Assembly (NCBI RefSeq): GCF_003952165.1
Contig: NZ_RXFT01000005.1
Span: forward strand, 1 to 64,000
Origin: Variovorax guangxiensis
GTDB taxonomy: Bacteria; Pseudomonadota; Gammaproteobacteria; Burkholderiales; Burkholderiaceae_C
DNA length: 64,000 nucleotides
Direction of reading: 5' to 3'
Shown here: in pieces, positions 1 to 64,000 of the stretch
Position numbering within the stretch: the stretch's first letter is position 1
How the letters are laid out: every line of letters begins with the position of its first letter
Made by a program: the position numbers and the translations under genes
The notes under the pieces: model-generated
The model's database searches: none
Seen by the model: the letters and a program-made list of their open reading frames with translations, nothing else
Told to the model about the DNA's origin: nothing

Positions 1-71
1 GCCTCGGCGAAGCCGCCGATGCCCAGCGAGAAATCCGTCCAGTGGTCTTCATCTTCTCCCTGTACTGCCAT
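1..71 (-). CDS. Partial gene downstream of vgrG (N-terminus only)
   Basis: Only the first 23 or so codons lie in the window; the product begins MAVQGEDEDHWTDFSLGIGG and runs off the left edge. Its ATG overlaps the vgrG stop codon as ATGA (69-73), so translation is probably coupled to vgrG. Genes in this position after a vgrG are often type VI effectors, adaptors or immunity proteins. That is context only: the visible N-terminus is acidic, has no signal peptide and does not identify a family. Confidence 0.6.
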   Translation of the reverse strand, partial: MAVQGEDEDHWTDFSLGIGGFAE

Positions 72-2665
72 CACGCGCTCCCTTCGGCGTTCGAGTTTTC
101 CTTGATCCGTCCGAGCCAGCGCACCTTGTAGAACTCCGGTGCGTCGGCACGCTGCGCTTGCGTCGAGCCGTCGCTGCTGGTGATGGCTCCCCCGCGGTCG
201 GCCGCTTGTGCGCCGGCGGTCGCCGGGCCGCGCGGTGGTTGCTCGCCTTCGCGCACGAGCCTGAACACCTGCCTGGCCGCCGTCGAGTTGTTCTCGTCGA
301 GGTGATGGAAGATGAGTTCCTGATCGAAGGCGGCGTTCGGGTCCTGGTTCACCAGCTGCGGCGCGCGGCTCGCAGGGCCCACGAAGCTGTGGGTCGCGGC
401 GTGTTCGCGCCACAGGCCGTTGGTGCCGTGCACGATGCCCTGCGCGTTCCAGCGGCTGAAGCTGGAGCCGCCGTTGATCAGCACTTCCTCCTTGGCCGTG
501 ATGGTGATGCGCTCCGCCTCGAGCTTGATGTTGAGCCTGCCCAGCAGGTTGATGCTGTTGCGCAGGGCCTGGATGTCGATGTCCGCGTTGCCTGCGATCA
601 GCCGCATGCCGGCCTTGCAGGCGAACAGGCGCACCGCGTCACGCGCGCTGGCGAGCAGGCTCCTGCCCGCGCTCACACTGGTGTGCGCACCGCTGGTGAG
701 AGCGTTGTGCCCCGTGCTGGCGACATGCGTGGAGCCCTGCGTAGCCGCTTGGATGCCGGCCGGGCTGGCCAGGGTCAGGTGCGGCCGTGCGAATTCGGAG
801 AACTCGCCCTGCATCGCCGCGTCGGGGCTGCCCCTGATGGCCTCGTCCTGCTCCTTCAGTTCGCGAACCACCTCGTCCTGGTCGCCCGCTTCCTGCGCCC
901 CGGCGTCGTGCGCCATCCGGCCCAGGCCTGCATGCAGCTCGCGCCCCTGCGCCAGCCGCTCCACCGTCTCGCGCATGTCCGTGATGTGGGCCTGTGCATT
1001 CGGCCGCGCCTCTGTGGTGATGAGCAAGCCGGCGCTTGCGCGCACCGCGCCGTGTCCGTCGGTGCGCAGTTCGAAGCCCTGGCCGCGGTCTTCCTGGCGG
1101 CCTGCGGTGCTCTCGATGCGGCCGATGTGCCCGAGGCTGATGCTGCTGCTGAGGTGATCGCTCTTGAGCTGGGCCTGCGGCTTGCCGCTCGTGTCGTCCA
1201 GCGCGAGATGGTTGCCGCGTTCGCCGCCACCGAGCTCCCGGCTGCGATAGCCGGCGAGGTGCTTCTGCGCGGGCAGCGCCCAGGCCGGCATGAGGTCGGC
1301 GTTGTGCACACGGCCGATGACGATGGGGCAGTCCGGATCGCCGTTGAGGAAGTCGACGATGACCCCCTGCCCGATTCGGGGCAGCGCCACCTCGCCGAAG
1401 TTCGCGCCCGCCCAGTTGGAGGACACGCGCATCCAGCAGCTGGTGTTCTCGTCGTGGCGGCCGAGCCGGTCCCAGTGGAACTGCACCTTGATGCGACCGT
1501 GCTGGTCGGTCCAGATCTCCTCCGCAGCGGGGCCGACCACGACCGCGGTCTGAGGCCCATGCGTGCGCGGCTTGGGTGTCGTGCGCCGGGGCCGCCACGC
1601 AAGGCTCGTGGGCTGGGCCTCGAACGCGAAGCGCTGCACCGAGCCTTCCGAGGATTGCCTTCCCTCGGTGGCCTGGAGGTTCTCCTGCAGGTCGTAGCTC
1701 ACGCCCAGCAGCAGGTATTGCCGGTTCTGGTCGGCGCGGGGATGTTCCGCCAGGCGCATGGTGAATCCCGGCGCAAGGTCGCGCCTGTTGGAGCGGCCGC
1801 TGGCACGGCTGCGTTCGCTGTGCTGCTCCTCGTTGCGGATGGCCGCATAGGCGTCGCCGTCTTCCAGCCGGGTGTAGCCGCCGGGCCACTCGTATTGCTC
1901 GTAGCGGTCGTGGTCGTGGCCGATGGCCTTCTGGCGCGACTGGCTCAGGTCTGCCCTGGGGTGCAGGTCGTCATAGTCGTCATGCAGGAAGCGGCCGGGC
2001 CGAACCTCTTCGCAGGCCGTCCATTCGTAGACGCGCTCGCCGGCATCCGGGCCACCGGTCATGCCGGCCTGCTCGTCGACATGAAAGCGAAGTTCTTCGC
2101 CGCCGGGCAGCGGTCCGTGCGATCCGGCGATGTCGTCGGCGAAGACCAGCACGTGCTGAGCCGCTTCATGGCGGAAGAAGTAATAGACGCCTTCGTGCTC
2201 GCAGAGGCGAGAGATGAAGTCGAAGTCGCTCTCGCCGTACTGCACGCAGTAGTTCCAGCGGCGGTAGCTTCTGCCCAGCCTGCGTTCGAACGGATGGCCG
2301 TAGCGCTCGAGCACGGCCGCGACGATCTCGGGAACGCTCTGGTCCTGGAAGATCCTGAAATCGGAGCGCAGCGTGGCGAGCCACAGCCATGGACGCAGCT
2401 GCATCCGGTAGAAGCAATGGCGGTCGTCCTCGCCCGAGAGACCGAACCGGGTGGCGATGCCGTCGAGGTGCCGCGCCTCGCCGCTTTCGGTCTGGATGAC
2501 GACGGTGGCGGACTTTCCCAGCATCGCGTTCGGATCGACCGCGTCGTGGCTGCCCAGCAGATCGAGATCGAAGCTGTAGAGCCGGCTCAATTCCTCGCGG
2601 CCGGCGAGACGATGGAATCGAAGGGCATCGCCCGCGGGCGTGCGGACGCCGACGCGCCGCCTCAT
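71..2665 (-). CDS. vgrG: Type VI secretion tip protein VgrG
   Basis: Trimeric spike at the tip of the type VI secretion tube, which pierces target membranes and carries effectors. From the ATG at 2665 it has 864 residues. The first ~350 residues are the gp27-like base (LSRLYSFDLDLLG, then the VYYFFRHE region). An OB-fold gp5-like segment follows (HGRIKVQFHWDRLG, SSNWAG, GEVALPRIGQGVIVDF). Next come a DUF2345 beta-helix (about 600-770) and a short transthyretin-like stretch (FDQELIFHHLDENN). The tail is Ala/Gly rich and ends in polar residues. The start is uncertain. The ATG at 2665 has no Shine-Dalgarno, whereas a good AGGGAG (2711-2716) precedes another ATG at 2706 whose short frame ends in the ATGA at 2662-2665. 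No T6SS sheath or baseplate gene is in the window. Confidence 0.9.
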   Translation of the reverse strand: MRRRVGVRTPAGDALRFHRLAGREELSRLYSFDLDLLGSHDAVDPNAMLGKSATVVIQTESGEARHLDGIATRFGLSGEDDRHCFYRMQLRPWLWLATLRSDFRIFQDQSVPEIVAAVLERYGHPFERRLGRSYRRWNYCVQYGESDFDFISRLCEHEGVYYFFRHEAAQHVLVFADDIAGSHGPLPGGEELRFHVDEQAGMTGGPDAGERVYEWTACEEVRPGRFLHDDYDDLHPRADLSQSRQKAIGHDHDRYEQYEWPGGYTRLEDGDAYAAIRNEEQHSERSRASGRSNRRDLAPGFTMRLAEHPRADQNRQYLLLGVSYDLQENLQATEGRQSSEGSVQRFAFEAQPTSLAWRPRRTTPKPRTHGPQTAVVVGPAAEEIWTDQHGRIKVQFHWDRLGRHDENTSCWMRVSSNWAGANFGEVALPRIGQGVIVDFLNGDPDCPIVIGRVHNADLMPAWALPAQKHLAGYRSRELGGGERGNHLALDDTSGKPQAQLKSDHLSSSISLGHIGRIESTAGRQEDRGQGFELRTDGHGAVRASAGLLITTEARPNAQAHITDMRETVERLAQGRELHAGLGRMAHDAGAQEAGDQDEVVRELKEQDEAIRGSPDAAMQGEFSEFARPHLTLASPAGIQAATQGSTHVASTGHNALTSGAHTSVSAGRSLLASARDAVRLFACKAGMRLIAGNADIDIQALRNSINLLGRLNIKLEAERITITAKEEVLINGGSSFSRWNAQGIVHGTNGLWREHAATHSFVGPASRAPQLVNQDPNAAFDQELIFHHLDENNSTAARQVFRLVREGEQPPRGPATAGAQAADRGGAITSSDGSTQAQRADAPEFYKVRWLGRIKENSNAEGSA

Positions 2666-2706
2666 GGCAGAAAGGCGCGTGCGAGCGCGCCGTTGACGTT
2701 GGACAT
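2662..2706 (-). CDS. 14-codon leader ORF overlapping the vgrG start
   Basis: The mini-ORF MSNVNGALARAFLP starts at 2706 behind AGGGAG (2711-2716) and stops with a TGA that shares bases with the vgrG ATG. It could be a leader that couples ribosomes onto vgrG. It could also be the true vgrG N-terminus separated by a one-base deletion, since one extra base at the CC before the ATG would join it to MRRRVGV. The sequence alone does not decide. Confidence 0.4.
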   Translation of the reverse strand: MSNVNGALARAFLP

Positions 2707-2852
2707 GGAACTCCCTGGACAGACCGTCTCTCGTGCCGAGGACGAAGACTTTGTTTGTTCGGGATTCTGTGTGCCGAGGCACCCATGTCGATGACATCGC
2801 GCGAGCCGGCCGCGCCTTGCGTGAACTACTGCGCGATCATTCTTGCGTGCAT

Positions 2853-2870
2853 GAAGAGGCTTGCCTCTTC
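2853..2870. other. Perfect hairpin between adhesin stop and vgrG
   Basis: GAAGAGGC at 2853-2860 is followed after two bases by its exact complement GCCTCTTC at 2863-2870. It sits 46 bases past the adhesin stop and upstream of vgrG. No T-run follows it on either strand, so it is at best an atypical terminator or an mRNA structure in the vgrG leader. Confidence 0.35.
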
Positions 2871-2915
2871 GCGCAACGGTTCGTTAACGCCGCTCAGGAA
2901 GAGCGTTCACACGCC

Positions 2916-5900
2916 TCAGAAATCGGCGCAGCCGTTGCGCTTCTCGGTATCGACGCAGCTCGACAGGTTGGGCCGCGAGCGCACGCGCGACCATTCGCGC
3001 GCCAGCACGTCGCCGCCCTGCGTCGCGCGGTCGCCGTCGAGCGGGCCGGTGGCGAAGCAGATCGGCGGCGGGCCGATGTTGCGGTCGTACACCCAGGTCG
3101 CGGGCAGGTCGCGCAGCGCGTCGGGGCGCGGCAGGTCGGGCATCTGGTTGACGAACAGGTTGCCCGGGACCACGTTGACCGCATAGCCCTCGGCCGAGGT
3201 GAAGGCGCCGTTGATCGGATACACGCCCGGCGGGCTCGCCTGCAGCGCGGGCGAGAACATGAAGCCCGAGAAGCCTGCGCCCGTGTCGCCCAGGATCAAC
3301 CCCGTGACGAGGTAGCTGAAGAGCGGGTTCGGATAGCCGAAGGGCCTGCTCGCATTGCCGATGAGCACCGTGGCCACCGGCTGCTGCGCGTAGATGAAGT
3401 GGTTAGCGCCCGCCGGGATGCTCACCGCGCACAGGCCCGAGTAGGAGCAGTGGTACAGGTTGGGGTACAGCCCCGAGCCCGCGAGCCCTCCGCGCGTTTC
3501 TCCCACCCAGGTGTCGGCCCACACGCGCCACGGCGCGCCGGCGATGGTGTAGCCGCCGGTGTTCTGGAAGCGCGATCCCGCCACCAGGTCGACCCCGCCG
3601 GTGCTGCTCACGTTGGTGCCCAGCAGCAGGTCGCCACTGAGCGTGCGCACCGCCACGGTATCGGCGGCCATCGAGCTGGCCGACACGATCTGCGGCAGGT
3701 TGCCCGCCGCGTCGTAGCCGGTGACGCTCACCGAGCCGAGCTTGACGGTGTCGACGTCCACGTAGCGGAAGGCGCCGGCCGCGCTGCCGCCGAGCGTGTC
3801 GGCGCTGACGTTGTTCGCGGCCTGGTCCAGCAGCACGCTGCCGCCGGTGGAACGTGCCAGCAGCGTGCCGGCGGTGATCGGTGCCGACGCGGTCTGCGTG
3901 ATGTTGCCGCCCGAGATCAGCCCCACGGTCGCGGCCGTGAGCGCGCCGCCGAGCTGGATGCCGCCTCCACCGCCGGTGTTCTGCAGCGTCAGCGCGCCGG
4001 GCACGGTGAGCGGACCCACCACGTTGATGCCGCCAGCGTGCGCATTGCTGCCGGCCACGATGGCGGGCGCGTCCAGCCGCGTGAACTCGTCGGCCGACAC
4101 CGCGAAGCCGTTGGCCGCGGTGCCGCCCAGCGTGATGGGGTTGGCTGTACGGTCGACCGCGTTGCCTGCGGAGTCGACACCGCCGGGGCGCAGGTTCAGC
4201 ACGCTGCCGGCGCGGACCGTGCCGGTCAGCACCACCGCGTCCGTGCTGCCGTCGTTGCTCGCGCGCAGCACCACGTTGCGGTTGCCGTCGATGCGGCCTC
4301 CGGTGCCGAGCGTGATGCCCGTGCCGTTGGCCTGCGACTCGCCCGCCACGTCGATGTCGCCGGTGCCCAGCGTGGTGACCAACGCGTTGTTGGCTATCAG
4401 CACGCCGCCCGACTTGTCGCTGGAAACGCCCGGCGTCACCAGGCCCTTGATGCCGATGTTGCCGTCAACGCTGCGCACAGTGACGTTGCTCAGGTCGACC
4501 GCCTGCACGGCCAGCGGCCCGGTGCTCGGGTCCGTCACGCCGCTGCCGATGCCCACGATGGAGATGTCGCCGCTGGTGGTGAGGATCTGGCCCGGCCCGG
4601 TGCTCGCGCCGATGCGCACCCCGGTGCCTCCGGGCGCCGTGCCCGAGATGGTCACGTCGCCAGTACTGCTCTGGATGGTGGCGCCGCTCAGCTGCACCGT
4701 GGCGGTGAAGCCCGAGAAAGTGGGCGTGCCGCGCTTGCCCGTGATCTGCACCGCGCCGCCGGGGCCCGCGTCGCCCAGCGCGGTGGTGCGCGTATCGATC
4801 GTGGTGTTGGTGATGCCGATCGCCTGGTTGCCCGTGGGGCTGGTATCGGCCGTCATCACGACGTCGCCGCCGTTGGTGGCGATCTTCGCGCCGCTCAGGA
4901 AGATCGCTCCGTTCTGCCCGCCCACGCCCGCGTTGAGCACCACGTTGAGCGCACCCGAGTTGGACTGGATCGAGTTGTTGTTGAAGGCGCTGATGTTGTG
5001 CGCCGCGTCGAGCTCGAAGGTGAGCGGCGCCGAGCCCTTGCTGCGCACGATGGCCGCATCGGTGGCGAAGGTGATGTTGCCGTCGGTCGCGAGGCCGCCG
5101 GTGCCCGTCGTGATCGTGACGCTGGTGCCGCCGTCCAGTGCGTTGTTGATGTCGCCGTCCTGGATGGTCGAGTTGGCGAGCGGGTCGAAGGGGTTGCCCG
5201 TGAGGCTGCCCGATGCGGTGCCGTGCGCGATGTTGACGTTGTACGGGTCGATGGTCCAGGTACCCGCCGTACCCACCGGCGCCGACGCATCCACGCGCAG
5301 CCCCGTCAGGTCGAAGTGCGGTGCCGAGGTCTCGATGCTGCCGCCGTTGCCTGCGCTCGCGCCGCCGCGCGCCGAGATGCTGCCGTAGCCGCGCAGCGTG
5401 TCGCCGGCGATCACGTTGATCGTGCCGCCATTGCCGGAGGCCGATTTCGCGTCGGCGCGCAGGCTGGCCTGGTCGCTGATGGCGATGCTGTTGGTGGCTC
5501 GCACGTCGATGGTGCCGGACTGGCCCGCGCCGCCGGCGTCGATGGTGGTCACGTCGTCGAACGCATCGATCACGAGCACGTTGCGCCCGGCGAGACTGAC
5601 GGTGCCGCCCGCGCCGGTGCTGCTCGACACGTCGAGCACCGGCACGAAGACGGTGCCCGACGGCACGTCGCGAACATTCACGCGCCCCACCAGCACGTCG
5701 CCGCCGCGACCGTCGATGGCGATGCGCCCGCCCTCGGCGCGCACGGTGCCGCCGGCCTCCATCGCGAGCGCCACCGCCGATGCGTCTGCGCCGATGGTCG
5801 CGACTGCGCCATCCACCGTGAAGCTCTTGCCCCCGGCCGTGCCGGAGATCGTTATGTCGCGCCCCGCGCCGGCCGTGATGCTGCCGCCGAAGATGGTCAC

Positions 5901-8321
5901 GCCGTTGCCCGCGGCGTAGGACACGCCGCCACCGCCGTTGGCGGCCGATGCCGAGGTCAGGAAGGCGCTGTTCGCGGTCAGGCCCTGCATGTCGCCGCCG
6001 GTGCCGTCGATGGCCACGCGCCCGCCGGAGTCGATGGTCGCGCCGCGCATCGAGATGCCGCCGATGTTGCTCGTCGTCACGTCGGGGAAGGAGCTGTCGA
6101 CGAAATCCACCGTGCCGCCGTACACGGCGACCGGATCGGTGGCGGTCCAGCTGCGCGAGCTGCCGGTGATGCTCACGTCGCCGGTGCCGGTGCGCAGCAC
6201 CGTGCCGTTGCCTTCGGTGTTGTCGAGCAGCACGCCGCCCGCGCCGATGCCGCCCACGCCGGTGATGGCGATGTTGCCGCCGCCGGTGGTCAGGCTGGTG
6301 CCCGAGACCTGCACGCCGTCCGAACTCACGTAGTAGTTCGGGTCGCCGGCCGAACTGCTGGTGCCCTGCCCGCGCAGCACGATCGAGCCGCTGCCGCCGC
6401 AGTTGCCGGAGGCCATCGCGCAGGTGTTCAGCGAGCTGTCGAACAGCGAGACGCCCGCGCGTCCGACATTCGGTCCGCCGTCCGTGGGCGCGATGCCGCC
6501 GACCGCGTAGCCGTTGGCCGCGTCGCCCTGGCCGTAGAAGCGGATGTTGCCGCCGTTGGTGGCGATGCTCGCGTTGTTGAGTTCGATCACGCCGCCGTCG
6601 GAGCCGCCGGTCGCGTTGGCGTTGAAGTCGACGTGTAGCGCACCGCTTTCCGAGCGGATCGACGAGCCGCTGAACATCTGGATGTCGCGCAGCGAATCGA
6701 CCGTGAGCCGCGCGTCGCGCCCCTCGGTCTTGACGATGCCCGCGCTGTCCTGGAACACCACGTCGTTCGACTCTCCGTCGTTGGAGCCGGTGCGCAGCGT
6801 CACGTCGGTCGCGCGGCCCAGCGCGTTGCCGATGGCGACGGAACTCACGCGCGTGTCGGCGGTGTTCTGTCCGTAGTCCGCAGGTTCGTAGACCGGCACG
6901 GTGTTGTCGACATTGAGCGTGCCCTTCGACTCGACCACCCACTTGCCGTTGGCGCCGCTCGCGCCGCCGGCCGCATCGACCTGCGCGAGCTCCGTCACCT
7001 CCACCTGCCGCGCGGTGGTGGTGATGGTGCCGCCCGCGCCGCTGCCGGCGCCGCGCGCCTGGACCTGGCCGGAAACGTGGACGTAGCCGGCGCTCAGGTC
7101 CACCGTGCCGCCCTGCCCGTTCGCGCCGGTGGCGTTGCTGCGCAGCACCGAGTCGGCAGACATGCTCACCGCGGCGTTTCCCGTCACCTGGATGCTGCCG
7201 CCGTTGCTGCCGCTGGCGTCCGCCGCCAGGCCCGACAGCCGCACGTAGTCCGCGCTCGCGGTGATCGATCCGCCTGCCACGCCGGCCTCGGTGCCGCTCG
7301 CGTCGATGGTTCCGCCCAGCAGCATCTCGTTGCTGCGCGCGCCCGACTGGCCGCCGTCGAGCACGATCTCGCCGTTGCGGGAACTCAGCGAGCGGGCACG
7401 GATCACGCCGGTCTGGCTCACCACCAGCTGGCGCGCATCCACGTCGGCCGCGGCGGCCATCAGCACCACGCGGCCGCCGTCGGCCGCGACGTTGCCGGTG
7501 TTCATCAGTTGCGCGGTGGTGGTCTTGTCGGTGGCCTGCAGGTCGGCGAGCTTGAAGGTGGTCTGCCCGTCCAGCGGCACCTTGAAGGTGGTGAGGCCGT
7601 CGCCGTCGAAGTCCAGGTTCATGGTGAGCTTGCTGGCCGACACCAGGCCCACCGAACCGCGCGCGACATTGATCTCGCCGTCGTTGCGCACCGAACCGCC
7701 CACCAGCGCCACGGTGCCGCCCGGGCCCGCCGTGATCGACGCGCCCTGCTCCAGCCGCACCTGCGCCAGGCTGTTGGCCGGGCCGGCGAAGACCAGCTGC
7801 TCGCTCTTGTCGAAGGCCTTGCTCTCCGAACCGGCGGGCATGAAGTTGTCGTTGGCGATGTCCAGCGTGGAAGCCACCAGCCCACCCACGTTGACCGACG
7901 CGCCCTTGCCGAACACGATGCCGCTCGGGTTGATGAGGAATACGCTGCCGCCCGGCAGGTTCGGGTTGCCGATCAGCGAGGTCCGCAGCGTTCCGTCGAT
8001 GCGCGAGGCCTGGATGCTCATGCCGTCGCCCACCACGCGGTTGAGCAGCACCGCGCGCGTGCTCGGCTGCGCGATGTTGACCGTGCCGCCCGCGCCGATG
8101 GAGAAGGTCTGCCAGCTGGCGATGCCGCGCAGCGACGGCTGGTTGATGTTCATCACGCTGCCGTTCTGCGTCATGGTGACGCCGCCGGCAATGGAGTTGA
8201 AGCCGGTAGGCAGCACCTGCGCCATGGCCGGCGCGGCGCCCGCGCAGATCAGCGACAGCGCGATGGGCCGCAGTTGCAGGCGCCGAAATTGCGCGCGCGA
8301 GGATGGGTTGCGTTGCTTCAT
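2916..8321 (-). CDS. TpsA-type filamentous haemagglutinin-like adhesin
   Basis: Large secreted beta-helical exoprotein (1,801 residues) of a two-partner secretion system, probably surface-exposed or released. An extended signal region (residues ~1-35, ending PAMAQ) leads into the TPS secretion domain (~36-300). That domain carries the family motifs NPNL (GNPNLPGGSVFL) and an NPNGI-like NPSGIVFGKGA. The rest is made of imperfect repeats of GG-x-I/V-x-I and T/N-rich strands typical of right-handed beta-helices. The C-terminal ~150 residues form a distinct Tyr/Pro-rich domain resembling the MBG-type endings of such adhesins, with a final Cys-containing tail. No VENN motif or toxin C-terminus is seen, so it is not a CdiA-type inhibitor. 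The ATG at 8321 gives the expected signal peptide; codons further upstream fall inside repeat copy A. The partner transporter is the next gene upstream. Confidence 0.9.
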   Translation of the reverse strand: MKQRNPSSRAQFRRLQLRPIALSLICAGAAPAMAQVLPTGFNSIAGGVTMTQNGSVMNINQPSLRGIASWQTFSIGAGGTVNIAQPSTRAVLLNRVVGDGMSIQASRIDGTLRTSLIGNPNLPGGSVFLINPSGIVFGKGASVNVGGLVASTLDIANDNFMPAGSESKAFDKSEQLVFAGPANSLAQVRLEQGASITAGPGGTVALVGGSVRNDGEINVARGSVGLVSASKLTMNLDFDGDGLTTFKVPLDGQTTFKLADLQATDKTTTAQLMNTGNVAADGGRVVLMAAAADVDARQLVVSQTGVIRARSLSSRNGEIVLDGGQSGARSNEMLLGGTIDASGTEAGVAGGSITASADYVRLSGLAADASGSNGGSIQVTGNAAVSMSADSVLRSNATGANGQGGTVDLSAGYVHVSGQVQARGAGSGAGGTITTTARQVEVTELAQVDAAGGASGANGKWVVESKGTLNVDNTVPVYEPADYGQNTADTRVSSVAIGNALGRATDVTLRTGSNDGESNDVVFQDSAGIVKTEGRDARLTVDSLRDIQMFSGSSIRSESGALHVDFNANATGGSDGGVIELNNASIATNGGNIRFYGQGDAANGYAVGGIAPTDGGPNVGRAGVSLFDSSLNTCAMASGNCGGSGSIVLRGQGTSSSAGDPNYYVSSDGVQVSGTSLTTGGGNIAITGVGGIGAGGVLLDNTEGNGTVLRTGTGDVSITGSSRSWTATDPVAVYGGTVDFVDSSFPDVTTSNIGGISMRGATIDSGGRVAIDGTGGDMQGLTANSAFLTSASAANGGGGVSYAAGNGVTIFGGSITAGAGRDITISGTAGGKSFTVDGAVATIGADASAVALAMEAGGTVRAEGGRIAIDGRGGDVLVGRVNVRDVPSGTVFVPVLDVSSSTGAGGTVSLAGRNVLVIDAFDDVTTIDAGGAGQSGTIDVRATNSIAISDQASLRADAKSASGNGGTINVIAGDTLRGYGSISARGGASAGNGGSIETSAPHFDLTGLRVDASAPVGTAGTWTIDPYNVNIAHGTASGSLTGNPFDPLANSTIQDGDINNALDGGTSVTITTGTGGLATDGNITFATDAAIVRSKGSAPLTFELDAAHNISAFNNNSIQSNSGALNVVLNAGVGGQNGAIFLSGAKIATNGGDVVMTADTSPTGNQAIGITNTTIDTRTTALGDAGPGGAVQITGKRGTPTFSGFTATVQLSGATIQSSTGDVTISGTAPGGTGVRIGASTGPGQILTTSGDISIVGIGSGVTDPSTGPLAVQAVDLSNVTVRSVDGNIGIKGLVTPGVSSDKSGGVLIANNALVTTLGTGDIDVAGESQANGTGITLGTGGRIDGNRNVVLRASNDGSTDAVVLTGTVRAGSVLNLRPGGVDSAGNAVDRTANPITLGGTAANGFAVSADEFTRLDAPAIVAGSNAHAGGINVVGPLTVPGALTLQNTGGGGGIQLGGALTAATVGLISGGNITQTASAPITAGTLLARSTGGSVLLDQAANNVSADTLGGSAAGAFRYVDVDTVKLGSVSVTGYDAAGNLPQIVSASSMAADTVAVRTLSGDLLLGTNVSSTGGVDLVAGSRFQNTGGYTIAGAPWRVWADTWVGETRGGLAGSGLYPNLYHCSYSGLCAVSIPAGANHFIYAQQPVATVLIGNASRPFGYPNPLFSYLVTGLILGDTGAGFSGFMFSPALQASPPGVYPINGAFTSAEGYAVNVVPGNLFVNQMPDLPRPDALRDLPATWVYDRNIGPPPICFATGPLDGDRATQGGDVLAREWSRVRSRPNLSSCVDTEKRNGCADF

Positions 8322-8383
8322 TTCAGTGTTCCACCACGCTTTCGCGTGACCCGCAATGCTTGAAACCGGCCCGGACGATTCGC

Positions 8384-8482
8384 GGGACACCGCGGAACCG
8401 GCTCTGCCGGGCCGTCGGTGTCGCCCCCGGCGAGGGGGTTGGCGAAGCGACACGAAGTGCGCGAGGCCTGGGGGAGTGCCAT
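8384..8482 (-). repeat. 3'-anchored structured repeat, copy A
   Basis: First of four ~97-base copies. Read on the minus strand it begins two bases after the tpsB stop codon: GGCACTCCCCCAGG, then GCGCACTTCGTGTCGCT, a C-run/G-run stem, and CCGGC-AGA-GCCGG enclosed by GACACC...GGTGTC. It lies inside the 162-base gap between tpsB and tpsA. In the outer stem this copy has G:C where copies B and D have A:T, a compensatory change. Confidence 0.85.
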
Positions 8483-8483
8483 T

Positions 8484-10223
8484 TCAGAACGCCTTGATGA
8501 GCTGCACGAAAAGGCGCGGGTTGCGGCCCCCGCCGTCGGTCTGCGCCGGCGGCGTGCCGGCGCGCCAGGCCAGCGTGGCATTGATCGAGAAATTGCCCGG
8601 GCGCGACCAGCTCAGGCCCACCCCGTAGCCGCGCAGGCTGTGGCTGTTGACGCCGTCGTAGGGCATCGGGTTGCGCACGATCTTTCCGTGCGCGGCGTCG
8701 TAGAACAGGAAGGGCGTGAGCTCCTCGTTGAGCGACCAGCGCCATTCGACGGTGCCGATCACGCCCTGGTCCACCAGCAGTTCGCCGGAAGGGTAGGCAC
8801 GCACAGCACGCGCGCCGCCGAGCGCGAGCTTCTCGGACGCGTCGAGGTTCTTGCTGGCCCACTGGCCTCCGACCGACAGGTACAGCGAATGGCGCGGCAC
8901 GATCGACTGCAGGCGCGAGAACTGGAAGCTCAGCTTGGTGAAGCCGCCTTCGGTGCGGTGGCCGGTGATGCCGCGGTCGAAGTCGCGGCTCTCCGGGTCG
9001 CGAATGGAGAGGTTGCCGTGGTACAGGGTGCCGGAGCTGGCCCAGTAGCCGCCGCCGAGCAGCTCGTCGCGGCGTTCCCAGGTCCAGCCCAGGCTCAGGC
9101 CGTTGACGCGCTTCTTGGAGTTGAAGTCGGCCGCGCGCAGCTCGTCGGTGAGGTCCTTCACGTCCACGCCCAGGCGCAGGAACAGGTTCTGCTGGCGCTG
9201 GCGGATCAGCGGATAGCTCAGCGAGAAGTCGAGCACGTTGGCGCGCCCGCGCGCGTCGAGGTCGGCGAACTGCCCGCCCAGCTCGTAGCTCACGCGCGAA
9301 AGGCCCACGCCCGCGCGCAGCCCGCTGGTGCCGATGGGCGCCTCGTAGGCGATGCGGCCGAACTGCAGCGCGTTGCTGTTGGAGACCATCAGCCGCATGT
9401 CGAGGTTGTCGCCGATGCCGAAGGGGCTGAGCCAGCGCGCCGTGCCGCCCAGGCGGTAGCGGCCCGACTCCCTGGTGCCGTGGTTGTCGCCCTCGGCCGT
9501 GAAGGCCCATCGCGGCGCGGCGGCCACCTCGACCGAGAGGTCGGTGGTGCCGGGCTGCGTGCCCTCCTGCAGGCCCGAGGACACCTTGATGCCCGGCTGG
9601 TCCGACAGCAGCAGCATCGCGCGTTCATAGTCCGGCGCGCTCACCGCCGCACCGGGCTGCAGCGGCGCGAGGAAGCCGCGCACGCGCGACTCGGCAATGG
9701 GCGCATCGGGAGCGACGGTCACGTCGACCTTGCCGAGGCGGCCTTCGATCACGCTGATCTCGACGATCCCGTCGCGCACGGTCTGCACCGGCACCACGGC
9801 CTGCGCGAGGAAGTAGCCGCGCTCCTTGTAGCGCGCGGTGATGGCCTTGGCGAGCTCCTCCAGGTCGGAGAGCGTGACGTCGCGGCCGATGTAGGGGCCG
9901 GTGATGGCTTGCAGCTCCTCGTTGCTCAGCGCCTTCACGCCGTTGAGGCGCAGGTCGTTGAGCTTGAAGGTCGCGCCGGCGGCGCCGCCCGTGTTGCGCG
10001 GCGGCGCGGGCAGGCTCTGCGGGGCTACTGCCCCCGTGGGTGCCTGCGCAATGGGGCGGTCACAGCTTCCGCAAGGGTCCTTGGTCGGCAGCAGCTGTGT
10101 GTCGTTGTTGTCCGCTTCGGCGGCATGCGTGCGCTGGGCCGCGACGAGCAGCGTCGCGCTGACCAGGGCCGTGACCGCGAAGGCGATCGGCGTGATCGGC
10201 GTGGGGCGTTGGCAGGATTTCAT
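8484..10223 (-). CDS. TpsB outer-membrane transporter (ShlB/FhaC/HecB family)
   Basis: Outer-membrane pore that recognises the TPS domain of the adhesin and exports it. The 579-residue protein starts with a signal peptide (cleavage near THAAEA). A Pro-rich linker with an unusual CGSC pair (residues ~51-54) follows, then a POTRA-type segment (~88-165, FKLNDLRLNGVKALSNEEL) and a 16-strand-type barrel. The barrel includes the L6-loop motif ARAVRAYPSGE and ends in Phe, the usual barrel-assembly signal. Its ATG comes one base after the stop of the CHAT gene (TGAAATG), so the two are probably co-translated. Repeat copy A directly follows its stop. Confidence 0.93.
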   Translation of the reverse strand: MKSCQRPTPITPIAFAVTALVSATLLVAAQRTHAAEADNNDTQLLPTKDPCGSCDRPIAQAPTGAVAPQSLPAPPRNTGGAAGATFKLNDLRLNGVKALSNEELQAITGPYIGRDVTLSDLEELAKAITARYKERGYFLAQAVVPVQTVRDGIVEISVIEGRLGKVDVTVAPDAPIAESRVRGFLAPLQPGAAVSAPDYERAMLLLSDQPGIKVSSGLQEGTQPGTTDLSVEVAAAPRWAFTAEGDNHGTRESGRYRLGGTARWLSPFGIGDNLDMRLMVSNSNALQFGRIAYEAPIGTSGLRAGVGLSRVSYELGGQFADLDARGRANVLDFSLSYPLIRQRQQNLFLRLGVDVKDLTDELRAADFNSKKRVNGLSLGWTWERRDELLGGGYWASSGTLYHGNLSIRDPESRDFDRGITGHRTEGGFTKLSFQFSRLQSIVPRHSLYLSVGGQWASKNLDASEKLALGGARAVRAYPSGELLVDQGVIGTVEWRWSLNEELTPFLFYDAAHGKIVRNPMPYDGVNSHSLRGYGVGLSWSRPGNFSINATLAWRAGTPPAQTDGGGRNPRLFVQLIKAF

Positions 10224-10224
10224 T

Positions 10225-12369
10225 TCAGCCTCCCACCGTCAAACGCCAGTTGCCGATCAGGTTGAACGGCGCCCAGAAGAAGGGATGGGACATCTTGGGA
10301 TCCTTCAGCACCGCGAGCTGCCCCGCCTGCATGGCCTTCTGGATGTCGCGGCCCTTGGAGAGTTCGCCGTAGAGCGTGCTCATGAGCACGGCGGTGGCGT
10401 CGTCCGACACCGGCCACAGCGATGCGATCAGGCTGGAGCTGCCGGCCGAGAGGAAGGAGCGCGTGAAGCCCAGCACCTCGTCGCCCTGCGCGATGCGCCC
10501 GAGGCCCGACTCGCAGGCCGAGAGCGTGACCAGCGCGGTGCCGTCCATCGGCAGCCCGAGGATCTCGTGCGCCTCCAGGAAGTTCTGCTTGCCGCCCTCG
10601 TTGGCCAGCAGGATGCGCGAGTACAGCGGATCGACCGCGTCGGCCTCGGCGTGTGCCGCCACGTGCATCAGCGGCGAGCGCGCGGCCACGTCGCGGAACT
10701 GGGTCTTGGTGGCGGCCGCGCCCATGTACACCGTGTTGCGCGGGAAGAGCCGCGCGAGCTGCTTCACCTCGGTCTCGGCGCCGGGCAGGTCGTACTTGTC
10801 CTCGATGCGAGGATTGCCGAAGGCGGTGAGCGATGCGTTCACGCGCGGCGTGCGCTGCGCCAGCTGCACCGCGATGCTCATCGACGGCGCCACGGCCACC
10901 GGATGCGTCTCGATGATGTAGCGCCCGTCCAGCCGCAGCGCCTGGAACGGCAGGTAGTGCAGCGGCCCGTGCGGCACCACCACCAGCCGCTGCCCCGGCG
11001 CGAGGCCCAGCGGCCCGAGCAGCGCGGCGCCCAGCTTGTCGGCGTTGGTGATGGCGGCGCGGCGTCCGCGCACGATGGAATTGCGGAAGGTCTCGACCAG
11101 CTCGTTGAGCTCGTCGCGCTTCACCGCCACCGTCTTCTCCGCGATGCTGTCGGGGCTCACCACCCACACCACGAGGCGGTCGGGCAGCGAGTGGAACTGC
11201 ACCACGCGCTCGTCGGCCGCCAGCGTGCGCTGCAGCGTGGCGAGGTCGACGGTGTTGGCGGCCTGCTCGTTGATCTTCGCGCGCCCGCGCACCGCGTCGA
11301 GCAGCGCGCGCGAGCGGCTGTGCTCGCTCACCTCGAAGGCTTGGCGCGCATCGCCCGCGTCGCTGTAGATGGACACGCCGCGCTCGAACACCGTCTGCAG
11401 GTCCGAGAACAGGCCCATCTTGAATTCCTCGCTGCGGAACCTGGCGCGCACCTTGTCGACATCGCCCAGCGCGCGGCCCACGGCTTCGGCCGCCGCCTGC
11501 TTCTGGCCCAGCGCGAGTTCGCTGCGCGCCACGCCGTCCCAGGCCCATAGGCGGTAATACTCGGTGTCGGCACCCACCTGCCGCGCGGTGAGCGCGCGGT
11601 AGGCATCGCGCGCCTCGGCCGGCTTGTTCTCGGCCAGCAGCAGCCGGGCGCGGGTGCGGTCGAGCTGCGCGGTGAGCGGTGCATCCTTGGGCGGCGCCAT
11701 GCTGCCGAGCACCTCGCGCGCCCGAGCGGGGTCGCCCGATTCGATGAGCGCATTGACCAGCGATGCCTGCACCAGCGGCGCATAGCGCTGCGAACTGTTG
11801 GCCAGCGCCTCGTCATAGCTGAGCACGGCACCCGAATAGTCGCCGCGGCGCGAGCGCACGTCGCCGATCACCTTCTGCACCGGGCCGACCACCAGCTTGG
11901 GATCGCGCGCCTGATGCTTGAGAGCCTCGCGTGCGAACTCCTCGGCCTTCTCGAGCTGGCCCGAGTAGCTGTAGACGATGGCCAGGTCGCGGTTGGCCAT
12001 GGCCATCAGGTTCGGATCGTTGGTGGCGTCGGCCAGGTGCAGCGCCTTGCTCGCGGCGCGCACGCTCTGGCGGAACTCGCCCGCCTCGGCAAGCGCGACC
12101 GCCTGGCTGCAGTACTGATAGCCGGAGAGCTTGACCGAGTCCTGCCCGTAGAGCACCGCGCCTTCGCTGGTCAGCGCCAGAAGGGTGTCGGTGTCCGCAA
12201 GGCGGGCCTGCTCCGCCTTGCTGGCGGCGGCTTCGGCGCTCGTCGCCTGCTGCGCCGGTGCCGGAAGGCTCCAGCCCATCAGAAGAACGCCAGCCAAACC
12301 GAGCGCACCTGCGATGCCAGCACGATGACGTGCAGGGCGCTCCCTTCCCCATCTCGAAAACCACGCCAT
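10225..12369 (-). CDS. TPR-CHAT caspase-like protein, predicted exported
   Basis: CHAT domains are clan CD (caspase/separase-fold) peptidases. The 714-residue product has an N-terminal signal-like segment (basic MAWFSRWGRERPARHR, then a hydrophobic stretch ending PAPAQ). About 350 residues of helical TPR-like repeats follow (for example AREALKHQARDPKLV, QTVFERGVSIYSDAGD), then a C-terminal CHAT domain (~410-714). The expected dyad is present: His573 in MHVAAHAEAD and Cys619 in LVTLSACESG. It is the first gene of the operon CHAT-tpsB-tpsA and touches tpsB. A role in processing or releasing the adhesin, or in quality control of the secretion pair, is inference from position. Export is predicted from the N-terminus; whether it is periplasmic or lipid-anchored is unclear, as there is no lipobox. 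Confidence 0.88.
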   Translation of the reverse strand: MAWFSRWGRERPARHRAGIAGALGLAGVLLMGWSLPAPAQQATSAEAAASKAEQARLADTDTLLALTSEGAVLYGQDSVKLSGYQYCSQAVALAEAGEFRQSVRAASKALHLADATNDPNLMAMANRDLAIVYSYSGQLEKAEEFAREALKHQARDPKLVVGPVQKVIGDVRSRRGDYSGAVLSYDEALANSSQRYAPLVQASLVNALIESGDPARAREVLGSMAPPKDAPLTAQLDRTRARLLLAENKPAEARDAYRALTARQVGADTEYYRLWAWDGVARSELALGQKQAAAEAVGRALGDVDKVRARFRSEEFKMGLFSDLQTVFERGVSIYSDAGDARQAFEVSEHSRSRALLDAVRGRAKINEQAANTVDLATLQRTLAADERVVQFHSLPDRLVVWVVSPDSIAEKTVAVKRDELNELVETFRNSIVRGRRAAITNADKLGAALLGPLGLAPGQRLVVVPHGPLHYLPFQALRLDGRYIIETHPVAVAPSMSIAVQLAQRTPRVNASLTAFGNPRIEDKYDLPGAETEVKQLARLFPRNTVYMGAAATKTQFRDVAARSPLMHVAAHAEADAVDPLYSRILLANEGGKQNFLEAHEILGLPMDGTALVTLSACESGLGRIAQGDEVLGFTRSFLSAGSSSLIASLWPVSDDATAVLMSTLYGELSKGRDIQKAMQAGQLAVLKDPKMSHPFFWAPFNLIGNWRLTVGG

Positions 12370-12660
12370 TGGACCCCCGCGTCTGGCCCTGTGGGCCCGC
12401 CGCGGCGGACCATCGACGTCGCGGGAATGCGCGCCGTTCAGGCCTCGGGGAGAAAGTCTAGGAGCGGCCCCCAGGCGCGCCTATTCGCAATACGGTCTAG
12501 GGCTAAAGAACTAACAGGCAGCCGAAGGGCCTGCCCTGCGCATTCGGTCACGGCGCGCCGCAAAGGGTGCGGGGGGCTTCGCGGCGAATACACATCGGCT
12601 TACATAATGCGCGCCTCAGAGCCCGCGCATGAACGCAGCGGGCCGCATCAGGGAGGTTCC
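12370..12660. other. Divergent intergenic region upstream of the CHAT operon
   Basis: About 290 bases separate the CHAT operon (leftward) from a small Cys-rich gene (rightward). The region must hold the operon promoter. I can point to a REP-like hairpin (12459-12483), an A+T-richer patch around 12486-12520, and TACATAAT (12600-12607), which could be a -10 box for the rightward gene. No convincing -35/-10 pair could be assigned for the operon. Confidence 0.4.
12459..12483. repeat. REP-like hairpin, TAGGAGCG arms
   Basis: TAGGAGCG (12459-12466) and CGCGCCTA (12476-12483) form an inverted repeat with one mismatch around CCCCCAGG. It shares TAGGAGCG and a GCCCCAGGCGC-like core with 20096-20129. 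Confidence 0.35.
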
Positions 12661-12717
12661 ATGTCACATCACAGCCGGGCCGGTCGGGCGCTTGCGCGCG
12701 CCCGCGCATACGCATGA
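12661..12717 (+). CDS. 18-codon leader ORF overlapping the Cys-rich gene start
   Basis: MSHHSRAGRALARARAYA begins behind a good GGGAGG (six bases of spacing) and ends in a TGA overlapping the next ATG (ATGA, 12714-12717). The main gene has no ribosome site of its own. The layout repeats that of vgrG and suggests translational coupling or a frameshifted single gene. Confidence 0.4.
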   Translation: MSHHSRAGRALARARAYA

Positions 12718-12941
12718 AGCGGCGCAACGAGGCCGCGCCCCCGCCCCCCGATGCACGCAAGCTTCGCCGCAGGTCGAGCCTGTGCATGGCGGGGTGCGGC
12801 CAGGCCGTCGAATGCGGACCGCTCGGCTGGTGGCCGTGCTGCTCGAAGTCCTGCCTGAAGATCTGGAAGAACCGGCCGCCGGCGATGCCTGCCGAGCGCA
12901 TCGAATGGCCGCCGCGGCAGCAGGCCGCGGGCGGCGGCTAG
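12714..12941 (+). CDS. Small Cys-rich protein of unknown function
   Basis: The 75-residue product has a basic, Pro-rich N-terminus (MKRRNEAAPPPPDARKLRRR) followed by a Cys cluster. Five Cys fall in about 22 residues (CMAGCG, VECGP, PCCSKSC pattern), with two Trp, and the tail is Gly/Pro/Arg rich. The Cys spacing suggests metal binding or disulfides, but I recognise no family. The frame fits neatly between the upstream region and the converging catalase gene, whose stop is 14 bases away. That and the leader with a good ribosome site support it as real. There is no signal peptide or membrane segment. Confidence 0.5.
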   Translation: MKRRNEAAPPPPDARKLRRRSSLCMAGCGQAVECGPLGWWPCCSKSCLKIWKNRPPAMPAERIEWPPRQQAAGGG

Positions 12942-12954
12942 CCGAGATCGCCGG

Positions 12955-15180
12955 TCAGGCGGGCACGGCGTCGATGTTCGCGCGGTCCCAGTGCCGGTGC
13001 TTCGCTATGGCGGCGGCGAAGCGCTGCGCGATGCCCGAGGCGGCCGTGCTGTCGCCCAGGTTGGTGACCGGCGTTTCGGCCACCACCACGCCGGCGGGCG
13101 CGTCATCGGGCGAGGTCTGCTCGTCGATGCCCAGCGTGGCCAGCAGCCGTGCGCCCTCGCCCACCGTGCAGATCGCCTTGCAGTGCTTGTAGGCCTCAAG
13201 CACGAAGTGCACCGCGTCGCCCATGCCCGCGAGCGCCGCGGCGCCCTCGGCACCGGCGGGCACCAGCACCGCGTCGAACATCACCGAGGGCGTGTTGACG
13301 AAGGTCGCGTCCACCTCGATCTGCCGCCTGGATGCGCTGGCGACGGTGCCCAGGCGCGGCCCCACCACCTTGCACTGCGCGCCGGCCTGCTCGAGCGCAT
13401 CGCGGATCGGCTTGAGCGAGGCCGAGTCGACGCCGTCGGCAACCAGGATCGCGATCTTGCGCGTGCGGATGGAGCCGTCGCCGGTGTCGGCCATGCTCAG
13501 CGCGGGCGACTCGTCGATGGGCAGCGACATGCGGTGGTCGCGGAAGCCCGCCCGCCCCGCGGCCGCCTTGGCATCGGGCTCGCCGATGCCCAGAGGCTCG
13601 GCGACGCGGCGCGCGAGCTTCTCGTCCACGTGCGCGAGGTTGTCGACCATGCGCTGGCGGATGGCGGGCACATCCAGCTTCGACAGCTCGAAGCGGAAGG
13701 CCGCGATGATGTGCTCCTTCTCGGCCGCGCTCTGGCTCTCGAAGAACAGGCGCGCCTGCGTGAAGTGGTCGTCGAAGGAGGCGCTGCGCCGCCGCACCTT
13801 GGGCGGGTCGATCTCCTCGGGAAAGGACTGGAAGCCGTGGCTGCCGCCGTCCACCCGGAACTCGGTGCCGCTGCCCAGAGTGTTCGGCTCGTAGGCCACC
13901 TGGCCGCGCGCGATGGTCTGGCGGTGCATGCCGTCGCGCTGGAAGTTGTGGAAGGGGCACACGCCCCTGTTGATGGGCAGCTCGTGGAAGTTGGCGCCGC
14001 CCAGGCGCGATATCTGCGTGTCGGTGTACGAGAACAGGCGCCCCTGCAGCAGCGGGTCGTTGGTGAAGTCGATGCCCGGCACGAGGTGGCCGGGATGGAA
14101 GGCCACCTGCTCGGTCTCGGCGAAGAAGTTGTCGGGGTTGCGGTTGAGCACCAGCCGGCCGATCTTCTGCACCGGCACCATCTCCTCGGGAATCAGCTTG
14201 GTGGGGTCGAGCAGGTCGAAGCCCAGCGAGTGTTCCTTGTCCTGCGGTATGAGCTGGACGCCGAGCTCCCACTCGGGGAAGTCGCCGTTCTCGATGGCTT
14301 CCCACAGGTCGCGGCGATGGAAGTCGGGGTCCTTGCCGGCGATCTTCTGCGCCTCGTCCCACGCCAGTCCGTGGATGCCGAGCTTGGGCTTCCAGTGGAA
14401 CTTCACGAAGTGGCTCTCGCCGCGGCTGTTGATGAAGCGGAAGGTGTGGACGCCGAAGCCTTCCATCATGCGAAGACTGCGCGGGATGGCACGGTCGCTC
14501 ATGGCCCACATCAGCATGTGGGTGCTCTCGGGCATCAGCGAGACGAAGTCCCAGAAGGTGTCGTGCGCGCTCGCGGCCTGCGGCATCTCGTGGTGCGGCT
14601 CGGGCTTGACGGCGTGGATGAGGTCGGGGAACTTGATCGCGTCCTGGATGAAGAACACCGGGATGTTGTTGCCCACCAGGTCGTAGTTGCCCTCGCGGGT
14701 ATAGAACTTGACGGCGAAGCCGCGCACGTCGCGCACGGTGTCGGCCGAGCCGCGCGAGCCGGCCACGGTGGAGAAGCGCACGAACACCGGCGTCTTCGCG
14801 TCCGGGTCCTGCAGGAAGTCGGCGCAGGTGAACTGCGACATCGACTTGTAGACCTGGAAGTAGCCGTGCGCCGCGGAGCCGCGCGCATGCACGGCGCGCT
14901 CGGGAATGCGCTCGTGGTCGAAGTGGGTGATCTTCTCGCGCAGGATGAAGTCTTCGAGCAGCGTGGGACCGCGCACGCCCGCCTTCAGCGAGTTGTGGTT
15001 GTCCGGGAGCTGCAGCCCCTGGTTGGTGGTGAGGGTCGTGGGGTGCTCGACGGTGAAGCCTTCGAGCTGCTGCTGCTTGGGGTTCGCGGCATCGGCGGCG
15101 CCCGCCTTCACGGCGCTGGCGCGGCGGCCCGCGGCGGCCTTGTTCTGAGGTGACATCGTGGACTTGCTCGGATCTTTCAT
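12955..15180 (-). CDS. katE: Large-subunit (clade II) catalase with DJ-1/PfpI-like C-domain
   Basis: Haem catalase that splits hydrogen peroxide, like E. coli HPII; 741 residues from the ATG at 15180. Catalytic His98 (VHARGSAAHG) and Asn171 (LVGNNIPVFF) are 73 residues apart as in HPII. The proximal Tyr lies near residue 385 (RLFSYTDTQISRLG). The C-terminal ~150 residues (from IRTRKIAILVADGVDS) are the flavodoxin/DJ-1-like domain that marks the large clade. An in-frame TTG at 15198 could extend it by six codons. The ATG at 15180 is preferred because it overlaps the stop of a 12-codon mini-ORF (ATGA), which itself overlaps the stop of the small membrane gene upstream. It is cytoplasmic, with no signal peptide. 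Confidence 0.95.
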   Translation of the reverse strand: MKDPSKSTMSPQNKAAAGRRASAVKAGAADAANPKQQQLEGFTVEHPTTLTTNQGLQLPDNHNSLKAGVRGPTLLEDFILREKITHFDHERIPERAVHARGSAAHGYFQVYKSMSQFTCADFLQDPDAKTPVFVRFSTVAGSRGSADTVRDVRGFAVKFYTREGNYDLVGNNIPVFFIQDAIKFPDLIHAVKPEPHHEMPQAASAHDTFWDFVSLMPESTHMLMWAMSDRAIPRSLRMMEGFGVHTFRFINSRGESHFVKFHWKPKLGIHGLAWDEAQKIAGKDPDFHRRDLWEAIENGDFPEWELGVQLIPQDKEHSLGFDLLDPTKLIPEEMVPVQKIGRLVLNRNPDNFFAETEQVAFHPGHLVPGIDFTNDPLLQGRLFSYTDTQISRLGGANFHELPINRGVCPFHNFQRDGMHRQTIARGQVAYEPNTLGSGTEFRVDGGSHGFQSFPEEIDPPKVRRRSASFDDHFTQARLFFESQSAAEKEHIIAAFRFELSKLDVPAIRQRMVDNLAHVDEKLARRVAEPLGIGEPDAKAAAGRAGFRDHRMSLPIDESPALSMADTGDGSIRTRKIAILVADGVDSASLKPIRDALEQAGAQCKVVGPRLGTVASASRRQIEVDATFVNTPSVMFDAVLVPAGAEGAAALAGMGDAVHFVLEAYKHCKAICTVGEGARLLATLGIDEQTSPDDAPAGVVVAETPVTNLGDSTAASGIAQRFAAAIAKHRHWDRANIDAVPA

Positions 15181-15215
15181 CGCTGATGGTTCATGCAAAG
15201 GAAGGCGGGTTTCAT
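15177..15215 (-). CDS. 12-codon mini-ORF bridging small membrane gene and katE
   Basis: MKPAFLCMNHQR starts in a TGATG overlap with the stop of the 49-residue membrane gene and ends in an ATGA overlap with katE. It would carry ribosomes from one gene to the next without a separate ribosome site, as neither it nor katE has a clear one. Whether the peptide itself matters is unknown. Confidence 0.35.
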   Translation of the reverse strand: MKPAFLCMNHQR

Positions 15216-15364
15216 CAGCCCGCTTCGCCGTTGTCCAGGAACATGTCGAGCACGTTGACCAGGGCGATCAGGCAGATGCAGCCTGCGACCGCGGCCACGC
15301 CCCATACGAGGATCTCGTCGCCCCAGGTGCTGGTGAACGAGTCGAAAAGTGTCGAAAACTCCAT
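15215..15364 (-). CDS. 49-residue single-span membrane protein upstream of katE
   Basis: The product begins MEFSTLFDSFTSTWGDEILV, has one hydrophobic helix (residues ~18-38) and ends in a short acidic tail (DMFLDNGEAG). A strong GGAGGGG lies six bases before the ATG. It is too short for standard gene finders. It lies just upstream of katE on the same strand, bridged by a mini-ORF, so it is probably expressed with the catalase. No family is recognised; a stress-linked inner-membrane microprotein is a reasonable guess only. Confidence 0.7.
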   Translation of the reverse strand: MEFSTLFDSFTSTWGDEILVWGVAAVAGCICLIALVNVLDMFLDNGEAG

Positions 15365-15588
15365 GGTTCCCCTCCGTATTTCGCCCCTCTGTTGGCGAAC
15401 TCACTTGCAAGAATCCGAAGGTTATGTTTCAGGCGGTGCGCGCACCGTAGTGGCGCCCCTTTCCCCGCTGTGGGAGAAAACGCGTGGGCGCGGTAGGAGC
15501 CCGCCGACAGCGCATCGCGCCCGCCTACGAAGCTTCGCGGGTCCCGCCCGTGGGAGCCGCGCGTGCGTCTGCCTATCATGGCCTGACC
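15365..15588. other. Divergent region between katE unit and transglutaminase gene
   Basis: This 224-base region must carry promoters for both directions. Visible structure is a perfect 14-base palindrome CGGTGCGCGCACCG (15434-15447), possibly an operator, and a REP-like arrangement at 15493-15528. No clear sigma-70 pair was found. Confidence 0.4.
15493..15528. repeat. REP-like GTAGG...CCTAC element
   Basis: GTAGGAGCCC at 15493-15502 is answered by CCTAC at 15524-15528, enclosing GCGCATCGCGC-type sequence that resembles bacterial REP units. Only the outer five bases pair perfectly. Confidence 0.25.
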
Positions 15589-16407
15589 ATGTTGATCAGA
15601 ATCGGCTTCGACATCGAACTGGAGGTGACGGCCCCCACGGCGCTGATCCACATGCTGCAGGTGCACCCCTCGCGCGAAGGCGATCTGCAGGGCGGCGAGA
15701 ACCTCGTGCTCAGCCCCTCGTTGTCCACCGACAACTACCTCGACGGCTTCGGCAACCGCTGCGCCCGCGTGCACGTTCCGCAGGGCGTGACCAGCGTGCA
15801 GCTGCGCAACCATGCACTCATCTACGACACCGGCCAGCCCGACCCGGTGGACTTCGACGCGCTCCAGCACATGGCGGCCGACCTGCCGGTGGAAACGCTT
15901 CCCTTCGTGCTGCCCAGCCGCTACTGCGAGGTCGACAGCGACCTGCTGGCGTTCGCGTGGGCCAGTTTCGCGCACACGGCGCCGGGCTGGCCGCGCGTGC
16001 AGGCGATCTGCGACTTCGTGCACCGGCACCTGCGCTTCGACTACGGAAACGCCCGGCCCACGCGCACCGCGCTCGAAGGCTTGCGCGAAGGCACGGGCGT
16101 GTGCCGCGACTTCGCGCACCTGGCGATCACGCTGTGCCGCGCGATGAACATTCCGGCGCGCTACGTGACGGGCTACCTCGGCGACATCGGCGTTCCGCCC
16201 GCGCCCTACCCGATGGACTTCAGCGCATGGTTCGAGGTCTACCTGGGCGACCGCTGGTACACCTTCGACGCGCGGCACAACACGCCGCGCATCGGCCGCG
16301 TGGTGATCGCGCGCGGGCGCGACGCGGCGGACGTGCCGATCACCATGGTGTTCGGCGCGAACACGCTGAAGCGCTTCGAGGTGACGACGGAGGAAGTGCT
16401 GCGGTAG
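15589..16407 (+). CDS. Transglutaminase-like cysteine-fold protein
   Basis: A 272-residue cytoplasmic protein. An N-terminal beta domain (~1-130, FDIELEVTAPTALIHMLQVH) is followed by the transglutaminase-like core. Its triad candidates are Cys in GTGVCRDFAHLA, His in DARHNTPRIG and a nearby Asp (TFDAR). This architecture is common in bacterial proteins annotated as transglutaminase family or protease-like. The substrate is unknown, and amide hydrolysis is as likely as crosslinking. It starts at the ATG at 15589, a conserved-looking MLIRIGFDIEL. It converges on ligD with a 36-base gap that contains a G/C hairpin. Confidence 0.85.
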   Translation: MLIRIGFDIELEVTAPTALIHMLQVHPSREGDLQGGENLVLSPSLSTDNYLDGFGNRCARVHVPQGVTSVQLRNHALIYDTGQPDPVDFDALQHMAADLPVETLPFVLPSRYCEVDSDLLAFAWASFAHTAPGWPRVQAICDFVHRHLRFDYGNARPTRTALEGLREGTGVCRDFAHLAITLCRAMNIPARYVTGYLGDIGVPPAPYPMDFSAWFEVYLGDRWYTFDARHNTPRIGRVVIARGRDAADVPITMVFGANTLKRFEVTTEEVLR

Positions 16408-16413
16408 GCGTTG

Positions 16414-16434
16414 CCCTCCCCGGAAGGGGGAGGG
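16414..16434. terminator. G/C hairpin between convergent genes
   Basis: CCCTCCCC (16414-16421), loop GGAA, then GGGGGAGGG (16426-16434). It lies in the short gap between the stop codons of the transglutaminase-like gene and ligD. It could end transcription from both sides, but no T-run follows on the plus strand, so it is not a textbook intrinsic terminator. Confidence 0.45.
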
Positions 16435-16443
16435 AGAAATACC

Positions 16444-19032
16444 TTACTTGCTGCCGTAGCCGAGCAGCTTCATCGCGGCAGCGAGGCTCTTGTGGCTGCG
16501 CTCCATGCCGGCCCATGGCTTGTTGCCGGTTTCGAAGCGCTCGGCGGCGTTGGCGACGGTCCACTGCGCGGGGCCGGTGAGCGAGGGCAGTTCGTCCCAC
16601 GCGAGCGGCACCGATATGCCAAGCCCCGGGCGCGAGCGCGCCGACCATGCGCTCACTGTCGTCGCGCCGAAGCCGTTGCGCAGGTAGTCGACGAAGACCT
16701 TGCCCACGCGGTTGCGCGGCCCGCTCTTGGCGACGAAGCGCGCCGGAATGGTCTGCGCGAGATGCGCCACCACGGCCTGCGAGAAGCCCTTGACGGTATC
16801 CCAGTCGTACTGCCGGCGCACCGGCACCACCACGTGCAGCCCCTTGCCGCCGCTGGTCTTCAGGAAGGACGGCAGGCCCAGTTCGTCGAGCAGCGTGCGC
16901 ACCAGCATCGCGGCCTCCTGCACCTGCGGCCATTCCACGCCCTCGCCGGGGTCGAGGTCGAAGGTCATGCGGTCGGGCCTGCCGATGTCGTCGGAGGTGG
17001 CGTTCCAGGTGTGCAGCTCGATGACGTTCATCTGCGAAGCACCGAGCAGGCCTTCCTTGGTGTCGATCTGCAGCAGCGGCTCGTGGCCCGGGTCCAGCGC
17101 AGGGTCGAGCTGGTTCACGCCGGGAATCTCGCGGGCCTGCAGATGCTTCTGGAAGAACAGCTCGCCGCCCACACCGTCGGGCGCGCGCACCAGCGACACC
17201 GGCCGGCCGCGCAGATGCGGCAGCATGAGCTTGGCCACGCTGTCGTAATAGGCGGCGAGCTCGCCCTTGGTGATGCCGCTGTGCTTGTCGATCACGCGGT
17301 CGGCGTGGGTGATCTTCAGGGACATGGACTTGCTCTTTCCTTCACTGCGGCTCTTCGCGGGCTGCGACCTGGCAGCCTCGGCCTCGATCATGCGCACCCG
17401 CTGCGGCCGCTCGCGCCGTATCTCGCGCGCGGGCTTGTCGCTGCGCAGGCCCTGGAACACGGCCTGGCGCACGCGGTGTTCGCGCGTCCATTCGCCGAAC
17501 GAGATCTCGGCCACCAGCGAAGGCCTGACCCAGTGCGCCTTCACGCCGCGCGGCGCGGGTTCGAAGGGGCAGTCGTCGGTGGCCAGTTTGTCCAGCTTCG
17601 CCTTGATGTCGGCGAGGCGGTTCGCGTCGAAGCCGGTGCCCACGTTGCCGCAGTAGCGCAGCCGGCCGCCCGCCTCGTCGTACACGCCCAGCAGCAGCGA
17701 GCCGAAGCCGGCGCGCGTGCCCTTGGGCGCGGTGTAGCCGCCGATCACGAATTCCTGGCGCTGCTGGTTCTTGAGCTTGATCCAGTCCGGCGAGCGCCGC
17801 GACATGTATGGCGAGCCCTTGCGCTTGGCGACGATGCCCTCGAAGCCGATGCGCGCGGACGACGCGAGCAGGTCGCGGGGCGAGGCGTCGAAGGCATCGC
17901 TCAGGCGCAGTGGCGCGGGCGGCTTTGCGCCGAGCAGCGCGGCCAGCCTCGCGCGGCGCTCCTCGACCGGCAGGTCGCGCAGGTCCTCGCCGTCGATGAA
18001 GGGCGCGTCGAAGAGCCAGTAGACGATGGACGAGGTGGCGCCGCGGTCGAAGGCGTTCTGCAGCGCCTGGAAGTCGGGCGCGCCATTGGGACCGTCGACG
18101 GTGATCTCGCCATCGAGCCAGGCCGAACCGGTGGGCAGCCTGGAAAGCGCCTCGACGAGCGCGGGCAGCTTCGCGCTCCAGTCGTGGCCGTTGCGGGTGA
18201 AGCAGCGCACCTTCCCCTTGCCCTCGATGCGCGCCAGCAGGCGGTAGCCGTCGAACTTGAGCTCGTAGAGCCATTCGCCGGGCGACGAAGGCGGGGAGGA
18301 CGCGAGGGTGGCGAGCTGGGGTTCGAGGGTGGCGGGCAGCGCCGCCTTCTTCCTTTTGGGCTCCGCGTTCTTCGCCGGCGCGCTGCTTCCTGTCTTCGCC
18401 TTGGCTTTCTTCCTCGGCGCCTGCCCCACTTCGTCCACGCCGAGGCCGGTAATCACGCTCGCGGGCTCTGCCTCCACCACGTCGTAGTCGTCGAGCGCGC
18501 GCGCCTCGCCGTCGCGCTCCTTGATGAGCAGCCAGGGCTCGTGCGATTCGTCGCCCTTGCCGTGCATGCGCACCAGCGTCCAGTGGCCGTGCAGCTTCTC
18601 GCCGCGCAGCTCGAACTTGAGCTTGCCGGCCGCCAGCGCCTTGCGCGCGTCGCCGTCGGGCAGCCAGTCGCCGCGATCCCAGACGATGACGGTGCCCGCG
18701 CCGTACTGCTTGGGCGGAATGGTGCCCTCGAAGTCGGCATACGAGATGGGATGGTCCTCGACATGCACCGCCATGCGCTTCACGCCGGGATCGAGACACG
18801 GCCCCTTGGGCACCGCCCAGCTCTTGAGCGTGCCGTCGAGTTCCAGCCTGAAGTCGTAGTGCAGGTGGCTCGCGTGGTGCTTCTGGATGACGAAGCCCAG
18901 CGCGCCCTTGCCGCGCCGGCCACCGGACCTGGGCTCCGGCGTGCGGGAGAAATCGCGCTTGCCGTGGTAGCGCGCGAGCGCCTTGCGAGCGGTGGACGAA
19001 GACGAAGACGAGGAGGATGGGGTGCGTGCCAT
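16444..19032 (-). CDS. ligD: Multidomain NHEJ DNA ligase LigD
   Basis: Repairs double-strand breaks with Ku; 862 residues with three enzyme modules. The 3'-phosphoesterase domain comes first (~40-180, HHASHLHYDFRLELDG with its His/Asp metal ligands). A linker rich in Lys/Ala leads into the ATP-dependent ligase (~235-545), nucleophile Lys259 in ELKFDGYR. The primase-like polymerase is last (~570-862), with catalytic DLDPGEG and the SGGKGLHVVVP motif. The order PE-ligase-polymerase is that of Pseudomonas-type LigD. The N-terminus carries a run of eight Ser codons encoded by a GACGAA-like tandem repeat, so its length may vary between strains. The ku stop lies 21 bases upstream, so the pair forms an operon. 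Confidence 0.96.
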   Translation of the reverse strand: MARTPSSSSSSSSTARKALARYHGKRDFSRTPEPRSGGRRGKGALGFVIQKHHASHLHYDFRLELDGTLKSWAVPKGPCLDPGVKRMAVHVEDHPISYADFEGTIPPKQYGAGTVIVWDRGDWLPDGDARKALAAGKLKFELRGEKLHGHWTLVRMHGKGDESHEPWLLIKERDGEARALDDYDVVEAEPASVITGLGVDEVGQAPRKKAKAKTGSSAPAKNAEPKRKKAALPATLEPQLATLASSPPSSPGEWLYELKFDGYRLLARIEGKGKVRCFTRNGHDWSAKLPALVEALSRLPTGSAWLDGEITVDGPNGAPDFQALQNAFDRGATSSIVYWLFDAPFIDGEDLRDLPVEERRARLAALLGAKPPAPLRLSDAFDASPRDLLASSARIGFEGIVAKRKGSPYMSRRSPDWIKLKNQQRQEFVIGGYTAPKGTRAGFGSLLLGVYDEAGGRLRYCGNVGTGFDANRLADIKAKLDKLATDDCPFEPAPRGVKAHWVRPSLVAEISFGEWTREHRVRQAVFQGLRSDKPAREIRRERPQRVRMIEAEAARSQPAKSRSEGKSKSMSLKITHADRVIDKHSGITKGELAAYYDSVAKLMLPHLRGRPVSLVRAPDGVGGELFFQKHLQAREIPGVNQLDPALDPGHEPLLQIDTKEGLLGASQMNVIELHTWNATSDDIGRPDRMTFDLDPGEGVEWPQVQEAAMLVRTLLDELGLPSFLKTSGGKGLHVVVPVRRQYDWDTVKGFSQAVVAHLAQTIPARFVAKSGPRNRVGKVFVDYLRNGFGATTVSAWSARSRPGLGISVPLAWDELPSLTGPAQWTVANAAERFETGNKPWAGMERSHKSLAAAMKLLGYGSK

Positions 19033-19053
19033 GGCGTGCGGTCCTCGGCGGGC

Positions 19054-20043
19054 TCAGGCGGCGCGGCGGTGGCGCGCCGGCGCCCTGCTGCGCGTGGTGC
19101 CGCCGGTGCTTCTCGCGGCGGTCTTGCCGGTCTTGGGTTTCTTCGCGGCGGGGCGCCTGGGTCGCGGCTCCTCCTCTTCTTCTTCGGCATCCTCGCTCCT
19201 GGACCTGGCACCTCCGCCCTTGCGCAGGCTGCGCTTGAGCAGCTCGGTCAGGTCGATGACCTTGGCGCCGCGGCCTTCGGCCTGTTCGCCTTCTTCCGGC
19301 TCAGGCTGCGTCACGGTCTCGGTCTGGCCGGCCTTCACTTTCTTTTCGACCAGCCGCAGGATCTCGTCCTTGAATTCGTCGCGGAATTCCTCCGGGTCCC
19401 ACTCGGCGCTCATGTCCTCGACCAGTTCCTTCGCCATCTCGAGTTCGCGCGGGCGCAGGCCGGCCTTCTTCGCGTCTTCGGAGGGCAGCGGCAGGTCGGT
19501 CCACGGGCGGATGTCGGCGCCCCAGCGCAGCAGGTTCAGCACGAGGCCGGGGCCCACGGGCACCAGGGCGGCCAGATGCTGCCTGGTCTGGATGACGACG
19601 CGGGCCACGCCCACGCGTCCGCTGCGCTGCAGGGTCTCGCGCAACAGCGCATACACCTTGGCGCCTCGGTTGATGGGCGCCACGTAGTAGGGCCGCTCCA
19701 GGTACACGAAGGGAATGCCGTTGGCCGGCACGAAGCTCTCGATCTCGATGGTCTGCGTGGTCTTCGGGTAGGCGGCGGCGATCTCCTTGTCGCTGAGCAC
19801 CACGTACTCGCCGCTCTCGTACTCGATGCCCTTCACGATCTGCTCGCGCGCGATCTCGCGGCCGGTCTTCTTGTTGATGCGCTTGTAGCCGACGGGGTCC
19901 ATGGTCCTCTTGTCGAGCCAGTCGAAGTCGATGCCGTGGTCGACGGTGGCCGAATACAGCGCCACCGGTATGTGGACGAGGCCGAAGCTGATGGCGCCCT
20001 TCCACAGGACGCGCGGCGCGGGTGCTTTTTTCGAGACGGGCAT
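19054..20043 (-). CDS. ku: Ku DNA end-binding protein
   Basis: Homodimeric ring that binds broken DNA ends and recruits LigD; 329 residues. The Ku core runs from ~5 to 260 (LWKGAISFGLVHIPV, FDWLDKRTMDPVGYKRINK, REIAREQIVKGIEY). The C-terminal ~70 residues are low complexity: an acidic run (EDAEEEEEE) and then a Lys/Arg/Pro/Ala-rich tail, as in bacterial Ku proteins whose basic tails help threading along DNA. The ATG at 20043 is preferred over an in-frame GTG at 20052 because the AAGGAG just upstream is well spaced for the ATG but abuts the GTG. It is paired with ligD. Confidence 0.96.
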   Translation of the reverse strand: MPVSKKAPAPRVLWKGAISFGLVHIPVALYSATVDHGIDFDWLDKRTMDPVGYKRINKKTGREIAREQIVKGIEYESGEYVVLSDKEIAAAYPKTTQTIEIESFVPANGIPFVYLERPYYVAPINRGAKVYALLRETLQRSGRVGVARVVIQTRQHLAALVPVGPGLVLNLLRWGADIRPWTDLPLPSEDAKKAGLRPRELEMAKELVEDMSAEWDPEEFRDEFKDEILRLVEKKVKAGQTETVTQPEPEEGEQAEGRGAKVIDLTELLKRSLRKGGGARSRSEDAEEEEEEPRPRRPAAKKPKTGKTAARSTGGTTRSRAPARHRRAA

Positions 20044-20095
20044 GTGCTGCACACTCCTTCCCCCTCGAATGTGCGCCGCCCCGGCGCGCGCGATG

Positions 20096-20129
20096 TAGGA
20101 GCGCGGCCCCAGGCGCCGTCAGGCCGCGC
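20096..20129. repeat. REP-like hairpin spanning a stop codon
   Basis: GCGCGGCC (20101-20108) pairs perfectly with GGCCGCGC (20122-20129). The unit begins TAGGAGCG as at 12459. The right arm includes the last codons of the deacylase-like gene, so the hairpin covers its stop (20119-20121). Confidence 0.4.
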
Positions 20130-21138
20130 CGGTGGCTCCGGCGGCCCTGGCGACAGGTCCGAGCTGGCGCTCGCTGGGGCGCGCGAAGTAGAACCACTCC
20201 GCCCCCGGCAGCGCCATCGCGTTGGGGAACACGATGAAGCCGTCGTCCGGCGCGCTCAGCAGCGTGCCGTCGTGGCGCATGCCGATGGGCTCGCCGCGCT
20301 GCACTTCGTCGAAGGTGGCCCAGTCGCGCACGAAGCTGTCTTCCTCGTGCAGTCGGTCGGTCACGCTGGCAAGGCGCAGCAGCTTCGGCGGCTGCGCGGG
20401 GCCGCCCGACAGGCCCTCGGGCAGCGCGGCCATGCCCAGCAGTGCCAGGGTGCGGCGGATGGCGCGCCACGCCACCTCGGGCGCCTGCGGGTCGAGGTGC
20501 TGGCCGCATTCGAGCGTCACGCCATAGCCGCCGCGGCTGCGGATGTATTCGTTGGTGCCGCGGCCGAAGTCGAGCTCGGCCTCGCTGGCCGGTGTGCCGC
20601 CCGCGCGCTGCGCGAGGCCGGCGGCGTAGATGTCGAGCCAGCCCTCCACCACGATGGGCGTGCCGATGTGCAGCGCGAGCTGGCCTTCCTCGTAGGAGCG
20701 GGCGAAAGGCTCCAGCGTGCCGGTGTTGTCGCGCGGGCCGATCATCGCGAAGGCCTCGCCCTCGCTCTGGAAGGAATGCAGGTCGAGCAGCACCTCGTGG
20801 CGCTCGATGATCGGGGCCAGCACGTTGGTCACGCGGGCTTCGTAATCGGCCGGCGACCCGGTCGGCCGGAACATGCGGTTGAGGTTGCGCTCGCCCTCGC
20901 GCTGCAGGCGGCGCCGCGCGAGCGGGTTGGCCACCGGCACCATGGTGAGTTCGCCGCGCAAAAGCCGCAACGAGCCCGACTCGAACTCGCCCAGCACGCG
21001 CTCGATGCCCAGGGTGCCGGAGATCTCGTCGCCGTGTACGCCCCCCATCACGAGCAGCCGGGGACCGGGGTTCAGCGAGGCGAACGAATGGATGCGCAGG
21101 CTGTCGGTTGCCGCGTCGGCGAAAGGATCGGAAGACAT
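20119..21138 (-). CDS. Succinylglutamate desuccinylase/aspartoacylase-family zinc hydrolase
   Basis: A 339-residue zinc carboxypeptidase-fold protein of the AstE/AspA family. The metal site is visible as GGVHGDE (His and Glu ligands) and a second His in LLDLHSFQ. The RNLNRMF segment matches the family's substrate-binding Arg/Asn region. These enzymes remove acyl groups from N-acyl amino acids; the actual substrate here cannot be read. The C-terminal half (DGTLLSAPDDGFIVFPN) is the typical beta-domain. The start at 21138 (MSSDPFADA) follows the family. An upstream in-frame start exists but adds an atypical N-terminus. It stands alone behind ku. Confidence 0.85.
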   Translation of the reverse strand: MSSDPFADAATDSLRIHSFASLNPGPRLLVMGGVHGDEISGTLGIERVLGEFESGSLRLLRGELTMVPVANPLARRRLQREGERNLNRMFRPTGSPADYEARVTNVLAPIIERHEVLLDLHSFQSEGEAFAMIGPRDNTGTLEPFARSYEEGQLALHIGTPIVVEGWLDIYAAGLAQRAGGTPASEAELDFGRGTNEYIRSRGGYGVTLECGQHLDPQAPEVAWRAIRRTLALLGMAALPEGLSGGPAQPPKLLRLASVTDRLHEEDSFVRDWATFDEVQRGEPIGMRHDGTLLSAPDDGFIVFPNAMALPGAEWFYFARPSERQLGPVARAAGATGAA

Positions 21139-21310
21139 CCGGGGATTATTGCGGAGCCCCTCGCCCGCAGGCAAAAGCGCTATGCGTTCGATAGCAGCAG
21201 GCTGCGGCCCGCAAAGGCCGAGGCAAGGCCTACAGGGAGTGCCTCGGCCGTCCTACCGGGCAGGCCGAAGCGCCGGCGCAGGCTCTGTGGCTGTCGAAAG
21301 GAGTCCATGC

Positions 21311-21577
21311 ATGAACAGCAAGAGCAACCCCGGCAAGGCGCAGCCCACCGATCCGCTGAAGGATGCCGGCGGCGGCAACACCAAGGTGGAGCAGGGCGGC
21401 GAGTCGTCGCCGCGCCTGCCGCACGAGCGCGACCAGTCGTCGGACAGCCAGCAGGCCAGGGAAGGCAGCCAGCCCGAGATGGGCCGCAAGGCCCATGACG
21501 ACGTGGAGCGCGGCGTGGTCGACACCGACCGCGGCCCGCCCAGCGACCGCGTCTACAACGAGAAGCTCAAGCGCTGA
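21311..21577 (+). CDS. Small hydrophilic protein, probably disordered
   Basis: An 88-residue protein made almost only of polar residues, Gly and Pro, with no hydrophobic core: [20 protein letters not shown], then [17 protein letters not shown]. This composition is typical of stress-linked disordered proteins common in Burkholderiales, but no function is known. AAAGGAG lies eight bases before the ATG, a strong ribosome site. Its end overlaps the converging rpe by 11 bases. Confidence 0.75.
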
Positions 21578-22262
21578 CGACGCCCGCGAGCTGCTTGCGC
21601 ATCTCGGAGATGACGGCGCCGTAGTCCTTGGCGTTGAAGATCGCGCTGCCGGCCACGAAGGTGTCGGCGCCGGCGGAGGCCACGCGCGCGATGTTGTCGG
21701 CCTTGATGCCACCGTCCACCTCCAGGCGGATGTCGCGCCCGCTCTGCTCGATGCGCTTGCGGGCCTGTTCGATCTTGCGCAGGGCCGAGTCGATGAAGCT
21801 CTGGCCGCCGAAGCCGGGGTTGACACTCATGATCAGGATGAGGTCGATGTCGTCGATGGCCCAATCCAGCGCCTCCAGGCCCAGCCCCGGGTTGAACACC
21901 AGCCCGGCCTTGCAGCCGGCCGCCTTGATGGCCTGGATGCTGCGGTGCGTGTGGGGCGAGGCGTCGGGGTGGAAGCTGATGTAGTCGGCGCCCGCTTGCG
22001 CGAAAGAGGCCGCCAGTGCGTCGACCGGCTGGATCATGAGGTGCACGTCGATGGGCACCGGGGTGCCGTCGGCGGTCTTGGCGTAGGGCTTGAGCGCCTG
22101 GCAGATCATCGGGCCGAAGGTCAGGTTCGGCACGTAATGGTTGTCCATCACGTCGAAATGGATCCAGTCGGCGCCGGCCGCGATCACGTCGGTCAGTTCT
22201 TGGCCGAGGTGCGCGAAGTCGGCGGACAGGATGGAGGGCGCGATGCGGAACGGGGTGCTCAT
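21567..22262 (-). CDS. rpe: Ribulose-phosphate 3-epimerase
   Basis: Interconverts ribulose 5-phosphate and xylulose 5-phosphate in the pentose phosphate and Calvin pathways. It is a TIM barrel of 231 residues. Signatures include [16 protein letters not shown], the metal-binding [12 protein letters not shown] and [16 protein letters not shown] and EVDGGI. A second in-frame ATG at 22271 would add three residues (MGA). The shorter form agrees better with the family N-terminus. It is divergent from apaG with a 69-base gap. Confidence 0.96.
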
Positions 22263-22331
22263 GGCCCCCATTCTCGCAGCCGGCGCAAGCCCGACAAAAG
22301 GCCTGCGTTAGCCTCCGTTACCATCCGCCCC

Positions 22332-22727
22332 ATGTCACACAGCCCCTTCAGCGTACAGGTCGAACCCCGCTACCTTGCCGACCAGTCCTCGGCCAAGGAC
22401 AGCATCTACACTTTCTCGTACACCGTCACCATCACGAACACCGGTCCGGTGTCCGCCCAGCTGATTGCCCGCCACTGGCTGATCAACGACGCCTCGGGGC
22501 ATTCGCAGGAGGTGAAAGGACTGGGCGTGATCGGCCAGCAGCCGCTGCTGGCGCCCGGCGAGACCTTCCGCTACACCAGCGGATGCCGCCTGCAGGCCTC
22601 GAGCGGCACGATGCACGGCAGCTACTTCGTGGTGACCGAGGAAGGCGAGCGCTTCGACGTGCCTATTCCGATGTTCGTTCTCGAAGCCGACATAGGCGGC
22701 GCTCCCGTCTCCCGCGTCCTGCACTAG
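22332..22727 (+). CDS. apaG: ApaG domain protein
   Basis: A 131-residue fibronectin-III-like protein conserved in proteobacteria. Signatures are FSVQVEPRYLADQSS, YTVTITNTG, ARHWLINDASG and YTSGCRL. E. coli apaG sits with apaH and ksgA and has a poorly defined role in cation and nucleotide homeostasis; here it is next to rpe. The length matches the family. Repeat copy B begins at its stop codon. Confidence 0.95.
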   Translation: MSHSPFSVQVEPRYLADQSSAKDSIYTFSYTVTITNTGPVSAQLIARHWLINDASGHSQEVKGLGVIGQQPLLAPGETFRYTSGCRLQASSGTMHGSYFVVTEEGERFDVPIPMFVLEADIGGAPVSRVLH

Positions 22728-22823
22728 GCACTCCCCCAGGCTTCGCGCACTTCGTGTCGCTTCTCCTTCCCCCTCGCCGGGGGCAACACCGGCGGCCCGG
22801 CAAAGCCGGTTCCGCGGTGTTCG
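22725..22823 (+). repeat. 3'-anchored structured repeat, copy B
   Basis: It starts within the apaG stop codon (TAGGCACTCCCCCAGG) and fills most of the gap to the next gene at 22848. It shows the GCGCACTTCGTGTCGCT block, the C-run/G-run stem and CCGGC-AAA-GCCGG within AACACC...GGTGTT. Orientation relative to the finished gene is the same as in the other copies. Confidence 0.85.
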
Positions 22824-22847
22824 CCGCATAGATCCCCACTCACACCC

Positions 22848-24833
22848 ATGGCTGCCGCATCGCGCGACTTGCAGGGGCTGCTTGCCGGCCTCGATCCCAC
22901 GGCCGATGTGGCGCAGCGCCACATCTGGCTCATCGACATCTTCGACTGGGTGCGCGGCGACCGCGCCTCCCCGCAGGCGGCCATCGGCCGCGTGCAACTG
23001 CTGCTGGACGCCGTCGAGGCGCGGCCCGAGCTGCGCGAGCGGCTGCGCGCCTGGTGGCGCGTCTTCACACAGACAGTCGACCTGACGGCGCTGCTGGCCG
23101 ACTACGGCTTCGCCCCGCGCACCGCCTTCGCCAGCGAGCTGAGCGAGCGGCTGCGCCGCAAGATCCTGCCCGGCACGCCCGAGACCACCGACGCATCGGA
23201 CCTGTTCCGCATGGTGCTGCCCGGCGTGTTCGACGCGGGCTGGATCGCCCTGCTCGACGAGACGCAACTCGGCCGCATCGGCGCCCTGCTGGCCGACGCC
23301 GCACTCGATGAAGACGGCGCGCCGCGCTGGCGCCACACGGTGATGGACGCCGTCACCTACTGCAGCAGCCAGGTCGTGGCCGCCGGCTTCTCGCCCGAGC
23401 TGCGCCTGCGCATGAGCACCGACGCGGTCGGCGAAACACGCCCCTTCCACGCGCTGATGGCCGACCTCGACGAACTGCGCGAGCAGATGTTCGACCGCCC
23501 CGGCGAGCCGCACGACGAAGAGGCGCTGCAGGCCGCCTTCGTGGCCTTCCGCGACCGGCTGGACGCCTGCCGCGCCGGCGCGGCCTCGGTCTACACGCAC
23601 CTGGAAGACAACGGCATCTCCGTCGGCCTGGTGTTCCGGCTGCGCCAGCTGCGCGAGCGGGTGCTGCGCATCCGCGAGCTGCTCGACTGCCTGATGGCGG
23701 CCAACCCCGGGCCCAGCGTGGCGCGGCTGGTGGGCCGGCTGGTGCTGGCCGGCGGCGAGCGCAACAGCATCCGGGCGCTGATCGCCTCCAACTCCTCGAT
23801 GCTGGCCGCCAAGGTGACCGAGCGCAGCGCCGAGACCGGCGAGCACTACATCACCCGCGACCGTGCCAGCTACCTGCAGATGGTGAAGAAGGCGGCTGGC
23901 GGCGGCGCTTTCACTGCCCTCACGGTGCTGTTGAAATTCGGCATCTACGCTCTGGGGCTGTCGGCCTTCTGGAGCGGCCTGAGCGCGGGGCTGATGTACG
24001 CGGCCAGCTTCGTCGCCATCCAGCTGCTGCACCTGACGCTGGCCACCAAGCAGCCCGCGATGACCGCGCCGGCAATGGCGGCGCGGCTTCGCGACATCAG
24101 GTCGGACGCGGGCGTGGACGATTTCGTCGACGAGGTCGCCAACCTGGTGCGCTCGCAGGTGGCGGCGGTGCTGGGCAACGTGCTGGTGGTGGTGCCGGCG
24201 ATGGCGGCTGTCACGCTGCTGTTCCAGTTCGCGCTGGAACGGCCGCTGCTGGACGCGGCCCATGCGGCGGCCACGCTGAAATCGCTTTCGCTGGCCGGGC
24301 CGACCGCGCTTTATGCGGCAATCACCGGCATCCTGCTGTTTTCGGCCAGCATCATCGCCGGATGGACAGAAAACGCCTTTGTCCTGCATCGACTGGACTC
24401 TGCAATGCGTTACAACCCCCGCATCGGCGCTTTTCTCGGCGCCGCACGGGCTCGTCGCTGGGCCGATTTCATGCGCACCAACATTTCAGGCTTCGCCTCC
24501 AACATCTCGCTGGGACTCATGCTCGGGCTGCTGCCCGCGTTCGCGGGTTTCTTCGGGCTCGGGCTGGACGTGCGGCACGTGACACTGTCGGCCGGACAGA
24601 TCGCCGCCGCGGCGGCATCCACCGGCCTGGCTGTGTTGCAGCAGCCTGCGCTGTGGTGGGCGGTGGCGGCGATCCCGGTCATTGGCGCGCTCAATGTGAG
24701 CGTGAGTTTCTACTTCGCTTTCCGCCTGGCGCTGCGCGCGCACAGCGTGAGCCTCGGTGACCGCGCGCGCATCCGCAGCGCGATCTGGGCCCGCTGGCGC
24801 AGCCGTCCGGTGAGCTTTTTCCTTCCTGGATGA
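22848..24833 (+). CDS. Gcr-family ('site-specific recombinase') membrane protein
   Basis: A 661-residue protein of the family named SpecificRecomb after Neisseria gcr. The N-terminal ~340 residues are soluble and helical ([25 protein letters not shown]). The C-terminal half carries about six hydrophobic segments (for example [37 protein letters not shown]). I see no tyrosine- or serine-recombinase catalytic motif, so the family name should not be read as an activity. Its stop overlaps the start of the antiporter gene (ATGA, 24830-24833), which is in turn coupled to ybdK. That points to a shared membrane or stress role. Confidence 0.8.
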
Positions 24834-26101
24834 ATTTGACGAGCTTCTTCAACGATCTGCTGGGTTTCTGGTCCGAGTGGGTACGCCCCTCGGCCGGCCT
24901 GCCCACCGTGCTGTGGTCGCTGCTGCTGGCGGCGGCAGCGGCCTCCGGCCATCTCGTGCAACGCTACCTCGGGCTGCCCAAGGTGATCGGCTACTCGCTG
25001 GTCGGGGCGGTGGTGGGCTTCGCCGGCTTCGAGGGCGCGATCTGGCCGCTGCGCGGCATCAGCCTCTTCCTGCTCGAGCTCGGCGCGGCCGTGGTGCTGT
25101 TCGAAGCCGGCGGGCGGCTGCCGCTGCGCTGGTTCCGCCACAACCCGATGGTGCTGGTGCAGAGCCTGCTCGAAGCCACGCTCACCTATTTCGGCGTGTA
25201 CTGGATGCTCACGCTGCTGGGCCTGCCCGAACCGGTGGCCAACCCGATCGCGCTGATGGCCATCGTCGCCTCGCCGGCGGTGCTCAGCCGCGTGATCATC
25301 GACACCCGCGCCGCCGGCCCCGTGACCGAGCGCGCGATGACGCTGGCCACGCTCAACACCTTCTATGCGCTGGCGCTGGGCTACGCGCAGGCCGGGCTGA
25401 TCGAGCGCGCACCGCAGACCATGCTGCAGAAGCTCTACCCGGTGGCGGTGGTGCTGGGCCTGTCGTTCGTGGTGGGCGCGATCATGGCGCTGGCGCTGCG
25501 CTCGGCGCTGCGGGTGATGAGCCCGTCGAGCGAGAACACCTCCATCCTGCTGCTGGCGATCATCGCGGCCGGCGCGGCGCTCACCGCGCACGTGGGCGGC
25601 TCCGCACCGCTGGCAGCGCTGATCGGCGGCGTGCTGCTCAAGACGCTCAACCCCAAGCCCTGGGCCTGGCAGCGGCAGCTGGGCACGGCCTCCTCGCTGC
25701 TGACCATGCTGATGTTCGTGCTGGTGTCCATCGTCGCGGCGCAGGCCGACTGGACCCTGCCGGTAGCCAGCGTGGTGCTGGCCGTCATCGGCATCCGCCT
25801 GCTGACCAAGATCGCCGGCGTGGCCGTGGCCAACCCCGGCAGCGGCGCGAGCTGGAAGCAGGCTTTCTGGGTCGGCTGCGCGATGTCGCCGCTGTCCTCC
25901 ATCGCACTGCTGATCGCCTCCAACTTCGCCACCGCCTCGCCGCTGCTGGGCACGATGATCACGCAGGTGGCGCTGCCCTCGATCCTGCTGATGGAGGTGG
26001 TTGGCGCGGTGCTCGCCACGCTGGCCATCCACGCGGTGGGAGAAAGTTCGGTGCCTTGGGCGCCACGGGCCTTCAGCATCACCGAGGACACGCAGCGATG
26101 A
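24830..26101 (+). CDS. CPA2-type cation:proton antiporter (Kef-like)
   Basis: Inner-membrane antiporter of 423 residues with about 12 hydrophobic segments. The N-terminal region [20 protein letters not shown] matches the CPA2 family, and [20 protein letters not shown] resembles the KefB/C and Na+/H+ core. There is no C-terminal RCK/TrkA-N nucleotide domain, so it lacks the glutathione-gated module of KefB/KefC. It sits between the Gcr-like gene and ybdK with ATGA overlaps on both sides. The transported ion, K+ or Na+, cannot be told. Confidence 0.85.
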
Positions 26102-27306
26102 GCACCACCGCAACCACCCCCATCGACCCGGACAGCGACGACGTGCGCTCGGCGCCGCTGCCTGCCGACCCAGCGAGCCGCGCGGTCAAGCTGGAGCCCT
26201 TCAACAAATCGGAGGCGCTCTCGCTCGGCGTGGAACTCGAGCTCCAGCTCGTGAACACGCACGACTACGACCTCGCCCCCTACGCCGAGGACATGCTGCG
26301 CCTGATGGCCCAGACCCCGTTGCCCGGCAGCGTGGTGCCCGAGATGACGTCGAGCATGATCGAGATCTCGACCGGCATCTGCCACTCCGCGCAGGACGTG
26401 ATCACGCAGCTCTCGCCGATCCGCGAGGCGCTGATCCGCAACGCCGACAAGCTCAACATCGCGGTGGTGGGCGGCGGCACGCACGCCTTCCAGCAGTGGC
26501 ACGAGCGGCGCATCTACGACAAGCCGCGCTTTCGCGAGCTCTCGGAGCTGTACGGCTACCTGAGCAAGCAGTTCACCATCTTCGGCCAGCACGTGCACAT
26601 CGGCTGCCCCGACGCCGACGCGGCGCTGCTGATGCTGCACCGCATGTCGCGCTACATCCCGCACTTCATCGCGCTGTCGGCGTCGTCGCCCTTCGTGCAG
26701 GGGCAGGACACGCAGTTCGACTCGGCGCGGCTGAACTCGGTATTCGCATTCCCGCTCTCGGGCCGCGCGCCCTTCACGCTGAGCTGGAAGGAGTTCGAGG
26801 CGTATTTCGAGCGCATGACCCGCACCGGCGTCGTGCGCAGCATGAAGGACTTCTACTGGGACATCCGCCCCAAGCCCGAGTTCGGCACCATCGAGATCCG
26901 CGTGTTCGACACGCCGCTCACGGTGGAGCGCGCCGCCGCGCTCGCCGGCTACGTGCAGTCGCTGGCCGCGTGGTTCCTGCAGGAGCAGCCCTTCGAGCCG
27001 ACGGAAGACGACTACCTCGTCTACACCTACAACCGCTTCCAGGCCTGCCGCTTCGGCCTCGACGCCGTGTACGTCGACCCGGCCACCGGCCAGCACATGC
27101 CGCTGCGCGACCACATCCTGATGACGATGACCCAGCTCGAATGGCACAGCGAGGCGCTCAACGCCACCAGGGCGCTGGGCGAGCTGCGCACCAGCGTGGA
27201 GTCGAACCGCAACGACGCGCGCTGGCTGCGCGAGAAGCAGGGCAAGGAACGGCTGCTGGCGGAGGTCGTGCGGCAGGCGGCGCTGCGGTTCCGCGGAGCG
27301 GCTTAG
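26098..27306 (+). CDS. ybdK: YbdK-type carboxylate-amine ligase (GCS2 family)
   Basis: A 402-residue ATP-dependent ligase of the glutamate-cysteine ligase 2 family. Family marks are [11 protein letters not shown] (Glu metal ligands), [37 protein letters not shown] and [11 protein letters not shown]. coli YbdK has weak glutamate-cysteine ligase activity in vitro, and its physiological substrate is open. The ATG overlaps the antiporter stop. A link between a thiol-type ligase and a Kef-like antiporter is suggestive, because Kef systems respond to glutathione, but this is inference. Confidence 0.92.
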
Positions 27307-27404
27307 AGGCTCCCTCTCGCTGCTTAGTGCAAACAGGGATATTCGGCGCAATTTGACGCATCGGCCACGATCTTTGTGCGTTCGGTATCCCTTATCCTTG
27401 CCGC

Positions 27405-28544
27405 ATGGCAACCCAAGCACTCATCAACCCAACGCTACTGCGATGGGCACGCGAGCGTCTGGGCCTCAGCCTGGATGACGCTGCGCAAAGTGCGAACGTA
27501 AAGCCGGAGCGCCTTGAAGCCTGGGAGAGCGGAGAGAGCCGCCCTACGTTTCGCCAAGCTCAGCACCTGGCACACGCTTTTCACGCTCCTTTTGGATATT
27601 TGTTCCTCCAAGAGCCTCCGGAGGAACTGCTCCCACTCCCCGACCTAAGAACCGTTGGTGGAGTACCCGTCCCGCGACCCAGCATAGATCTTCTCGACAC
27701 AGTGCGCATCGCACTGCAACGGCAGGAGTGGTACTTGGAATACCAGAAGGATCACGGTCGCGACCCACTGCCTTTTGTTGGGCGATTCACTGCGAACTCG
27801 CCGGTGGTAGAAGTCGCCGCAGATATCAGAAGTGTCTTGAACGTGGCCGTCGAACAAGGTCAGCGTACCTGGGAAGCTTACTTTCGAGATCTCATTGAAG
27901 CAGCCGAGCGTGTGGGCATCCTCGTCATGCGAAGCGGCATTGTCGGCAACAACACTCGTCGAAAGCTCGACGTCAGCGAGTTCCGTGGATTTGCGATCAG
28001 CGATCCGCTGACTCCCGTGGTCTTCATCAATTCTGCTGATGCACCAGCCGCCAGGCTTTTCACTTTGATGCACGAATTGGCGCATATCTGGATCGGTGCC
28101 AGCGGCATTTCGAGCGTTGCCCCGGGCAATAGTCGCCGAGAGGAGACTTTCTGCAACGCGGTCGCTGGAGAGTTTCTCGTCCCTCGAGAATTGTTCTGGC
28201 AGCTTTGGCACGCAGGTCCTGCAGAGTTGAGCCTTCTGGTGGCGGAGCTGGCTCGGCGCTTTCACGTCAGTCGCCTTGTCATCATGCGTCGCGCTTTCGA
28301 TCTGGGACTCATCGATCAAACAACGTACACAGACCACTACCTAGCAACTCTTGCAGAGTTCAGAACCCAAGATAACAACGGCGGAAATTTCTATCGAGCT
28401 GCCGGCGCAAAAAATAGCCGGCGTTTCGCACAGGCGGTAGTGACAGAAGCGCTCAGCGGCCGCTTGCTTCTTCGAGAAGCGGGACGCTTGCTCGGTGTGC
28501 AACCCAACAAGATTCGGGAGTTCGCGGAGCAGATCGGCGTATGA
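27405..28544 (+). CDS. XRE HTH plus ImmA/IrrE metallopeptidase, antitoxin-like
   Basis: The 379-residue protein fuses an N-terminal XRE-type helix-turn-helix (~8-62, RWARERLGLSLDDAAQSANV) to an ImmA/IrrE-type zinc peptidase. The active site is HELAH at 223-227, followed by a candidate third ligand in RREETFCNAVAGEFLVP. A C-terminal helical segment resembles the DNA-binding ends of this family. It likely represses its own promoter and controls the toxin-like gene that follows, whose ATG overlaps its stop (ATGA, 28541-28544). G+C is visibly lower than around it: the line 27841-27900 has 31 of 60 G+C, against 40 of 60 at 26641-26700. This fits horizontal transfer. A TTGACG at 27353 could be a -35 box. 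Confidence 0.9.
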   Translation: MATQALINPTLLRWARERLGLSLDDAAQSANVKPERLEAWESGESRPTFRQAQHLAHAFHAPFGYLFLQEPPEELLPLPDLRTVGGVPVPRPSIDLLDTVRIALQRQEWYLEYQKDHGRDPLPFVGRFTANSPVVEVAADIRSVLNVAVEQGQRTWEAYFRDLIEAAERVGILVMRSGIVGNNTRRKLDVSEFRGFAISDPLTPVVFINSADAPAARLFTLMHELAHIWIGASGISSVAPGNSRREETFCNAVAGEFLVPRELFWQLWHAGPAELSLLVAELARRFHVSRLVIMRRAFDLGLIDQTTYTDHYLATLAEFRTQDNNGGNFYRAAGAKNSRRFAQAVVTEALSGRLLLREAGRLLGVQPNKIREFAEQIGV

Positions 28545-29038
28545 GTTATCTCCTCGATGCGAACACACTCATCGAAGCGAAGAATCGCTATTACCAGATG
28601 CGCTTCTGCCCTGGCTACTGGACTTGGCTCACTCGGAACAAGGATGCAGGCAGGTTGGCGAGCGTGGAGAGCGTGAGTACTGAACTGCGGCGAGGCAACG
28701 ACGAGCTCGCGCAGTGGGTAGTGACGCAGTCGGATCTGTTCTTGTCAGAGTCAGATGAAACGACGCAACATGCTTTTGCCGAGATTGCCGCACACGTCGC
28801 CGATCAAGCAGCGACCATGAAAGCCGGTGCGTTGGAAGAATTTCTCAGCGGAGCCGACCCGTGGTTGATCGCCAAAGCACGCGTCACTGGATACATCGTG
28901 GTAACTCACGAGCGGCTGAACATGGAGAGCCGCCGAAAATTTCTGATCCCCAACGTGTGTTCGCACTACGGCGTTGAGTGCATCAATACATTCGACATGT
29001 TGAATCGGCTGGAAGCTCGCCTCGTTCTAGCGGACTGA
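28541..29038 (+). CDS. DUF4411 PIN-fold putative toxin
   Basis: The 165-residue protein matches the DUF4411 pattern: MSYLLDANTLIEAKNRYY at the start, then WTWL and a conserved GADPWLIAKA. PIN-type acidic residues are Asp6, Glu48 and Asp106, with a late Thr/Glu motif (VVTHERLN), as expected for a metal-dependent RNase. DUF4411 genes usually follow an HTH-ImmA/IrrE gene, as here. Toxicity and RNA cleavage are inferred from the fold and the pairing. It shares the lower G+C of its partner. Confidence 0.88.
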   Translation: MSYLLDANTLIEAKNRYYQMRFCPGYWTWLTRNKDAGRLASVESVSTELRRGNDELAQWVVTQSDLFLSESDETTQHAFAEIAAHVADQAATMKAGALEEFLSGADPWLIAKARVTGYIVVTHERLNMESRRKFLIPNVCSHYGVECINTFDMLNRLEARLVLAD

Positions 29039-29110
29039 ACTACGAGTGGCTCCAGCGAGGATCGTGCCGGGAGTTCCCTCCGGCGCCGCAGCGCTTATGC
29101 TCTCACCCCC

Positions 29111-30067
29111 ATGGGTGAATTCGACCTGATCGCGCGCTACTTCAAGCGCCCCGCCACGCGCTCGCCGCTGGGCGTGGGCGACGACTGCGCATTGCTCGCG
29201 CCGGCCGCGGGCATGCAGCTCGCCGTTTCCTCGGACATGCTGGTCGAGGGACGGCACTTTCTTTCCACCGTCGAGCCGGCCCGGCTGGGCCACAAGGCGC
29301 TGGCGGTGAACCTCAGCGACCTGGCCGCCTGCGGCGCGAAGCCACTGGCCTTCACGCTCGCGCTGGCGCTGCCCGGCGTGGACGAGCCGTGGCTCGAAGG
29401 CTTCTCGCGCGGCCTGCTCGCGCTGGCCGACGCGCACGGCTGCGAACTGGTAGGCGGCGACACCACGCGCGGCCCGCTCAACATCTGCATCACGGTGTTC
29501 GGCGAAGTGCCGGCCGGCGCGGCGCTGCTGCGCTCGGGCGCGCGCGCGGGCGACGACATCTGGGTGAGCGGCACGCCAGGCGAGGCTCGGCTGGCGCTCG
29601 AAGTGTTCCGGGGCACGATCGCGTTGCCGGCGGACGCCTTCGATACGGCGCGCAGGCGCATGGAGCAGCCCACGCCGCGCGTGGCGCTCGGGCAGGCCCT
29701 GCGCGGCATCGCCACTTCGGCGGTGGACGTGAGCGACGGGCTGATCGGCGACCTGGGCCACATCCTCGCGTCGAGCGGCGTGGGCGCCACGCTCGACGTG
29801 GACGCGGCCACCGCGCTGATCTCGGTCGACACCGGCAACCTGGGCGAGGAACTGCGCCGCACCTGCGCGCTCTCGGGCGGCGACGACTACGAGCTGGTCT
29901 TCACCGCGCCCGCCTCGGCGCGCAACGCGGTCGGGCAGGCAGGCATGGACAGTTCAACGCGCGTCACGCGCATCGGCCGCATCGAGGCCGACGCCGGCCT
30001 GCGCATCGTCGACGCGGCCGGCGCGCCGGTGTCACAGCGCTTCGGCTCGTTCGACCACTTCGTCTAG
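29111..30067 (+). CDS. thiL: Thiamine-monophosphate kinase
   Basis: Final step of thiamine diphosphate synthesis (TMP + ATP to TPP); 318 residues. Signatures are MGEFDLIARYF, LGVGDDCALL (Mg-ATP Asp pair), VSSDMLVEGRHF, VGGDTTRGP and SGGDDYELVFTAP. No ribosome site is evident before the ATG. In many betaproteobacteria thiL is followed directly by pgpA and cinA; here they lie 6 kb downstream with accessory genes between. Repeat copy C fills the gap after it. Confidence 0.97.
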   Translation: MGEFDLIARYFKRPATRSPLGVGDDCALLAPAAGMQLAVSSDMLVEGRHFLSTVEPARLGHKALAVNLSDLAACGAKPLAFTLALALPGVDEPWLEGFSRGLLALADAHGCELVGGDTTRGPLNICITVFGEVPAGAALLRSGARAGDDIWVSGTPGEARLALEVFRGTIALPADAFDTARRRMEQPTPRVALGQALRGIATSAVDVSDGLIGDLGHILASSGVGATLDVDAATALISVDTGNLGEELRRTCALSGGDDYELVFTAPASARNAVGQAGMDSSTRVTRIGRIEADAGLRIVDAAGAPVSQRFGSFDHFV

Positions 30068-30090
30068 TTTTCCTGCAATCCCTCTCTTTC

Positions 30091-30190
30091 GGGAAACACC
30101 GTGGAACCGGCTTTGCCGGGCCTCAGATGTTGCCCCCGGAAGGGGGTTGGCGAAGCGACACGAAGTGCGCGCAGCCTGGGGGAGAGCCTA
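30091..30190 (-). repeat. 3'-anchored structured repeat, copy C
   Basis: Read on the minus strand it starts at the stop codon of the DUF3053 gene (TAGGCTCTCCCCCAGG) and runs toward thiL. The C-run/G-run stem is tighter here (CCCCC-UUCC-GGGGG). The outer stem contains one G:U wobble (AACATC with GGTGTT). Confidence 0.85.
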
Positions 30191-30898
30191 TCCTCCGCGC
30201 ACCACGGCCTGCATCTTCTGCTGAGCCGCGTTGATGGCAGCCGACTGGCCGTTGAGCTGCTGCAGCATCTTGTTGAGCTCGGCCTGCACCGTCGGGTCGG
30301 TCACGGCGATGCTGCTGCCGCTGATCTGGATCTTCGACTTGTTCTTCTCCATGAAGTCGCCGATGGCCAGCGCGCTGTCGAACACGGTGTCGAGCGCGGG
30401 GAACACTTCCTTGAAGGTGGCCGAGGGCGTGGTCACGGTCTTGGCGTAGGCCTTGTCGTAGACCTGCTTCAGGTCGTCGGGCTGCTTGAGCTGCGCGTGC
30501 GCGGCGTCGGCCCTGGCGGACTGCTGGTCGAGCGCGGTGCGCAGGCCGCCGAGGCCGTCCTTCGCGGCCTTGAGGTCGTCGCGGCGCGCGGGCAGGTCGG
30601 CGATGGAGCGCAGCGCGCCCTTGGCCATGATCTGCGTCATGGGCTGGCTCACCGACTTGTTCATGCCCTCGTTGAAGTCGGTGATCACCGCGTAGTGCTG
30701 CGCGTAGTCGCCGAACGAGGCCTTTTCTTCGGCCGTGGGCACCGGCACGCGCAGGCCGGGCTTGTCGAGCACTCGGGTCTGCAGGAAGGAGATGAAGGCC
30801 TTGCGCTGCTCGGCCTCCTTGTTGCCGCAGGCCACCAGCGCGAGGCTGAAGGCGACGAGGAGCGACATGGCCCCGAGACGTTGAATGAAAGTTCTCAT
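30188..30898 (-). CDS. DUF3053 (YiaF-like) lipoprotein
   Basis: A 236-residue lipoprotein. A signal peptide ends in the lipobox LVAC (Cys24), followed by GNKEAEQRKAFISFLQTRV typical of DUF3053. The rest is helical and Lys/Ala/Gln rich. The function of the family is unknown; a periplasm-facing membrane lipoprotein is expected. It is convergent with thiL and shares its 3' gap. Confidence 0.88.
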   Translation of the reverse strand: MRTFIQRLGAMSLLVAFSLALVACGNKEAEQRKAFISFLQTRVLDKPGLRVPVPTAEEKASFGDYAQHYAVITDFNEGMNKSVSQPMTQIMAKGALRSIADLPARRDDLKAAKDGLGGLRTALDQQSARADAAHAQLKQPDDLKQVYDKAYAKTVTTPSATFKEVFPALDTVFDSALAIGDFMEKNKSKIQISGSSIAVTDPTVQAELNKMLQQLNGQSAAINAAQQKMQAVVRGG

Positions 30899-30932
30899 GG
30901 GCCGGGCCCCCTCTTTAGTTGTTCCGGAAAAA

Positions 30933-31829
30933 TTATAGGGAGCGCTTCAGCGCGTCGATGAATGCGCGCGCGGCAGCCGAGAGCGAGTGGCCGCGCTTGG
31001 TGACGATGGAGATGTCGCGCGCCACGCGCGGCGAGCTCAGTACCTTGATGACCAGCGAGGAGTCGGCCTCCGCGCGCGCGAAGGCCGAGGGCATGATCGA
31101 CGCGCCCATGCCGGCTGCCGTCATCCAGATGGCGGTGGAGAGGAACGACACCTCGTTCACCACGTCGAGCGCCACACCCGCCTCGGCGGCGGTGCCGTCG
31201 ATGAGCGGTCGCACGCCGTAGCCGGGGCGCACGGTGATGACGGGGTGGCCGCGCAGGTCGCTCCAGCGCACCACGCGGGGCTTGGCCAGCGGGTGGTCTT
31301 CGCGGCAGACCACGGCGAGGTGGTCGCGCATGAGGCGCTGCACCTCGACCTCCGCGCCGGGGCGCTCGGGGGTGCCGATGCCGAAGTCCACGTGCTCGCC
31401 GATGATGCGCGAGATGAACTGGTCGGGCGCGCAGTCGTTCACCAGCACGCGCACGCCGGGATGCTGCTCGTTGAAGGCGCGCATGGCATCGGGCAGCAGC
31501 AGGGCCGCGAGCGTGGGCGTGATGGCGAGCGTGACGCGGCCGCGTTCGAGCGCGGCCAGCTCGCGGAAGTCGTTCGACAGCGAATCCACGTCGCGCAGGA
31601 TGCGCTCGACCGTCGACACCATCTGCTCGGCCGCCGCCGTGGCCTTGAGCGAACGCGTGGTGCGGTCGAAGAGGCGGGTGTCCAGCCCCTCCTCGAGCTG
31701 GCGGATCAGCATGCTCACCGCCGACTGCGTGACGAACAGCCGCTGGGCCGCCGCGCTGAGCTGTTTCAGCTGGTAGACGGCGAGGAACGCACGCAGCTGG
31801 CGGATCGTAGGACTGAAGTTCGCATTCAT
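30933..31829 (-). CDS. LysR-type transcriptional regulator
   Basis: A 298-residue regulator. The N-terminal winged helix (residues ~5-65) is IRQLRAFLAVYQLKQLSAAA...TQSAVSMLIRQLEEGL. A periplasmic-binding-like effector domain follows (~92-295). The start at 31829 gives the usual LysR N-terminus, and upstream in-frame codons are unlikely. It is divergent from the Bug receptor and monooxygenase genes, with an inverted repeat in between, and so probably controls them in response to the pathway substrate. Confidence 0.93.
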   Translation of the reverse strand: MNANFSPTIRQLRAFLAVYQLKQLSAAAQRLFVTQSAVSMLIRQLEEGLDTRLFDRTTRSLKATAAAEQMVSTVERILRDVDSLSNDFRELAALERGRVTLAITPTLAALLLPDAMRAFNEQHPGVRVLVNDCAPDQFISRIIGEHVDFGIGTPERPGAEVEVQRLMRDHLAVVCREDHPLAKPRVVRWSDLRGHPVITVRPGYGVRPLIDGTAAEAGVALDVVNEVSFLSTAIWMTAAGMGASIMPSAFARAEADSSLVIKVLSSPRVARDISIVTKRGHSLSAAARAFIDALKRSL

Positions 31830-31842
31830 CAGCAAAGATGAT

Positions 31843-31856
31843 ATTTCATTAGAAAT
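31843..31856. promoter_or_regulatory. Candidate LysR operator
   Basis: ATTTC-ATTA-GAAAT is a perfect 5-4-5 inverted repeat with T-N11-A spacing, inside the A+T-rich 97-base gap between lysR and the Bug gene. A second, looser pair TTCATT...AATGAA (31845-31875) surrounds it. Confidence 0.5.
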
Positions 31857-31926
31857 TTCTTGATTTACGAATGAATCCGCCCATCGTTCAATCATCGAAA
31901 AGACACATCACATTCAAGGAGTCCTG

Positions 31927-32970
31927 ATGGCCGCTGCACCTCTTGCCCCCGGGAAGAGCGCGCTTCGCCGGCAGCTGCTGCTCACCGCGGCGGGCGCGGC
32001 GCTGACCGGCGGCAGGAGCTTCGCGCAAACGCTTTCGTCCTCGCCACCGCCATCCCAGCCTCCCGCTGGCGACTTCCCGAACAAGCCCATCCGCCTCGTC
32101 GTGACCTTCCCGCCCGGCGGCAGCGCCGACGCGGTGATGCGCCTCTTGGTGCCCCGGCTCAACGAGAAGCTGGGCCAGCCCGTGGTCATCGACAACAAGC
32201 CCGGCGCGGGCGGCAACGTCGGCCTCTCTCTGGTGGCAAAGACGCCCGCCGACGGCTACACGCTGGGGCTTGGCGCGGCGGGCGCGCTGACGGCCAACGT
32301 GAGTCTCTATCCGCAGATGCCCTTCGACCCGGTGAAGGACTTCAAGCCCGTGGGCATGGTCGCGGCCACGCCCTTCGTGATCGTGGGACATCCTTCGATC
32401 GCCGCGCGCACGCAGCGCGAGCTGATCGCGCTGGCCAAGGCCAGCCCCGGCACGCTCTCGATCGGCCACGGCGGCAACGGCACGGCCATGCACCTGTCGG
32501 CGGCGCTCTTCGCGCAGATGGCCGAGGTGAAGTTCGTCGAGGTGCCCTACCGCGGCTCGGGCCCGGCGGCGCTCGACGCCATCGCGGGGCAGATTCCGCT
32601 CGCGCTGGTCGACCTGCCCGCCTCGCTGCAGCAGATCAGGGCCGGCAAGCTGGTCGCCTTCTCGGTGACCAGCGCGCAGCGCGTGCCGATGCTGCCCGAG
32701 GTGCCCACGGTGGCCGAGGCCGGCCTGCCCGGCTACGACTCCACCGGCTGGTTCGGCGTGGTCGCGCCCGCAGGCACGCCGGCGCCCATCGTCGCGCGGC
32801 TGAACGCCGAGATCAACGCGGCGCTGGGCGACGAGCAGATCAAGGCCACGATGCGCAACCTCGGCGCCGAGCCAGCGCCGACCTCGCCCGAGGCCTTCGA
32901 GGCCTACATCCGATCCGAGACGAAGAAGTGGGCGAAGGTGATCCAGACCGCCCGCATCCGGCTCGACTGA
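31927..32970 (+). CDS. Bug-family extracytoplasmic solute receptor
   Basis: A 347-residue periplasmic binding protein of the TctC/Bug family. The N-terminus (KSALRRQLLLTAAGAALTGG) is a Tat- or Sec-type signal followed by a Pro/Ser linker. The mature part begins FPNKPIRLVVTFPPGGSADAV, with the conserved NKPGAGGNVG and ADGYTLGLGAAG. Such receptors bind carboxylates and often serve uptake or sensing; no TctA/TctB permease is nearby. A strong AAGGAG (31916-31921) precedes the ATG. It is probably transcribed with the monooxygenase gene 18 bases downstream. Confidence 0.93.
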   Translation: MAAAPLAPGKSALRRQLLLTAAGAALTGGRSFAQTLSSSPPPSQPPAGDFPNKPIRLVVTFPPGGSADAVMRLLVPRLNEKLGQPVVIDNKPGAGGNVGLSLVAKTPADGYTLGLGAAGALTANVSLYPQMPFDPVKDFKPVGMVAATPFVIVGHPSIAARTQRELIALAKASPGTLSIGHGGNGTAMHLSAALFAQMAEVKFVEVPYRGSGPAALDAIAGQIPLALVDLPASLQQIRAGKLVAFSVTSAQRVPMLPEVPTVAEAGLPGYDSTGWFGVVAPAGTPAPIVARLNAEINAALGDEQIKATMRNLGAEPAPTSPEAFEAYIRSETKKWAKVIQTARIRLD

Positions 32971-32988
32971 CGACACCGCCGCCAGAAC

Positions 32989-34704
32989 ATGACCGACCTC
33001 GACCACACCCGCGCGCTGCAAGCCGACGTACTGATCATCGGCGCCGGCCCGGTGGGCCTCACGCTGGCCATGGACCTCGCCTCGCGCGGCGTCTCGGTCG
33101 CGATCTGCGAGACGCGCCGCTTCGCAGAGCCGCCGAACGTGAAGTGCAACCACGTGGCCTCGCGCACCATGGAGCAGTTCCGCCGCCTGGGCGTGGCGCA
33201 GAAGCTGCGCGATGCGGGCCTGCCTGCCGACTACCCGAACGACGTGGTGTTCCGCACCAGCGTCACCGGCACGGAGCTCACGCGCATTCCCATTCCGTGC
33301 CGGCGCGACCGCTACACCGAGACCGAGGGCCCCGACGCATGGTGGCCCACGCCCGAGCCGCCGCACCGCATCAACCAGATCTACCTGGAGCCCATCCTGT
33401 TGAAGCACACGGCCGCGCTGCCTGGCGTGCAGCTGCTCAACCGCACGCAGTTCGCGGGCTTCACGCAGGACGACACGGGCGTGACCGCGATCGCCACCGA
33501 CATGGACAGCGGCGTCACGCGCAGCATTCGCTGCCGCTACATGGTGGGCTGCGACGGCGGCTCCTCGGCCGTGCGCAAGCAGATCGGCGCGAAGCTCGAG
33601 GGCACGGCGGTGATCCAGCGCGTGCAGTCGACCTTCATCCGCGCACCGGGGTTGCGCGCGCGCATTCCGGGCAAGCCGGCGTGGTCGTACTACGCGATGA
33701 ACACGCGCCGCTGCGGCACGATGTTCGCCATCGACGGGCGGGAGACCTGGCTGGTGCACAACCACCTGAACGCCGAGGAGCCCGAGTTCGATTCGGTGGA
33801 TCGCGACCGCTCGCTGCGCGAGATCCTCGGCGTGGGCCCCGACTTCGAGTACGAGATCATCAGCAAGGAAGACTGGATCGGCCGCCGCCTCGTGGCCAAC
33901 CGCTTCCGCGAGGGCCGCGTATTCCTCGCGGGCGACGCGGCGCACCTGTGGGTGCCCTACGCGGGCTACGGCATGAACGCGGGCATCGCCGACGCGCTCA
34001 ACCTTTCGTGGCTGCTGGGCGCCGTGGTGCAGGGCTGGGGCGACGAGGCCATGCTCGACGCCTACGAGGCCGAGCGCCTGCCGATCACCGAGCAGGTGTC
34101 GAACTTCGCGATGAACCACGCGCAGAAGATGATCCGCGCGCGCCGCGCCGTGCCGCACAACATAGAGGAACCCGGCCCCGCCGGCGACGCGCTGCGCGCC
34201 GAGATCGGCCACGAGGCCTACGAGCTGAACGTGCAGCAGTTCTGCTGCGGGGGCCTGAACTTCGGCTACTTCTACAGCGGCTCGCCGATCATCATCGCGG
34301 ACGGCGAGCACATGGCGCCGCCCTACTCCATGGGCGAGTTCACGCCTTCCACCGTGCCCGGCTGCCGCGCGCCGCACTTCTGGCTGGCCGACGGCCGCTC
34401 GCTCTACGACGCCTTCGGCCCCGGCTACACCATGCTGCGCTTCGACCGCAGCGTGGACGTGCGCCCGCTGGAACGCGCCGCGGCCGCCTACAACATGCCG
34501 CTCACCGTGCTCGACATCGAGACGGAAGAGGTGCCCAAGGCCTACACCCACCGCCTCGTGCTGTGCCGCGCCGACCAGCACGTGGCCTGGCGCGGCGCGC
34601 ACCTGCCGGCCGAGGTCTACGACCTGGTGGGCATGCTGCGCGGCGAGGGCAAACGCATCCGCGCGCGCCGCAAGGCGCTGGCCTGGGAAGGCGTGATGGC
34701 CTGA
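32989..34704 (+). CDS. FAD-dependent aromatic-type monooxygenase (PheA/TfdB-like)
   Basis: A 571-residue group A flavoprotein hydroxylase. FAD-binding motifs are GAGPVGLTLAMDLASRG (~21-37), the DG motif CDGGSSAVRKQIG (~188) and the GD motif VFLAGDAAHLWVPYAGYGMN (~310). A C-terminal thioredoxin-like domain follows (~400-571). Members hydroxylate phenols or related aromatics using NAD(P)H. The exact substrate is unknown. The local cluster (LysR, Bug receptor, monooxygenase and an opposing MFS pump) suggests uptake and oxidation of an aromatic acid or a toxic aromatic. Confidence 0.9.
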   Translation: MTDLDHTRALQADVLIIGAGPVGLTLAMDLASRGVSVAICETRRFAEPPNVKCNHVASRTMEQFRRLGVAQKLRDAGLPADYPNDVVFRTSVTGTELTRIPIPCRRDRYTETEGPDAWWPTPEPPHRINQIYLEPILLKHTAALPGVQLLNRTQFAGFTQDDTGVTAIATDMDSGVTRSIRCRYMVGCDGGSSAVRKQIGAKLEGTAVIQRVQSTFIRAPGLRARIPGKPAWSYYAMNTRRCGTMFAIDGRETWLVHNHLNAEEPEFDSVDRDRSLREILGVGPDFEYEIISKEDWIGRRLVANRFREGRVFLAGDAAHLWVPYAGYGMNAGIADALNLSWLLGAVVQGWGDEAMLDAYEAERLPITEQVSNFAMNHAQKMIRARRAVPHNIEEPGPAGDALRAEIGHEAYELNVQQFCCGGLNFGYFYSGSPIIIADGEHMAPPYSMGEFTPSTVPGCRAPHFWLADGRSLYDAFGPGYTMLRFDRSVDVRPLERAAAAYNMPLTVLDIETEEVPKAYTHRLVLCRADQHVAWRGAHLPAEVYDLVGMLRGEGKRIRARRKALAWEGVMA

Positions 34705-34714
34705 GCTACTGCTT

Positions 34715-36187
34715 TCACCAGCTGCGCCGCGCAACGACGCGGTACGCGAGCCATGCCGCGGCGGCCGGCGCGAACGCGAATCCCGCGAACAGCCACACGG
34801 CCGCCGATTTCGCCCCTTCAGCGCCGCCCGGCACGCTGAGCCCCGCCGCGTTCGCCACCAGCCCCGCCACCGCCGCGCCCACGGCCATGCCGTAGAGCTG
34901 CACGGTGGTGATCGAGGCCGAGGCCAGCCCCTGCTCGCCCTTAGGCGCCAGCGACATCACGCGCGTGATCAGGTGCGGCCAGCCGATGCCCACGCCGAGC
35001 CCCACGGCCGCCAGCGCGATGGCGATCAGCACGGTCTCGAATCCCGCGTCCATCTCACCCGGCGAAGGCAGCAGCCATGCGAGCGCCAGCAGCCCCAGCG
35101 TGCAGGCCACCGGTCCGGCGCGCAGCATGCGGTCGGCGCCCGCGCCGATGCGGCCCGAAGAAAGCAGCGAGCCCGCGCTCCAGCCGCCCGCCATCGCGGC
35201 CGTGAGATAGCCCGCCGCCAGCGGCGAGTGGCCGTGCAGCAACTGCAGGAAGTACGGCACGAAGATTTCGGTGGTGCTGCCGATCAGCAGCAGCGCCACG
35301 CTGGCGTAGATGGCGCCCAGCGGCGCGCTCACGGCGTAGGCGCCGTGCGGCAGCACGCGCACGGCGGCGCGGCTGTCGATGCGGGTGGCAGCGAAGCCGA
35401 TGGCCAGCCCCGCCGCCACGCCGGCGGCCTGCCAGCGCAGGTCGGGCACGAGGCCGCTGGCCGCGATGGCGAGCACCGAGGCCGCGAGCAGGCCGATCTG
35501 CAATGCCGGCACGCGCGGCGGCGTGGCGGGCCGCTCGTGCCTCACGCCCATCGACGGCCGCAGCTGCACGAGCACCAGCAGCGCCTGCCCCGCCGCCACC
35601 GGCAGCAGGAACCAGAAGGCCCAGCGCCAATGCCCGGCCTGCGCGAAGAGCCCGCCCACGGCCGGCCCGCACAGCGTGGCCACACCCCACATGCCCGACA
35701 CCAGCGCCACCGCGCGCGGCCACAGCCGCTGCTCGAACACCAGCTGGATCAGCCCGTAGCTCAGCGCCGCGAGCAGCCCGCCGCCCAGCCCCTGCACCGT
35801 GCGGCCGGCAAGCATCCACGGCATGGCCGGCGCGAGCGCGCAGCCGACCGAGCCGGCGCCGAACACCGCCAGTGCCGCCAGGCAGGCGCCGCGCGGGCCC
35901 AGCACCGCGAGCAACCGCACCGACAGCGTCGCCCCGAGGATCGAGCCGATCACGAAGAGCGTGGTGCTCCAGGCGTACCAGTCGAGCCCGCCGATCTCGC
36001 GCACCACCGAGGGCAGCACGGTGGTCACGATGTGGACGTTGACTGCATGCAGCGCGACACCGCCCGTGAGCGCCAGCGCGCGCCAGCCGTTGCGGCCGCT
36101 GAAGAGCTCGCTCCAGGCGGCGGTGGAGGACGGGGGATGCAGGGCGGCGGAAGAAGAGGAGGAAGAACGAGAAGACGCGGAAGACAT
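34715..36187 (-). CDS. MFS drug-type efflux transporter
   Basis: A 490-residue major facilitator with about 14 hydrophobic segments. Motif A-like text is VIGSILGATLSVRLLAVLGPRG and motif C-like LSYGLIQLVF. It resembles the DHA2 multidrug group. A Ser-rich cytoplasmic N-terminal tail (SSASSRSSSSSSAALHPPSS) comes first. The ATG at 36187 is preferred; the in-frame start at 36256 is TTG. The gene ends 10 bases from the monooxygenase stop (convergent). Confidence 0.85.
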   Translation of the reverse strand: MSSASSRSSSSSSAALHPPSSTAAWSELFSGRNGWRALALTGGVALHAVNVHIVTTVLPSVVREIGGLDWYAWSTTLFVIGSILGATLSVRLLAVLGPRGACLAALAVFGAGSVGCALAPAMPWMLAGRTVQGLGGGLLAALSYGLIQLVFEQRLWPRAVALVSGMWGVATLCGPAVGGLFAQAGHWRWAFWFLLPVAAGQALLVLVQLRPSMGVRHERPATPPRVPALQIGLLAASVLAIAASGLVPDLRWQAAGVAAGLAIGFAATRIDSRAAVRVLPHGAYAVSAPLGAIYASVALLLIGSTTEIFVPYFLQLLHGHSPLAAGYLTAAMAGGWSAGSLLSSGRIGAGADRMLRAGPVACTLGLLALAWLLPSPGEMDAGFETVLIAIALAAVGLGVGIGWPHLITRVMSLAPKGEQGLASASITTVQLYGMAVGAAVAGLVANAAGLSVPGGAEGAKSAAVWLFAGFAFAPAAAAWLAYRVVARRSW

Positions 36188-36303
36188 GGCGCGGGCCGGA
36201 AGGCCAGAAGAAGCGGAACGAGCCCGGATACTAGGCGCCGCCAACGAATTAAACAAGCCATTGCTTTGATAAATAAAACATCACCGGACCGCCCCACCTC
36301 CGG

Positions 36304-36918
36304 ATGCGCGACACTCCTTTCCCGATGCAAGCCGCTTCCCCCAATACTTCGTCCCCGTCTTCCTCCTCGTCCACCACGACTTCCGGCGCCATGCCCCGAC
36401 CACCGATGCGCCGCGCCACGCTGCGCTTCCTGCTGTCCCACCCCGCGCACTTCATCGCGCTGGGCTTCGGTTCGGGCCTCTCGCGCCTGGCACCCGGCAC
36501 GGTGGGCACGCTGTGGGCCTGGGTGGCGTTCTCGGTGATGCAGCTGTGGTTCACGACGGCCACCATCGGCTGGATCATCGCGGCCTCGCTGCCCATCGGC
36601 TGTTGGGCCTGCACCGTGACCGCGCGCGACATGAACGTGGCCGACCCCAGCCCCGTGGTGTGGGACGAGGTGATCGCCTTCTGGATCGTGCTGTGGCTGG
36701 TGACGCCCGCAGGCCTGCTCGCGCAGACCGTCGCCTTCCTGCTCTTCCGCTACTTCGATGCCGCCAAGCCCGGACCGGTGGCCTGGGCCGATGCGCTCTT
36801 CAAGCAGCGCGACGCCGTGCGTGTGAGCTGGTGGCGCGCGGGCTTCGGCATCATCCTGGACGACCTGGTGGCGGCCTTCTGCACGCTGCTGGTCATCGCG
36901 CTGTGGCGCGCGTGGTGA
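36304..36918 (+). CDS. pgpA: Phosphatidylglycerophosphatase A
   Basis: Dephosphorylates phosphatidylglycerol phosphate in the inner membrane. Family motifs are HFIALGFGSGLSRLAPGTVG, DPSPVVWDEV (catalytic acidic residues), RYFDAAKPGP and GIILDDLVAA, with three to four hydrophobic segments. From the ATG at 36304 it has 204 residues, with a Ser/Thr-rich N-terminal stretch not typical of the family. The internal ATG at 36406 (MRRATLRF) would give a normal-length 170-residue protein. It is followed closely by the cinA-like gene. Confidence 0.93.
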   Translation: MRDTPFPMQAASPNTSSPSSSSSTTTSGAMPRPPMRRATLRFLLSHPAHFIALGFGSGLSRLAPGTVGTLWAWVAFSVMQLWFTTATIGWIIAASLPIGCWACTVTARDMNVADPSPVVWDEVIAFWIVLWLVTPAGLLAQTVAFLLFRYFDAAKPGPVAWADALFKQRDAVRVSWWRAGFGIILDDLVAAFCTLLVIALWRAW

Positions 36919-36955
36919 GCATCATCGATTCCTCTTCTTCCCTTTCTCCTCTCCC

Positions 36956-37468
36956 ATGCAACTGAAGAAAGCCCTCGCGGACCACGACACGCCCGAACTG
37001 GTCGTGGTGCTGGCCGAGCTGCTGCAGAAAAAGGGCTGGATGCTGGCCACCGCCGAGAGCTGCACCGGCGGGCTGATCGGCGCGGCCTGCACCGACCTGG
37101 CGGGCTCGAGCGCGTGGTTCGAGCGCGGCTTCATCACCTATTCCAACGAGGCCAAGACCGAGCTGCTTGGCGTGGACGCCGGCGTGATCGCCGCGAACGG
37201 CGCGGTCAGCGAGCCGGTGGCGCGGGCCATGGCCACGGGCGCAATCGCGCATTCCCCGCCCTCGCGCGTGGCGCTGGCCGTAACCGGCGTGGCCGGCCCC
37301 ACGGGCGGCACGCCCGACAAGCCGGTGGGCACGGTGTGGTTCGGCTGGTCGGTCGATGGCGCGGTGCGCACCGAGCGCCGCCGTTTCGATGGTGACCGGG
37401 CCACGGTGCGCGCGGCGACGGTGCACCACTCGCTGCAGACGCTGGTCGAGCTGCTGCTCGCGCGCTGA
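36956..37468 (+). CDS. pncC: CinA C-terminal-type nicotinamide-nucleotide amidohydrolase
   Basis: A 170-residue PncC-like amidase that recycles NMN to nicotinate mononucleotide. It has the core ATAESCTGGLIGAACTDLAGSS, the YSNEAKTELLGV segment and VTGVAGPTGGTPDKPVGTVW. It lacks the N-terminal MoCF-like domain of full CinA. It sits 37 bases behind pgpA, the usual neighbour. Confidence 0.95.
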   Translation: MQLKKALADHDTPELVVVLAELLQKKGWMLATAESCTGGLIGAACTDLAGSSAWFERGFITYSNEAKTELLGVDAGVIAANGAVSEPVARAMATGAIAHSPPSRVALAVTGVAGPTGGTPDKPVGTVWFGWSVDGAVRTERRRFDGDRATVRAATVHHSLQTLVELLLAR

Positions 37469-37477
37469 GCCTGGAAT

Positions 37478-38662
37478 TCAGGCCGTCATGAAGTCGGCCA
37501 GCGGCCGGCGCGGCGCGGGCGGCACCGGCGCCATCGGATAGCCGAGGCGGCACATCATCTGCACCGTGGGGCTGCGCCTGTCGCGCGGCAGCGCGGTGCC
37601 CAGCAGCATGTCGTGCACGGCGGCGTGGTGCGGCGCCATTTCGGCGAATTCCTCCAGCGGCTGGCTCATCGGGTGCATGCCCAGGCCCAGGTCGGTGGCG
37701 CGCAGCTGCTGGCGCACGTAGGCGCGGCCTGCCGCGATCTGCTCGGTGCGGCTGTTGCCGCGCGTGCTGAGCCAGATGAAGCCCATCGCGGTGTTGGCCT
37801 GGTCCTCGAAGAGCTGCAGGGTCTGGCGGAACGACAGGCTCTGCTCGGAAGCCGGCGTGCGGCGGTCGAACTGGCCCAGCGCGACGGCGATGCGCAGTGC
37901 CGGGTCGTTCAGCGAGAAGCCGTCGCGGTGCGCGAGGATCTCCTGCGGGCCGACGCGCAGCAGCCGCAGGTTTTCCATCGCCGTGCCGGGCGTGGTGAGC
38001 TCCACCCGGGCGGCCTCGGCGCAGAGCTTGCGCAGCGGCAGCACCCGCGCCATGTCCACCGTTCCGGCCGAGCTCACCATGCCGCCCGTGGGCACCATCG
38101 AGGCCAGGCCCTGCAGGATGTCGGCCGACACCGGCCGCGTGAGATCGAAGCGCTGCTTGGGCGTGCGCCGCCGCAGCACCTGCGCGAAGAGCGGATCGGG
38201 CACGCCGCCGCCCGCCAACCGCAGCCGCGCCACCGGAATGTGCGGCCAGCGCAGTGGCTCGCCGCTCAGCTCGCCCTGCGGCCACAGCTGCACGCTGGCC
38301 TGCAGGCCGTGCTGGGCGAGCGCCATCACCAGCAGCTCGATGAAGGCGCCATGGCCGATGAGCACCTGGCGGCCGAAAGGGTCGGTCTCGGGCTGCACAC
38401 GCTCCCGGTCGCAATACACCACGATGGCGTCGGGCTCGCGCAGGTCGACCAGCCAGGGCTGGCGGTTGTAGGCGGTGGGGGCGGTGACGGCGTAGGCGAC
38501 CGCGCGCTTGCGCAGGTCGGGCTCGTCGCCGGGGCCGTTCCATATCTCCAGCGCGGCGGCCGGCACTTCCGAGTTCAGCCACCAGGTCGCCAGCGCGGCC
38601 GCACCCGCCGCCACGACAACGCCGCCTCCCAGCAGCCGGACAAAGTTTCTACGCTCATCCAT
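37478..38662 (-). CDS. Tat-exported Acg/nitroreductase-family FMN protein
   Basis: A 394-residue protein with a twin-arginine signal (MDERRNFVRLLGGG plus a hydrophobic stretch). The body resembles the Acg-like nitroreductase fold: TAPTAYNRQPWLVDL near the FMN-binding region, IGHGAFIELLVMAL, and late GLGMHPMSQPLEEF. Family members bind flavin but often lack clear reductase activity. The upstream in-frame codon at 38698 would hide the Tat motif, so 38662 is chosen. It is divergent from a LysR gene. Confidence 0.82.
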   Translation of the reverse strand: MDERRNFVRLLGGGVVVAAGAAALATWWLNSEVPAAALEIWNGPGDEPDLRKRAVAYAVTAPTAYNRQPWLVDLREPDAIVVYCDRERVQPETDPFGRQVLIGHGAFIELLVMALAQHGLQASVQLWPQGELSGEPLRWPHIPVARLRLAGGGVPDPLFAQVLRRRTPKQRFDLTRPVSADILQGLASMVPTGGMVSSAGTVDMARVLPLRKLCAEAARVELTTPGTAMENLRLLRVGPQEILAHRDGFSLNDPALRIAVALGQFDRRTPASEQSLSFRQTLQLFEDQANTAMGFIWLSTRGNSRTEQIAAGRAYVRQQLRATDLGLGMHPMSQPLEEFAEMAPHHAAVHDMLLGTALPRDRRSPTVQMMCRLGYPMAPVPPAPRRPLADFMTA

Positions 38663-38740
38663 TGCGCGGATTATCGAAAGCGGGCCACCGGTTAACAATG
38701 GCTTAAGCTTCCATAACTGCTATGCAGAACTGAATACCCG

Positions 38741-39637
38741 ATGAGAGCGGACAACGACCTGGGCTTCGACTGGCGGCTGGTGCGCGCATTCCTGGCCGCG
38801 CTCGACCACGGCAGCCTGCTGAAGGCCGCGCGCGCGACGGGTACCAGCCAGCCGACGCTGGGGCGCCATATCGCGGAACTGGAGTCGCAGCTGGGCGTGA
38901 TGCTGTTCGAGCGCACCGGCCGCGGCCTGCAGCCGACAGCCATGGCCGAGCGACTGGCGGACTCGGCCCGCGCCATGGAAAGCGGCGCGCAGGCGCTATC
39001 GCGCAGCGTGTCGGGCGCCAGCGCGCAGACGGCGGGCTCGGTGCGCATCTCGGCCAGCCAGGCCACCGCGCGCCAGATGCTGCCGAGCCTGCTGGTGCGC
39101 ATGCGCCAGGAGCTGCCCGAGATCCAGGTCGACCTGGTGTCGACCAGCGAAAACAGCAACCTGCTGCAGCGCGAGGCCGACATCGCCATCCGCATGTCGC
39201 AGCCCACGACGGCCACGCTGGTGGCGCGCCGCATCGGCAGCTTCGCGCTGGGCGCCTTCGCCCATTCCGACTACCTGCGCCGCCGGGGCACGCCACGGCA
39301 GACCTCCGACCTGTACCGGCACGACGTGCTGGGCTACGACAGCATCGACACCATCATCCGGATGTCGGCCCAGCTGGGCACGCCGCTGCAGCGCGAGCAT
39401 TTCTGCTTCCGCACCGACGACATGGGCGCCTACTGGGAGGCGCTGCGCCAGGGCATGGGCATCGGCTTCGTCAGCGAATCTCTGGCACGCACCGACAGCG
39501 CCGTGGTGCGGGTGCTGCCGCAGCTGAAGATCAGGTCGCTGCCGGTGTGGCTGGCGGTGCACCGCGAGATCCGCACCGACCGCCGCATCCGCGCCGTCTA
39601 TGATTTCCTGGCGCGCAACATCCCCGCGTCCATCTAG
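38741..39637 (+). CDS. LysR-type transcriptional regulator
   Basis: A 298-residue regulator with the winged helix at ~10-70 (WRLVRAFLAALDHGSLLKAA, TSQPTLGRHIAELESQLGV). The effector domain (~95-295, SVRISASQATARQMLPSLLV) is of the kind that follows short-chain or aromatic signals. It is divergent from the Tat nitroreductase-like gene, its likely target, with a 78-base gap. Confidence 0.93.
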   Translation: MRADNDLGFDWRLVRAFLAALDHGSLLKAARATGTSQPTLGRHIAELESQLGVMLFERTGRGLQPTAMAERLADSARAMESGAQALSRSVSGASAQTAGSVRISASQATARQMLPSLLVRMRQELPEIQVDLVSTSENSNLLQREADIAIRMSQPTTATLVARRIGSFALGAFAHSDYLRRRGTPRQTSDLYRHDVLGYDSIDTIIRMSAQLGTPLQREHFCFRTDDMGAYWEALRQGMGIGFVSESLARTDSAVVRVLPQLKIRSLPVWLAVHREIRTDRRIRAVYDFLARNIPASI

Positions 39638-39675
39638 ACGCCGCGCCTAGCCCACAACCAACGCCAAGAGGCCTC

Positions 39676-40170
39676 ATGACCGCAGCCACCAATGCCCAGA
39701 CCATCGAGCGCTTCTACAGCGCCTTCGCCAAGCTGGACGCCCCCGCCATGGAAGCCTGCTACGCACCCGATGCGGTGTTCGACGACGAGGCTTTTTCGCT
39801 GCGCGGGCGCCGCGAGGTGGGCGGCATGTGGCGCATGCTGGCCGGCGGCACCAGGGCCAAGGGCGCCGACGTGTGGAAGCTGACCTGGCGCGACGTGAAG
39901 GCCGACGACAGCACCGGGAGCGCCCACTGGGACGCGCACTACCGCTTCACCGCCACCGGCCGCATCGTGGACAACAGCATCGACGCGCGCTTCACCTTCA
40001 CGCCCGACGGGCTGATCGCCACGCACCGCGACAGCTTCCCCTTCTGGACCTGGTCGCGCCAGGCGCTCGGCACGCCGGGCCTGCTGCTCGGCTGGTCGCC
40101 CATGCTGCGCAAGAAGGTGCGCGCCACCGCCGCAGCCAACCTCGCAACCTTTCTCGCACGACAGCCATGA
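39676..40170 (+). CDS. SnoaL/NTF2-like protein
   Basis: A 164-residue alpha+beta barrel protein: AQTIERFYSAFAKLDAPAME, the DAVFDDEAFSLRGR region and WDAHYRFTATGRIVDNSIDA. The fold serves as isomerase, cyclase or binding domain, so no activity can be named. AAGAGG precedes the ATG. Its stop overlaps the next start (ATGA). Confidence 0.85.
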   Translation: MTAATNAQTIERFYSAFAKLDAPAMEACYAPDAVFDDEAFSLRGRREVGGMWRMLAGGTRAKGADVWKLTWRDVKADDSTGSAHWDAHYRFTATGRIVDNSIDARFTFTPDGLIATHRDSFPFWTWSRQALGTPGLLLGWSPMLRKKVRATAAANLATFLARQP

Positions 40171-40490
40171 GCAACACCAACGACACCGCCCTCGCCTTCT
40201 CCAACAACGAAGCCCAGCACCGCTACGAGGCCACGCTCGACGGCAAGCTGGCCGGCTACGCCGAATACAACCTGCTGACCGACGCGATCATGTTCACCCA
40301 CACCGAAGTGCTGCCCGAGTTCGAGGGCAAGGGCGTGGGCTCGGGCATCGCGAAGCACGTGCTCGGAGAGGCGCGCGCCAAGGGGCTGCATGTGATTCCG
40401 GTGTGCCAGTTCATCGCGGGCTACATCCGCAAGCACCGCGACTATGTCGACCTGGTGCGCCCCGACATCCAGCGCGCTTTCAAGATTTGA
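40167..40490 (+). CDS. GNAT-type (YidJ/Yjcf-like) small N-acetyltransferase
   Basis: The 107-residue minimal GNAT fold has the acetyl-CoA loop LPEFEGKGVGSGIAKHVL and the ending IPVCQFIAGYIRKHRDYVDL. This matches the COG2388 group, which includes human GTLF3B-type proteins. The substrate is unknown. It is translationally coupled to the SnoaL-like gene. Repeat copy D begins four bases after its stop. Confidence 0.88.
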   Translation: MSNTNDTALAFSNNEAQHRYEATLDGKLAGYAEYNLLTDAIMFTHTEVLPEFEGKGVGSGIAKHVLGEARAKGLHVIPVCQFIAGYIRKHRDYVDLVRPDIQRAFKI

Positions 40491-40493
40491 ACA

Positions 40494-40590
40494 GGGCTCG
40501 CCCCCAGGCTGCGCGCACTTCGTGTCGCTACGCCAACCCCTACCGGGGGCAACACCTGCGGCCCGGCAGAGCCGGTTCCGCGGTGTTCCC
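40494..40590 (+). repeat. 3'-anchored structured repeat, copy D
   Basis: It begins four bases after the GNAT stop (GGCTCGCCCCCAGG) and fills the convergent gap up to the stop of the MFS gene (40594). The stems CCCC-UACC-GGGG and CCGGC-AGA-GCCGG inside AACACC...GGTGTT are intact. Confidence 0.85.
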
Positions 40591-40593
40591 TGA

Positions 40594-41841
40594 TCAGGCC
40601 GAAGAATTCTTCGGCGCGGGCAACCACGCGAAGGCCGCGATGCCCGCGACCAGCAGCGCGGCGATGGTCGCCAGCACGGCCGTGAGCGGATCGGCGCCAT
40701 GCGCCGCCGCAATCGATGCGGCCACTCCGGTGCCCCACTGCATGAGCGCCACGCCGAGGAACATCGCCATGGTGAACACGGCCATCGCGCGGCCGGTGAG
40801 CGTGGCGGGATAGGCGCCGCGCACGTCGGCGTACTGCCAGACGATGAAGCCCGAGAGCACGCCGATCAGCACCATGCCGGCGATGTCGAGCCAGGCCGAG
40901 TGCAGCACCGCGATGAGCGAGAAGAGGCCCGCGTAGCCCAGGCCGCAGACCAGGATCCAGCGGCGGCGCGAGACGGCGTCGCTGCGGTCGAGCCGGCCGA
41001 ACAGCGGCGCGCCGACGAGCGAGATCACCGACACCGCCAGCGCCACGTTGCCGCTCTGCACCAGCGAGTAGCCGTGGCGCTCCATCATCAGCGGGCCCAG
41101 CCAGAGGCCGCGCAGCGAGATGAAGGCGGCGTAGGTGACGGCGCCCAGCACCATGATGCCCAGCGTGTGCGGCATGGCGAAGAGCGCGCCGAACTGGCGG
41201 ATGGCCTCGGGGACCGACTCGCGCTTGCCCGCCAAGGCCGTGGCGGGCTCGTGCACCCAGAACCAGATTGCGAGCCATGCCAGCGCCGCCGCCACGGCCA
41301 GCACCAGGAAGCCCGCGCGCCATGAATACGCCTGCACCAGCCAAGCCAGAGGCGTGCCGGTGACCAGCATGCCCACGCCGCCGATGGCCAGCACCATGCC
41401 CGACACGGTCGCGAAGCGCGCCGGCGGAAAGTGCCGCGCGATGAAAACCGTGCACACCAGGAAAGCCGGCGCGCAGCCCACGCCGATCAGCGCCTGCCCC
41501 GCCACCAGCACCAGGTAGCTGGACGACACCGCCGACAGCAGCGCCCCCGCGATCGCGACAGGAAAGGCAACCAGCACCGTGCGTCGCACGCCGTGCAGGT
41601 CGATGCCGATGCCCATGAAGAGCTGCATCGCGCCGAACGCAAAATGAAAAGCCCCCGAGAAGATCCCGAGGGCCTGTGCGGAAAGATGGAAATCGGCCTG
41701 CAGCGGACTCGCCATGATGGCGCCCACCGTGCGGAAGGCCTGGCTCAGCGCGACCCCGGCGCACAGCGCCAGGACCATCGCCCAGGCCGCGCGCGGCGTC
41801 AGGGGCGCAGCATCGCCGGCGGTGCCGCTGTCAGGTGGCAC
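40594..41841 (-). CDS. MFS transporter (substrate unknown)
   Basis: A 415-residue, 12-span major facilitator. The 2-3 loop reads [20 protein letters not shown] (motif A-like), and the centre has the usual cytoplasmic loop ([17 protein letters not shown]). It starts with GTG at 41841, inside the end of the UPF0149 gene (11-base overlap), so the two are likely co-translated. No substrate can be assigned. Confidence 0.88.
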
Positions 41842-42625
41842 CGTGGCACTTCTTGTATTTCTTGCCGCTGCCGCACGGGCAAGGGTCGTTGCGGCCGGGA
41901 GTCGCTTCCTTGCGGATCGTTTCGGCCTTCGGTCCGAGGCTCTTCCAGAGCTGGCGCAGGTCGTACACCGCCCAGATGGCGGCGCCGAAGTCGTCGAGCC
42001 GCTGCTGGCTCACGCTGGGCGGGGCCTCGTCGCTGTACATCGACAGCGTGGGCTTGCCGGTGTCGTCCTCTGTGAGGGCGACGATATTGTCCAGCGCGTC
42101 GTTCAGCATGCGCGCGGCGTCCTTGTCGCGCGGCTCGGCCCAGTCCTCGGGCCAGTTCTCCACGGCGTACATGAAGCCCAGCGCCCAGACCTGGGCGAAG
42201 GAGGGAATGGCCTCGCCGGCCACTTCGGCGCGCTCTTCCTCGGGCAGGGAGGCGATGGCGCCGCGGGTGTCGAGCACCTCGGGCTGCCAGCTGCGTTCGT
42301 CGTCGAGGGTTTCGACGGGGGCGTCGAGGCCCTCCTCGATCTCGATCCAGCGGCGCTTCCAGTTCCAGACGAACTCCATGTGCTGGGCGGACGAGAAGCT
42401 GTCGCCCAGCAAAACGGGCCAGTATTCGGACGGCATGATGGGCCGGCGGGTGCAGATCAGGGCGGCCATGAAGCCCTCGCAGAACTCCCACTGGGGGATT
42501 TCCTCGTCGTGCTCGCGCATGGCGTCGAGGGCCTGGTCGAGGGCGTCGAAATCGTCGGGACCGAGGGGAATGCGGGCTGCGGGGGTGCTGTCGGGAGGCG
42601 AAATGGGGTCGGGAATGGTCGTCAT
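41831..42625 (-). CDS. UPF0149 (YecA-like) protein with SEC-C zinc motif
   Basis: A 264-residue cytoplasmic protein. The UPF0149 part is [20 protein letters not shown]...CEGFMAALI, followed by a Glu/Asp-rich middle. The C-terminal zinc-binding SEC-C motif is [19 protein letters not shown], as at the end of SecA. Such proteins have been linked to ribosome or SecA contact, but the role of this one is not known. It is divergent from the glutamate-synthase-like gene with a 55-base gap. Confidence 0.92.
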
Positions 42626-42680
42626 GGCAAGTTCGAGGCAGCCCTCTATGATGCAGCAGGCCACGGTCGAGACTATTTCT

Positions 42681-44378
42681 ATGCCCACGATTATTCCGTT
42701 TCCGACGCGCTACAGCGCCTTCGCCCTGTGCGTGGTCGGTCTGGTGGCCTGCCTGGCCTTCGTGCTGGTTTCGCCGCACCTGTGGCTGGCCTGGATCGGG
42801 GTGGCGGTTTTCGCGGTACTCACAGGTACCGGCGTACACGACCTTCGGCAGGCCCGGCACGCCATCCTGCGCAACTACCCGGTGATCGGCCATCTGCGCT
42901 TCCTGCTGGAGTTCATCCGCCCCGAGATGCGGCAGTACTTCATCGAGAGCGACTCCGAGGCCGCGCCCTTCTCGCGCGCCCAGCGCTCGCTGGTGTACCA
43001 GCGCGCCAAGGGCGAACCCGACAACCGCCCCTTCGGCACGCAGATGAACGTGACCATCGCGGGCTACGAGTGGATCAACCACTCGATGCGGCCGACCAGG
43101 CTGGCCGGCCACGATTTCCGCATCGTGATCGGCGGCACGCCGCAGCCGGCCGGCGCGAACCCGGCGCAGGTCTGCACGCAGCCGTACAGCGCCAGCGTGT
43201 TCAACATCTCTGCGATGAGCTTCGGGGCCCTGTCGGCCAACGCCATCCTCGCGCTCAACAAGGGCGCGAAGATGGGTGGCTTCGCGCACGACACCGGGGA
43301 AGGCTCGATTTCGCAGCACCACCGCGTGCACGGCGGCGACCTGATCTGGGAGATCGGCTCGGGCTACTTCGGCTGCCGCAACGACGACGGCAGCTTCAGC
43401 GAGGAACGCTTCACCGCCAACGCGCGCGACCCGCAGGTGAAGATGATCGAGATCAAGCTGAGCCAGGGCGCCAAGCCCGGCCACGGCGGCGTACTGCCGG
43501 CCCCCAAGGTCACGCCCGAGATCGCGGCAGCGCGCGGCGTGCCGGTGGGCGTGGACTGCATCTCGCCCGCCTCGCACAGCGCCTTTTCCACGCCTACGGA
43601 AATGATGCATTTCGTTGCCCGGCTGCGCGAACTCTCGGGCGGCAAGCCCACCGGCTTCAAGTTCTGCCTGGGCCATCCGTGGGAATGGTTCGGCATCGTC
43701 AAGGCGATGCAGGCCACCGGCATCACGCCCGACTTCATCGTGGTCGACGGCGCCGAGGGCGGCACCGGCGCGGCGCCGGTCGAGTTCAGCGACCACGTGG
43801 GCGCGCCGCTGCAGGAAGGGCTGCTGCTGGTGCACAACACGCTGGTGGGCGTGAACCTGCGCCACCGCATCAAGATCGGCTGCGCCGCCAAGGTGATCAC
43901 CGCCTTCGACGTGGCGCGCATGATGGCGCTGGGCGCCGACTGGTGCAACGCGGCGCGCGGCTTCATGATGGCCCTGGGCTGCATCCAGGCGCAGAGCTGC
44001 CACACCGGCCACTGCCCCACGGGCGTGACCACCCAGGACCCGCTGCGCCAGAAGGCGCTGGTGGTGCCGACCAAGGCCGAGCGGGTGCAGAACTTCCACC
44101 GCAGCACGCTGCACGCGCTGCAGGAGCTGGTGCAGGCCGCGGGCCTGGACCATCCGCAGCAGATCACCGCACACCACATCGTGCGCCGCATTTCCGATAC
44201 CGAAGTGCGCCTTCTGAGCAACCTGGTGATGCAGGTGCAGCCGGGCGCCCTGCTCGGCCCGCTCGACGAGCAGCACAATGTCTTCCGTACCTACTGGCCG
44301 CTGGCCAGTGCAGAGAGTTTCCAGCCCGTCACGCAGGGCCCGCAGGGGCTGGTGGCGGGCTTCGCAATGGCCGCATGA
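42681..44378 (+). CDS. FMN-binding glutamate-synthase-family membrane protein
   Basis: A 565-residue protein with two N-terminal hydrophobic segments (~9-50, [17 protein letters not shown]) and then a GltB-type FMN barrel. Key parts are [59 protein letters not shown] and a Cys triad [15 protein letters not shown] that can hold a 3Fe-4S cluster. It lacks the amidotransferase domain of GltB, so it is not a complete glutamate synthase. Stand-alone members are widespread with unknown reaction. The next gene overlaps it by ATGA. Confidence 0.92.
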
Positions 44379-45295
44379 ACCCACTGAGTAGAGGCGCCAG
44401 CCGGCGCCCGCAAACGCGCAAGGGCGCAGCTTCGGCGCCCGCGCCCCTTGACGCGATTTCTCCCCGACCGCCCGCGCCCGGCGACTACGCCGAGTTCCTG
44501 CGCGCGACCCTGCCGCAGCAGCAGAAGAACGTGGCCAGCCACCGCTTCGGCAGCGAGCGCGTGTGGCTCAAGAAGGCCGGCCCGCGCCACGGCAAGTGGG
44601 GCTACCGCGTGATGGCGGCAGTCGCGCGCATGGCGCGGCTGGACATCATCAAGCCCGTGCCCAACCCCGGCGGCGAGGCCGCCATCGCCACCGAGGCGCG
44701 CCGGCTCAAGCAGCTCGCCGCCGCCGGCCTGCGCGTGCCGGTGGTACTGGCGCAGCAGCCCGACGGCCTGCTGATTTCCGACCTCGGCGAAAGCGGCCGC
44801 GCGACCGTCGTGCTGCAGGAGCGGCTCGACCAGGCTGCCGCCGCCGGCCCCGCCGCGCTGCTGTCGGTATGGCGCGAGGGCCTCGCCGCCATCGCCGCCG
44901 TGCACGTATGCGGCCAGCACCTGAGCCAGGCCTTCGACCGCAACCTCGTGCAGTGCCCCGACGGCGTGATCGGCTACATCGACTTCGAGGACGACCCCGC
45001 CGAGGTCATGACCCTGGCCGAATGCCAGGCCCGCGACTGGCTGAGCTACCTGCATTCGACCGCGATGATGCTCGAAGCCGCCGCGCCCCAGGCCGCGGGA
45101 CAGCACTGGCACGCCGCGCTGGCTGATGTGAACGAAGAAGTGCGCGAGCGCATCGCGAATGCCGCGCGCCGCATGAAGTGGGCGCAGAAGCTGCCGGCAA
45201 GCCGGCGCTGGGGGCGCGATACGCAGCGCGTGCGGGCAGTGGCGCGGCTGTTGGGGCGGTGGCATCTGACGCCTGCCAGCGGGGTGCAGCACTAG
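44375..45295 (+). CDS. Kinase-fold (APH/LPS-kinase-like) protein, unassigned
   Basis: A 306-residue protein. A Lys in the VWLKKAG region, GLLISDLGESG, AIAAVHVCGQHLSQAFDRNL and GYIDFEDDP fit a small-molecule or LPS-type kinase fold: beta-strand Lys, catalytic His/Asn region, then a metal Asp motif. The catalytic loop differs from classic HxDxxxxN, so activity is uncertain. It starts on the stop of the FMN protein gene (ATGA). Confidence 0.6.
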   Translation: MNPLSRGASRRPQTRKGAASAPAPLDAISPRPPAPGDYAEFLRATLPQQQKNVASHRFGSERVWLKKAGPRHGKWGYRVMAAVARMARLDIIKPVPNPGGEAAIATEARRLKQLAAAGLRVPVVLAQQPDGLLISDLGESGRATVVLQERLDQAAAAGPAALLSVWREGLAAIAAVHVCGQHLSQAFDRNLVQCPDGVIGYIDFEDDPAEVMTLAECQARDWLSYLHSTAMMLEAAAPQAAGQHWHAALADVNEEVRERIANAARRMKWAQKLPASRRWGRDTQRVRAVARLLGRWHLTPASGVQH

Positions 45296-45555
45296 CGGCG
45301 GTCGAGGCGCTTCTGCCGCCAGATGCAGAACAGCCGGTTGCCGAGCCAGCCGCCGATGACGGCGCAAAGAGCCTGCGCCGCAAGAGCGACGATGAAGGCC
45401 TGCGATAGATCGCTCTCGTTGCGGGCTCTGTTCATCTCGTACCACTGCCCGATGGGGACGAGCACGCCTTTGGTCACGAAGAAGCTGAGCGCCAGCGCCC
45501 CGGCCAGAATGCAGAGCAGCCGAACGAGCAGCTGCGTCAAGCCAGGCAGACTCAT
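45292..45555 (-). CDS. Small two-span membrane protein, paralogue 2
   Basis: An 87-residue protein with two hydrophobic segments flanking a polar loop, GQWYEMNRARNESDLSQAF, and a basic tail (WRQKRLDRR). It is clearly related to the gene directly upstream: WYE-N, DLS-AF/Y-VALA-Q and GGWLG-F-WR-KR are shared. The start at 45555 overlaps the upstream stop (ATGA). Its end overlaps the convergent kinase-like gene by four bases. Function unknown. Confidence 0.75.
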   Translation of the reverse strand: MSLPGLTQLLVRLLCILAGALALSFFVTKGVLVPIGQWYEMNRARNESDLSQAFIVALAAQALCAVIGGWLGNRLFCIWRQKRLDRR

Positions 45556-45815
45556 GCTCCGTCCCTCTTCCTGCGCCATCTGCGGAACACGAGGTCGCCC
45601 AACCAGCCTCCAGCAAATAGTGAAGCAAGCTGAACGGCGAGCGCGACCATGTACGCGCGGCTCAGGTCGTCGTCGTTCTCCGCAAAGTTGAGCTCATACC
45701 AGTGGCCCACGGGCCCGATGAGCTTGTAGAACACAAGGCCGGGCACGACTGCACCGATGGCGATGGAGAGTGCGCGGACGACGGGAAGAAGAATGGCTGG
45801 GAGGTTTCCGCTCAT
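45552..45815 (-). CDS. Small two-span membrane protein, paralogue 1
   Basis: An 87-residue tandem paralogue of the following gene, with GHWYELNFAENDDDLSRAYM between two hydrophobic segments and the tail FRRWRRKRDGA. Start 45815 (MSGNLPAIL) is preferred over an upstream in-frame start. The conserved acidic loop and basic tail suggest a specific partner, but no family is recognised. Confidence 0.75.
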   Translation of the reverse strand: MSGNLPAILLPVVRALSIAIGAVVPGLVFYKLIGPVGHWYELNFAENDDDLSRAYMVALAVQLASLFAGGWLGDLVFRRWRRKRDGA

Positions 45816-45937
45816 CACAGGATTGGGACATGGCTTGGCCAAGCCGGAAATCTAGTGCCGCGTCAAAACCTCTCGATGAAGGAAAAGTTGTCAATTGCTT
45901 CCTGACGCTGGGCACCCGCACCCGTCGCCAGCCACCG

Positions 45938-46372
45938 CTAAGCCCCGAACGCCGCCTGCACCACCACCCCGCGCAGCGCCAGCCGCTTCTTCATCGACAG
46001 CACCGCCCGGTCCTTGCTCAGCAGCAGCGCCTTGTGCGCCACGGCCAGGTCGATGAAGACCTGGTCGTCGGGGTCGCTGCAGACGCAGGGGGCGCGCGGC
46101 GGCGTGCCTTCGAGCATGCGCACGCGCGCGTCGAAGTCGGCGAGCACCGCGGGCAGCTGCAGTTCACGCTGGGCCATGCGCCTGGCGATCAGCGGATAAC
46201 CCAACACCCGCTGCAGCTCGGTGCGCATGGCGGCGGTGGCCAGCCAGCTCAGTTCGCCGGCGGCGAGCCGCTCGGTCAGCGGGCCCCACGCGGGGTCTTC
46301 GAAGACCAGCAGGTCGAGCGCGATGTTGGTGTCAATGACGACAAGGCCGATGGTGGGATCTGTCAATGTCAT
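45938..46372 (-). CDS. PIN-domain protein (COG1569-like), no visible antitoxin
   Basis: A 144-residue PIN-fold putative RNase. Acidic sites are Asp14 in VVIDTNIALDLL, SDPDDQVFIDLAV and LLSKDRAVL. COG1569-type PIN proteins are usually toxins with a small antitoxin upstream. Here the upstream neighbour is a divergent secreted-protein gene, so no cognate antitoxin is seen. It may be an orphan or serve another RNA role. The start at 46372 (MTLTDPT) gives the normal PIN N-terminus. Confidence 0.8.
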   Translation of the reverse strand: MTLTDPTIGLVVIDTNIALDLLVFEDPAWGPLTERLAAGELSWLATAAMRTELQRVLGYPLIARRMAQRELQLPAVLADFDARVRMLEGTPPRAPCVCSDPDDQVFIDLAVAHKALLLSKDRAVLSMKKRLALRGVVVQAAFGA

Positions 46373-46499
46373 GGAATGTGCGGGAAAACAGCGCCGATGT
46401 TGCACCATGCGATGCTGCGGTCAGTCCGCCGTTAGCACGCCGCCAGCCCGGCAGACGACAATCGGGGCTTCCGCCATCCTTCTCGCCCATCCCTCCTTC

Positions 46500-46982
46500 A
46501 TGAAACGCCTCCCGCTGCTGTGCCTTGCCCTGCTCGCATCCGTGGGCGTGCGGGCCGAGTGGCTGACGCTGGCGGGCACGCCCGGCGACGACAGCGGCAG
46601 CTACGTTCAGGTCGATCCGACCAGCGTGGAGGCCGACGGCTCGAAGCGCGCGGTGAGCCTTCGCATGAGCCTGCCGCAGGACCACACGGGCCGCGAGGGC
46701 ATCAAATACCGCTCTTTCCAGGCCCAGGCCAAGGTGGACTGCGAGACCCGCAGCGCGCGCTATGTGAGCGCCACCTACTACGGGCATCCGAACTTCGTCG
46801 GCGAACCGATCGCGGTGCGGCATTTCGAGGACGGCGACGTGCGGCCCGTGACGCTGGCCGGCGCGCTGGACCTCGTCACGCGCACCATCAACGCGGCCTG
46901 CGCCGTGCGGCCAAAGGAGTCCAAGGAACCGCCGCAGCAGCAGCCCAGGCCCGAGGGCGAGCCCGCGCTACCTGCGCGCTGA
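46500..46982 (+). CDS. Surface-adhesin-E-like secreted protein
   Basis: A 160-residue protein with a clear signal peptide (MKRLPLLCLALLASVGVRA) and then a small beta domain, YVQVDPTSVEADGSKRAVSL...YRSFQAQAKVDCETRSARY. This resembles the surface-adhesin protein E family, which binds vitronectin or laminin in Haemophilus. Binding here is unproven. The tail is Pro/Glu/Gln rich. Its 3' end overlaps the converging methyltransferase gene by 15 bases. Confidence 0.75.
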   Translation: MKRLPLLCLALLASVGVRAEWLTLAGTPGDDSGSYVQVDPTSVEADGSKRAVSLRMSLPQDHTGREGIKYRSFQAQAKVDCETRSARYVSATYYGHPNFVGEPIAVRHFEDGDVRPVTLAGALDLVTRTINAACAVRPKESKEPPQQQPRPEGEPALPAR

Positions 46983-48212
46983 ACCCGCGACCATGTCGAA
47001 GCGGAACAGCCTGCATTCGATCGGGCCGTTCCACATCGGCACGCGGCGCGATTCCTTCAGGCGCATCTGCCTGGGCAGCTTCAGGTCGGGCGTGAGCACC
47101 CAGGCGGTCCAGCCGGCGTAGTTCTTCTTCCAGTGGGCGGCGAGCTGGGGGAAGAAATCGCTGCCATCCCCTTCGGAAGACTGCGCCGTCTCGCGCGCGC
47201 CGGGACGGCCCGCGCCTGCCACGCCGCCCACGGCGATGCGCTCGCCGTACGGCGGGTTGAGCATGATCACACCGCCGCCCTCGACAGGAGGCATGCGCTG
47301 CAACGCGTCGCCGCCGCGGAACTCGACGGCCCGCGCCACGCCGGCGCGCTCGGCATTGCGCTGGGCGAAATCGACCATGCGGTGCGACACGTCGGAGCCG
47401 AAAACCGCCGGGGCGCCGTCACCGGCCACGGCCGCCTCGGCGTCCTTGGCCTCCTGCCTGATCGCCGACCACACGTGCGCCTGGAACGGCAGCAGCTTCT
47501 CGAAGCCGAAGCGCCGCAGCGATCCGGCGGCGATGCCGCTCGCGATCTGCGCCGCCTCGATGGCGATGGTGCCGCTGCCGCAGCAGGGGTCGTACAGCGG
47601 CTGGCCCGACACCTCGCCGGTTTCGGGGTTCCACCAGCCGCTGGCAGCCAGCATGGCGGCGGCCAGGGTTTCCTTCAGCGGGGCGTCGCCCTTGTCCTGG
47701 CGCCAGCCGCGCTTGAAAAGCGGCTCGCCGCTGGTGTCGATGTAGAGCGTGCAGGTGTCTGTGGTCAGGTGGGCGAACACGCGGCAGTCGGGCCACTGGG
47801 TCTCGATGCTCGGGCGCACGCCGTTGGCCTTGGCGCGGAAGCGGTCGGCAATGGCGTCCTTGATGCGCAGGGTGGCGAAGTTCAGGCTCTGCAGCGGGCT
47901 GTGCTGGGCGGTGGTCTCGATCTTGAAGGTCTGCTTCGGGGTGAACCAGATCTCCCAGGCCACGCCGCTGGCGATGGCGTAGAGGTCGTTCTCGTTGCGG
48001 TAGGGGGCGTGGGCCAGCTCGACCAGCACGCGCTGTGCCAAGCGGCTGTGCAGGTTGAGCTTCAGGCCGTCGCGCCAGCCGGCGCGCACGCGCACGCCAC
48101 CGCGCAGGGAGAGCAGGTCTTGCCCGGCGCGGCCGGTCAGGGCGTGCACCTCCTGGGCCAGGAATTCCTCGACGCCGGCGGCGCAAGGCAGGAAAAAGGA
48201 GAGATCGTTCAC
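46968..48212 (-). CDS. THUMP-domain 23S rRNA-type methyltransferase (RlmL N-half-like)
   Basis: A 414-residue AdoMet methyltransferase. The N-terminal ferredoxin-like/THUMP segment (~1-160) reads FFLPCAAGVEEFLAQEV...LYIDTSGEPLFKRGWR. The Rossmann part has motif I DPCCGSGTIAIEAA and motif IV NPPYGER, diagnostic of exocyclic-N guanine methylation (m2G). It lacks the C-terminal RlmK half. The start codon is GTG at 48212 and no ribosome site is evident. Confidence 0.92.
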   Translation of the reverse strand: MNDLSFFLPCAAGVEEFLAQEVHALTGRAGQDLLSLRGGVRVRAGWRDGLKLNLHSRLAQRVLVELAHAPYRNENDLYAIASGVAWEIWFTPKQTFKIETTAQHSPLQSLNFATLRIKDAIADRFRAKANGVRPSIETQWPDCRVFAHLTTDTCTLYIDTSGEPLFKRGWRQDKGDAPLKETLAAAMLAASGWWNPETGEVSGQPLYDPCCGSGTIAIEAAQIASGIAAGSLRRFGFEKLLPFQAHVWSAIRQEAKDAEAAVAGDGAPAVFGSDVSHRMVDFAQRNAERAGVARAVEFRGGDALQRMPPVEGGGVIMLNPPYGERIAVGGVAGAGRPGARETAQSSEGDGSDFFPQLAAHWKKNYAGWTAWVLTPDLKLPRQMRLKESRRVPMWNGPIECRLFRFDMVAGSARR

Positions 48213-48303
48213 GGAAAACTGGCTACCGGTAAGCCCGAAGCCCGACTAGGGGACTCCATTGTCGCCGCGACGCGAACCTTCCTCTATATAGTCAATTTTG
48301 CCG

Positions 48304-50112
48304 ATGACCCCCACCCCCGCATCCACGCCAGCACCGGCGGCCGCCGGCAACGGCGACCGCTTCGCGATCCAGTGCGAGGTGCTGCGGCTTTCGATCCGCC
48401 CCATCGGGCCGGTGCTGCTGGCCCAGTACCTGCTGAACTGCGGCGTGGCGGCGCTCTTCGCCTGGCAGGTGTCGCTGGCGCGAGCGCTGGTGTGGATCGC
48501 GCTCATCACCGGGGTGACGGTGATGCGCGGCTTCTTCCCGCAGCGCCTGCCCGAGCCCTTCACGCCCGCCAGCCTGCGCGAGGCCCAGCGCACGCACACG
48601 CTGCGCACCGCCGTCTGGGAGCTGGCGCACGGCCTGGCCGGCGTGCTGCTGTTCGACCCGGCCAGGGCCGACCTGCAGCTGCTGCTGGGCCTGATCGTCA
48701 TGGGCATGACGCTGTCGTCGGCCTTCTCGGTGTCGTTCTACACGCCGGCCACGCAGCTGGCGATCACGCTGCTGCTGGCGCCGATCATCGTCACCGGCCT
48801 CTGGCTGGGCGCGCCGGTGATGGCGGCAGTGGCGGTCATCGGCATCGGCCTGACCGCGATGATGTGGAAGCTGGTGGCCGAGCGGTCGCGCCAGCTCGAG
48901 GAGAACATCGGCCTGCGCCTGAACGAACACCGCCTGCGCGAACAGGCCCTGGTCGGCCTTCGCGCCTCCGAGCAGGCGCAGGCAGAGCGGCTGCGCTTCT
49001 TCTCGGCCGCCAACCACGACCTGCGCCAGCCGGTGATGGCCATCGGCCTGCAGGCCGAGGTGCTGCGCCAGCAACTGAACGACGGCGCGAGCATGGAGGC
49101 GGTGCAGCACACGGTGGGCTCGCTGGCCCGCGCCCAGCAGGCGCTGGAGGGGCTGACCAACCAGCTGCTGGAAATCGGCCGCATCGAGGCAGCCGTCGAT
49201 CCGCTGCGCCCCACCAGCGTGGCGCTGGCGCCCCTGCTGCACGAACTGGCGCGGCAGGCGGGCCACGGCCGCGTGCTGGTGCGCTGCCCGCCGGATGCCA
49301 TTGCCTGGAGCGATACGGTCTCGCTGCGCCGCGTGCTCGCCAACCTGGTCGACAACGCGGTCAAGTTCACGCCGCGCGGGCGCGTGCTGCTGGCGGTGCG
49401 GGCCCGCCGGCGCGGCACCGGACAGGCCTGGCGGGTGGAAGTGCGCGACAGCGGCATCGGCATCGCGCCCGAAGCGCAGCAGCGCGTGTTCGACGACTTC
49501 GAGCAGATCGGCAACGTGGAGCGCAACCTGCAGCGCGGCCACGGGCTGGGCCTGGCGATCGTGCGGCGGCTGGCGGCGCAGCTGGGCATCGAGGTGACGC
49601 TGCGCTCGGCGCCGGGGCGGGGCTCCGTGTTCGCCTTCGAGCTGCCTGCCGCGCCCGAGGGAGCGACGGTGTCTCCGCCGCCCGCCACGCCGGCCGCAGG
49701 GCAGGACGACGGCACCGACGCTGCGCGCACGCTGCGCCCCGGCCTCGCGGTGCTGGTGGTGGAAGACAACGCGGTGGTGGCCGACAGCCTCACGGCCCTG
49801 CTGCGGCAATGGGAGGTGGAACCGCGCGTCTACGGCAGCGCGGCCGAGGCGCTGGCGCTGGCCGACCTGCATGCGCTCGACGCGGCGCTGTGCGACATCC
49901 GCCTGCCGGGCGCGCTCGACGGCATCGCGCTGGCCGAGCGGCTGCAGCGGCAGAAGCCTTCGCTGGCGATCGCGCTGATCTCGGCCGACATCAACGAGGC
50001 CACGCAGCGGCTGGCCGCCGAGCGCGGCTGGCATGCGCTGCGCAAGCCGGTGCAGCCGGAGGAGCTGCGCCGGCTGCTGCTGGGCGCGCAGCAGCAACAG
50101 GCGCGCGGCTGA
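48304..50112 (+). CDS. Hybrid sensor histidine kinase/response regulator
   Basis: A 602-residue inner-membrane kinase. Six hydrophobic segments (~28-190) act as an integral sensor, then a coiled linker. The HisKA domain has phospho-acceptor His238 (AANHDLRQP). The ATPase part has N box NLVDNAVKFTP, DSGIGIAPE and GHGLGLAIVRR. The C-terminal receiver (~480-602) has Asp531 (LCDIRLPGALDG), the acidic pair VEDN and Lys at RKPV. There is no periplasmic loop of note, so the signal is probably in the membrane. No output gene is adjacent; the phosphate may go to the receiver and on to a distant partner. Confidence 0.93.
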   Translation: MTPTPASTPAPAAAGNGDRFAIQCEVLRLSIRPIGPVLLAQYLLNCGVAALFAWQVSLARALVWIALITGVTVMRGFFPQRLPEPFTPASLREAQRTHTLRTAVWELAHGLAGVLLFDPARADLQLLLGLIVMGMTLSSAFSVSFYTPATQLAITLLLAPIIVTGLWLGAPVMAAVAVIGIGLTAMMWKLVAERSRQLEENIGLRLNEHRLREQALVGLRASEQAQAERLRFFSAANHDLRQPVMAIGLQAEVLRQQLNDGASMEAVQHTVGSLARAQQALEGLTNQLLEIGRIEAAVDPLRPTSVALAPLLHELARQAGHGRVLVRCPPDAIAWSDTVSLRRVLANLVDNAVKFTPRGRVLLAVRARRRGTGQAWRVEVRDSGIGIAPEAQQRVFDDFEQIGNVERNLQRGHGLGLAIVRRLAAQLGIEVTLRSAPGRGSVFAFELPAAPEGATVSPPPATPAAGQDDGTDAARTLRPGLAVLVVEDNAVVADSLTALLRQWEVEPRVYGSAAEALALADLHALDAALCDIRLPGALDGIALAERLQRQKPSLAIALISADINEATQRLAAERGWHALRKPVQPEELRRLLLGAQQQQARG

Positions 50113-50199
50113 CACAGGCACCGGGGATCGACCTGGCACGGCCCGTGCTGACATCGCTTCCGGGATATGCTCCGCGCACAGGCCGCCGCCCTGCCTCCG

Positions 50200-50796
50200 A
50201 TGTCCACCGACACGCCTTCCACCCTTCCTGCCGCCGGCTCGCGCGGCCTGCGCTACGACCCGTTCGCCATCGCGCTGCACTGGCTGCTCGCGGTGCTGAT
50301 CGTCGGCTCCTTCGGTGTAGGGCTCTACATGACGGGGCTGCCCTTCTCGCCGCTGCGGCTGAAGGTCTACAACTGGCACAAATGGGCGGGCGTGACCATC
50401 CTCGCGCTGTCGGCGCTGCGGCTGCTGTGGCGGCTGGGGCATCGGCCGCCGGCGCTGCCGCCGGGCACTTCGGGCTTGCAGAAGGCGGGCGCCCGCATCA
50501 GCCATACGCTGATGTACCTGCTGTTCTTCGCGGTGCCGCTGTCCGGCTGGGCCTACAGCTCGGCCATGGGTATGCCGGTCTCGTGGTTCGGCATGCTGGC
50601 GCTGCCCGACTTCGTGTCCACCGACCATGATTTCGCCGAGGCGGTGCTGCAGCCGCTGCACCGCAACTGCGCGTTCGCGCTGGCGGGCATCACGCTGCTG
50701 CACGTGGCGGCTGCACTCAAGCACCACTGGATCGACCGCGACGGTCTGCTCAAACGCATGTGGCCGGGGCCACGCCAGGAATCTGCCGGATCATGA
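50200..50796 (+). CDS. Cytochrome b561 (prokaryotic type)
   Basis: A 198-residue, four-span inner-membrane b-haem protein. His ligands are in IALHWLLAVLI, YNWHKWAGVT, RISHTLMYLLF and LLHVAAALKHH. It probably passes electrons between quinones and periplasmic partners. The YceI gene that follows overlaps it (ATGA, 50793-50796), the same association as yceJ-yceI in E. coli. The start at 50200 (MSTDTP) is preferred over an upstream in-frame ATG. Confidence 0.93.
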   Translation: MSTDTPSTLPAAGSRGLRYDPFAIALHWLLAVLIVGSFGVGLYMTGLPFSPLRLKVYNWHKWAGVTILALSALRLLWRLGHRPPALPPGTSGLQKAGARISHTLMYLLFFAVPLSGWAYSSAMGMPVSWFGMLALPDFVSTDHDFAEAVLQPLHRNCAFALAGITLLHVAAALKHHWIDRDGLLKRMWPGPRQESAGS

Positions 50797-51410
50797 GTTC
50801 ACTTACTTCTCGCCTTCCTTCCCGACTTCCTTCCCGACTTCTCCCGCCGCTGCTCGCGCTTGCAACCGTATTGCCGGCCGCTGCAGGCCCGGCGACGCCG
50901 TCCGGCGCGAAGCTCGTCGCCGACAAGAGCCAGATCGTGTTCGTCACCAGGCAGATGGGCGTGCCGGTGGAAGGCAGCTTCAGGAAGTTCGACGCGCAGG
51001 TGGCCTTCGATCCGAAGAAGCCCGAGGGCGGCAGCGTCGCGCTGCAGATCGACACGGCCAGCGCCGGCTTCGGCGTGCCGATGAGCGACGCCGAGTTGCC
51101 CAGGCAGCCGTGGTTCGACGCCGCGCACTTTCCGCAGGCGAGCTTCCAGTCGAGCGCAATCAAGGCGCTGGGCGAAGGCAGATTCGAGATGGCGGGCAAG
51201 CTCACCATCAAGGGCATCGCCAGGCAGGTGACGGTGCCGGTCAGCATCGCACCGGCGCAGGGGAGCAACTACGCGGTGGCCACCGGAAGCCTTACGATCC
51301 AGCGGCTCGACTACAAGGTGGGCGAAGGCGAATGGACCGACACCTCGGTGGTCGGCAACGAGGTGCAGGTGCGCTTCAGGTTCACACTCGCGGGGCTCGG
51401 TCCCCTGTGA
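50793..51410 (+). CDS. YceI-family periplasmic lipid-binding protein (first copy)
   Basis: A 205-residue lipocalin-like beta-barrel protein. The signal region holds a tandem TSRLPSRLPSRL repeat made by repeating CTTCCTTCCCGA-like DNA. The mature part has KLVADKSQIVFVTRQMGVPVEG, FDAQVAFDPKKPEGG, LTIKGIARQVTVPV and DTSVVGNEVQVRFRF. YceI proteins bind long polyisoprenoids or fatty acid amides. Its coupling to cytochrome b561 suggests a quinone- or isoprenoid-linked job. Confidence 0.93.
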   Translation: MSSLTSRLPSRLPSRLLPPLLALATVLPAAAGPATPSGAKLVADKSQIVFVTRQMGVPVEGSFRKFDAQVAFDPKKPEGGSVALQIDTASAGFGVPMSDAELPRQPWFDAAHFPQASFQSSAIKALGEGRFEMAGKLTIKGIARQVTVPVSIAPAQGSNYAVATGSLTIQRLDYKVGEGEWTDTSVVGNEVQVRFRFTLAGLGPL

Positions 51411-51489
51411 GGCCGCGGCCCCTTCCTTCCTCACGCGGACATCCCGAATTTCTTCTTTCCTCTCTTTCATGACACAGGCAGACAAAGCC

Positions 51490-52137
51490 ATGAAAAAGCT
51501 TCTTCTCGCCGCGGCCCTGTCGGCCGCCGCATTCACCGGCAGCGTGACGGCGCAACAACAAGCGCAGCTGCCCTCGGAATTCGCGCCGGCGGCCGCCGCC
51601 AAGCCCGCGGGCGGGCCGGCCAGGAACGCCAACTACGTGATCGACCCGACCCACACCTTCGTGATGTACGAGATGGGCCACTACGGCACCACCACCAACC
51701 GCGGCCGCTTCAGCACCAAGGACGGCTCGGTGCAGATCGACGGCACCGGCGCCAGCGGCAAGGTCGACATCACGATGGACATCAGCTCCATCAACACCGG
51801 CGTCGACCTGCTCAACCGCCACGTGCAGAGCAAGGACTTCTTCAACGTGGCCGAGTTTCCGACCGGCCGCTTCGTGGCCGACCGCATCGACTTCTCCGGC
51901 GACAAGGTGGTCGACGTGCCCGGCAAGCTCACGCTGATGGGCCAGACCCGCCCGGTGACGCTGAAGGCCGTGCGCTTCAACTGCTACCTGAGCCCGCTGA
52001 TCAACCGCCAGGTGTGCGGCGGCGACTTCGAGACCACCGTGGAGCGCAGCGACTGGGGCATCACCTGGGGCCTGAACTTCGGCTTCGAGAACAAGGTGAA
52101 GCTGCTGGTGCAGGTCGAGGCGGTCAACGTGCAGTAA
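51490..52137 (+). CDS. YceI-family periplasmic lipid-binding protein (second copy)
   Basis: A 215-residue paralogue of the preceding gene with its own signal peptide (MKKLLLAAALSAAAFTGSV). Core text is YVIDPTHTFVMYEMGHYGTTTN, DITMDISSINTGVDLLNRHV and GKLTLMGQTRPVTLKAVRF. It has an extra Cys pair in FNCYLSPLINRQVCGG. A start seven codons upstream (51469) is possible but less signal-like. It belongs to the b561-yceI operon. Confidence 0.92.
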   Translation: MKKLLLAAALSAAAFTGSVTAQQQAQLPSEFAPAAAAKPAGGPARNANYVIDPTHTFVMYEMGHYGTTTNRGRFSTKDGSVQIDGTGASGKVDITMDISSINTGVDLLNRHVQSKDFFNVAEFPTGRFVADRIDFSGDKVVDVPGKLTLMGQTRPVTLKAVRFNCYLSPLINRQVCGGDFETTVERSDWGITWGLNFGFENKVKLLVQVEAVNVQ

Positions 52138-52153
52138 CACCGGAGGCGACACC

Positions 52154-52801
52154 ATGATGGACACCACCCTCGCCCTGCTCGGCATCGCCGGCGCCATGAC
52201 CGTGGGCGCAATGAGCCCCGGCCCCAGCTTCGTGATGGTGGCGCGCACCGCAGTGACTTCGCGCGCCGACGGCCTCGCCGCCGCGCTGGGCATGGGCGCG
52301 GGCGGGCTGGTCTTCGCGATCGCCGCGCTGGCGGGGCTGCAGGCGGCATTCCTCGCGGTGCCGGCGCTGTACCTGGCGATCAAGGGGCTGGGCGGTGCGT
52401 ACCTCGTGTACCTGGGTTTGCGCATCTGGCGCGGCGCGCGGCAGCCGCTGGCGGTGGCGCAGGAAGCCGGCGATCCGGCACAGCGCCCGCAGGGTCGGGG
52501 AAAGCGCACCTTCCTGCTGGGCCTGGCCACGCAGGTGAGCAACCCGAAGACGGCCGTGGTCTACGCGAGCATCTTCGCGGCCTTCCTGCCGCGCGAGGTG
52601 CCGCTGGTGCTGGCGCTCACGGTGCCGGCGGTCATCTTCTGCATCGAGACGGGCTGGTATTCGATCGTGGCGCTGGCGCTGTCCTCGGCGGCGCCGCGCT
52701 CGGCCTACCTGCGCTACAAGGTCTGGATCGACCGCGCAGCCGGCGGCGTGATGGGGCTGCTGGGGCTGCGGCTCGTGTGGTCGGCAGTTCGCGGCACCTG
52801 A
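52154..52801 (+). CDS. LysE/RhtB-family amino-acid exporter
   Basis: A 215-residue, six-span exporter. The N-terminal MSPGPSFVMVARTAVTSRADGLAAALGMGAG is the family hallmark, with LGLRIWRGA and LATQVSNPKTAVVYASIFAAF following. GGAGG sits eight bases before the ATG. It lies 16 bases behind yceI and may be co-transcribed. It could export an amino acid such as homoserine or threonine; the substrate is not readable. Confidence 0.93.
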   Translation: MMDTTLALLGIAGAMTVGAMSPGPSFVMVARTAVTSRADGLAAALGMGAGGLVFAIAALAGLQAAFLAVPALYLAIKGLGGAYLVYLGLRIWRGARQPLAVAQEAGDPAQRPQGRGKRTFLLGLATQVSNPKTAVVYASIFAAFLPREVPLVLALTVPAVIFCIETGWYSIVALALSSAAPRSAYLRYKVWIDRAAGGVMGLLGLRLVWSAVRGT

Positions 52802-52811
52802 GGCTGCAGAG

Positions 52812-54416
52812 CTACAGCAGGCTCTCGGGCGTCAGCGGCGCCAGGATCTCGAGCATGGTCCGGTCCCAGAAGCCGGAGTCAGGCTCCTCGGTCAGCACGG
52901 TGACCTTGCCGCCGCCCTCGTCGCTGACCCATTCGATGCGCGACTCGTTGCAGCCCTCGGCGAAGCGCAGCCTGTAGGCACCCTGCTGCTTGAGCACGTC
53001 GATGAGCTTCAGCGCCTGCTGCGCCATCTCGGGGCTGCGGATGAACAGGCCGATCTCGGTGTTGTGCGTTTCCGAGCGCGGATCGAAGTTCATCGAGCCG
53101 ACGAAAAGAATGCGCTGATCGATCACCGCCGACTTGGCATGCAGCCGGCCCACCGAAGTACCGAAGAGGCCCAGGCGCACGCTGCTGCGGGTGCGCTTGG
53201 TGCTCAGCTCGTAGAGGTCGGCGCCGAGCTTGAGCATGTCGGGCCGGTAGCGGCGGTAGGCGGTGTGCACCAGCGGCTCGTCGGTGGCGGCCAGCGAGTT
53301 GGTGACCACGCTGATCTTCACGTTGCGCCCGCGGATCTCGCGCATCACGTCGAGCCCCGAGGCGCCCGGGATCAGGTAGGGCGAGACGATGGTCACTTCC
53401 GAGCGGGCGCGGCGCATCTGCTCGACCACGTTGTAGCGCACGCTGTCGACGTCCAGCAGCGGCACGCCGCCGTAGGAGGCCGTCTTGCCGATCACGCGCT
53501 CGGGCGAATCAGCATAAGCCTCGGCGGTGGTCCAGATCAGGCCGAGCTTGCCGGCGTCCAGGTCTTCGGCCATCGGGCTGTAGCCGAGCAGGTCGTTGGG
53601 CGCGGGCTTCGGCGGCGGGGGCGTGGTGTCGGGGCCGGTGGCCAGTTCGAAGCGCTTCTGCAGTTCCTCGCGCGGCAGGTCGCTGGCCACCACGGACTGG
53701 ATCGGCCGCACGTAGACGCTGTTCCAGTACTGGTCGAACAGGCTGCCCAGGCGCGGGACCAGCGCGCCGGTGACGAAGGTGTCGAGGTCGATGAAGTTCT
53801 CGCCCGAGGTACGCCTGAAGTACTGGTTGCCGATGTTGCGCCCGCCCGCCACCGCCATCGCGCCATCGGCGATGAACAGCTTGTTGTGCATGCGGCGGTT
53901 GACGCGGCTGAAATCGAAGAGCGAGGCGGTGAAGCGCTTCAGCAGGCTGCCGCGGCCGGCCGGGAAGGGGTTGAACAGGCGCAGCTCCACGTTGGGCGTG
54001 GCAGCCAGGCCAAGCAGCAGCTCGTCCTCGCCGGAGGTGTAGAGGTCGTCCATCAGCAACCGCACGCGCACGCCGCGCTGGGCGGCGTCGCGCAGGGTGC
54101 GCAGCAGGTAGCGGCCGGTCTCGTCGTTCTCTATCTGGTAGTACTGCACGTCGAGCGTGCGCTGCGCACGGCGCGCGAGCTGGATGCGCGTGTCGAAGGC
54201 GAAATCACCGCCCGGCATCAGGCGGAAGCCGCTGAGATCGGGGTCGGGCTGGGAGGCCAGCGCGATCTTGCCCAGGGCGGTGTCGGCCGAGACGGCGATG
54301 GTCTTGGTGGGCGGGCGCGGGGCCTCGTCGGGCAGGGTGGCGCACCCGGCGAACAGCAGCACCGCCGCCATGGCGAAGACCCAATGCCCGGCGCGCGACA
54401 TCAGGCCACGGCTCAT
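52812..54416 (-). CDS. Phospholipase-D-family lipoprotein (cardiolipin-synthase-like)
   Basis: A 534-residue protein. The signal peptide ends in lipobox FAGC (Cys25). Two HKD sites follow: MHNKLFIADGAMAVAGGRN in the first half and LHAKSAVIDQRILFVGSMN in the second. This is the ClsC-like envelope type that moves phosphatidyl groups or cleaves phospholipids. Its ATG lies 10 bases behind the rpoN stop, so it is last in the lptA-lptB-rpoN run. Confidence 0.92.
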   Translation of the reverse strand: MSRGLMSRAGHWVFAMAAVLLFAGCATLPDEAPRPPTKTIAVSADTALGKIALASQPDPDLSGFRLMPGGDFAFDTRIQLARRAQRTLDVQYYQIENDETGRYLLRTLRDAAQRGVRVRLLMDDLYTSGEDELLLGLAATPNVELRLFNPFPAGRGSLLKRFTASLFDFSRVNRRMHNKLFIADGAMAVAGGRNIGNQYFRRTSGENFIDLDTFVTGALVPRLGSLFDQYWNSVYVRPIQSVVASDLPREELQKRFELATGPDTTPPPPKPAPNDLLGYSPMAEDLDAGKLGLIWTTAEAYADSPERVIGKTASYGGVPLLDVDSVRYNVVEQMRRARSEVTIVSPYLIPGASGLDVMREIRGRNVKISVVTNSLAATDEPLVHTAYRRYRPDMLKLGADLYELSTKRTRSSVRLGLFGTSVGRLHAKSAVIDQRILFVGSMNFDPRSETHNTEIGLFIRSPEMAQQALKLIDVLKQQGAYRLRFAEGCNESRIEWVSDEGGGKVTVLTEEPDSGFWDRTMLEILAPLTPESLL

Positions 54417-54426
54417 CGGCTTCTTT

Positions 54427-56028
54427 CTAAAGTGCCTTGCGCAGGTTGGCAGGGGCGATGCGCAATGCTTCGCGGTACTTGGCCACGGTGCGGCGCGCGC
54501 ACTCGATGCCCTGCTCCTTCAGCATCTCGGAGATCTGGCTGTCCGACAGCGGCTTCTTCACGCTCTCCGAGCCGACGAACTGCTTGATGAGCGCGCGCAC
54601 CGCGGTGCTCGACGCGTTGCCGCCGGTCTCGGTGCCCAGCGCCGAGCCGAAGAAGTACTTGAGCTCGACCGTGCCGAAGGGCGTGGCCATGTACTTGGCG
54701 GTGGTCACGCGCGAGATGGTCGATTCGTGCAGGCCCAGCTCGTCGGCGATCTCGCGCAGCACCAGCGGGCGCATGGCGAGCTCGCCGTGCACGAAGTAGC
54801 TCTTCTGCCGTTCGACGATGGCGTTGCTCACGCGCAGGATGGTGTCGAAGCGCTGCTGGATGTTCTTGATGAACCAGCGCGCCTCCTGCAGCCGCTGCGA
54901 CAGCGCCTGGCTGCCCTCGCCCTTGTGCGACTTGAGCGCGCCGGCGTAGATGTCGTGCACGCGCAGGCGCGGCATCACGTCGGGGTTGAGCATGACGCGG
55001 AACTTCACGTTGGTGCCGCGCCCGGTCTTGGTGACGATCACGTCGGGAATGACGACGTTGCGTTCCACGTCGACGAAGCTGCGGCCCGGCTTGGGCTCCA
55101 GCCGTGCGATGACCTGCAGCGCCGAGCGCACCAGCTCCTCGCTGCTGCGGGTGAGCGTGGCCAGGCGCTTGAAGTCGCGGCGCGCGAGCAGTTCCATGGG
55201 CTGCTTGCAGATGGCCAGCGCGGTCTTGCGGACCAGCTCTTCTTCCTCGGTCTCTTCGTCACTGGCCATGGCGCGCAGCTGGATGCTCAGGCACTCGCCG
55301 AGGTCGCGCGCGCCCACGCCCGCGGGCTCCAGGCTCTGCAGCAGGCCGAGCGCCACCTGGAAGTGGTGCACGAGGTCGTCGAACTCGTCGTTGTCGTCGC
55401 CGGCCAGGCCCGAGGCCAGCGCGGGCAGCGAGTCTTCTAGGTAGCCGTCGTCGTTGAGCGATTCGATGAGAAAGCGCAGCGCGGCGCTGTCGCTCTCGTT
55501 GAGCCGCAGGCTCAGCGCCTGGCGGTGCAAAAAGGACTGCAGCGACTCCTGGCTGCGCGCGAGCTCGGTGGCATCGGCGCGCTCGTCGTCGCCGGCGTTG
55601 TTCTGGCGCGCGGGTGCGTCGCCGCCCCATTCGCTGTCGTCGGGCGCCATGTCGACGGTGCCGTCGCCTTCCCAGTCGGGCTCGCGCTCGGAGATCTCGG
55701 CGGCGGGGCCGTCGGAGTCGGCCGTGGTGGTGGTGCTGGTTTCGGTGGCAGCAGTGGACGTGCCGGCAGCGGGCGAAGCGAAGTCGCTCTCGCCGTCACC
55801 ACCATCGCCGCCGTCGTCGCGCGGCACCGGGGCATCAGCCGTGTCGAGCCCGAATTCCTCGCGCGCGGCCTCCTCGGCGGTGCGCTCCAGGAACGGGTTC
55901 TCGTCGAGCATCTGCTCCACCTCCTGGCTCAGCTCGAGCGTGGAGAGCTGGAGCAGCCTGATCGACTGCTGCAGCTGCGGCGTGAGCGCCAGATGCTGCG
56001 AAACGCGAAGGGACAGCCCTTGCTTCAT
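54427..56028 (-). CDS. rpoN: RNA polymerase sigma-54 factor
   Basis: Alternative sigma factor needing AAA+ activators; 533 residues. Region I is Gln/Leu rich (LSLRVSQHLALTPQLQQSIRLLQ). Region II is a long acidic, Asp/Ser/Thr-rich linker (~60-165). The core-binding and -12 parts follow, and the -24-reading RpoN box is ARRTVAKYREAL near the end. It lies behind lptB (22-base gap), the conserved betaproteobacterial context. Confidence 0.98.
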   Translation of the reverse strand: MKQGLSLRVSQHLALTPQLQQSIRLLQLSTLELSQEVEQMLDENPFLERTAEEAAREEFGLDTADAPVPRDDGGDGGDGESDFASPAAGTSTAATETSTTTTADSDGPAAEISEREPDWEGDGTVDMAPDDSEWGGDAPARQNNAGDDERADATELARSQESLQSFLHRQALSLRLNESDSAALRFLIESLNDDGYLEDSLPALASGLAGDDNDEFDDLVHHFQVALGLLQSLEPAGVGARDLGECLSIQLRAMASDEETEEEELVRKTALAICKQPMELLARRDFKRLATLTRSSEELVRSALQVIARLEPKPGRSFVDVERNVVIPDVIVTKTGRGTNVKFRVMLNPDVMPRLRVHDIYAGALKSHKGEGSQALSQRLQEARWFIKNIQQRFDTILRVSNAIVERQKSYFVHGELAMRPLVLREIADELGLHESTISRVTTAKYMATPFGTVELKYFFGSALGTETGGNASSTAVRALIKQFVGSESVKKPLSDSQISEMLKEQGIECARRTVAKYREALRIAPANLRKAL

Positions 56029-56049
56029 GATGGAAACCGCCCCCGCGCC

Positions 56050-56844
56050 TTACATGCGGAAGTGCTCGCCCAAGTACACCCTGCGTACCTCGGCGTTGTC
56101 GACGATCTCCGAAGGCGTGCCTTGTGCCAGCACGTGCCCGTCGCTGATGATGAATGCGTGGTCGCAGATGCCCAGCGTCTCGCGCACGTTGTGATCGGTG
56201 ATGAGCACGCCGATGCCGCGCTCCTTCAGGAAGCTGATGATCCGCTGGATCTCGATCACCGCGATCGGGTCGATGCCGGCGAAGGGCTCGTCCAGCAGGA
56301 TGAAGCGCGGCTGCGTGGCCAGCGCGCGCGCGATCTCGACGCGGCGGCGCTCGCCGCCCGACAGCGCCAGCGCGGGCGAATCGCGCAGGTGGTCTACGCG
56401 CAGGTCGGCCAGCAGGTCGCTCAGGCGCTCCTCGATGTGCTCCTTCGACAGCGGCACCATCTTGCCCTTCGCGTCGGGCTCGCTCTGCAGCTCGAGCACG
56501 GCGCGCACGTTTTCCTCGACCGTGAGCTTGCGGAAGATGGAAGCTTCCTGCGGCAGGTAGCTCAGGCCCATGCGGGCGCGGCGGTGGATGGGCATGTGGG
56601 CGATCGGCTCGCCGTCGATGGTGATGTCGCCGGCATCGGCGCGCACCAGCCCCACGATCATGTAGAACGAGGTGGTCTTGCCGGCGCCGTTCGGCCCGAG
56701 CAGCCCGACGACTTCGCCCTTCTGCACGTCGAGCGAGACGTCCTTCACCACCGTGCGGCTGCCGTAGCTCTTCTTCAGGCCGCGCGCGACCAGGCGGCTG
56801 CCCGTTGCGCCGTTGGCGTCCTGCGTTCCTGCGGATTCGATCAC
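56050..56844 (-). CDS. lptB: LPS export ABC transporter ATP-binding protein
   Basis: ATPase that powers LptFGC extraction of lipopolysaccharide from the inner membrane; 264 residues. Walker A is [12 protein letters not shown], signature [16 protein letters not shown], Walker [14 protein letters not shown]-loop [11 protein letters not shown]. It begins with GTG at 56844, overlapping the lptA stop (GTGA). The N-terminus is ~17 residues longer than E. coli LptB. Confidence 0.98.
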
Positions 56845-57560
56845 TTGCGCGTGTCTCCCTGGTCACTTCCGAGCGTGGTGCTCGGGCGCAGGCCCTTGCC
56901 GGGTGCCGGGGTGACTGCCGGCGGCGGTGCCTTGGCACCACCGGCCGGGGCCGAGGCGCCCGCGGCCGGCGCGGTGGCGGCCTTCGGGGTGAGGATGGTC
57001 CTGACGCGTCCGCCCGGTGCCGAGGCGTTCACGGCGGTGTTCGGTGGCACGGTCGAGCCGTTGACGGTGTAGGTATCGTTGCTCTGGTCGTAGACGATCA
57101 GCGCGCCCTGGCTCTCGTCGTTCGGCGTGGCGCCCAGCAGGCGGCGCATGACGGCGTTGCGGATGAACTTGACGTTGTCGGCGCGGCTGTCGTACTCGAT
57201 GACTTCCGACTCGCCCTCGATCCACTCGTCGGGCGCGTTGCGCTTCTGCTTGTAGTAGGCCCGCTTGCCCGGCGCCGCCGTGACCACGCCGTACTGGTAG
57301 CCCTCGGCGTCCTGGCGCACATCGAGGCGGGCGCCACGGATGATGATCGTGCCCTTTGTCACCAAAACGTTGCCGGTGAACACGCTGGTCTGCTTCAGGT
57401 CGTCGTAGCGCATCGAGTCGGATTCGATGTTCATCGGCTTGGAGCGGTCGGCGGTCTCCGCCACGGCTCCCGATGCGAGGCCTGCCAGCAACAGCGCGCC
57501 GGCGGCCAGGCGGCCGATGCGACGCAGGAAGGGGGTTGTGGGGTAAGAGTGCAATGTCAT
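56841..57560 (-). CDS. lptA: LPS transport periplasmic protein LptA
   Basis: Periplasmic bridge for lipopolysaccharide, a beta-jellyroll of 239 residues. After the signal peptide (cleavage near AVAETADR) come the OstA-type repeats [39 protein letters not shown] and [13 protein letters not shown]. The C-terminus is extended by ~60 Ala/Pro/Gly-rich residues absent from E. coli LptA. lptC, usually just upstream, is not here. Another in-frame ATG lies at 57584. Confidence 0.95.
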
Positions 57561-57621
57561 AGAGGCACGAAACTTGCTCGGCATTGTATGCGGCTGAGTG
57601 CTCCAGCCCCGCACGCACAGA

Positions 57622-57646
57622 TGAAAAAGCCCGCCTAGGCGGGCTT
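57622..57646 (-). terminator. Rho-independent terminator after dsbA
   Basis: Perfect stem AAGCCCGCC-TA-GGCGGGCTT (57627-57646), followed on the minus strand by TTTTT. It lies about 66 bases past the dsbA stop and separates it from lptA. Confidence 0.85.
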
Positions 57647-57711
57647 GACTTTCTTTCTGGTTTTCTCCCAGAAACACGCGCAACCGCGCGGTACGGCTCG
57701 GCTTTTGGCGC

Positions 57712-58359
57712 TCAGCCCTTCTTTGCTTCACCGATGAGATAGTTCACGACCTGAAGCACCTTGGTCATGTTGCCGGCGGTTTCACCGTCGACATACCAGC
57801 GGCCGGCCACGGCCATCGCGGGCACGCCGGCCACCTTGTAGGCATCGGTCAGCTGCGAAGCGCGCTTGGCCTTGCTGGCCACGCCGAACGAGGTGAAGGT
57901 TTCCTTGAACTTGGTGGCGTCCAGGCCGTTGGCGGTGGCCCAGGCAATGATGTTGGCGTCGCCGTTCACGTTCTGGCGCTGGGCGTGGATCGCGTTGAAC
58001 ACCTTGGGCTGGAACTCGTCGACCTTGCCCATGGCTTCGAGCGCGTAGTAGAGGCGCTGCTTGGCCTCGACGTCGTTGCCCACGAAGGGAACGGGAATGC
58101 GGCGGAAGGAAACCTCCTTCGGGATGGTCTTGAGCCAGGCTTCCAGCGTCGGCTCGAAGTCGTTGCAGTGCGGGCAGTTGTACGAGAAGAACTCGACCAC
58201 CTCGACCTTGCCCGCGGGGGCGTCGACCGGCACGCGCTTGTCGAGCACCAGGTACTCGGAACCGGCCTTGGGCGCACGCGCCTGGGCGTGGGCCGTGCTG
58301 ACACCCAGGGACATCAGCCCGAGCGAAGTGGCGGCCAGCGAAAAGTCACGACGTTTCAT
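57712..58359 (-). CDS. dsbA: Thiol:disulfide interchange protein DsbA
   Basis: Periplasmic oxidase that makes disulfides; 215 residues. The signal MKRRDFSLAATSLGLMSLGV has a Tat-like RRDFSL. The thioredoxin fold has active site CPHC (Cys62-Cys65) and the cis-Pro loop VAGVPAMAV. ATG 58359 is preferred over a long upstream extension. It may help fold Cys-bearing exported proteins of the window, such as TpsB and TpsA. Confidence 0.96.
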   Translation of the reverse strand: MKRRDFSLAATSLGLMSLGVSTAHAQARAPKAGSEYLVLDKRVPVDAPAGKVEVVEFFSYNCPHCNDFEPTLEAWLKTIPKEVSFRRIPVPFVGNDVEAKQRLYYALEAMGKVDEFQPKVFNAIHAQRQNVNGDANIIAWATANGLDATKFKETFTSFGVASKAKRASQLTDAYKVAGVPAMAVAGRWYVDGETAGNMTKVLQVVNYLIGEAKKG

Positions 58360-58534
58360 TTGAAAGGGTTCTCCAGTTGGTACGGCAGACTGAGCCGGCG
58401 CGCGGCGGGGAGTTCCACTCCCCTGCTCGACGGCGCGCCCGAAGCTACGAAAGGCGATATGAAAGGCGACGAATGGTGGCGGCAAACGCCGCCCGGCGGG
58501 GCTTGAGGGCTATTCCGGCTGTTGTGTGCGGCGC

Positions 58535-59314
58535 TCAGCGCTGAACGCGGACCAGCGCGGAATCCATGCCGCCGCCGTCCAGACGTTCCTTCAGGCGGTC
58601 GGCGTCGTCCTTCTTGCTGAACGGACCGGCGCGCACGCGGTACACGGTACGGCCCGCCTGCTCGCGCTCGGTGACCTTGGCCTCGACGCCCATCAGCGAC
58701 AGCTTGGCGCGCTGCGCCTCGGCGTCCTCGGTGGTGCGGAAGGCGCCGGCCTGCACGAAATACATGAAGGGATCGGGGCCCGAACTGCTGCCAGCATTGC
58801 TGTTGCTGCTGCTCGGCGCGGCCGACGCGGTGGTAGTGCTGCCAGAGCCGGAGACCTGGCCCGAACGCGCGCGGGCCAGATCGCCCAGCGGATCGTTCGA
58901 TTGTTGCGGCAGGGCGTTGGCCTCGGCCGGCACCGGCGCGGTGCGCTGCGGCTTGGGCGCCACCACCACGGGCACCGGCGGCGCGGCGTTGGGCGAAGCG
59001 GTGGCCGGAGCGGCGGCGGTGTTGCCGGTGGCGGGCTCGCCGGTGATGGGGTTGACCGGGCCGGTCGCAGCCGCCGGCGTCGCCGGCTTGGGAGCGCCCG
59101 CCTTGCCGGCGAGCGGCGCGTTCGGGTCCCAGTCGCGGTTCTTGCGGGCCTCGGCCTCGTCCTGCTCGGCGCCGCCGCGCTGCGTCTTGGTCACGAACGG
59201 GATCGGCACCTTGGTCACGTAGACCGCGATGCCCAGCGCGACGCCCAGGCCGAGCACCAGCCCGATGATCAGGCCGATGACGATGTTGCCGCGTTGACTT
59301 CTTGTCTTCTTCAT
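58535..59314 (-). CDS. SPOR-domain membrane protein
   Basis: A 259-residue protein with a short cytoplasmic start and one membrane span (~12-34, NIVIGLIIGLVLGLGVALGI). A long Pro/Ala/Ser linker leads to a C-terminal SPOR domain (YFVQAGAFRTTEDAEAQRAK...YRVRAGPFSKKDDADRLKE). SPOR binds denuded peptidoglycan at the septum, as in FtsN, so a division or cell-wall role is likely. It starts 11 bases behind argS, a common pairing. Confidence 0.93.
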   Translation of the reverse strand: MKKTRSQRGNIVIGLIIGLVLGLGVALGIAVYVTKVPIPFVTKTQRGGAEQDEAEARKNRDWDPNAPLAGKAGAPKPATPAAATGPVNPITGEPATGNTAAAPATASPNAAPPVPVVVAPKPQRTAPVPAEANALPQQSNDPLGDLARARSGQVSGSGSTTTASAAPSSSNSNAGSSSGPDPFMYFVQAGAFRTTEDAEAQRAKLSLMGVEAKVTEREQAGRTVYRVRAGPFSKKDDADRLKERLDGGGMDSALVRVQR

Positions 59315-59325
59315 GGTGAGGGAGT

Positions 59326-61011
59326 TCACATCTTGCTCGGCGCACTGACGCCGAGAATCGCGAGGCCATTGTGCAGCACCTGCGCGGTGGCGGCGACCAG
59401 CGCCAGGCGGGCCAGCTTCACCTTCTCGTCGTCGACCAAGATGCGCTCGGCGTCGTAGTAGCTGTGGTAGCTGGCGGCCAGTTCGCGCAGGTAGAAGGTG
59501 ACGTCGTGCGGGGCGAAATCCTTCGAGGCGGCCGTCAGCATGGCCGGGTACTTGGCCAGCAGCAGCATCAGCGCCTGGGCGGCCGGGCTTTCCAGCGGCG
59601 ACAGGTCGACGTCCTTCAGCAAGGCGGCGTCGCCGCCCCAGCCAGCCAGCACCGAACAGATGCGTGCATGGGCGTACTGCACGTAGTAGACCGGGTTGTC
59701 GTTGTTCTTCGTCACCGCGAGGTCGACGTCGAAGGTGTACTCGGTGTCGGGCTTGCGGCTCAGCAGGAAGAAGCGCACAGCGTCGGTACTGGTCCACTCG
59801 ATCAGGTCGCGCAGCGTGACGTAGCTGCCGGCGCGCTTGCTGATCTTGACCTCCTCGCCGCCCTTCATCACGCGCACCATGGTGTGCAGCACGTAGTCGG
59901 GGTAGCCCTCGGGAATGCCTTCGCCCGCCGCCTGCAGGCCGGCGCGCACGCGCGCGATGGTGCCGTGGTGGTCGGTGCCCTGGATGTTGATGACCTTGTG
60001 GAAGCCGCGCTCCCACTTGGCGATGTGGTAAGCGACGTCGGGCACGAAATAGGTGTACGTGCCGTCCTGCTTCTTCATCACGCGGTCCTTGTCGTCGCCG
60101 TAGTCCGTCGACTTCAGCCACAGCGCGCCGTCCTGCTCGTAGGTCTTGCCCGCGGCCACGAGCTTGCGCACCGCCGCCTCGACGCGGCCGCTGGTGTAGA
60201 GGCTGGACTCCAGGTAGTACTGGTCGAAGCGAACGCGGAAGGCCTGCAGGTCCAGGTCCTGCTCGCGGCGCAGGTAGGCCACGGCGAATTCGCGGATGGC
60301 GTCGATGTCCTCGATGTCGCCGCTGGCGGTGACTTCGCGGTCTTCCGACTTGACGGTCTTCTTCGCCTTGAAGTCGGCCGCGATGTCGGCGATGTAGTCG
60401 CCGTTGTATGCAGGCGCCTTCTCGCCGCTGGGCCATTCGGCGTCGCCGGGCTTGAAGCCGCGCGCGCGCAGCTGCGTGCTGTTGGCCAGCGTCTGGATCT
60501 GCACGCCAGCGTCGTTGTAGTAGTACTCGCGCCACACGCTCTCGCCCTGCGAGGCGCGCAGGTTGCAGATGGCGTCGCCGAGCGCCGCCTGGCGGCCGTG
60601 GCCGACGTGCAGCGGGCCGGTCGGGTTGGCCGAGACGAACTCGACCAGCACCTTCTCGCCGGTGGCCGGCTGCTGGCCGAAAGTATTCCCGGCCGACAGC
60701 ACCTCGCGCACGATCTGCTGCTTGGCGGCCGTCTTCAGGCGGATGTTGAGGAAGCCGGGCCCGGCGATCTCGATGGCGTCGACCCACTGGGCGAACGCAG
60801 GGGTGGCGAGCAGCGCCGCGCTCAGTTCCTCGCCCAGTTCGCGAGGCTTGCGCCCCAGCGGCTTGGCGAGCTGCATCGCTGCCGTGCAGGCGAAATCGCC
60901 GTGCGCGGCCATCTTGGGCGACTCGAACGCGGCCTTGGAGCCGGCGCCGGGCGAGAGGGATTCGAGCGTGTTCGCGAGCGCCGCGAGCAGCTCCTGTTTG
61001 ACCAATAGCAT
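59326..61011 (-). CDS. argS: Arginyl-tRNA synthetase
   Basis: Class I synthetase charging tRNA-Arg; 561 residues. An N-terminal Add1 domain comes first. The HIGH-like motif is HVGHG in [13 protein letters not shown]. The KMSK region is replaced by VKISKRAGS, as in many ArgRS. The all-helical C-domain is FVSLAR-type ([15 protein letters not shown]). It starts at an ATG with no close strong ribosome site. Confidence 0.98.
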
Positions 61012-61048
61012 CCGGAAATTTTACCGGGGGCAAACCCGGGCGCAGTTG

Positions 61049-61067
61049 ACGATCGTCATCCGATCGT
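61049..61067. promoter_or_regulatory. Inverted repeat between argS and the PsiF gene
   Basis: ACGATCG-TCATC-CGATCGT is a perfect 7-5-7 inverted repeat in the 131-base divergent region. It may be an operator. A single CTGTCAC (61109-61115) resembles half a Pho box, interesting because E. coli psiF is phosphate-regulated, but no full box is present. Confidence 0.4.
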
Positions 61068-61142
61068 TGACCTGGCCCGTTACGATGGTCGGCCCCGAGG
61101 CGGGGAACCTGTCACAAATCAACCTAGCGAGGACATATCACC

Positions 61143-61487
61143 ATGAAGAAGCTCCTTTCCCTGGTCGCACTGGGCGCCTGCCTTTCCTTCGGCGCAGCAC
61201 AGGCTCAAGACAAGGCTCCCGCTCCGGCCGCGGCACCCGCGGCTGCCGCCCCCGCAGCAGCCCCCGCCGCCGGCGCAAACTGCGAAGCCAAGGCCGTGGA
61301 CAAGAACGGCAAGGCCCTCGCCGGTGCCGCCAAGGCCAGCTCCATCAAGAAGTGCGAGAAGGAAGCCAAGGCGGCCGCAGGTCCCGCATGCGCGGCCAAG
61401 GCCGTGGACAAGAACGGCAAGGCCCTCGCCGGTGCCGCCAAGAACAGCTTCATCAAGAAGTGCACCGCTGACGCGGCCAAGGCCTGA
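61143..61487 (+). CDS. PsiF-repeat small exported protein
   Basis: A 114-residue protein: signal peptide (MKKLLSLVALGACLSFGAAQAQ), an Ala/Pro-rich spacer, then two PsiF repeats, each C-x-AKAVDKNGKALAGAAK-x-S-x-IKKC. PsiF is phosphate-starvation-induced in E. coli, with no known mechanism. The repeats share a 48-base stretch with no differences (61287-61334 and 61395-61442), 108 bases apart. The Cys at the edges of each repeat could form disulfides. Confidence 0.88.
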   Translation: MKKLLSLVALGACLSFGAAQAQDKAPAPAAAPAAAAPAAAPAAGANCEAKAVDKNGKALAGAAKASSIKKCEKEAKAAAGPACAAKAVDKNGKALAGAAKNSFIKKCTADAAKA

Positions 61488-61520
61488 AACGGCACCGCGC
61501 TGAGCTCACAACTGTGAAGA

Positions 61521-61550
61521 AGGCCCGCATCCGCGGGCCTTTTCCTTTTA
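61521..61550. terminator. Bidirectional terminator hairpin
   Basis: AGGCCCGC-ATCC-GCGGGCCT (61521-61540) is followed by TTTCCTTTT on the plus strand, and its complement by TTCTTC on the minus strand. It lies between the PsiF gene stop and the stop of the opposing membrane gene, and serves both. Confidence 0.8.
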
Positions 61551-63590
61551 CTTCAGCGCACCCAGCAGATTGTTGAAATCGTCGGTCCAGGGCCTCTGCC
61601 CCGGCTCCGTGGCGATCGGGGCCGCGCCCGCGCGTATGGGCTCGCGCGCCAGCGCCTGGGGGTCGCGCGAGACCAGCACCCAGTCGGTGCGATGCAGCCA
61701 GTCGGACTGCTCCGCCAGGTCGTGCACCAGCACCGCGTGCAGGCCGCGCGCGGCGGCCACCCTGGCGATCACGGGCGCCAGCGCCAGGAAGCGGTTGGTG
61801 ACGTGGAAGGCGATCACGCCATCGGGCCGCATGTGGCGCAGGTAGACGTCCATCGCCTCCACGGTGAGCAGGTGCACCGGCACCGAATCCCCCGAGAAGG
61901 CATCGACCGCGAGCACGTCGAAGCCCTGCGCCGGTTCGCGCTCCAGCGCCAGCCGGGCGTCGCCCGAAACGCGCTCGATGCGCGCGGCGCTGTCGCGCAG
62001 GAAGCTGAATTCCTTGTCCGCCAGCGCGAACACCAGCGGATTGATCTCGTAGAAGCGGTAGACGTCGCCGCTGCGCCCGTAGACCGCGAGCGTGCCGGCG
62101 CCCAGCCCGATCAGGCCCACGCGGCGCGGACCGGCCGGCGCCGCGGCGATGGCGCGGCCGATGCCCGAGGTCTGGCCGTAGTAGGTGGTGAGCTCGCGCC
62201 GGCGTGCGGGGTCGGTGAACTGCGAGCCGTGCTTGACCGATCCGTGCGCCAGCTGGCGCGTGCTGTCCGAGGGCGGATCGCGCTTCATGTCGTACACCTG
62301 CAGCGCCCCGTAGAAATTGCGCTGCAGGCTGCGCGCGCCCAGGTTGTCGCTGGCGATCTGCCGCAGCAGGAAGAAAGTGCAGCCGGCGGCCAGCACCACG
62401 CAGCCCACCCGCAGCCATGCCCGCCGGCGCAGCACGGCCGCCGCCGCCAGCGCGGTCAGCATCAGGCCGAGCCCCAGCTCGTAGTACGCCGCCAGAACAT
62501 GCGGCGCGACCAGCCCCACCATCACCCCGCCCAGCGCGCCGCCGAGTGAGAGCATCAGGTAGAAACGCGTGAGATAACGCGGCCCCGGCCGCAGCCGGGC
62601 GGTCTCGCTGTGCAGGAACATGCACAGCACGAAGAGCCCCGACACGTACAGCGGCAGCGCGATCCGCACGTTGGCGCCGATGGAGTGCTGCAGCCCGAAG
62701 GCGCACAACAGCAGCATGGCGGCCCCCAGCGGCAGGAACACGCCGCGCCGGTACCAGCGGTCGCTCTCGAAGCACAGCACGAAGGTCAGCAGGTACAGCG
62801 ACAGCGGCAGCACCCACAGGAAGGGCACGGCCGCGACGTTCTGCGTGATGTGGTTGGTCACCGCCAGCAGCAGCCACGACGCCAGCGCCGGCAGCGCGAG
62901 CCACAGGAAGCAGTCGAGCGCGCGCGGCGGCCTTTCTTCCGCTGGCGCCGCGGCGGACTCCGGCGCGGCCTGCTGCCGGACGTCTTGCGGCCAGCGCCGC
63001 GCCATGTACAGCGTGGTGCCCGCGCACAGCAGCGCGAACGCGCCGTACCCCCACGACCATCCGTGCGCCTGCTGCAGCAGCGTGCTGCGCGGCTCGATCA
63101 GCACCGGGTAGCTCAGCAGCGACAGCAGCGAGGCCAGGTTCGACAGCGAGAAATACCGGTACACCTGCGCGCCCCACGGCGTGCGCGCCACCCACGACTG
63201 CACCAGCGGCCCGGTGGTCGAGAGCAGGAAGTAAGGCAGGCCGATGGTGCAGGCCAGCAGCCCGAGGATGCGCCAGGCCGGGTCCTCGGTGCCCACCGGC
63301 TTCCAGTGGGCGCTCACCACGATCGGCAGGAAGGCCAGGCTCGCGAGCAGCAGCCCGACATGCAGCACGGCCTGCGCGCGCATGCGCAGGTGGCGCGCGA
63401 CCCAGTCGGAATACGCGTAGCCCGCGAGCAGCACGACCTGGAAGAACACCATGCAGATCGACCACACCGCGGCCGAGCCGCCGAACCACGGAAGGATCTG
63501 CTTCGCGATCAGCGGCTGGACCAGGAACAGCAGGAACGCGCTGCTGAAGATGGTTCCGGCAAACAGGAGCTGGATGCCGGCGCGCCCCAT
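61548..63590 (-). CDS. Fused membrane/spermidine-synthase-like protein
   Basis: A 680-residue protein. The first ~420 residues hold about ten hydrophobic segments (AGTIFSSAFLLFLVQPLIAK...) in a fused-MFS pattern. The rest is a spermidine-synthase-like AdoMet domain with GLIGLGAGTLAVYG and VSGDARLALE, YFEIN-type text (RFYEINPLVF) and a final DDFNNLL. The classic synthase Asp pair is altered, so aminopropyl transfer is not assured. Its stop is in the terminator region, and it is close behind the DUF2214 gene. Confidence 0.88.
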   Translation of the reverse strand: MGRAGIQLLFAGTIFSSAFLLFLVQPLIAKQILPWFGGSAAVWSICMVFFQVVLLAGYAYSDWVARHLRMRAQAVLHVGLLLASLAFLPIVVSAHWKPVGTEDPAWRILGLLACTIGLPYFLLSTTGPLVQSWVARTPWGAQVYRYFSLSNLASLLSLLSYPVLIEPRSTLLQQAHGWSWGYGAFALLCAGTTLYMARRWPQDVRQQAAPESAAAPAEERPPRALDCFLWLALPALASWLLLAVTNHITQNVAAVPFLWVLPLSLYLLTFVLCFESDRWYRRGVFLPLGAAMLLLCAFGLQHSIGANVRIALPLYVSGLFVLCMFLHSETARLRPGPRYLTRFYLMLSLGGALGGVMVGLVAPHVLAAYYELGLGLMLTALAAAAVLRRRAWLRVGCVVLAAGCTFFLLRQIASDNLGARSLQRNFYGALQVYDMKRDPPSDSTRQLAHGSVKHGSQFTDPARRRELTTYYGQTSGIGRAIAAAPAGPRRVGLIGLGAGTLAVYGRSGDVYRFYEINPLVFALADKEFSFLRDSAARIERVSGDARLALEREPAQGFDVLAVDAFSGDSVPVHLLTVEAMDVYLRHMRPDGVIAFHVTNRFLALAPVIARVAAARGLHAVLVHDLAEQSDWLHRTDWVLVSRDPQALAREPIRAGAAPIATEPGQRPWTDDFNNLLGALK

Positions 63591-63597
63591 GCCACGC

Positions 63598-64000
63598 CTA
63601 CTTGCCGAAGCCGCGTGCGAGGAACACCGCCACCAGCGGGATCAGCGCGATCAGGTGCGCCTGGATCATCACCAGCTTGCGGGTCTTGAGGATCTCGGCC
63701 TCGGCCGGCAGCTTGCCGGTGGCGCGCAGCGTCTTGCGCCAGCGGAAGTAGGTCAGCGTCGGGAAGATCGACACCACCCCCACGATGATGAACAGCCCCA
63801 GCTTCACGTGCAGCAGCGGGTTGGTCCAGTACCAGGCCGTGCCCTTCACGCCCCACCAGGTGCGCGCGATGCCGGTGGCGAGCACCGCGATGGCGGCGAT
63901 GCCGTAGACCATGTCGACCTTGGCCAGCCGCTCGACCACCGCCGCGTTGAGCCACTGCACGCGGCACAGCGCGGCCTCGCTGGAAATGAAGACGACCATC
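63598..64000 (-). CDS. DUF2214 membrane protein (5' end outside the window)
   Basis: About 133 residues of a four-span protein are visible (VDMVYGIAAIAVLATGIARTWW, LHVKLGLFIIVGVVSIFPTL, ending VAVFLARGFGK), matching DUF2214. The frame is still open at the right edge, and the usual N-terminal span is missing. The ATG at 63999 (MVVFISSE) is therefore probably internal and the gene continues. Seven bases separate its stop from the next start. Function unknown. Confidence 0.8.
   Translation of the reverse strand, partial: MVVFISSEAALCRVQWLNAAVVERLAKVDMVYGIAAIAVLATGIARTWWGVKGTAWYWTNPLLHVKLGLFIIVGVVSIFPTLTYFRWRKTLRATGKLPAEAEILKTRKLVMIQAHLIALIPLVAVFLARGFGK

Follow-up and report, generated by a model that had tools for sequence, protein, structure and literature searches.

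We found that Variovorax guangxiensis carries a structured repeat of about 100 bp whose copies lie, in about nine cases of ten, directly 3' of a stop codon and in the sense of the gene that ends there, with a minority placed antisense directly before a start codon. From the observed copy number, distribution, position, polarity, covariation, and presence/absence polymorphism with empty sites, we propose that it belongs to a family-wide, non-autonomous, mobile, REP-like hairpin repeat, with gains and losses at coding-sequence edges, that would act in transcripts as a stop-proximal structure. We give this reading a probability of roughly 0.55; within it, the effect on transcripts and the enzyme that would move the repeat are the proposed elements.

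The four copies in the window are part of a high-copy repeat family

In the window, that is, the whole 64,000-nucleotide stretch of DNA that was analyzed, the initial annotation had described four copies of a structured repeat, each reading in the direction of the gene that precedes it. Alignment confirmed the coordinates, strands, and common sequence blocks of all four copies (Table 1), and the gene identities proposed upstream of them (tpsB, apaG, DUF3053, and GNAT) match the Pfam results. The start of the element was defined as the base 5 nt before CCCCCAGG, and distances to stop codons were counted from there; by this measure, all four copies start just past a same-strand stop codon, with gaps of 4, 0, 0, and 5 nt for copies A, B, C, and D, respectively. 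The compensatory change in the outer stem of copy A, from AACACC/GGTGTT to GACACC/GGTGTC, is present in the alignment, and copy C has one broken A-A pair (columns 76 and 97 of alignment A3) and one U-G pair. The folding energies of the four copies on the sense strand were unremarkable against dinucleotide shuffles, with z scores of -1.65, -1.85, -0.48, and -2.18 for A to D.

Table 1. Repeat copies in the window and the genes that precede them
Feature	Coordinates	Strand	Context and evidence
Repeat copy A	8384..8482	-	Between tpsB and a downstream tpsA-like gene; alignments
Repeat copy B	22725..22823	+	Directly 3' of apaG stop codon (TAG); alignments
Repeat copy C	30091..30190	-	Directly 3' of DUF3053 stop codon (TAG); convergent with an AIR-synthase-like gene
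Repeat copy D	40494..40590	+	5 nt past GNAT stop codon (TGA); convergent with an MFS gene
Two-partner secretion transporter gene (ShlB/TpsB-type, POTRA_2), tpsB	8484..10223	-	Upstream of copy A; Pfam
apaG	22332..22727	+	Upstream of copy B; Pfam PF04379
DUF3053 protein gene	30188..30898	-	Upstream of copy C; Pfam PF11254
GNAT acetyltransferase gene	40167..40490	+	Upstream of copy D; Pfam PF14542

The description of a four-copy repeat is correct for the window but not for the genome, in which these copies are only the window's share: the core pattern CCCCCAGGCTNCGCGCACTTCGTGTCGCT, allowing up to 3 mismatches, occurs at 123 places in the 7,184,833 bases (7.18 Mb) of the genome, and a reversed-pattern control gave 0. 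A fifth copy begins 70 bases past the right end of the window (C38:64070). For the analyses of this genome, we used a set of 106 copies identified with nhmmer in 791,396 bases, comprising 82 pieces around 100 listed places. The conserved unit in the consensus is approximately 95 to 109 nt long, and the 103 full copies have a median pairwise identity of 0.87, which gives no sign of a recent burst.

Among 37 genomes of the same genus, this one included, 35 contain the core pattern at 1 to 257 places each and two have 0, and the pattern was found in 0 of 24 genomes from other families of the order. The initial annotation had proposed building a covariance model and searching related genomes with it. 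Such a model (R1, E <= 0.001) matched 222 of 299 genomes and 117 of the 141 genera sampled from the host's family, in a survey that scored 12 candidates per genome and for which the model E-values are rough. The presence of the family in many genera rules out a repeat restricted to one genus. The best R1 matches of many genera are weaker (1e-10 to 1e-14), which makes diverged forms likely; among the matches listed, a close form is found in at least Variovorax, Polaromonas, Rhodoferax, Curvibacter, Xylophilus, and Hylemonella. By eye, the middle hairpin varies in other genera yet still folds.

Searches for an already described family gave negative results. At gathering cut-offs, Rfam had 0 matches in the whole window, and at E-values up to 5 the interval from 22600 to 30300 had a single sub-threshold overlap, to mir-602, at 21.2 bits compared with a cut-off of 90. 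The open-access literature, searched by words and by the repeat's own sequence and with subscription journals mostly outside its scope, yielded no description of the repeat.

Copies abut stop codons in the sense of the preceding gene

With genes predicted by a purpose-built Markov gene caller, we found a same-strand gene upstream of 98 of the 106 own-genome copies, and in 92 of the 106 the stop codon of a same-strand gene lies -5 to +7 nt from the element start (locked copies). None of the 106 copies is deeper than 40 nt inside a called gene. Their gene contexts are same-direction pairs with the copy in sense (66 copies), convergent pairs (32), same-direction pairs with the copy antisense (7), and a divergent pair (1); in tandem gene pairs, therefore, sense copies outnumber antisense copies by 66 to 7 (p = 4e-13). 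For 61 locked copies the spacer exceeds 13 nt, and all of these copies lie within 13 nt of the stop codon, which has a probability of ~10^-37.6 under uniform placement.

The same arrangement was seen in two further, slightly overlapping sets, made up of best-scoring or pattern-chosen copies and thus not random samples. In copies from relatives and other genera, a stop codon that follows at least 100 open codons ends within -8 to +12 nt in 105 of 115; the shifted-window control gave 22 of 684, and the 3' end, examined on its antisense side, gave 14 of 114. At loci found by the DNA pattern in named genomes, 96 of 114 copies are locked, compared with 32 of 668 shifted windows and 7 of 109 cases on the antisense side. 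Copies too near a locus end were left out (1 from the former set and 7 from the latter). As for duplicates, 2 of the 219 rows of alignments A3 to A5 represent the same place twice, one being a G000 copy within the 105/115 set, and 6 of the 123 places in alignment A6 are also present in A3 to A5. One copy counted as unlocked in the 105/115 set, L223:9362-9465, is a shortened copy that, when read directly, starts directly after a TAG codon with 687 open codons before it; the covariance alignment had misplaced its 5' end. The lock and the single polarity, first described for the four window copies, thus hold genome-wide and across genera (92/106, 105/115, and 96/114), and the genome-wide lack of orientation or distance bias that the initial annotation had named as evidence against its proposal was not what we observed.

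Most of the own-genome copies that depart from this rule can be explained by another kind of gene edge. The 14 unlocked own-genome copies include 4 that occupy the second position in a tandem pair, 3 that stand antisense in front of a start codon, at 2 to 5 nt, 1 located after a tRNA-Leu gene, and 1 immediately beside an SRP RNA gene of the opposite strand. By reading, 9 of the 18 exceptions in the pattern-found set are antisense and at most 11 nt before an ATG, three of these before the same gene, and 3 of the 10 exceptions in the 105/115 set are antisense before a start codon. In the antisense copies, the reverse complement supplies GGGGGTGAG, or a run resembling it, close to the ATG; by eye, this run looks like a ribosome-binding site. 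Since antisense copies stand before ATG codons, the rule is better stated as one in which the 5' end of the repeat abuts the edge of a coding sequence and its 3' hairpin points away; translation cannot explain the placement fully, given the one copy located after a tRNA gene. A general link to RNase G was also considered and rejected: three loci (L012, L181, and L280) have an antisense copy immediately ahead of rng, but of 30 loci from 30 genera only 1 has a strong match upstream of this gene.

Orthologous sites are filled, decayed, or empty in relatives

To compare orthologous sites, we used a 20-kb syntenic stretch from 20 relatives (only 4.3 kb for L230), which includes sites B, C, and D, with copy A lying outside it. 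Six repeat sites lie in this stretch: B, C, D, E, F (seen in G033 alone), and the site of a shortened copy present in G029. All six are polymorphic for presence or absence among up to 20 relatives, and the copies are placed in sense immediately past a stop codon, which for the shortened copy was read from its letters because the model had misplaced its 5' end. Site E follows the end of a gene that, judging from a motif, resembles secA. A site was mostly judged as filled by the spacing of its flanks; in G007, site E is filled by spacing, but its letters are those of an unrelated stretch.

At site B, relatives have filled, decayed (G033, G366, and G031), or empty sites, and the orthologous copies covary, with GGCGG/CCGC versus AGAGG/CCTC. 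Site C is empty in several relatives, where two convergent stop codons abut as TGATCA; the insert separates these stop codons and, as judged by eye, leaves the length of both genes unchanged. By flank spacing, site D is empty in 11 relatives and filled in 5 others, and it is filled in G029 amid empty neighbors that include G278, G380, G033, and G378. Site F is filled in G033 alone, with 11 relatives empty. Tandem copies are inserted head to tail, and neither terminal inverted repeats nor a target-site duplication was evident by eye in the alignments and at the six polymorphic sites.

Because orthologous sites are found both empty and filled, and because genomes within the genus contain from 0 to 257 copies, we conclude that the repeat is mobile. 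The initial annotation had reasoned that a random mobile repeat would not keep its polarity; as an argument against mobility this does not stand, since the repeat is mobile yet polar.

A RAYT was considered as the mover and rejected, since the repeat does not flank its gene and its presence does not match copy number. A single Y1 transposase gene is found in each of 38 of 41 genomes of the genus, and the 1.5 kb on each side of 30 of the 38 Y1_Tnp loci contained neither the core (up to 6 mismatches) nor the tail (up to 4 mismatches) of the repeat. Three genomes without a Y1_Tnp match have 41 (G018), 19 (G022), and 15 (G035) pattern places, G018 and G022 being less than 90% complete, and two genomes with a match (G024 and G027) have 0.

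Three predicted hairpins contain covarying pairs

RNAalifold predicted three hairpins from 102 own-genome copies (alignment A3, which leaves out 4 of the 106, three of them partial and one cut by a tandem copy), and three further outer pairs were added to this structure by hand. Standard pairs were found in 98.8% of 2,955 pair cells, and both sides have changed in 10 of 29 pairs. The number of double-change cells, 85, was reached by 0 of 500 shuffles, and slid controls gave at most 18. The covariation suggested earlier by copy A thus holds for the stems of these copies, including the 3' hairpin. Pairing is less well kept in the outer part of the middle hairpin (18-20 with 44-46), where 93.4% of cells are standard pairs and 20 cells are unpaired. 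Within 20 nt of the stem end, TTTTT was found in 0 and TTTT in 2 of the 103 full copies, in agreement with the earlier remark that the repeat has no T-run and is not a plain intrinsic terminator. A two-state switch in which two C-runs compete for the G-run was rejected: the local hairpin is better by a median of 3.7 kcal/mol, the two folds are within 2 kcal/mol of each other in 17 of 102 copies, and the mean pairing probability of the G-run is 0.06 with run 1 and 0.69 with run 2.

An RNA stem should tolerate G-T far better than A-C, whereas a DNA hairpin should be indifferent to the two. In the 3' stem, we counted 21 G-T pairs versus 16 A-C mismatches over 219 rows and 9 versus 7 in 25 further rows, for a total of 30 versus 23; the further rows are those of the 124 rows of alignment A6 that do not match the search pattern, which fixes one arm. 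For a control, we made a position-based count in 16 tRNAs from the same DNA and found 12 G-T versus 2 A-C (p = 0.06 for the difference). The near-parity in the 3' stem leans toward a DNA-level constraint, and we treat this as a lean rather than a proof because the tRNA control is small.

Proposed mechanism and alternatives

In the reading that we favor, an enzyme-less mobile hairpin repeat would be copied to the edges of coding sequences. The shape of its hairpins may be maintained chiefly through the DNA, whether by a moving enzyme that recognizes them in single-stranded form or by the correction of one arm from the other, and such upkeep would explain both the double changes with few intermediates and the absence of a preference for G-T over A-C. 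Once transcribed, a copy would form an immediate 3' untranslated structure beside the terminating ribosome, where it could slow release or decay, by analogy with stop-proximal REPs of Escherichia coli, or block 3'-5' exonucleases. Copies in other positions or orientations may never have been made, if insertion is aimed at gene ends, or may have been lost. A bolder version, to which we give only modest odds, is that insertion is aimed by expression: the machinery would recognize the place where a ribosome or RNA polymerase halts (a stop codon, the end of an RNA gene, or a start codon on the opposite strand), and copies would land within about 13 nt of that edge in one orientation, each giving its gene a ready-made 3' structure.

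The repeat could instead be a vertically kept regulatory 3'-untranslated RNA, serving as an exonuclease barrier, a processing site, or a protein-binding site; loss, and not movement, would then explain why species differ. Such an RNA would account for the stop-codon lock and polarity in all three copy sets, for covariation that includes orthologous site B, and for presence in 117 of 141 genera, and it would suit the finding, by eye, that L126, L141, L146, and L148, from four genera, share one gene end. We consider it unlikely in view of the gains in single lineages (site F in G033 and site D in G029 amid empty neighbors), the range of 0 to 257 copies within one genus, and the 30 G-T pairs versus 23 A-C mismatches in the 3' stem. 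The same polymorphism, together with the decayed copies at site B in G033, G366, and G031, could also mark a purely selfish repeat, with no effect on RNA and a lock that reflects the target preference of the moving enzyme alone. The antisense copies before start codons, the A/T-rich leader of the repeat, and the enrichment of TAA at filled stop codons (27 of 92, compared with 42 of 514 others) are consistent with this. However, DNA alone does not mark a stop codon in frame, and insertions within genes or in noncoding DNA remote from gene ends should then be common, whereas only 14 of 106 copies lie elsewhere, most of them with another gene-edge explanation; we regard a purely selfish repeat as quite improbable.

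It is highly doubtful, in our view, that the repeat is a Rho-dependent terminator module, in which a C-rich, G-poor entry tract at the ribosome exit would be followed by a hairpin guarding the trimmed 3' end. The first 52 nt of the repeat do have such a composition (a mean of 47% C and 22% G), and copies lie directly after stop codons and have no T-run. Yet the C-rich tract is largely predicted to be paired, and the next gene in tandem pairs often starts at most 60 nt from the element, which leaves little room for a new promoter. Nor are copies in tandem pairs depleted, as convergent pairs make up 26 of 84 gene ends followed by the element and 126 of 494 other ends.

If the lock arises by targeting, then this mobile repeat reads gene ends with single-codon precision, and we know of no described repeat that does so. 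If it arises by selection, then 117 of the 141 genera sampled from one family would share a common, unannotated layer of 3'-end control. Close species in which one and the same gene either has or lacks the element provide a natural experiment on stop-proximal repeats, translation, and mRNA decay.

Comparison with known systems

Like an intrinsic terminator, the repeat places a GC-rich hairpin just past a stop codon, but it has no T-run, has three hairpins and a conserved primary sequence, and is mobile. With integron attC sites it shares an imperfect hairpin, a conserved bulge, and a sense-oriented position immediately past the stop codon. In contrast to attC sites, the genes that precede it are ordinary chromosomal ones and empty sites lack only the repeat; the core boxes of attC are absent from its consensus.

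ERIC and YPAL of enterobacteria are also mobile intergenic repeats of about 100 to 170 bp with RNA folding and empty sites. ERIC is reported to act on upstream mRNA in an orientation-dependent, ribosome-linked manner, and YPAL to make target duplications of 3 to 26 bp (PMC2229807). No target duplication of the YPAL kind was seen here by eye, and ERIC has terminal inverted repeats, none of which is evident in this repeat.

Among the closest described repeats are REPs, the RAYT-associated repeats, with which this repeat shares the character of a high-copy extragenic palindrome near 3' ends (here at 123 places). GTAG and CGTC REPs are reported to occupy mainly the spacers of convergent or same-direction genes, no more than 20 bp from a 3' end, and GTAG REPs often to supply the TAG stop codon (PMC3733652). 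Our repeat differs in being about 100 nt long with three hairpins, compared with 20 to 40 bp for a REP, in having a consensus without a GTAG or CGTC tag (by eye), and in not flanking the Y1 transposase gene of the genus. In E. coli, 446 of 4,072 REPs are reported to lie within 15 nt of a stop codon, and REPs at this distance to stall ribosomes (PMC12306157). Compared with E. coli REPs, the repeat described here has an almost uniform polarity and a position window of 13 nt. Its position falls within the distance at which REPs are active, and by analogy with stop-proximal REPs, its copies should slow release at, or alter decay of, the upstream message.

Sequence features of the repeat and its genomic neighbors

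In the alignment of the 102 repeat copies from the V. guangxiensis genome, the first C-run (columns 12 to 16) is nearly invariant, even though the consensus structure leaves it unpaired. We also found that TAA is enriched among the stop codons that precede the repeat in this genome, with 27 of 92 such stops compared to 42 of 514 for other genes.

Within the window, copy A lies between the exoprotein and transporter genes of a two-partner secretion pair. The gene that immediately follows apaG and copy B encodes a protein matching a recombinase family. Elsewhere, the 5' side of an SRP RNA gene adjoins a repeat copy, with -10-like letters at the junction. The start codon of rng, the RNase G gene, is directly preceded by an antisense repeat in three genera; among 30 rng loci from other sampled genera, only 1 had a strong repeat match at that place.

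One Variovorax genome with 257 matches to the core pattern (G009) contains four consecutive matches at a spacing of 132 bases (G009:C3:340810-341234). A Y1_Tnp (RAYT-like) gene is present in 38 of the 41 Variovorax genomes, at one per genome.

Coordinates of repeats, features next to repeats, and Y1_Tnp (L, fetched loci)
Feature	Location	Positions	Strand
Two-partner secretion pair (TPS-domain exoprotein, ShlB-type transporter)	window	2916-10223	
Protein matching Pfam PF10136 "site-specific recombinase"	window	22848-24833	
SRP RNA gene	L090	14159-14255	-
Antisense repeat before rng	L012	1431-1540	
Antisense repeat before rng	L181	2568-2676	
Antisense repeat before rng	L280	4075-4183	
Y1_Tnp gene, V. 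guangxiensis	L106	G000:C40:69554-69883
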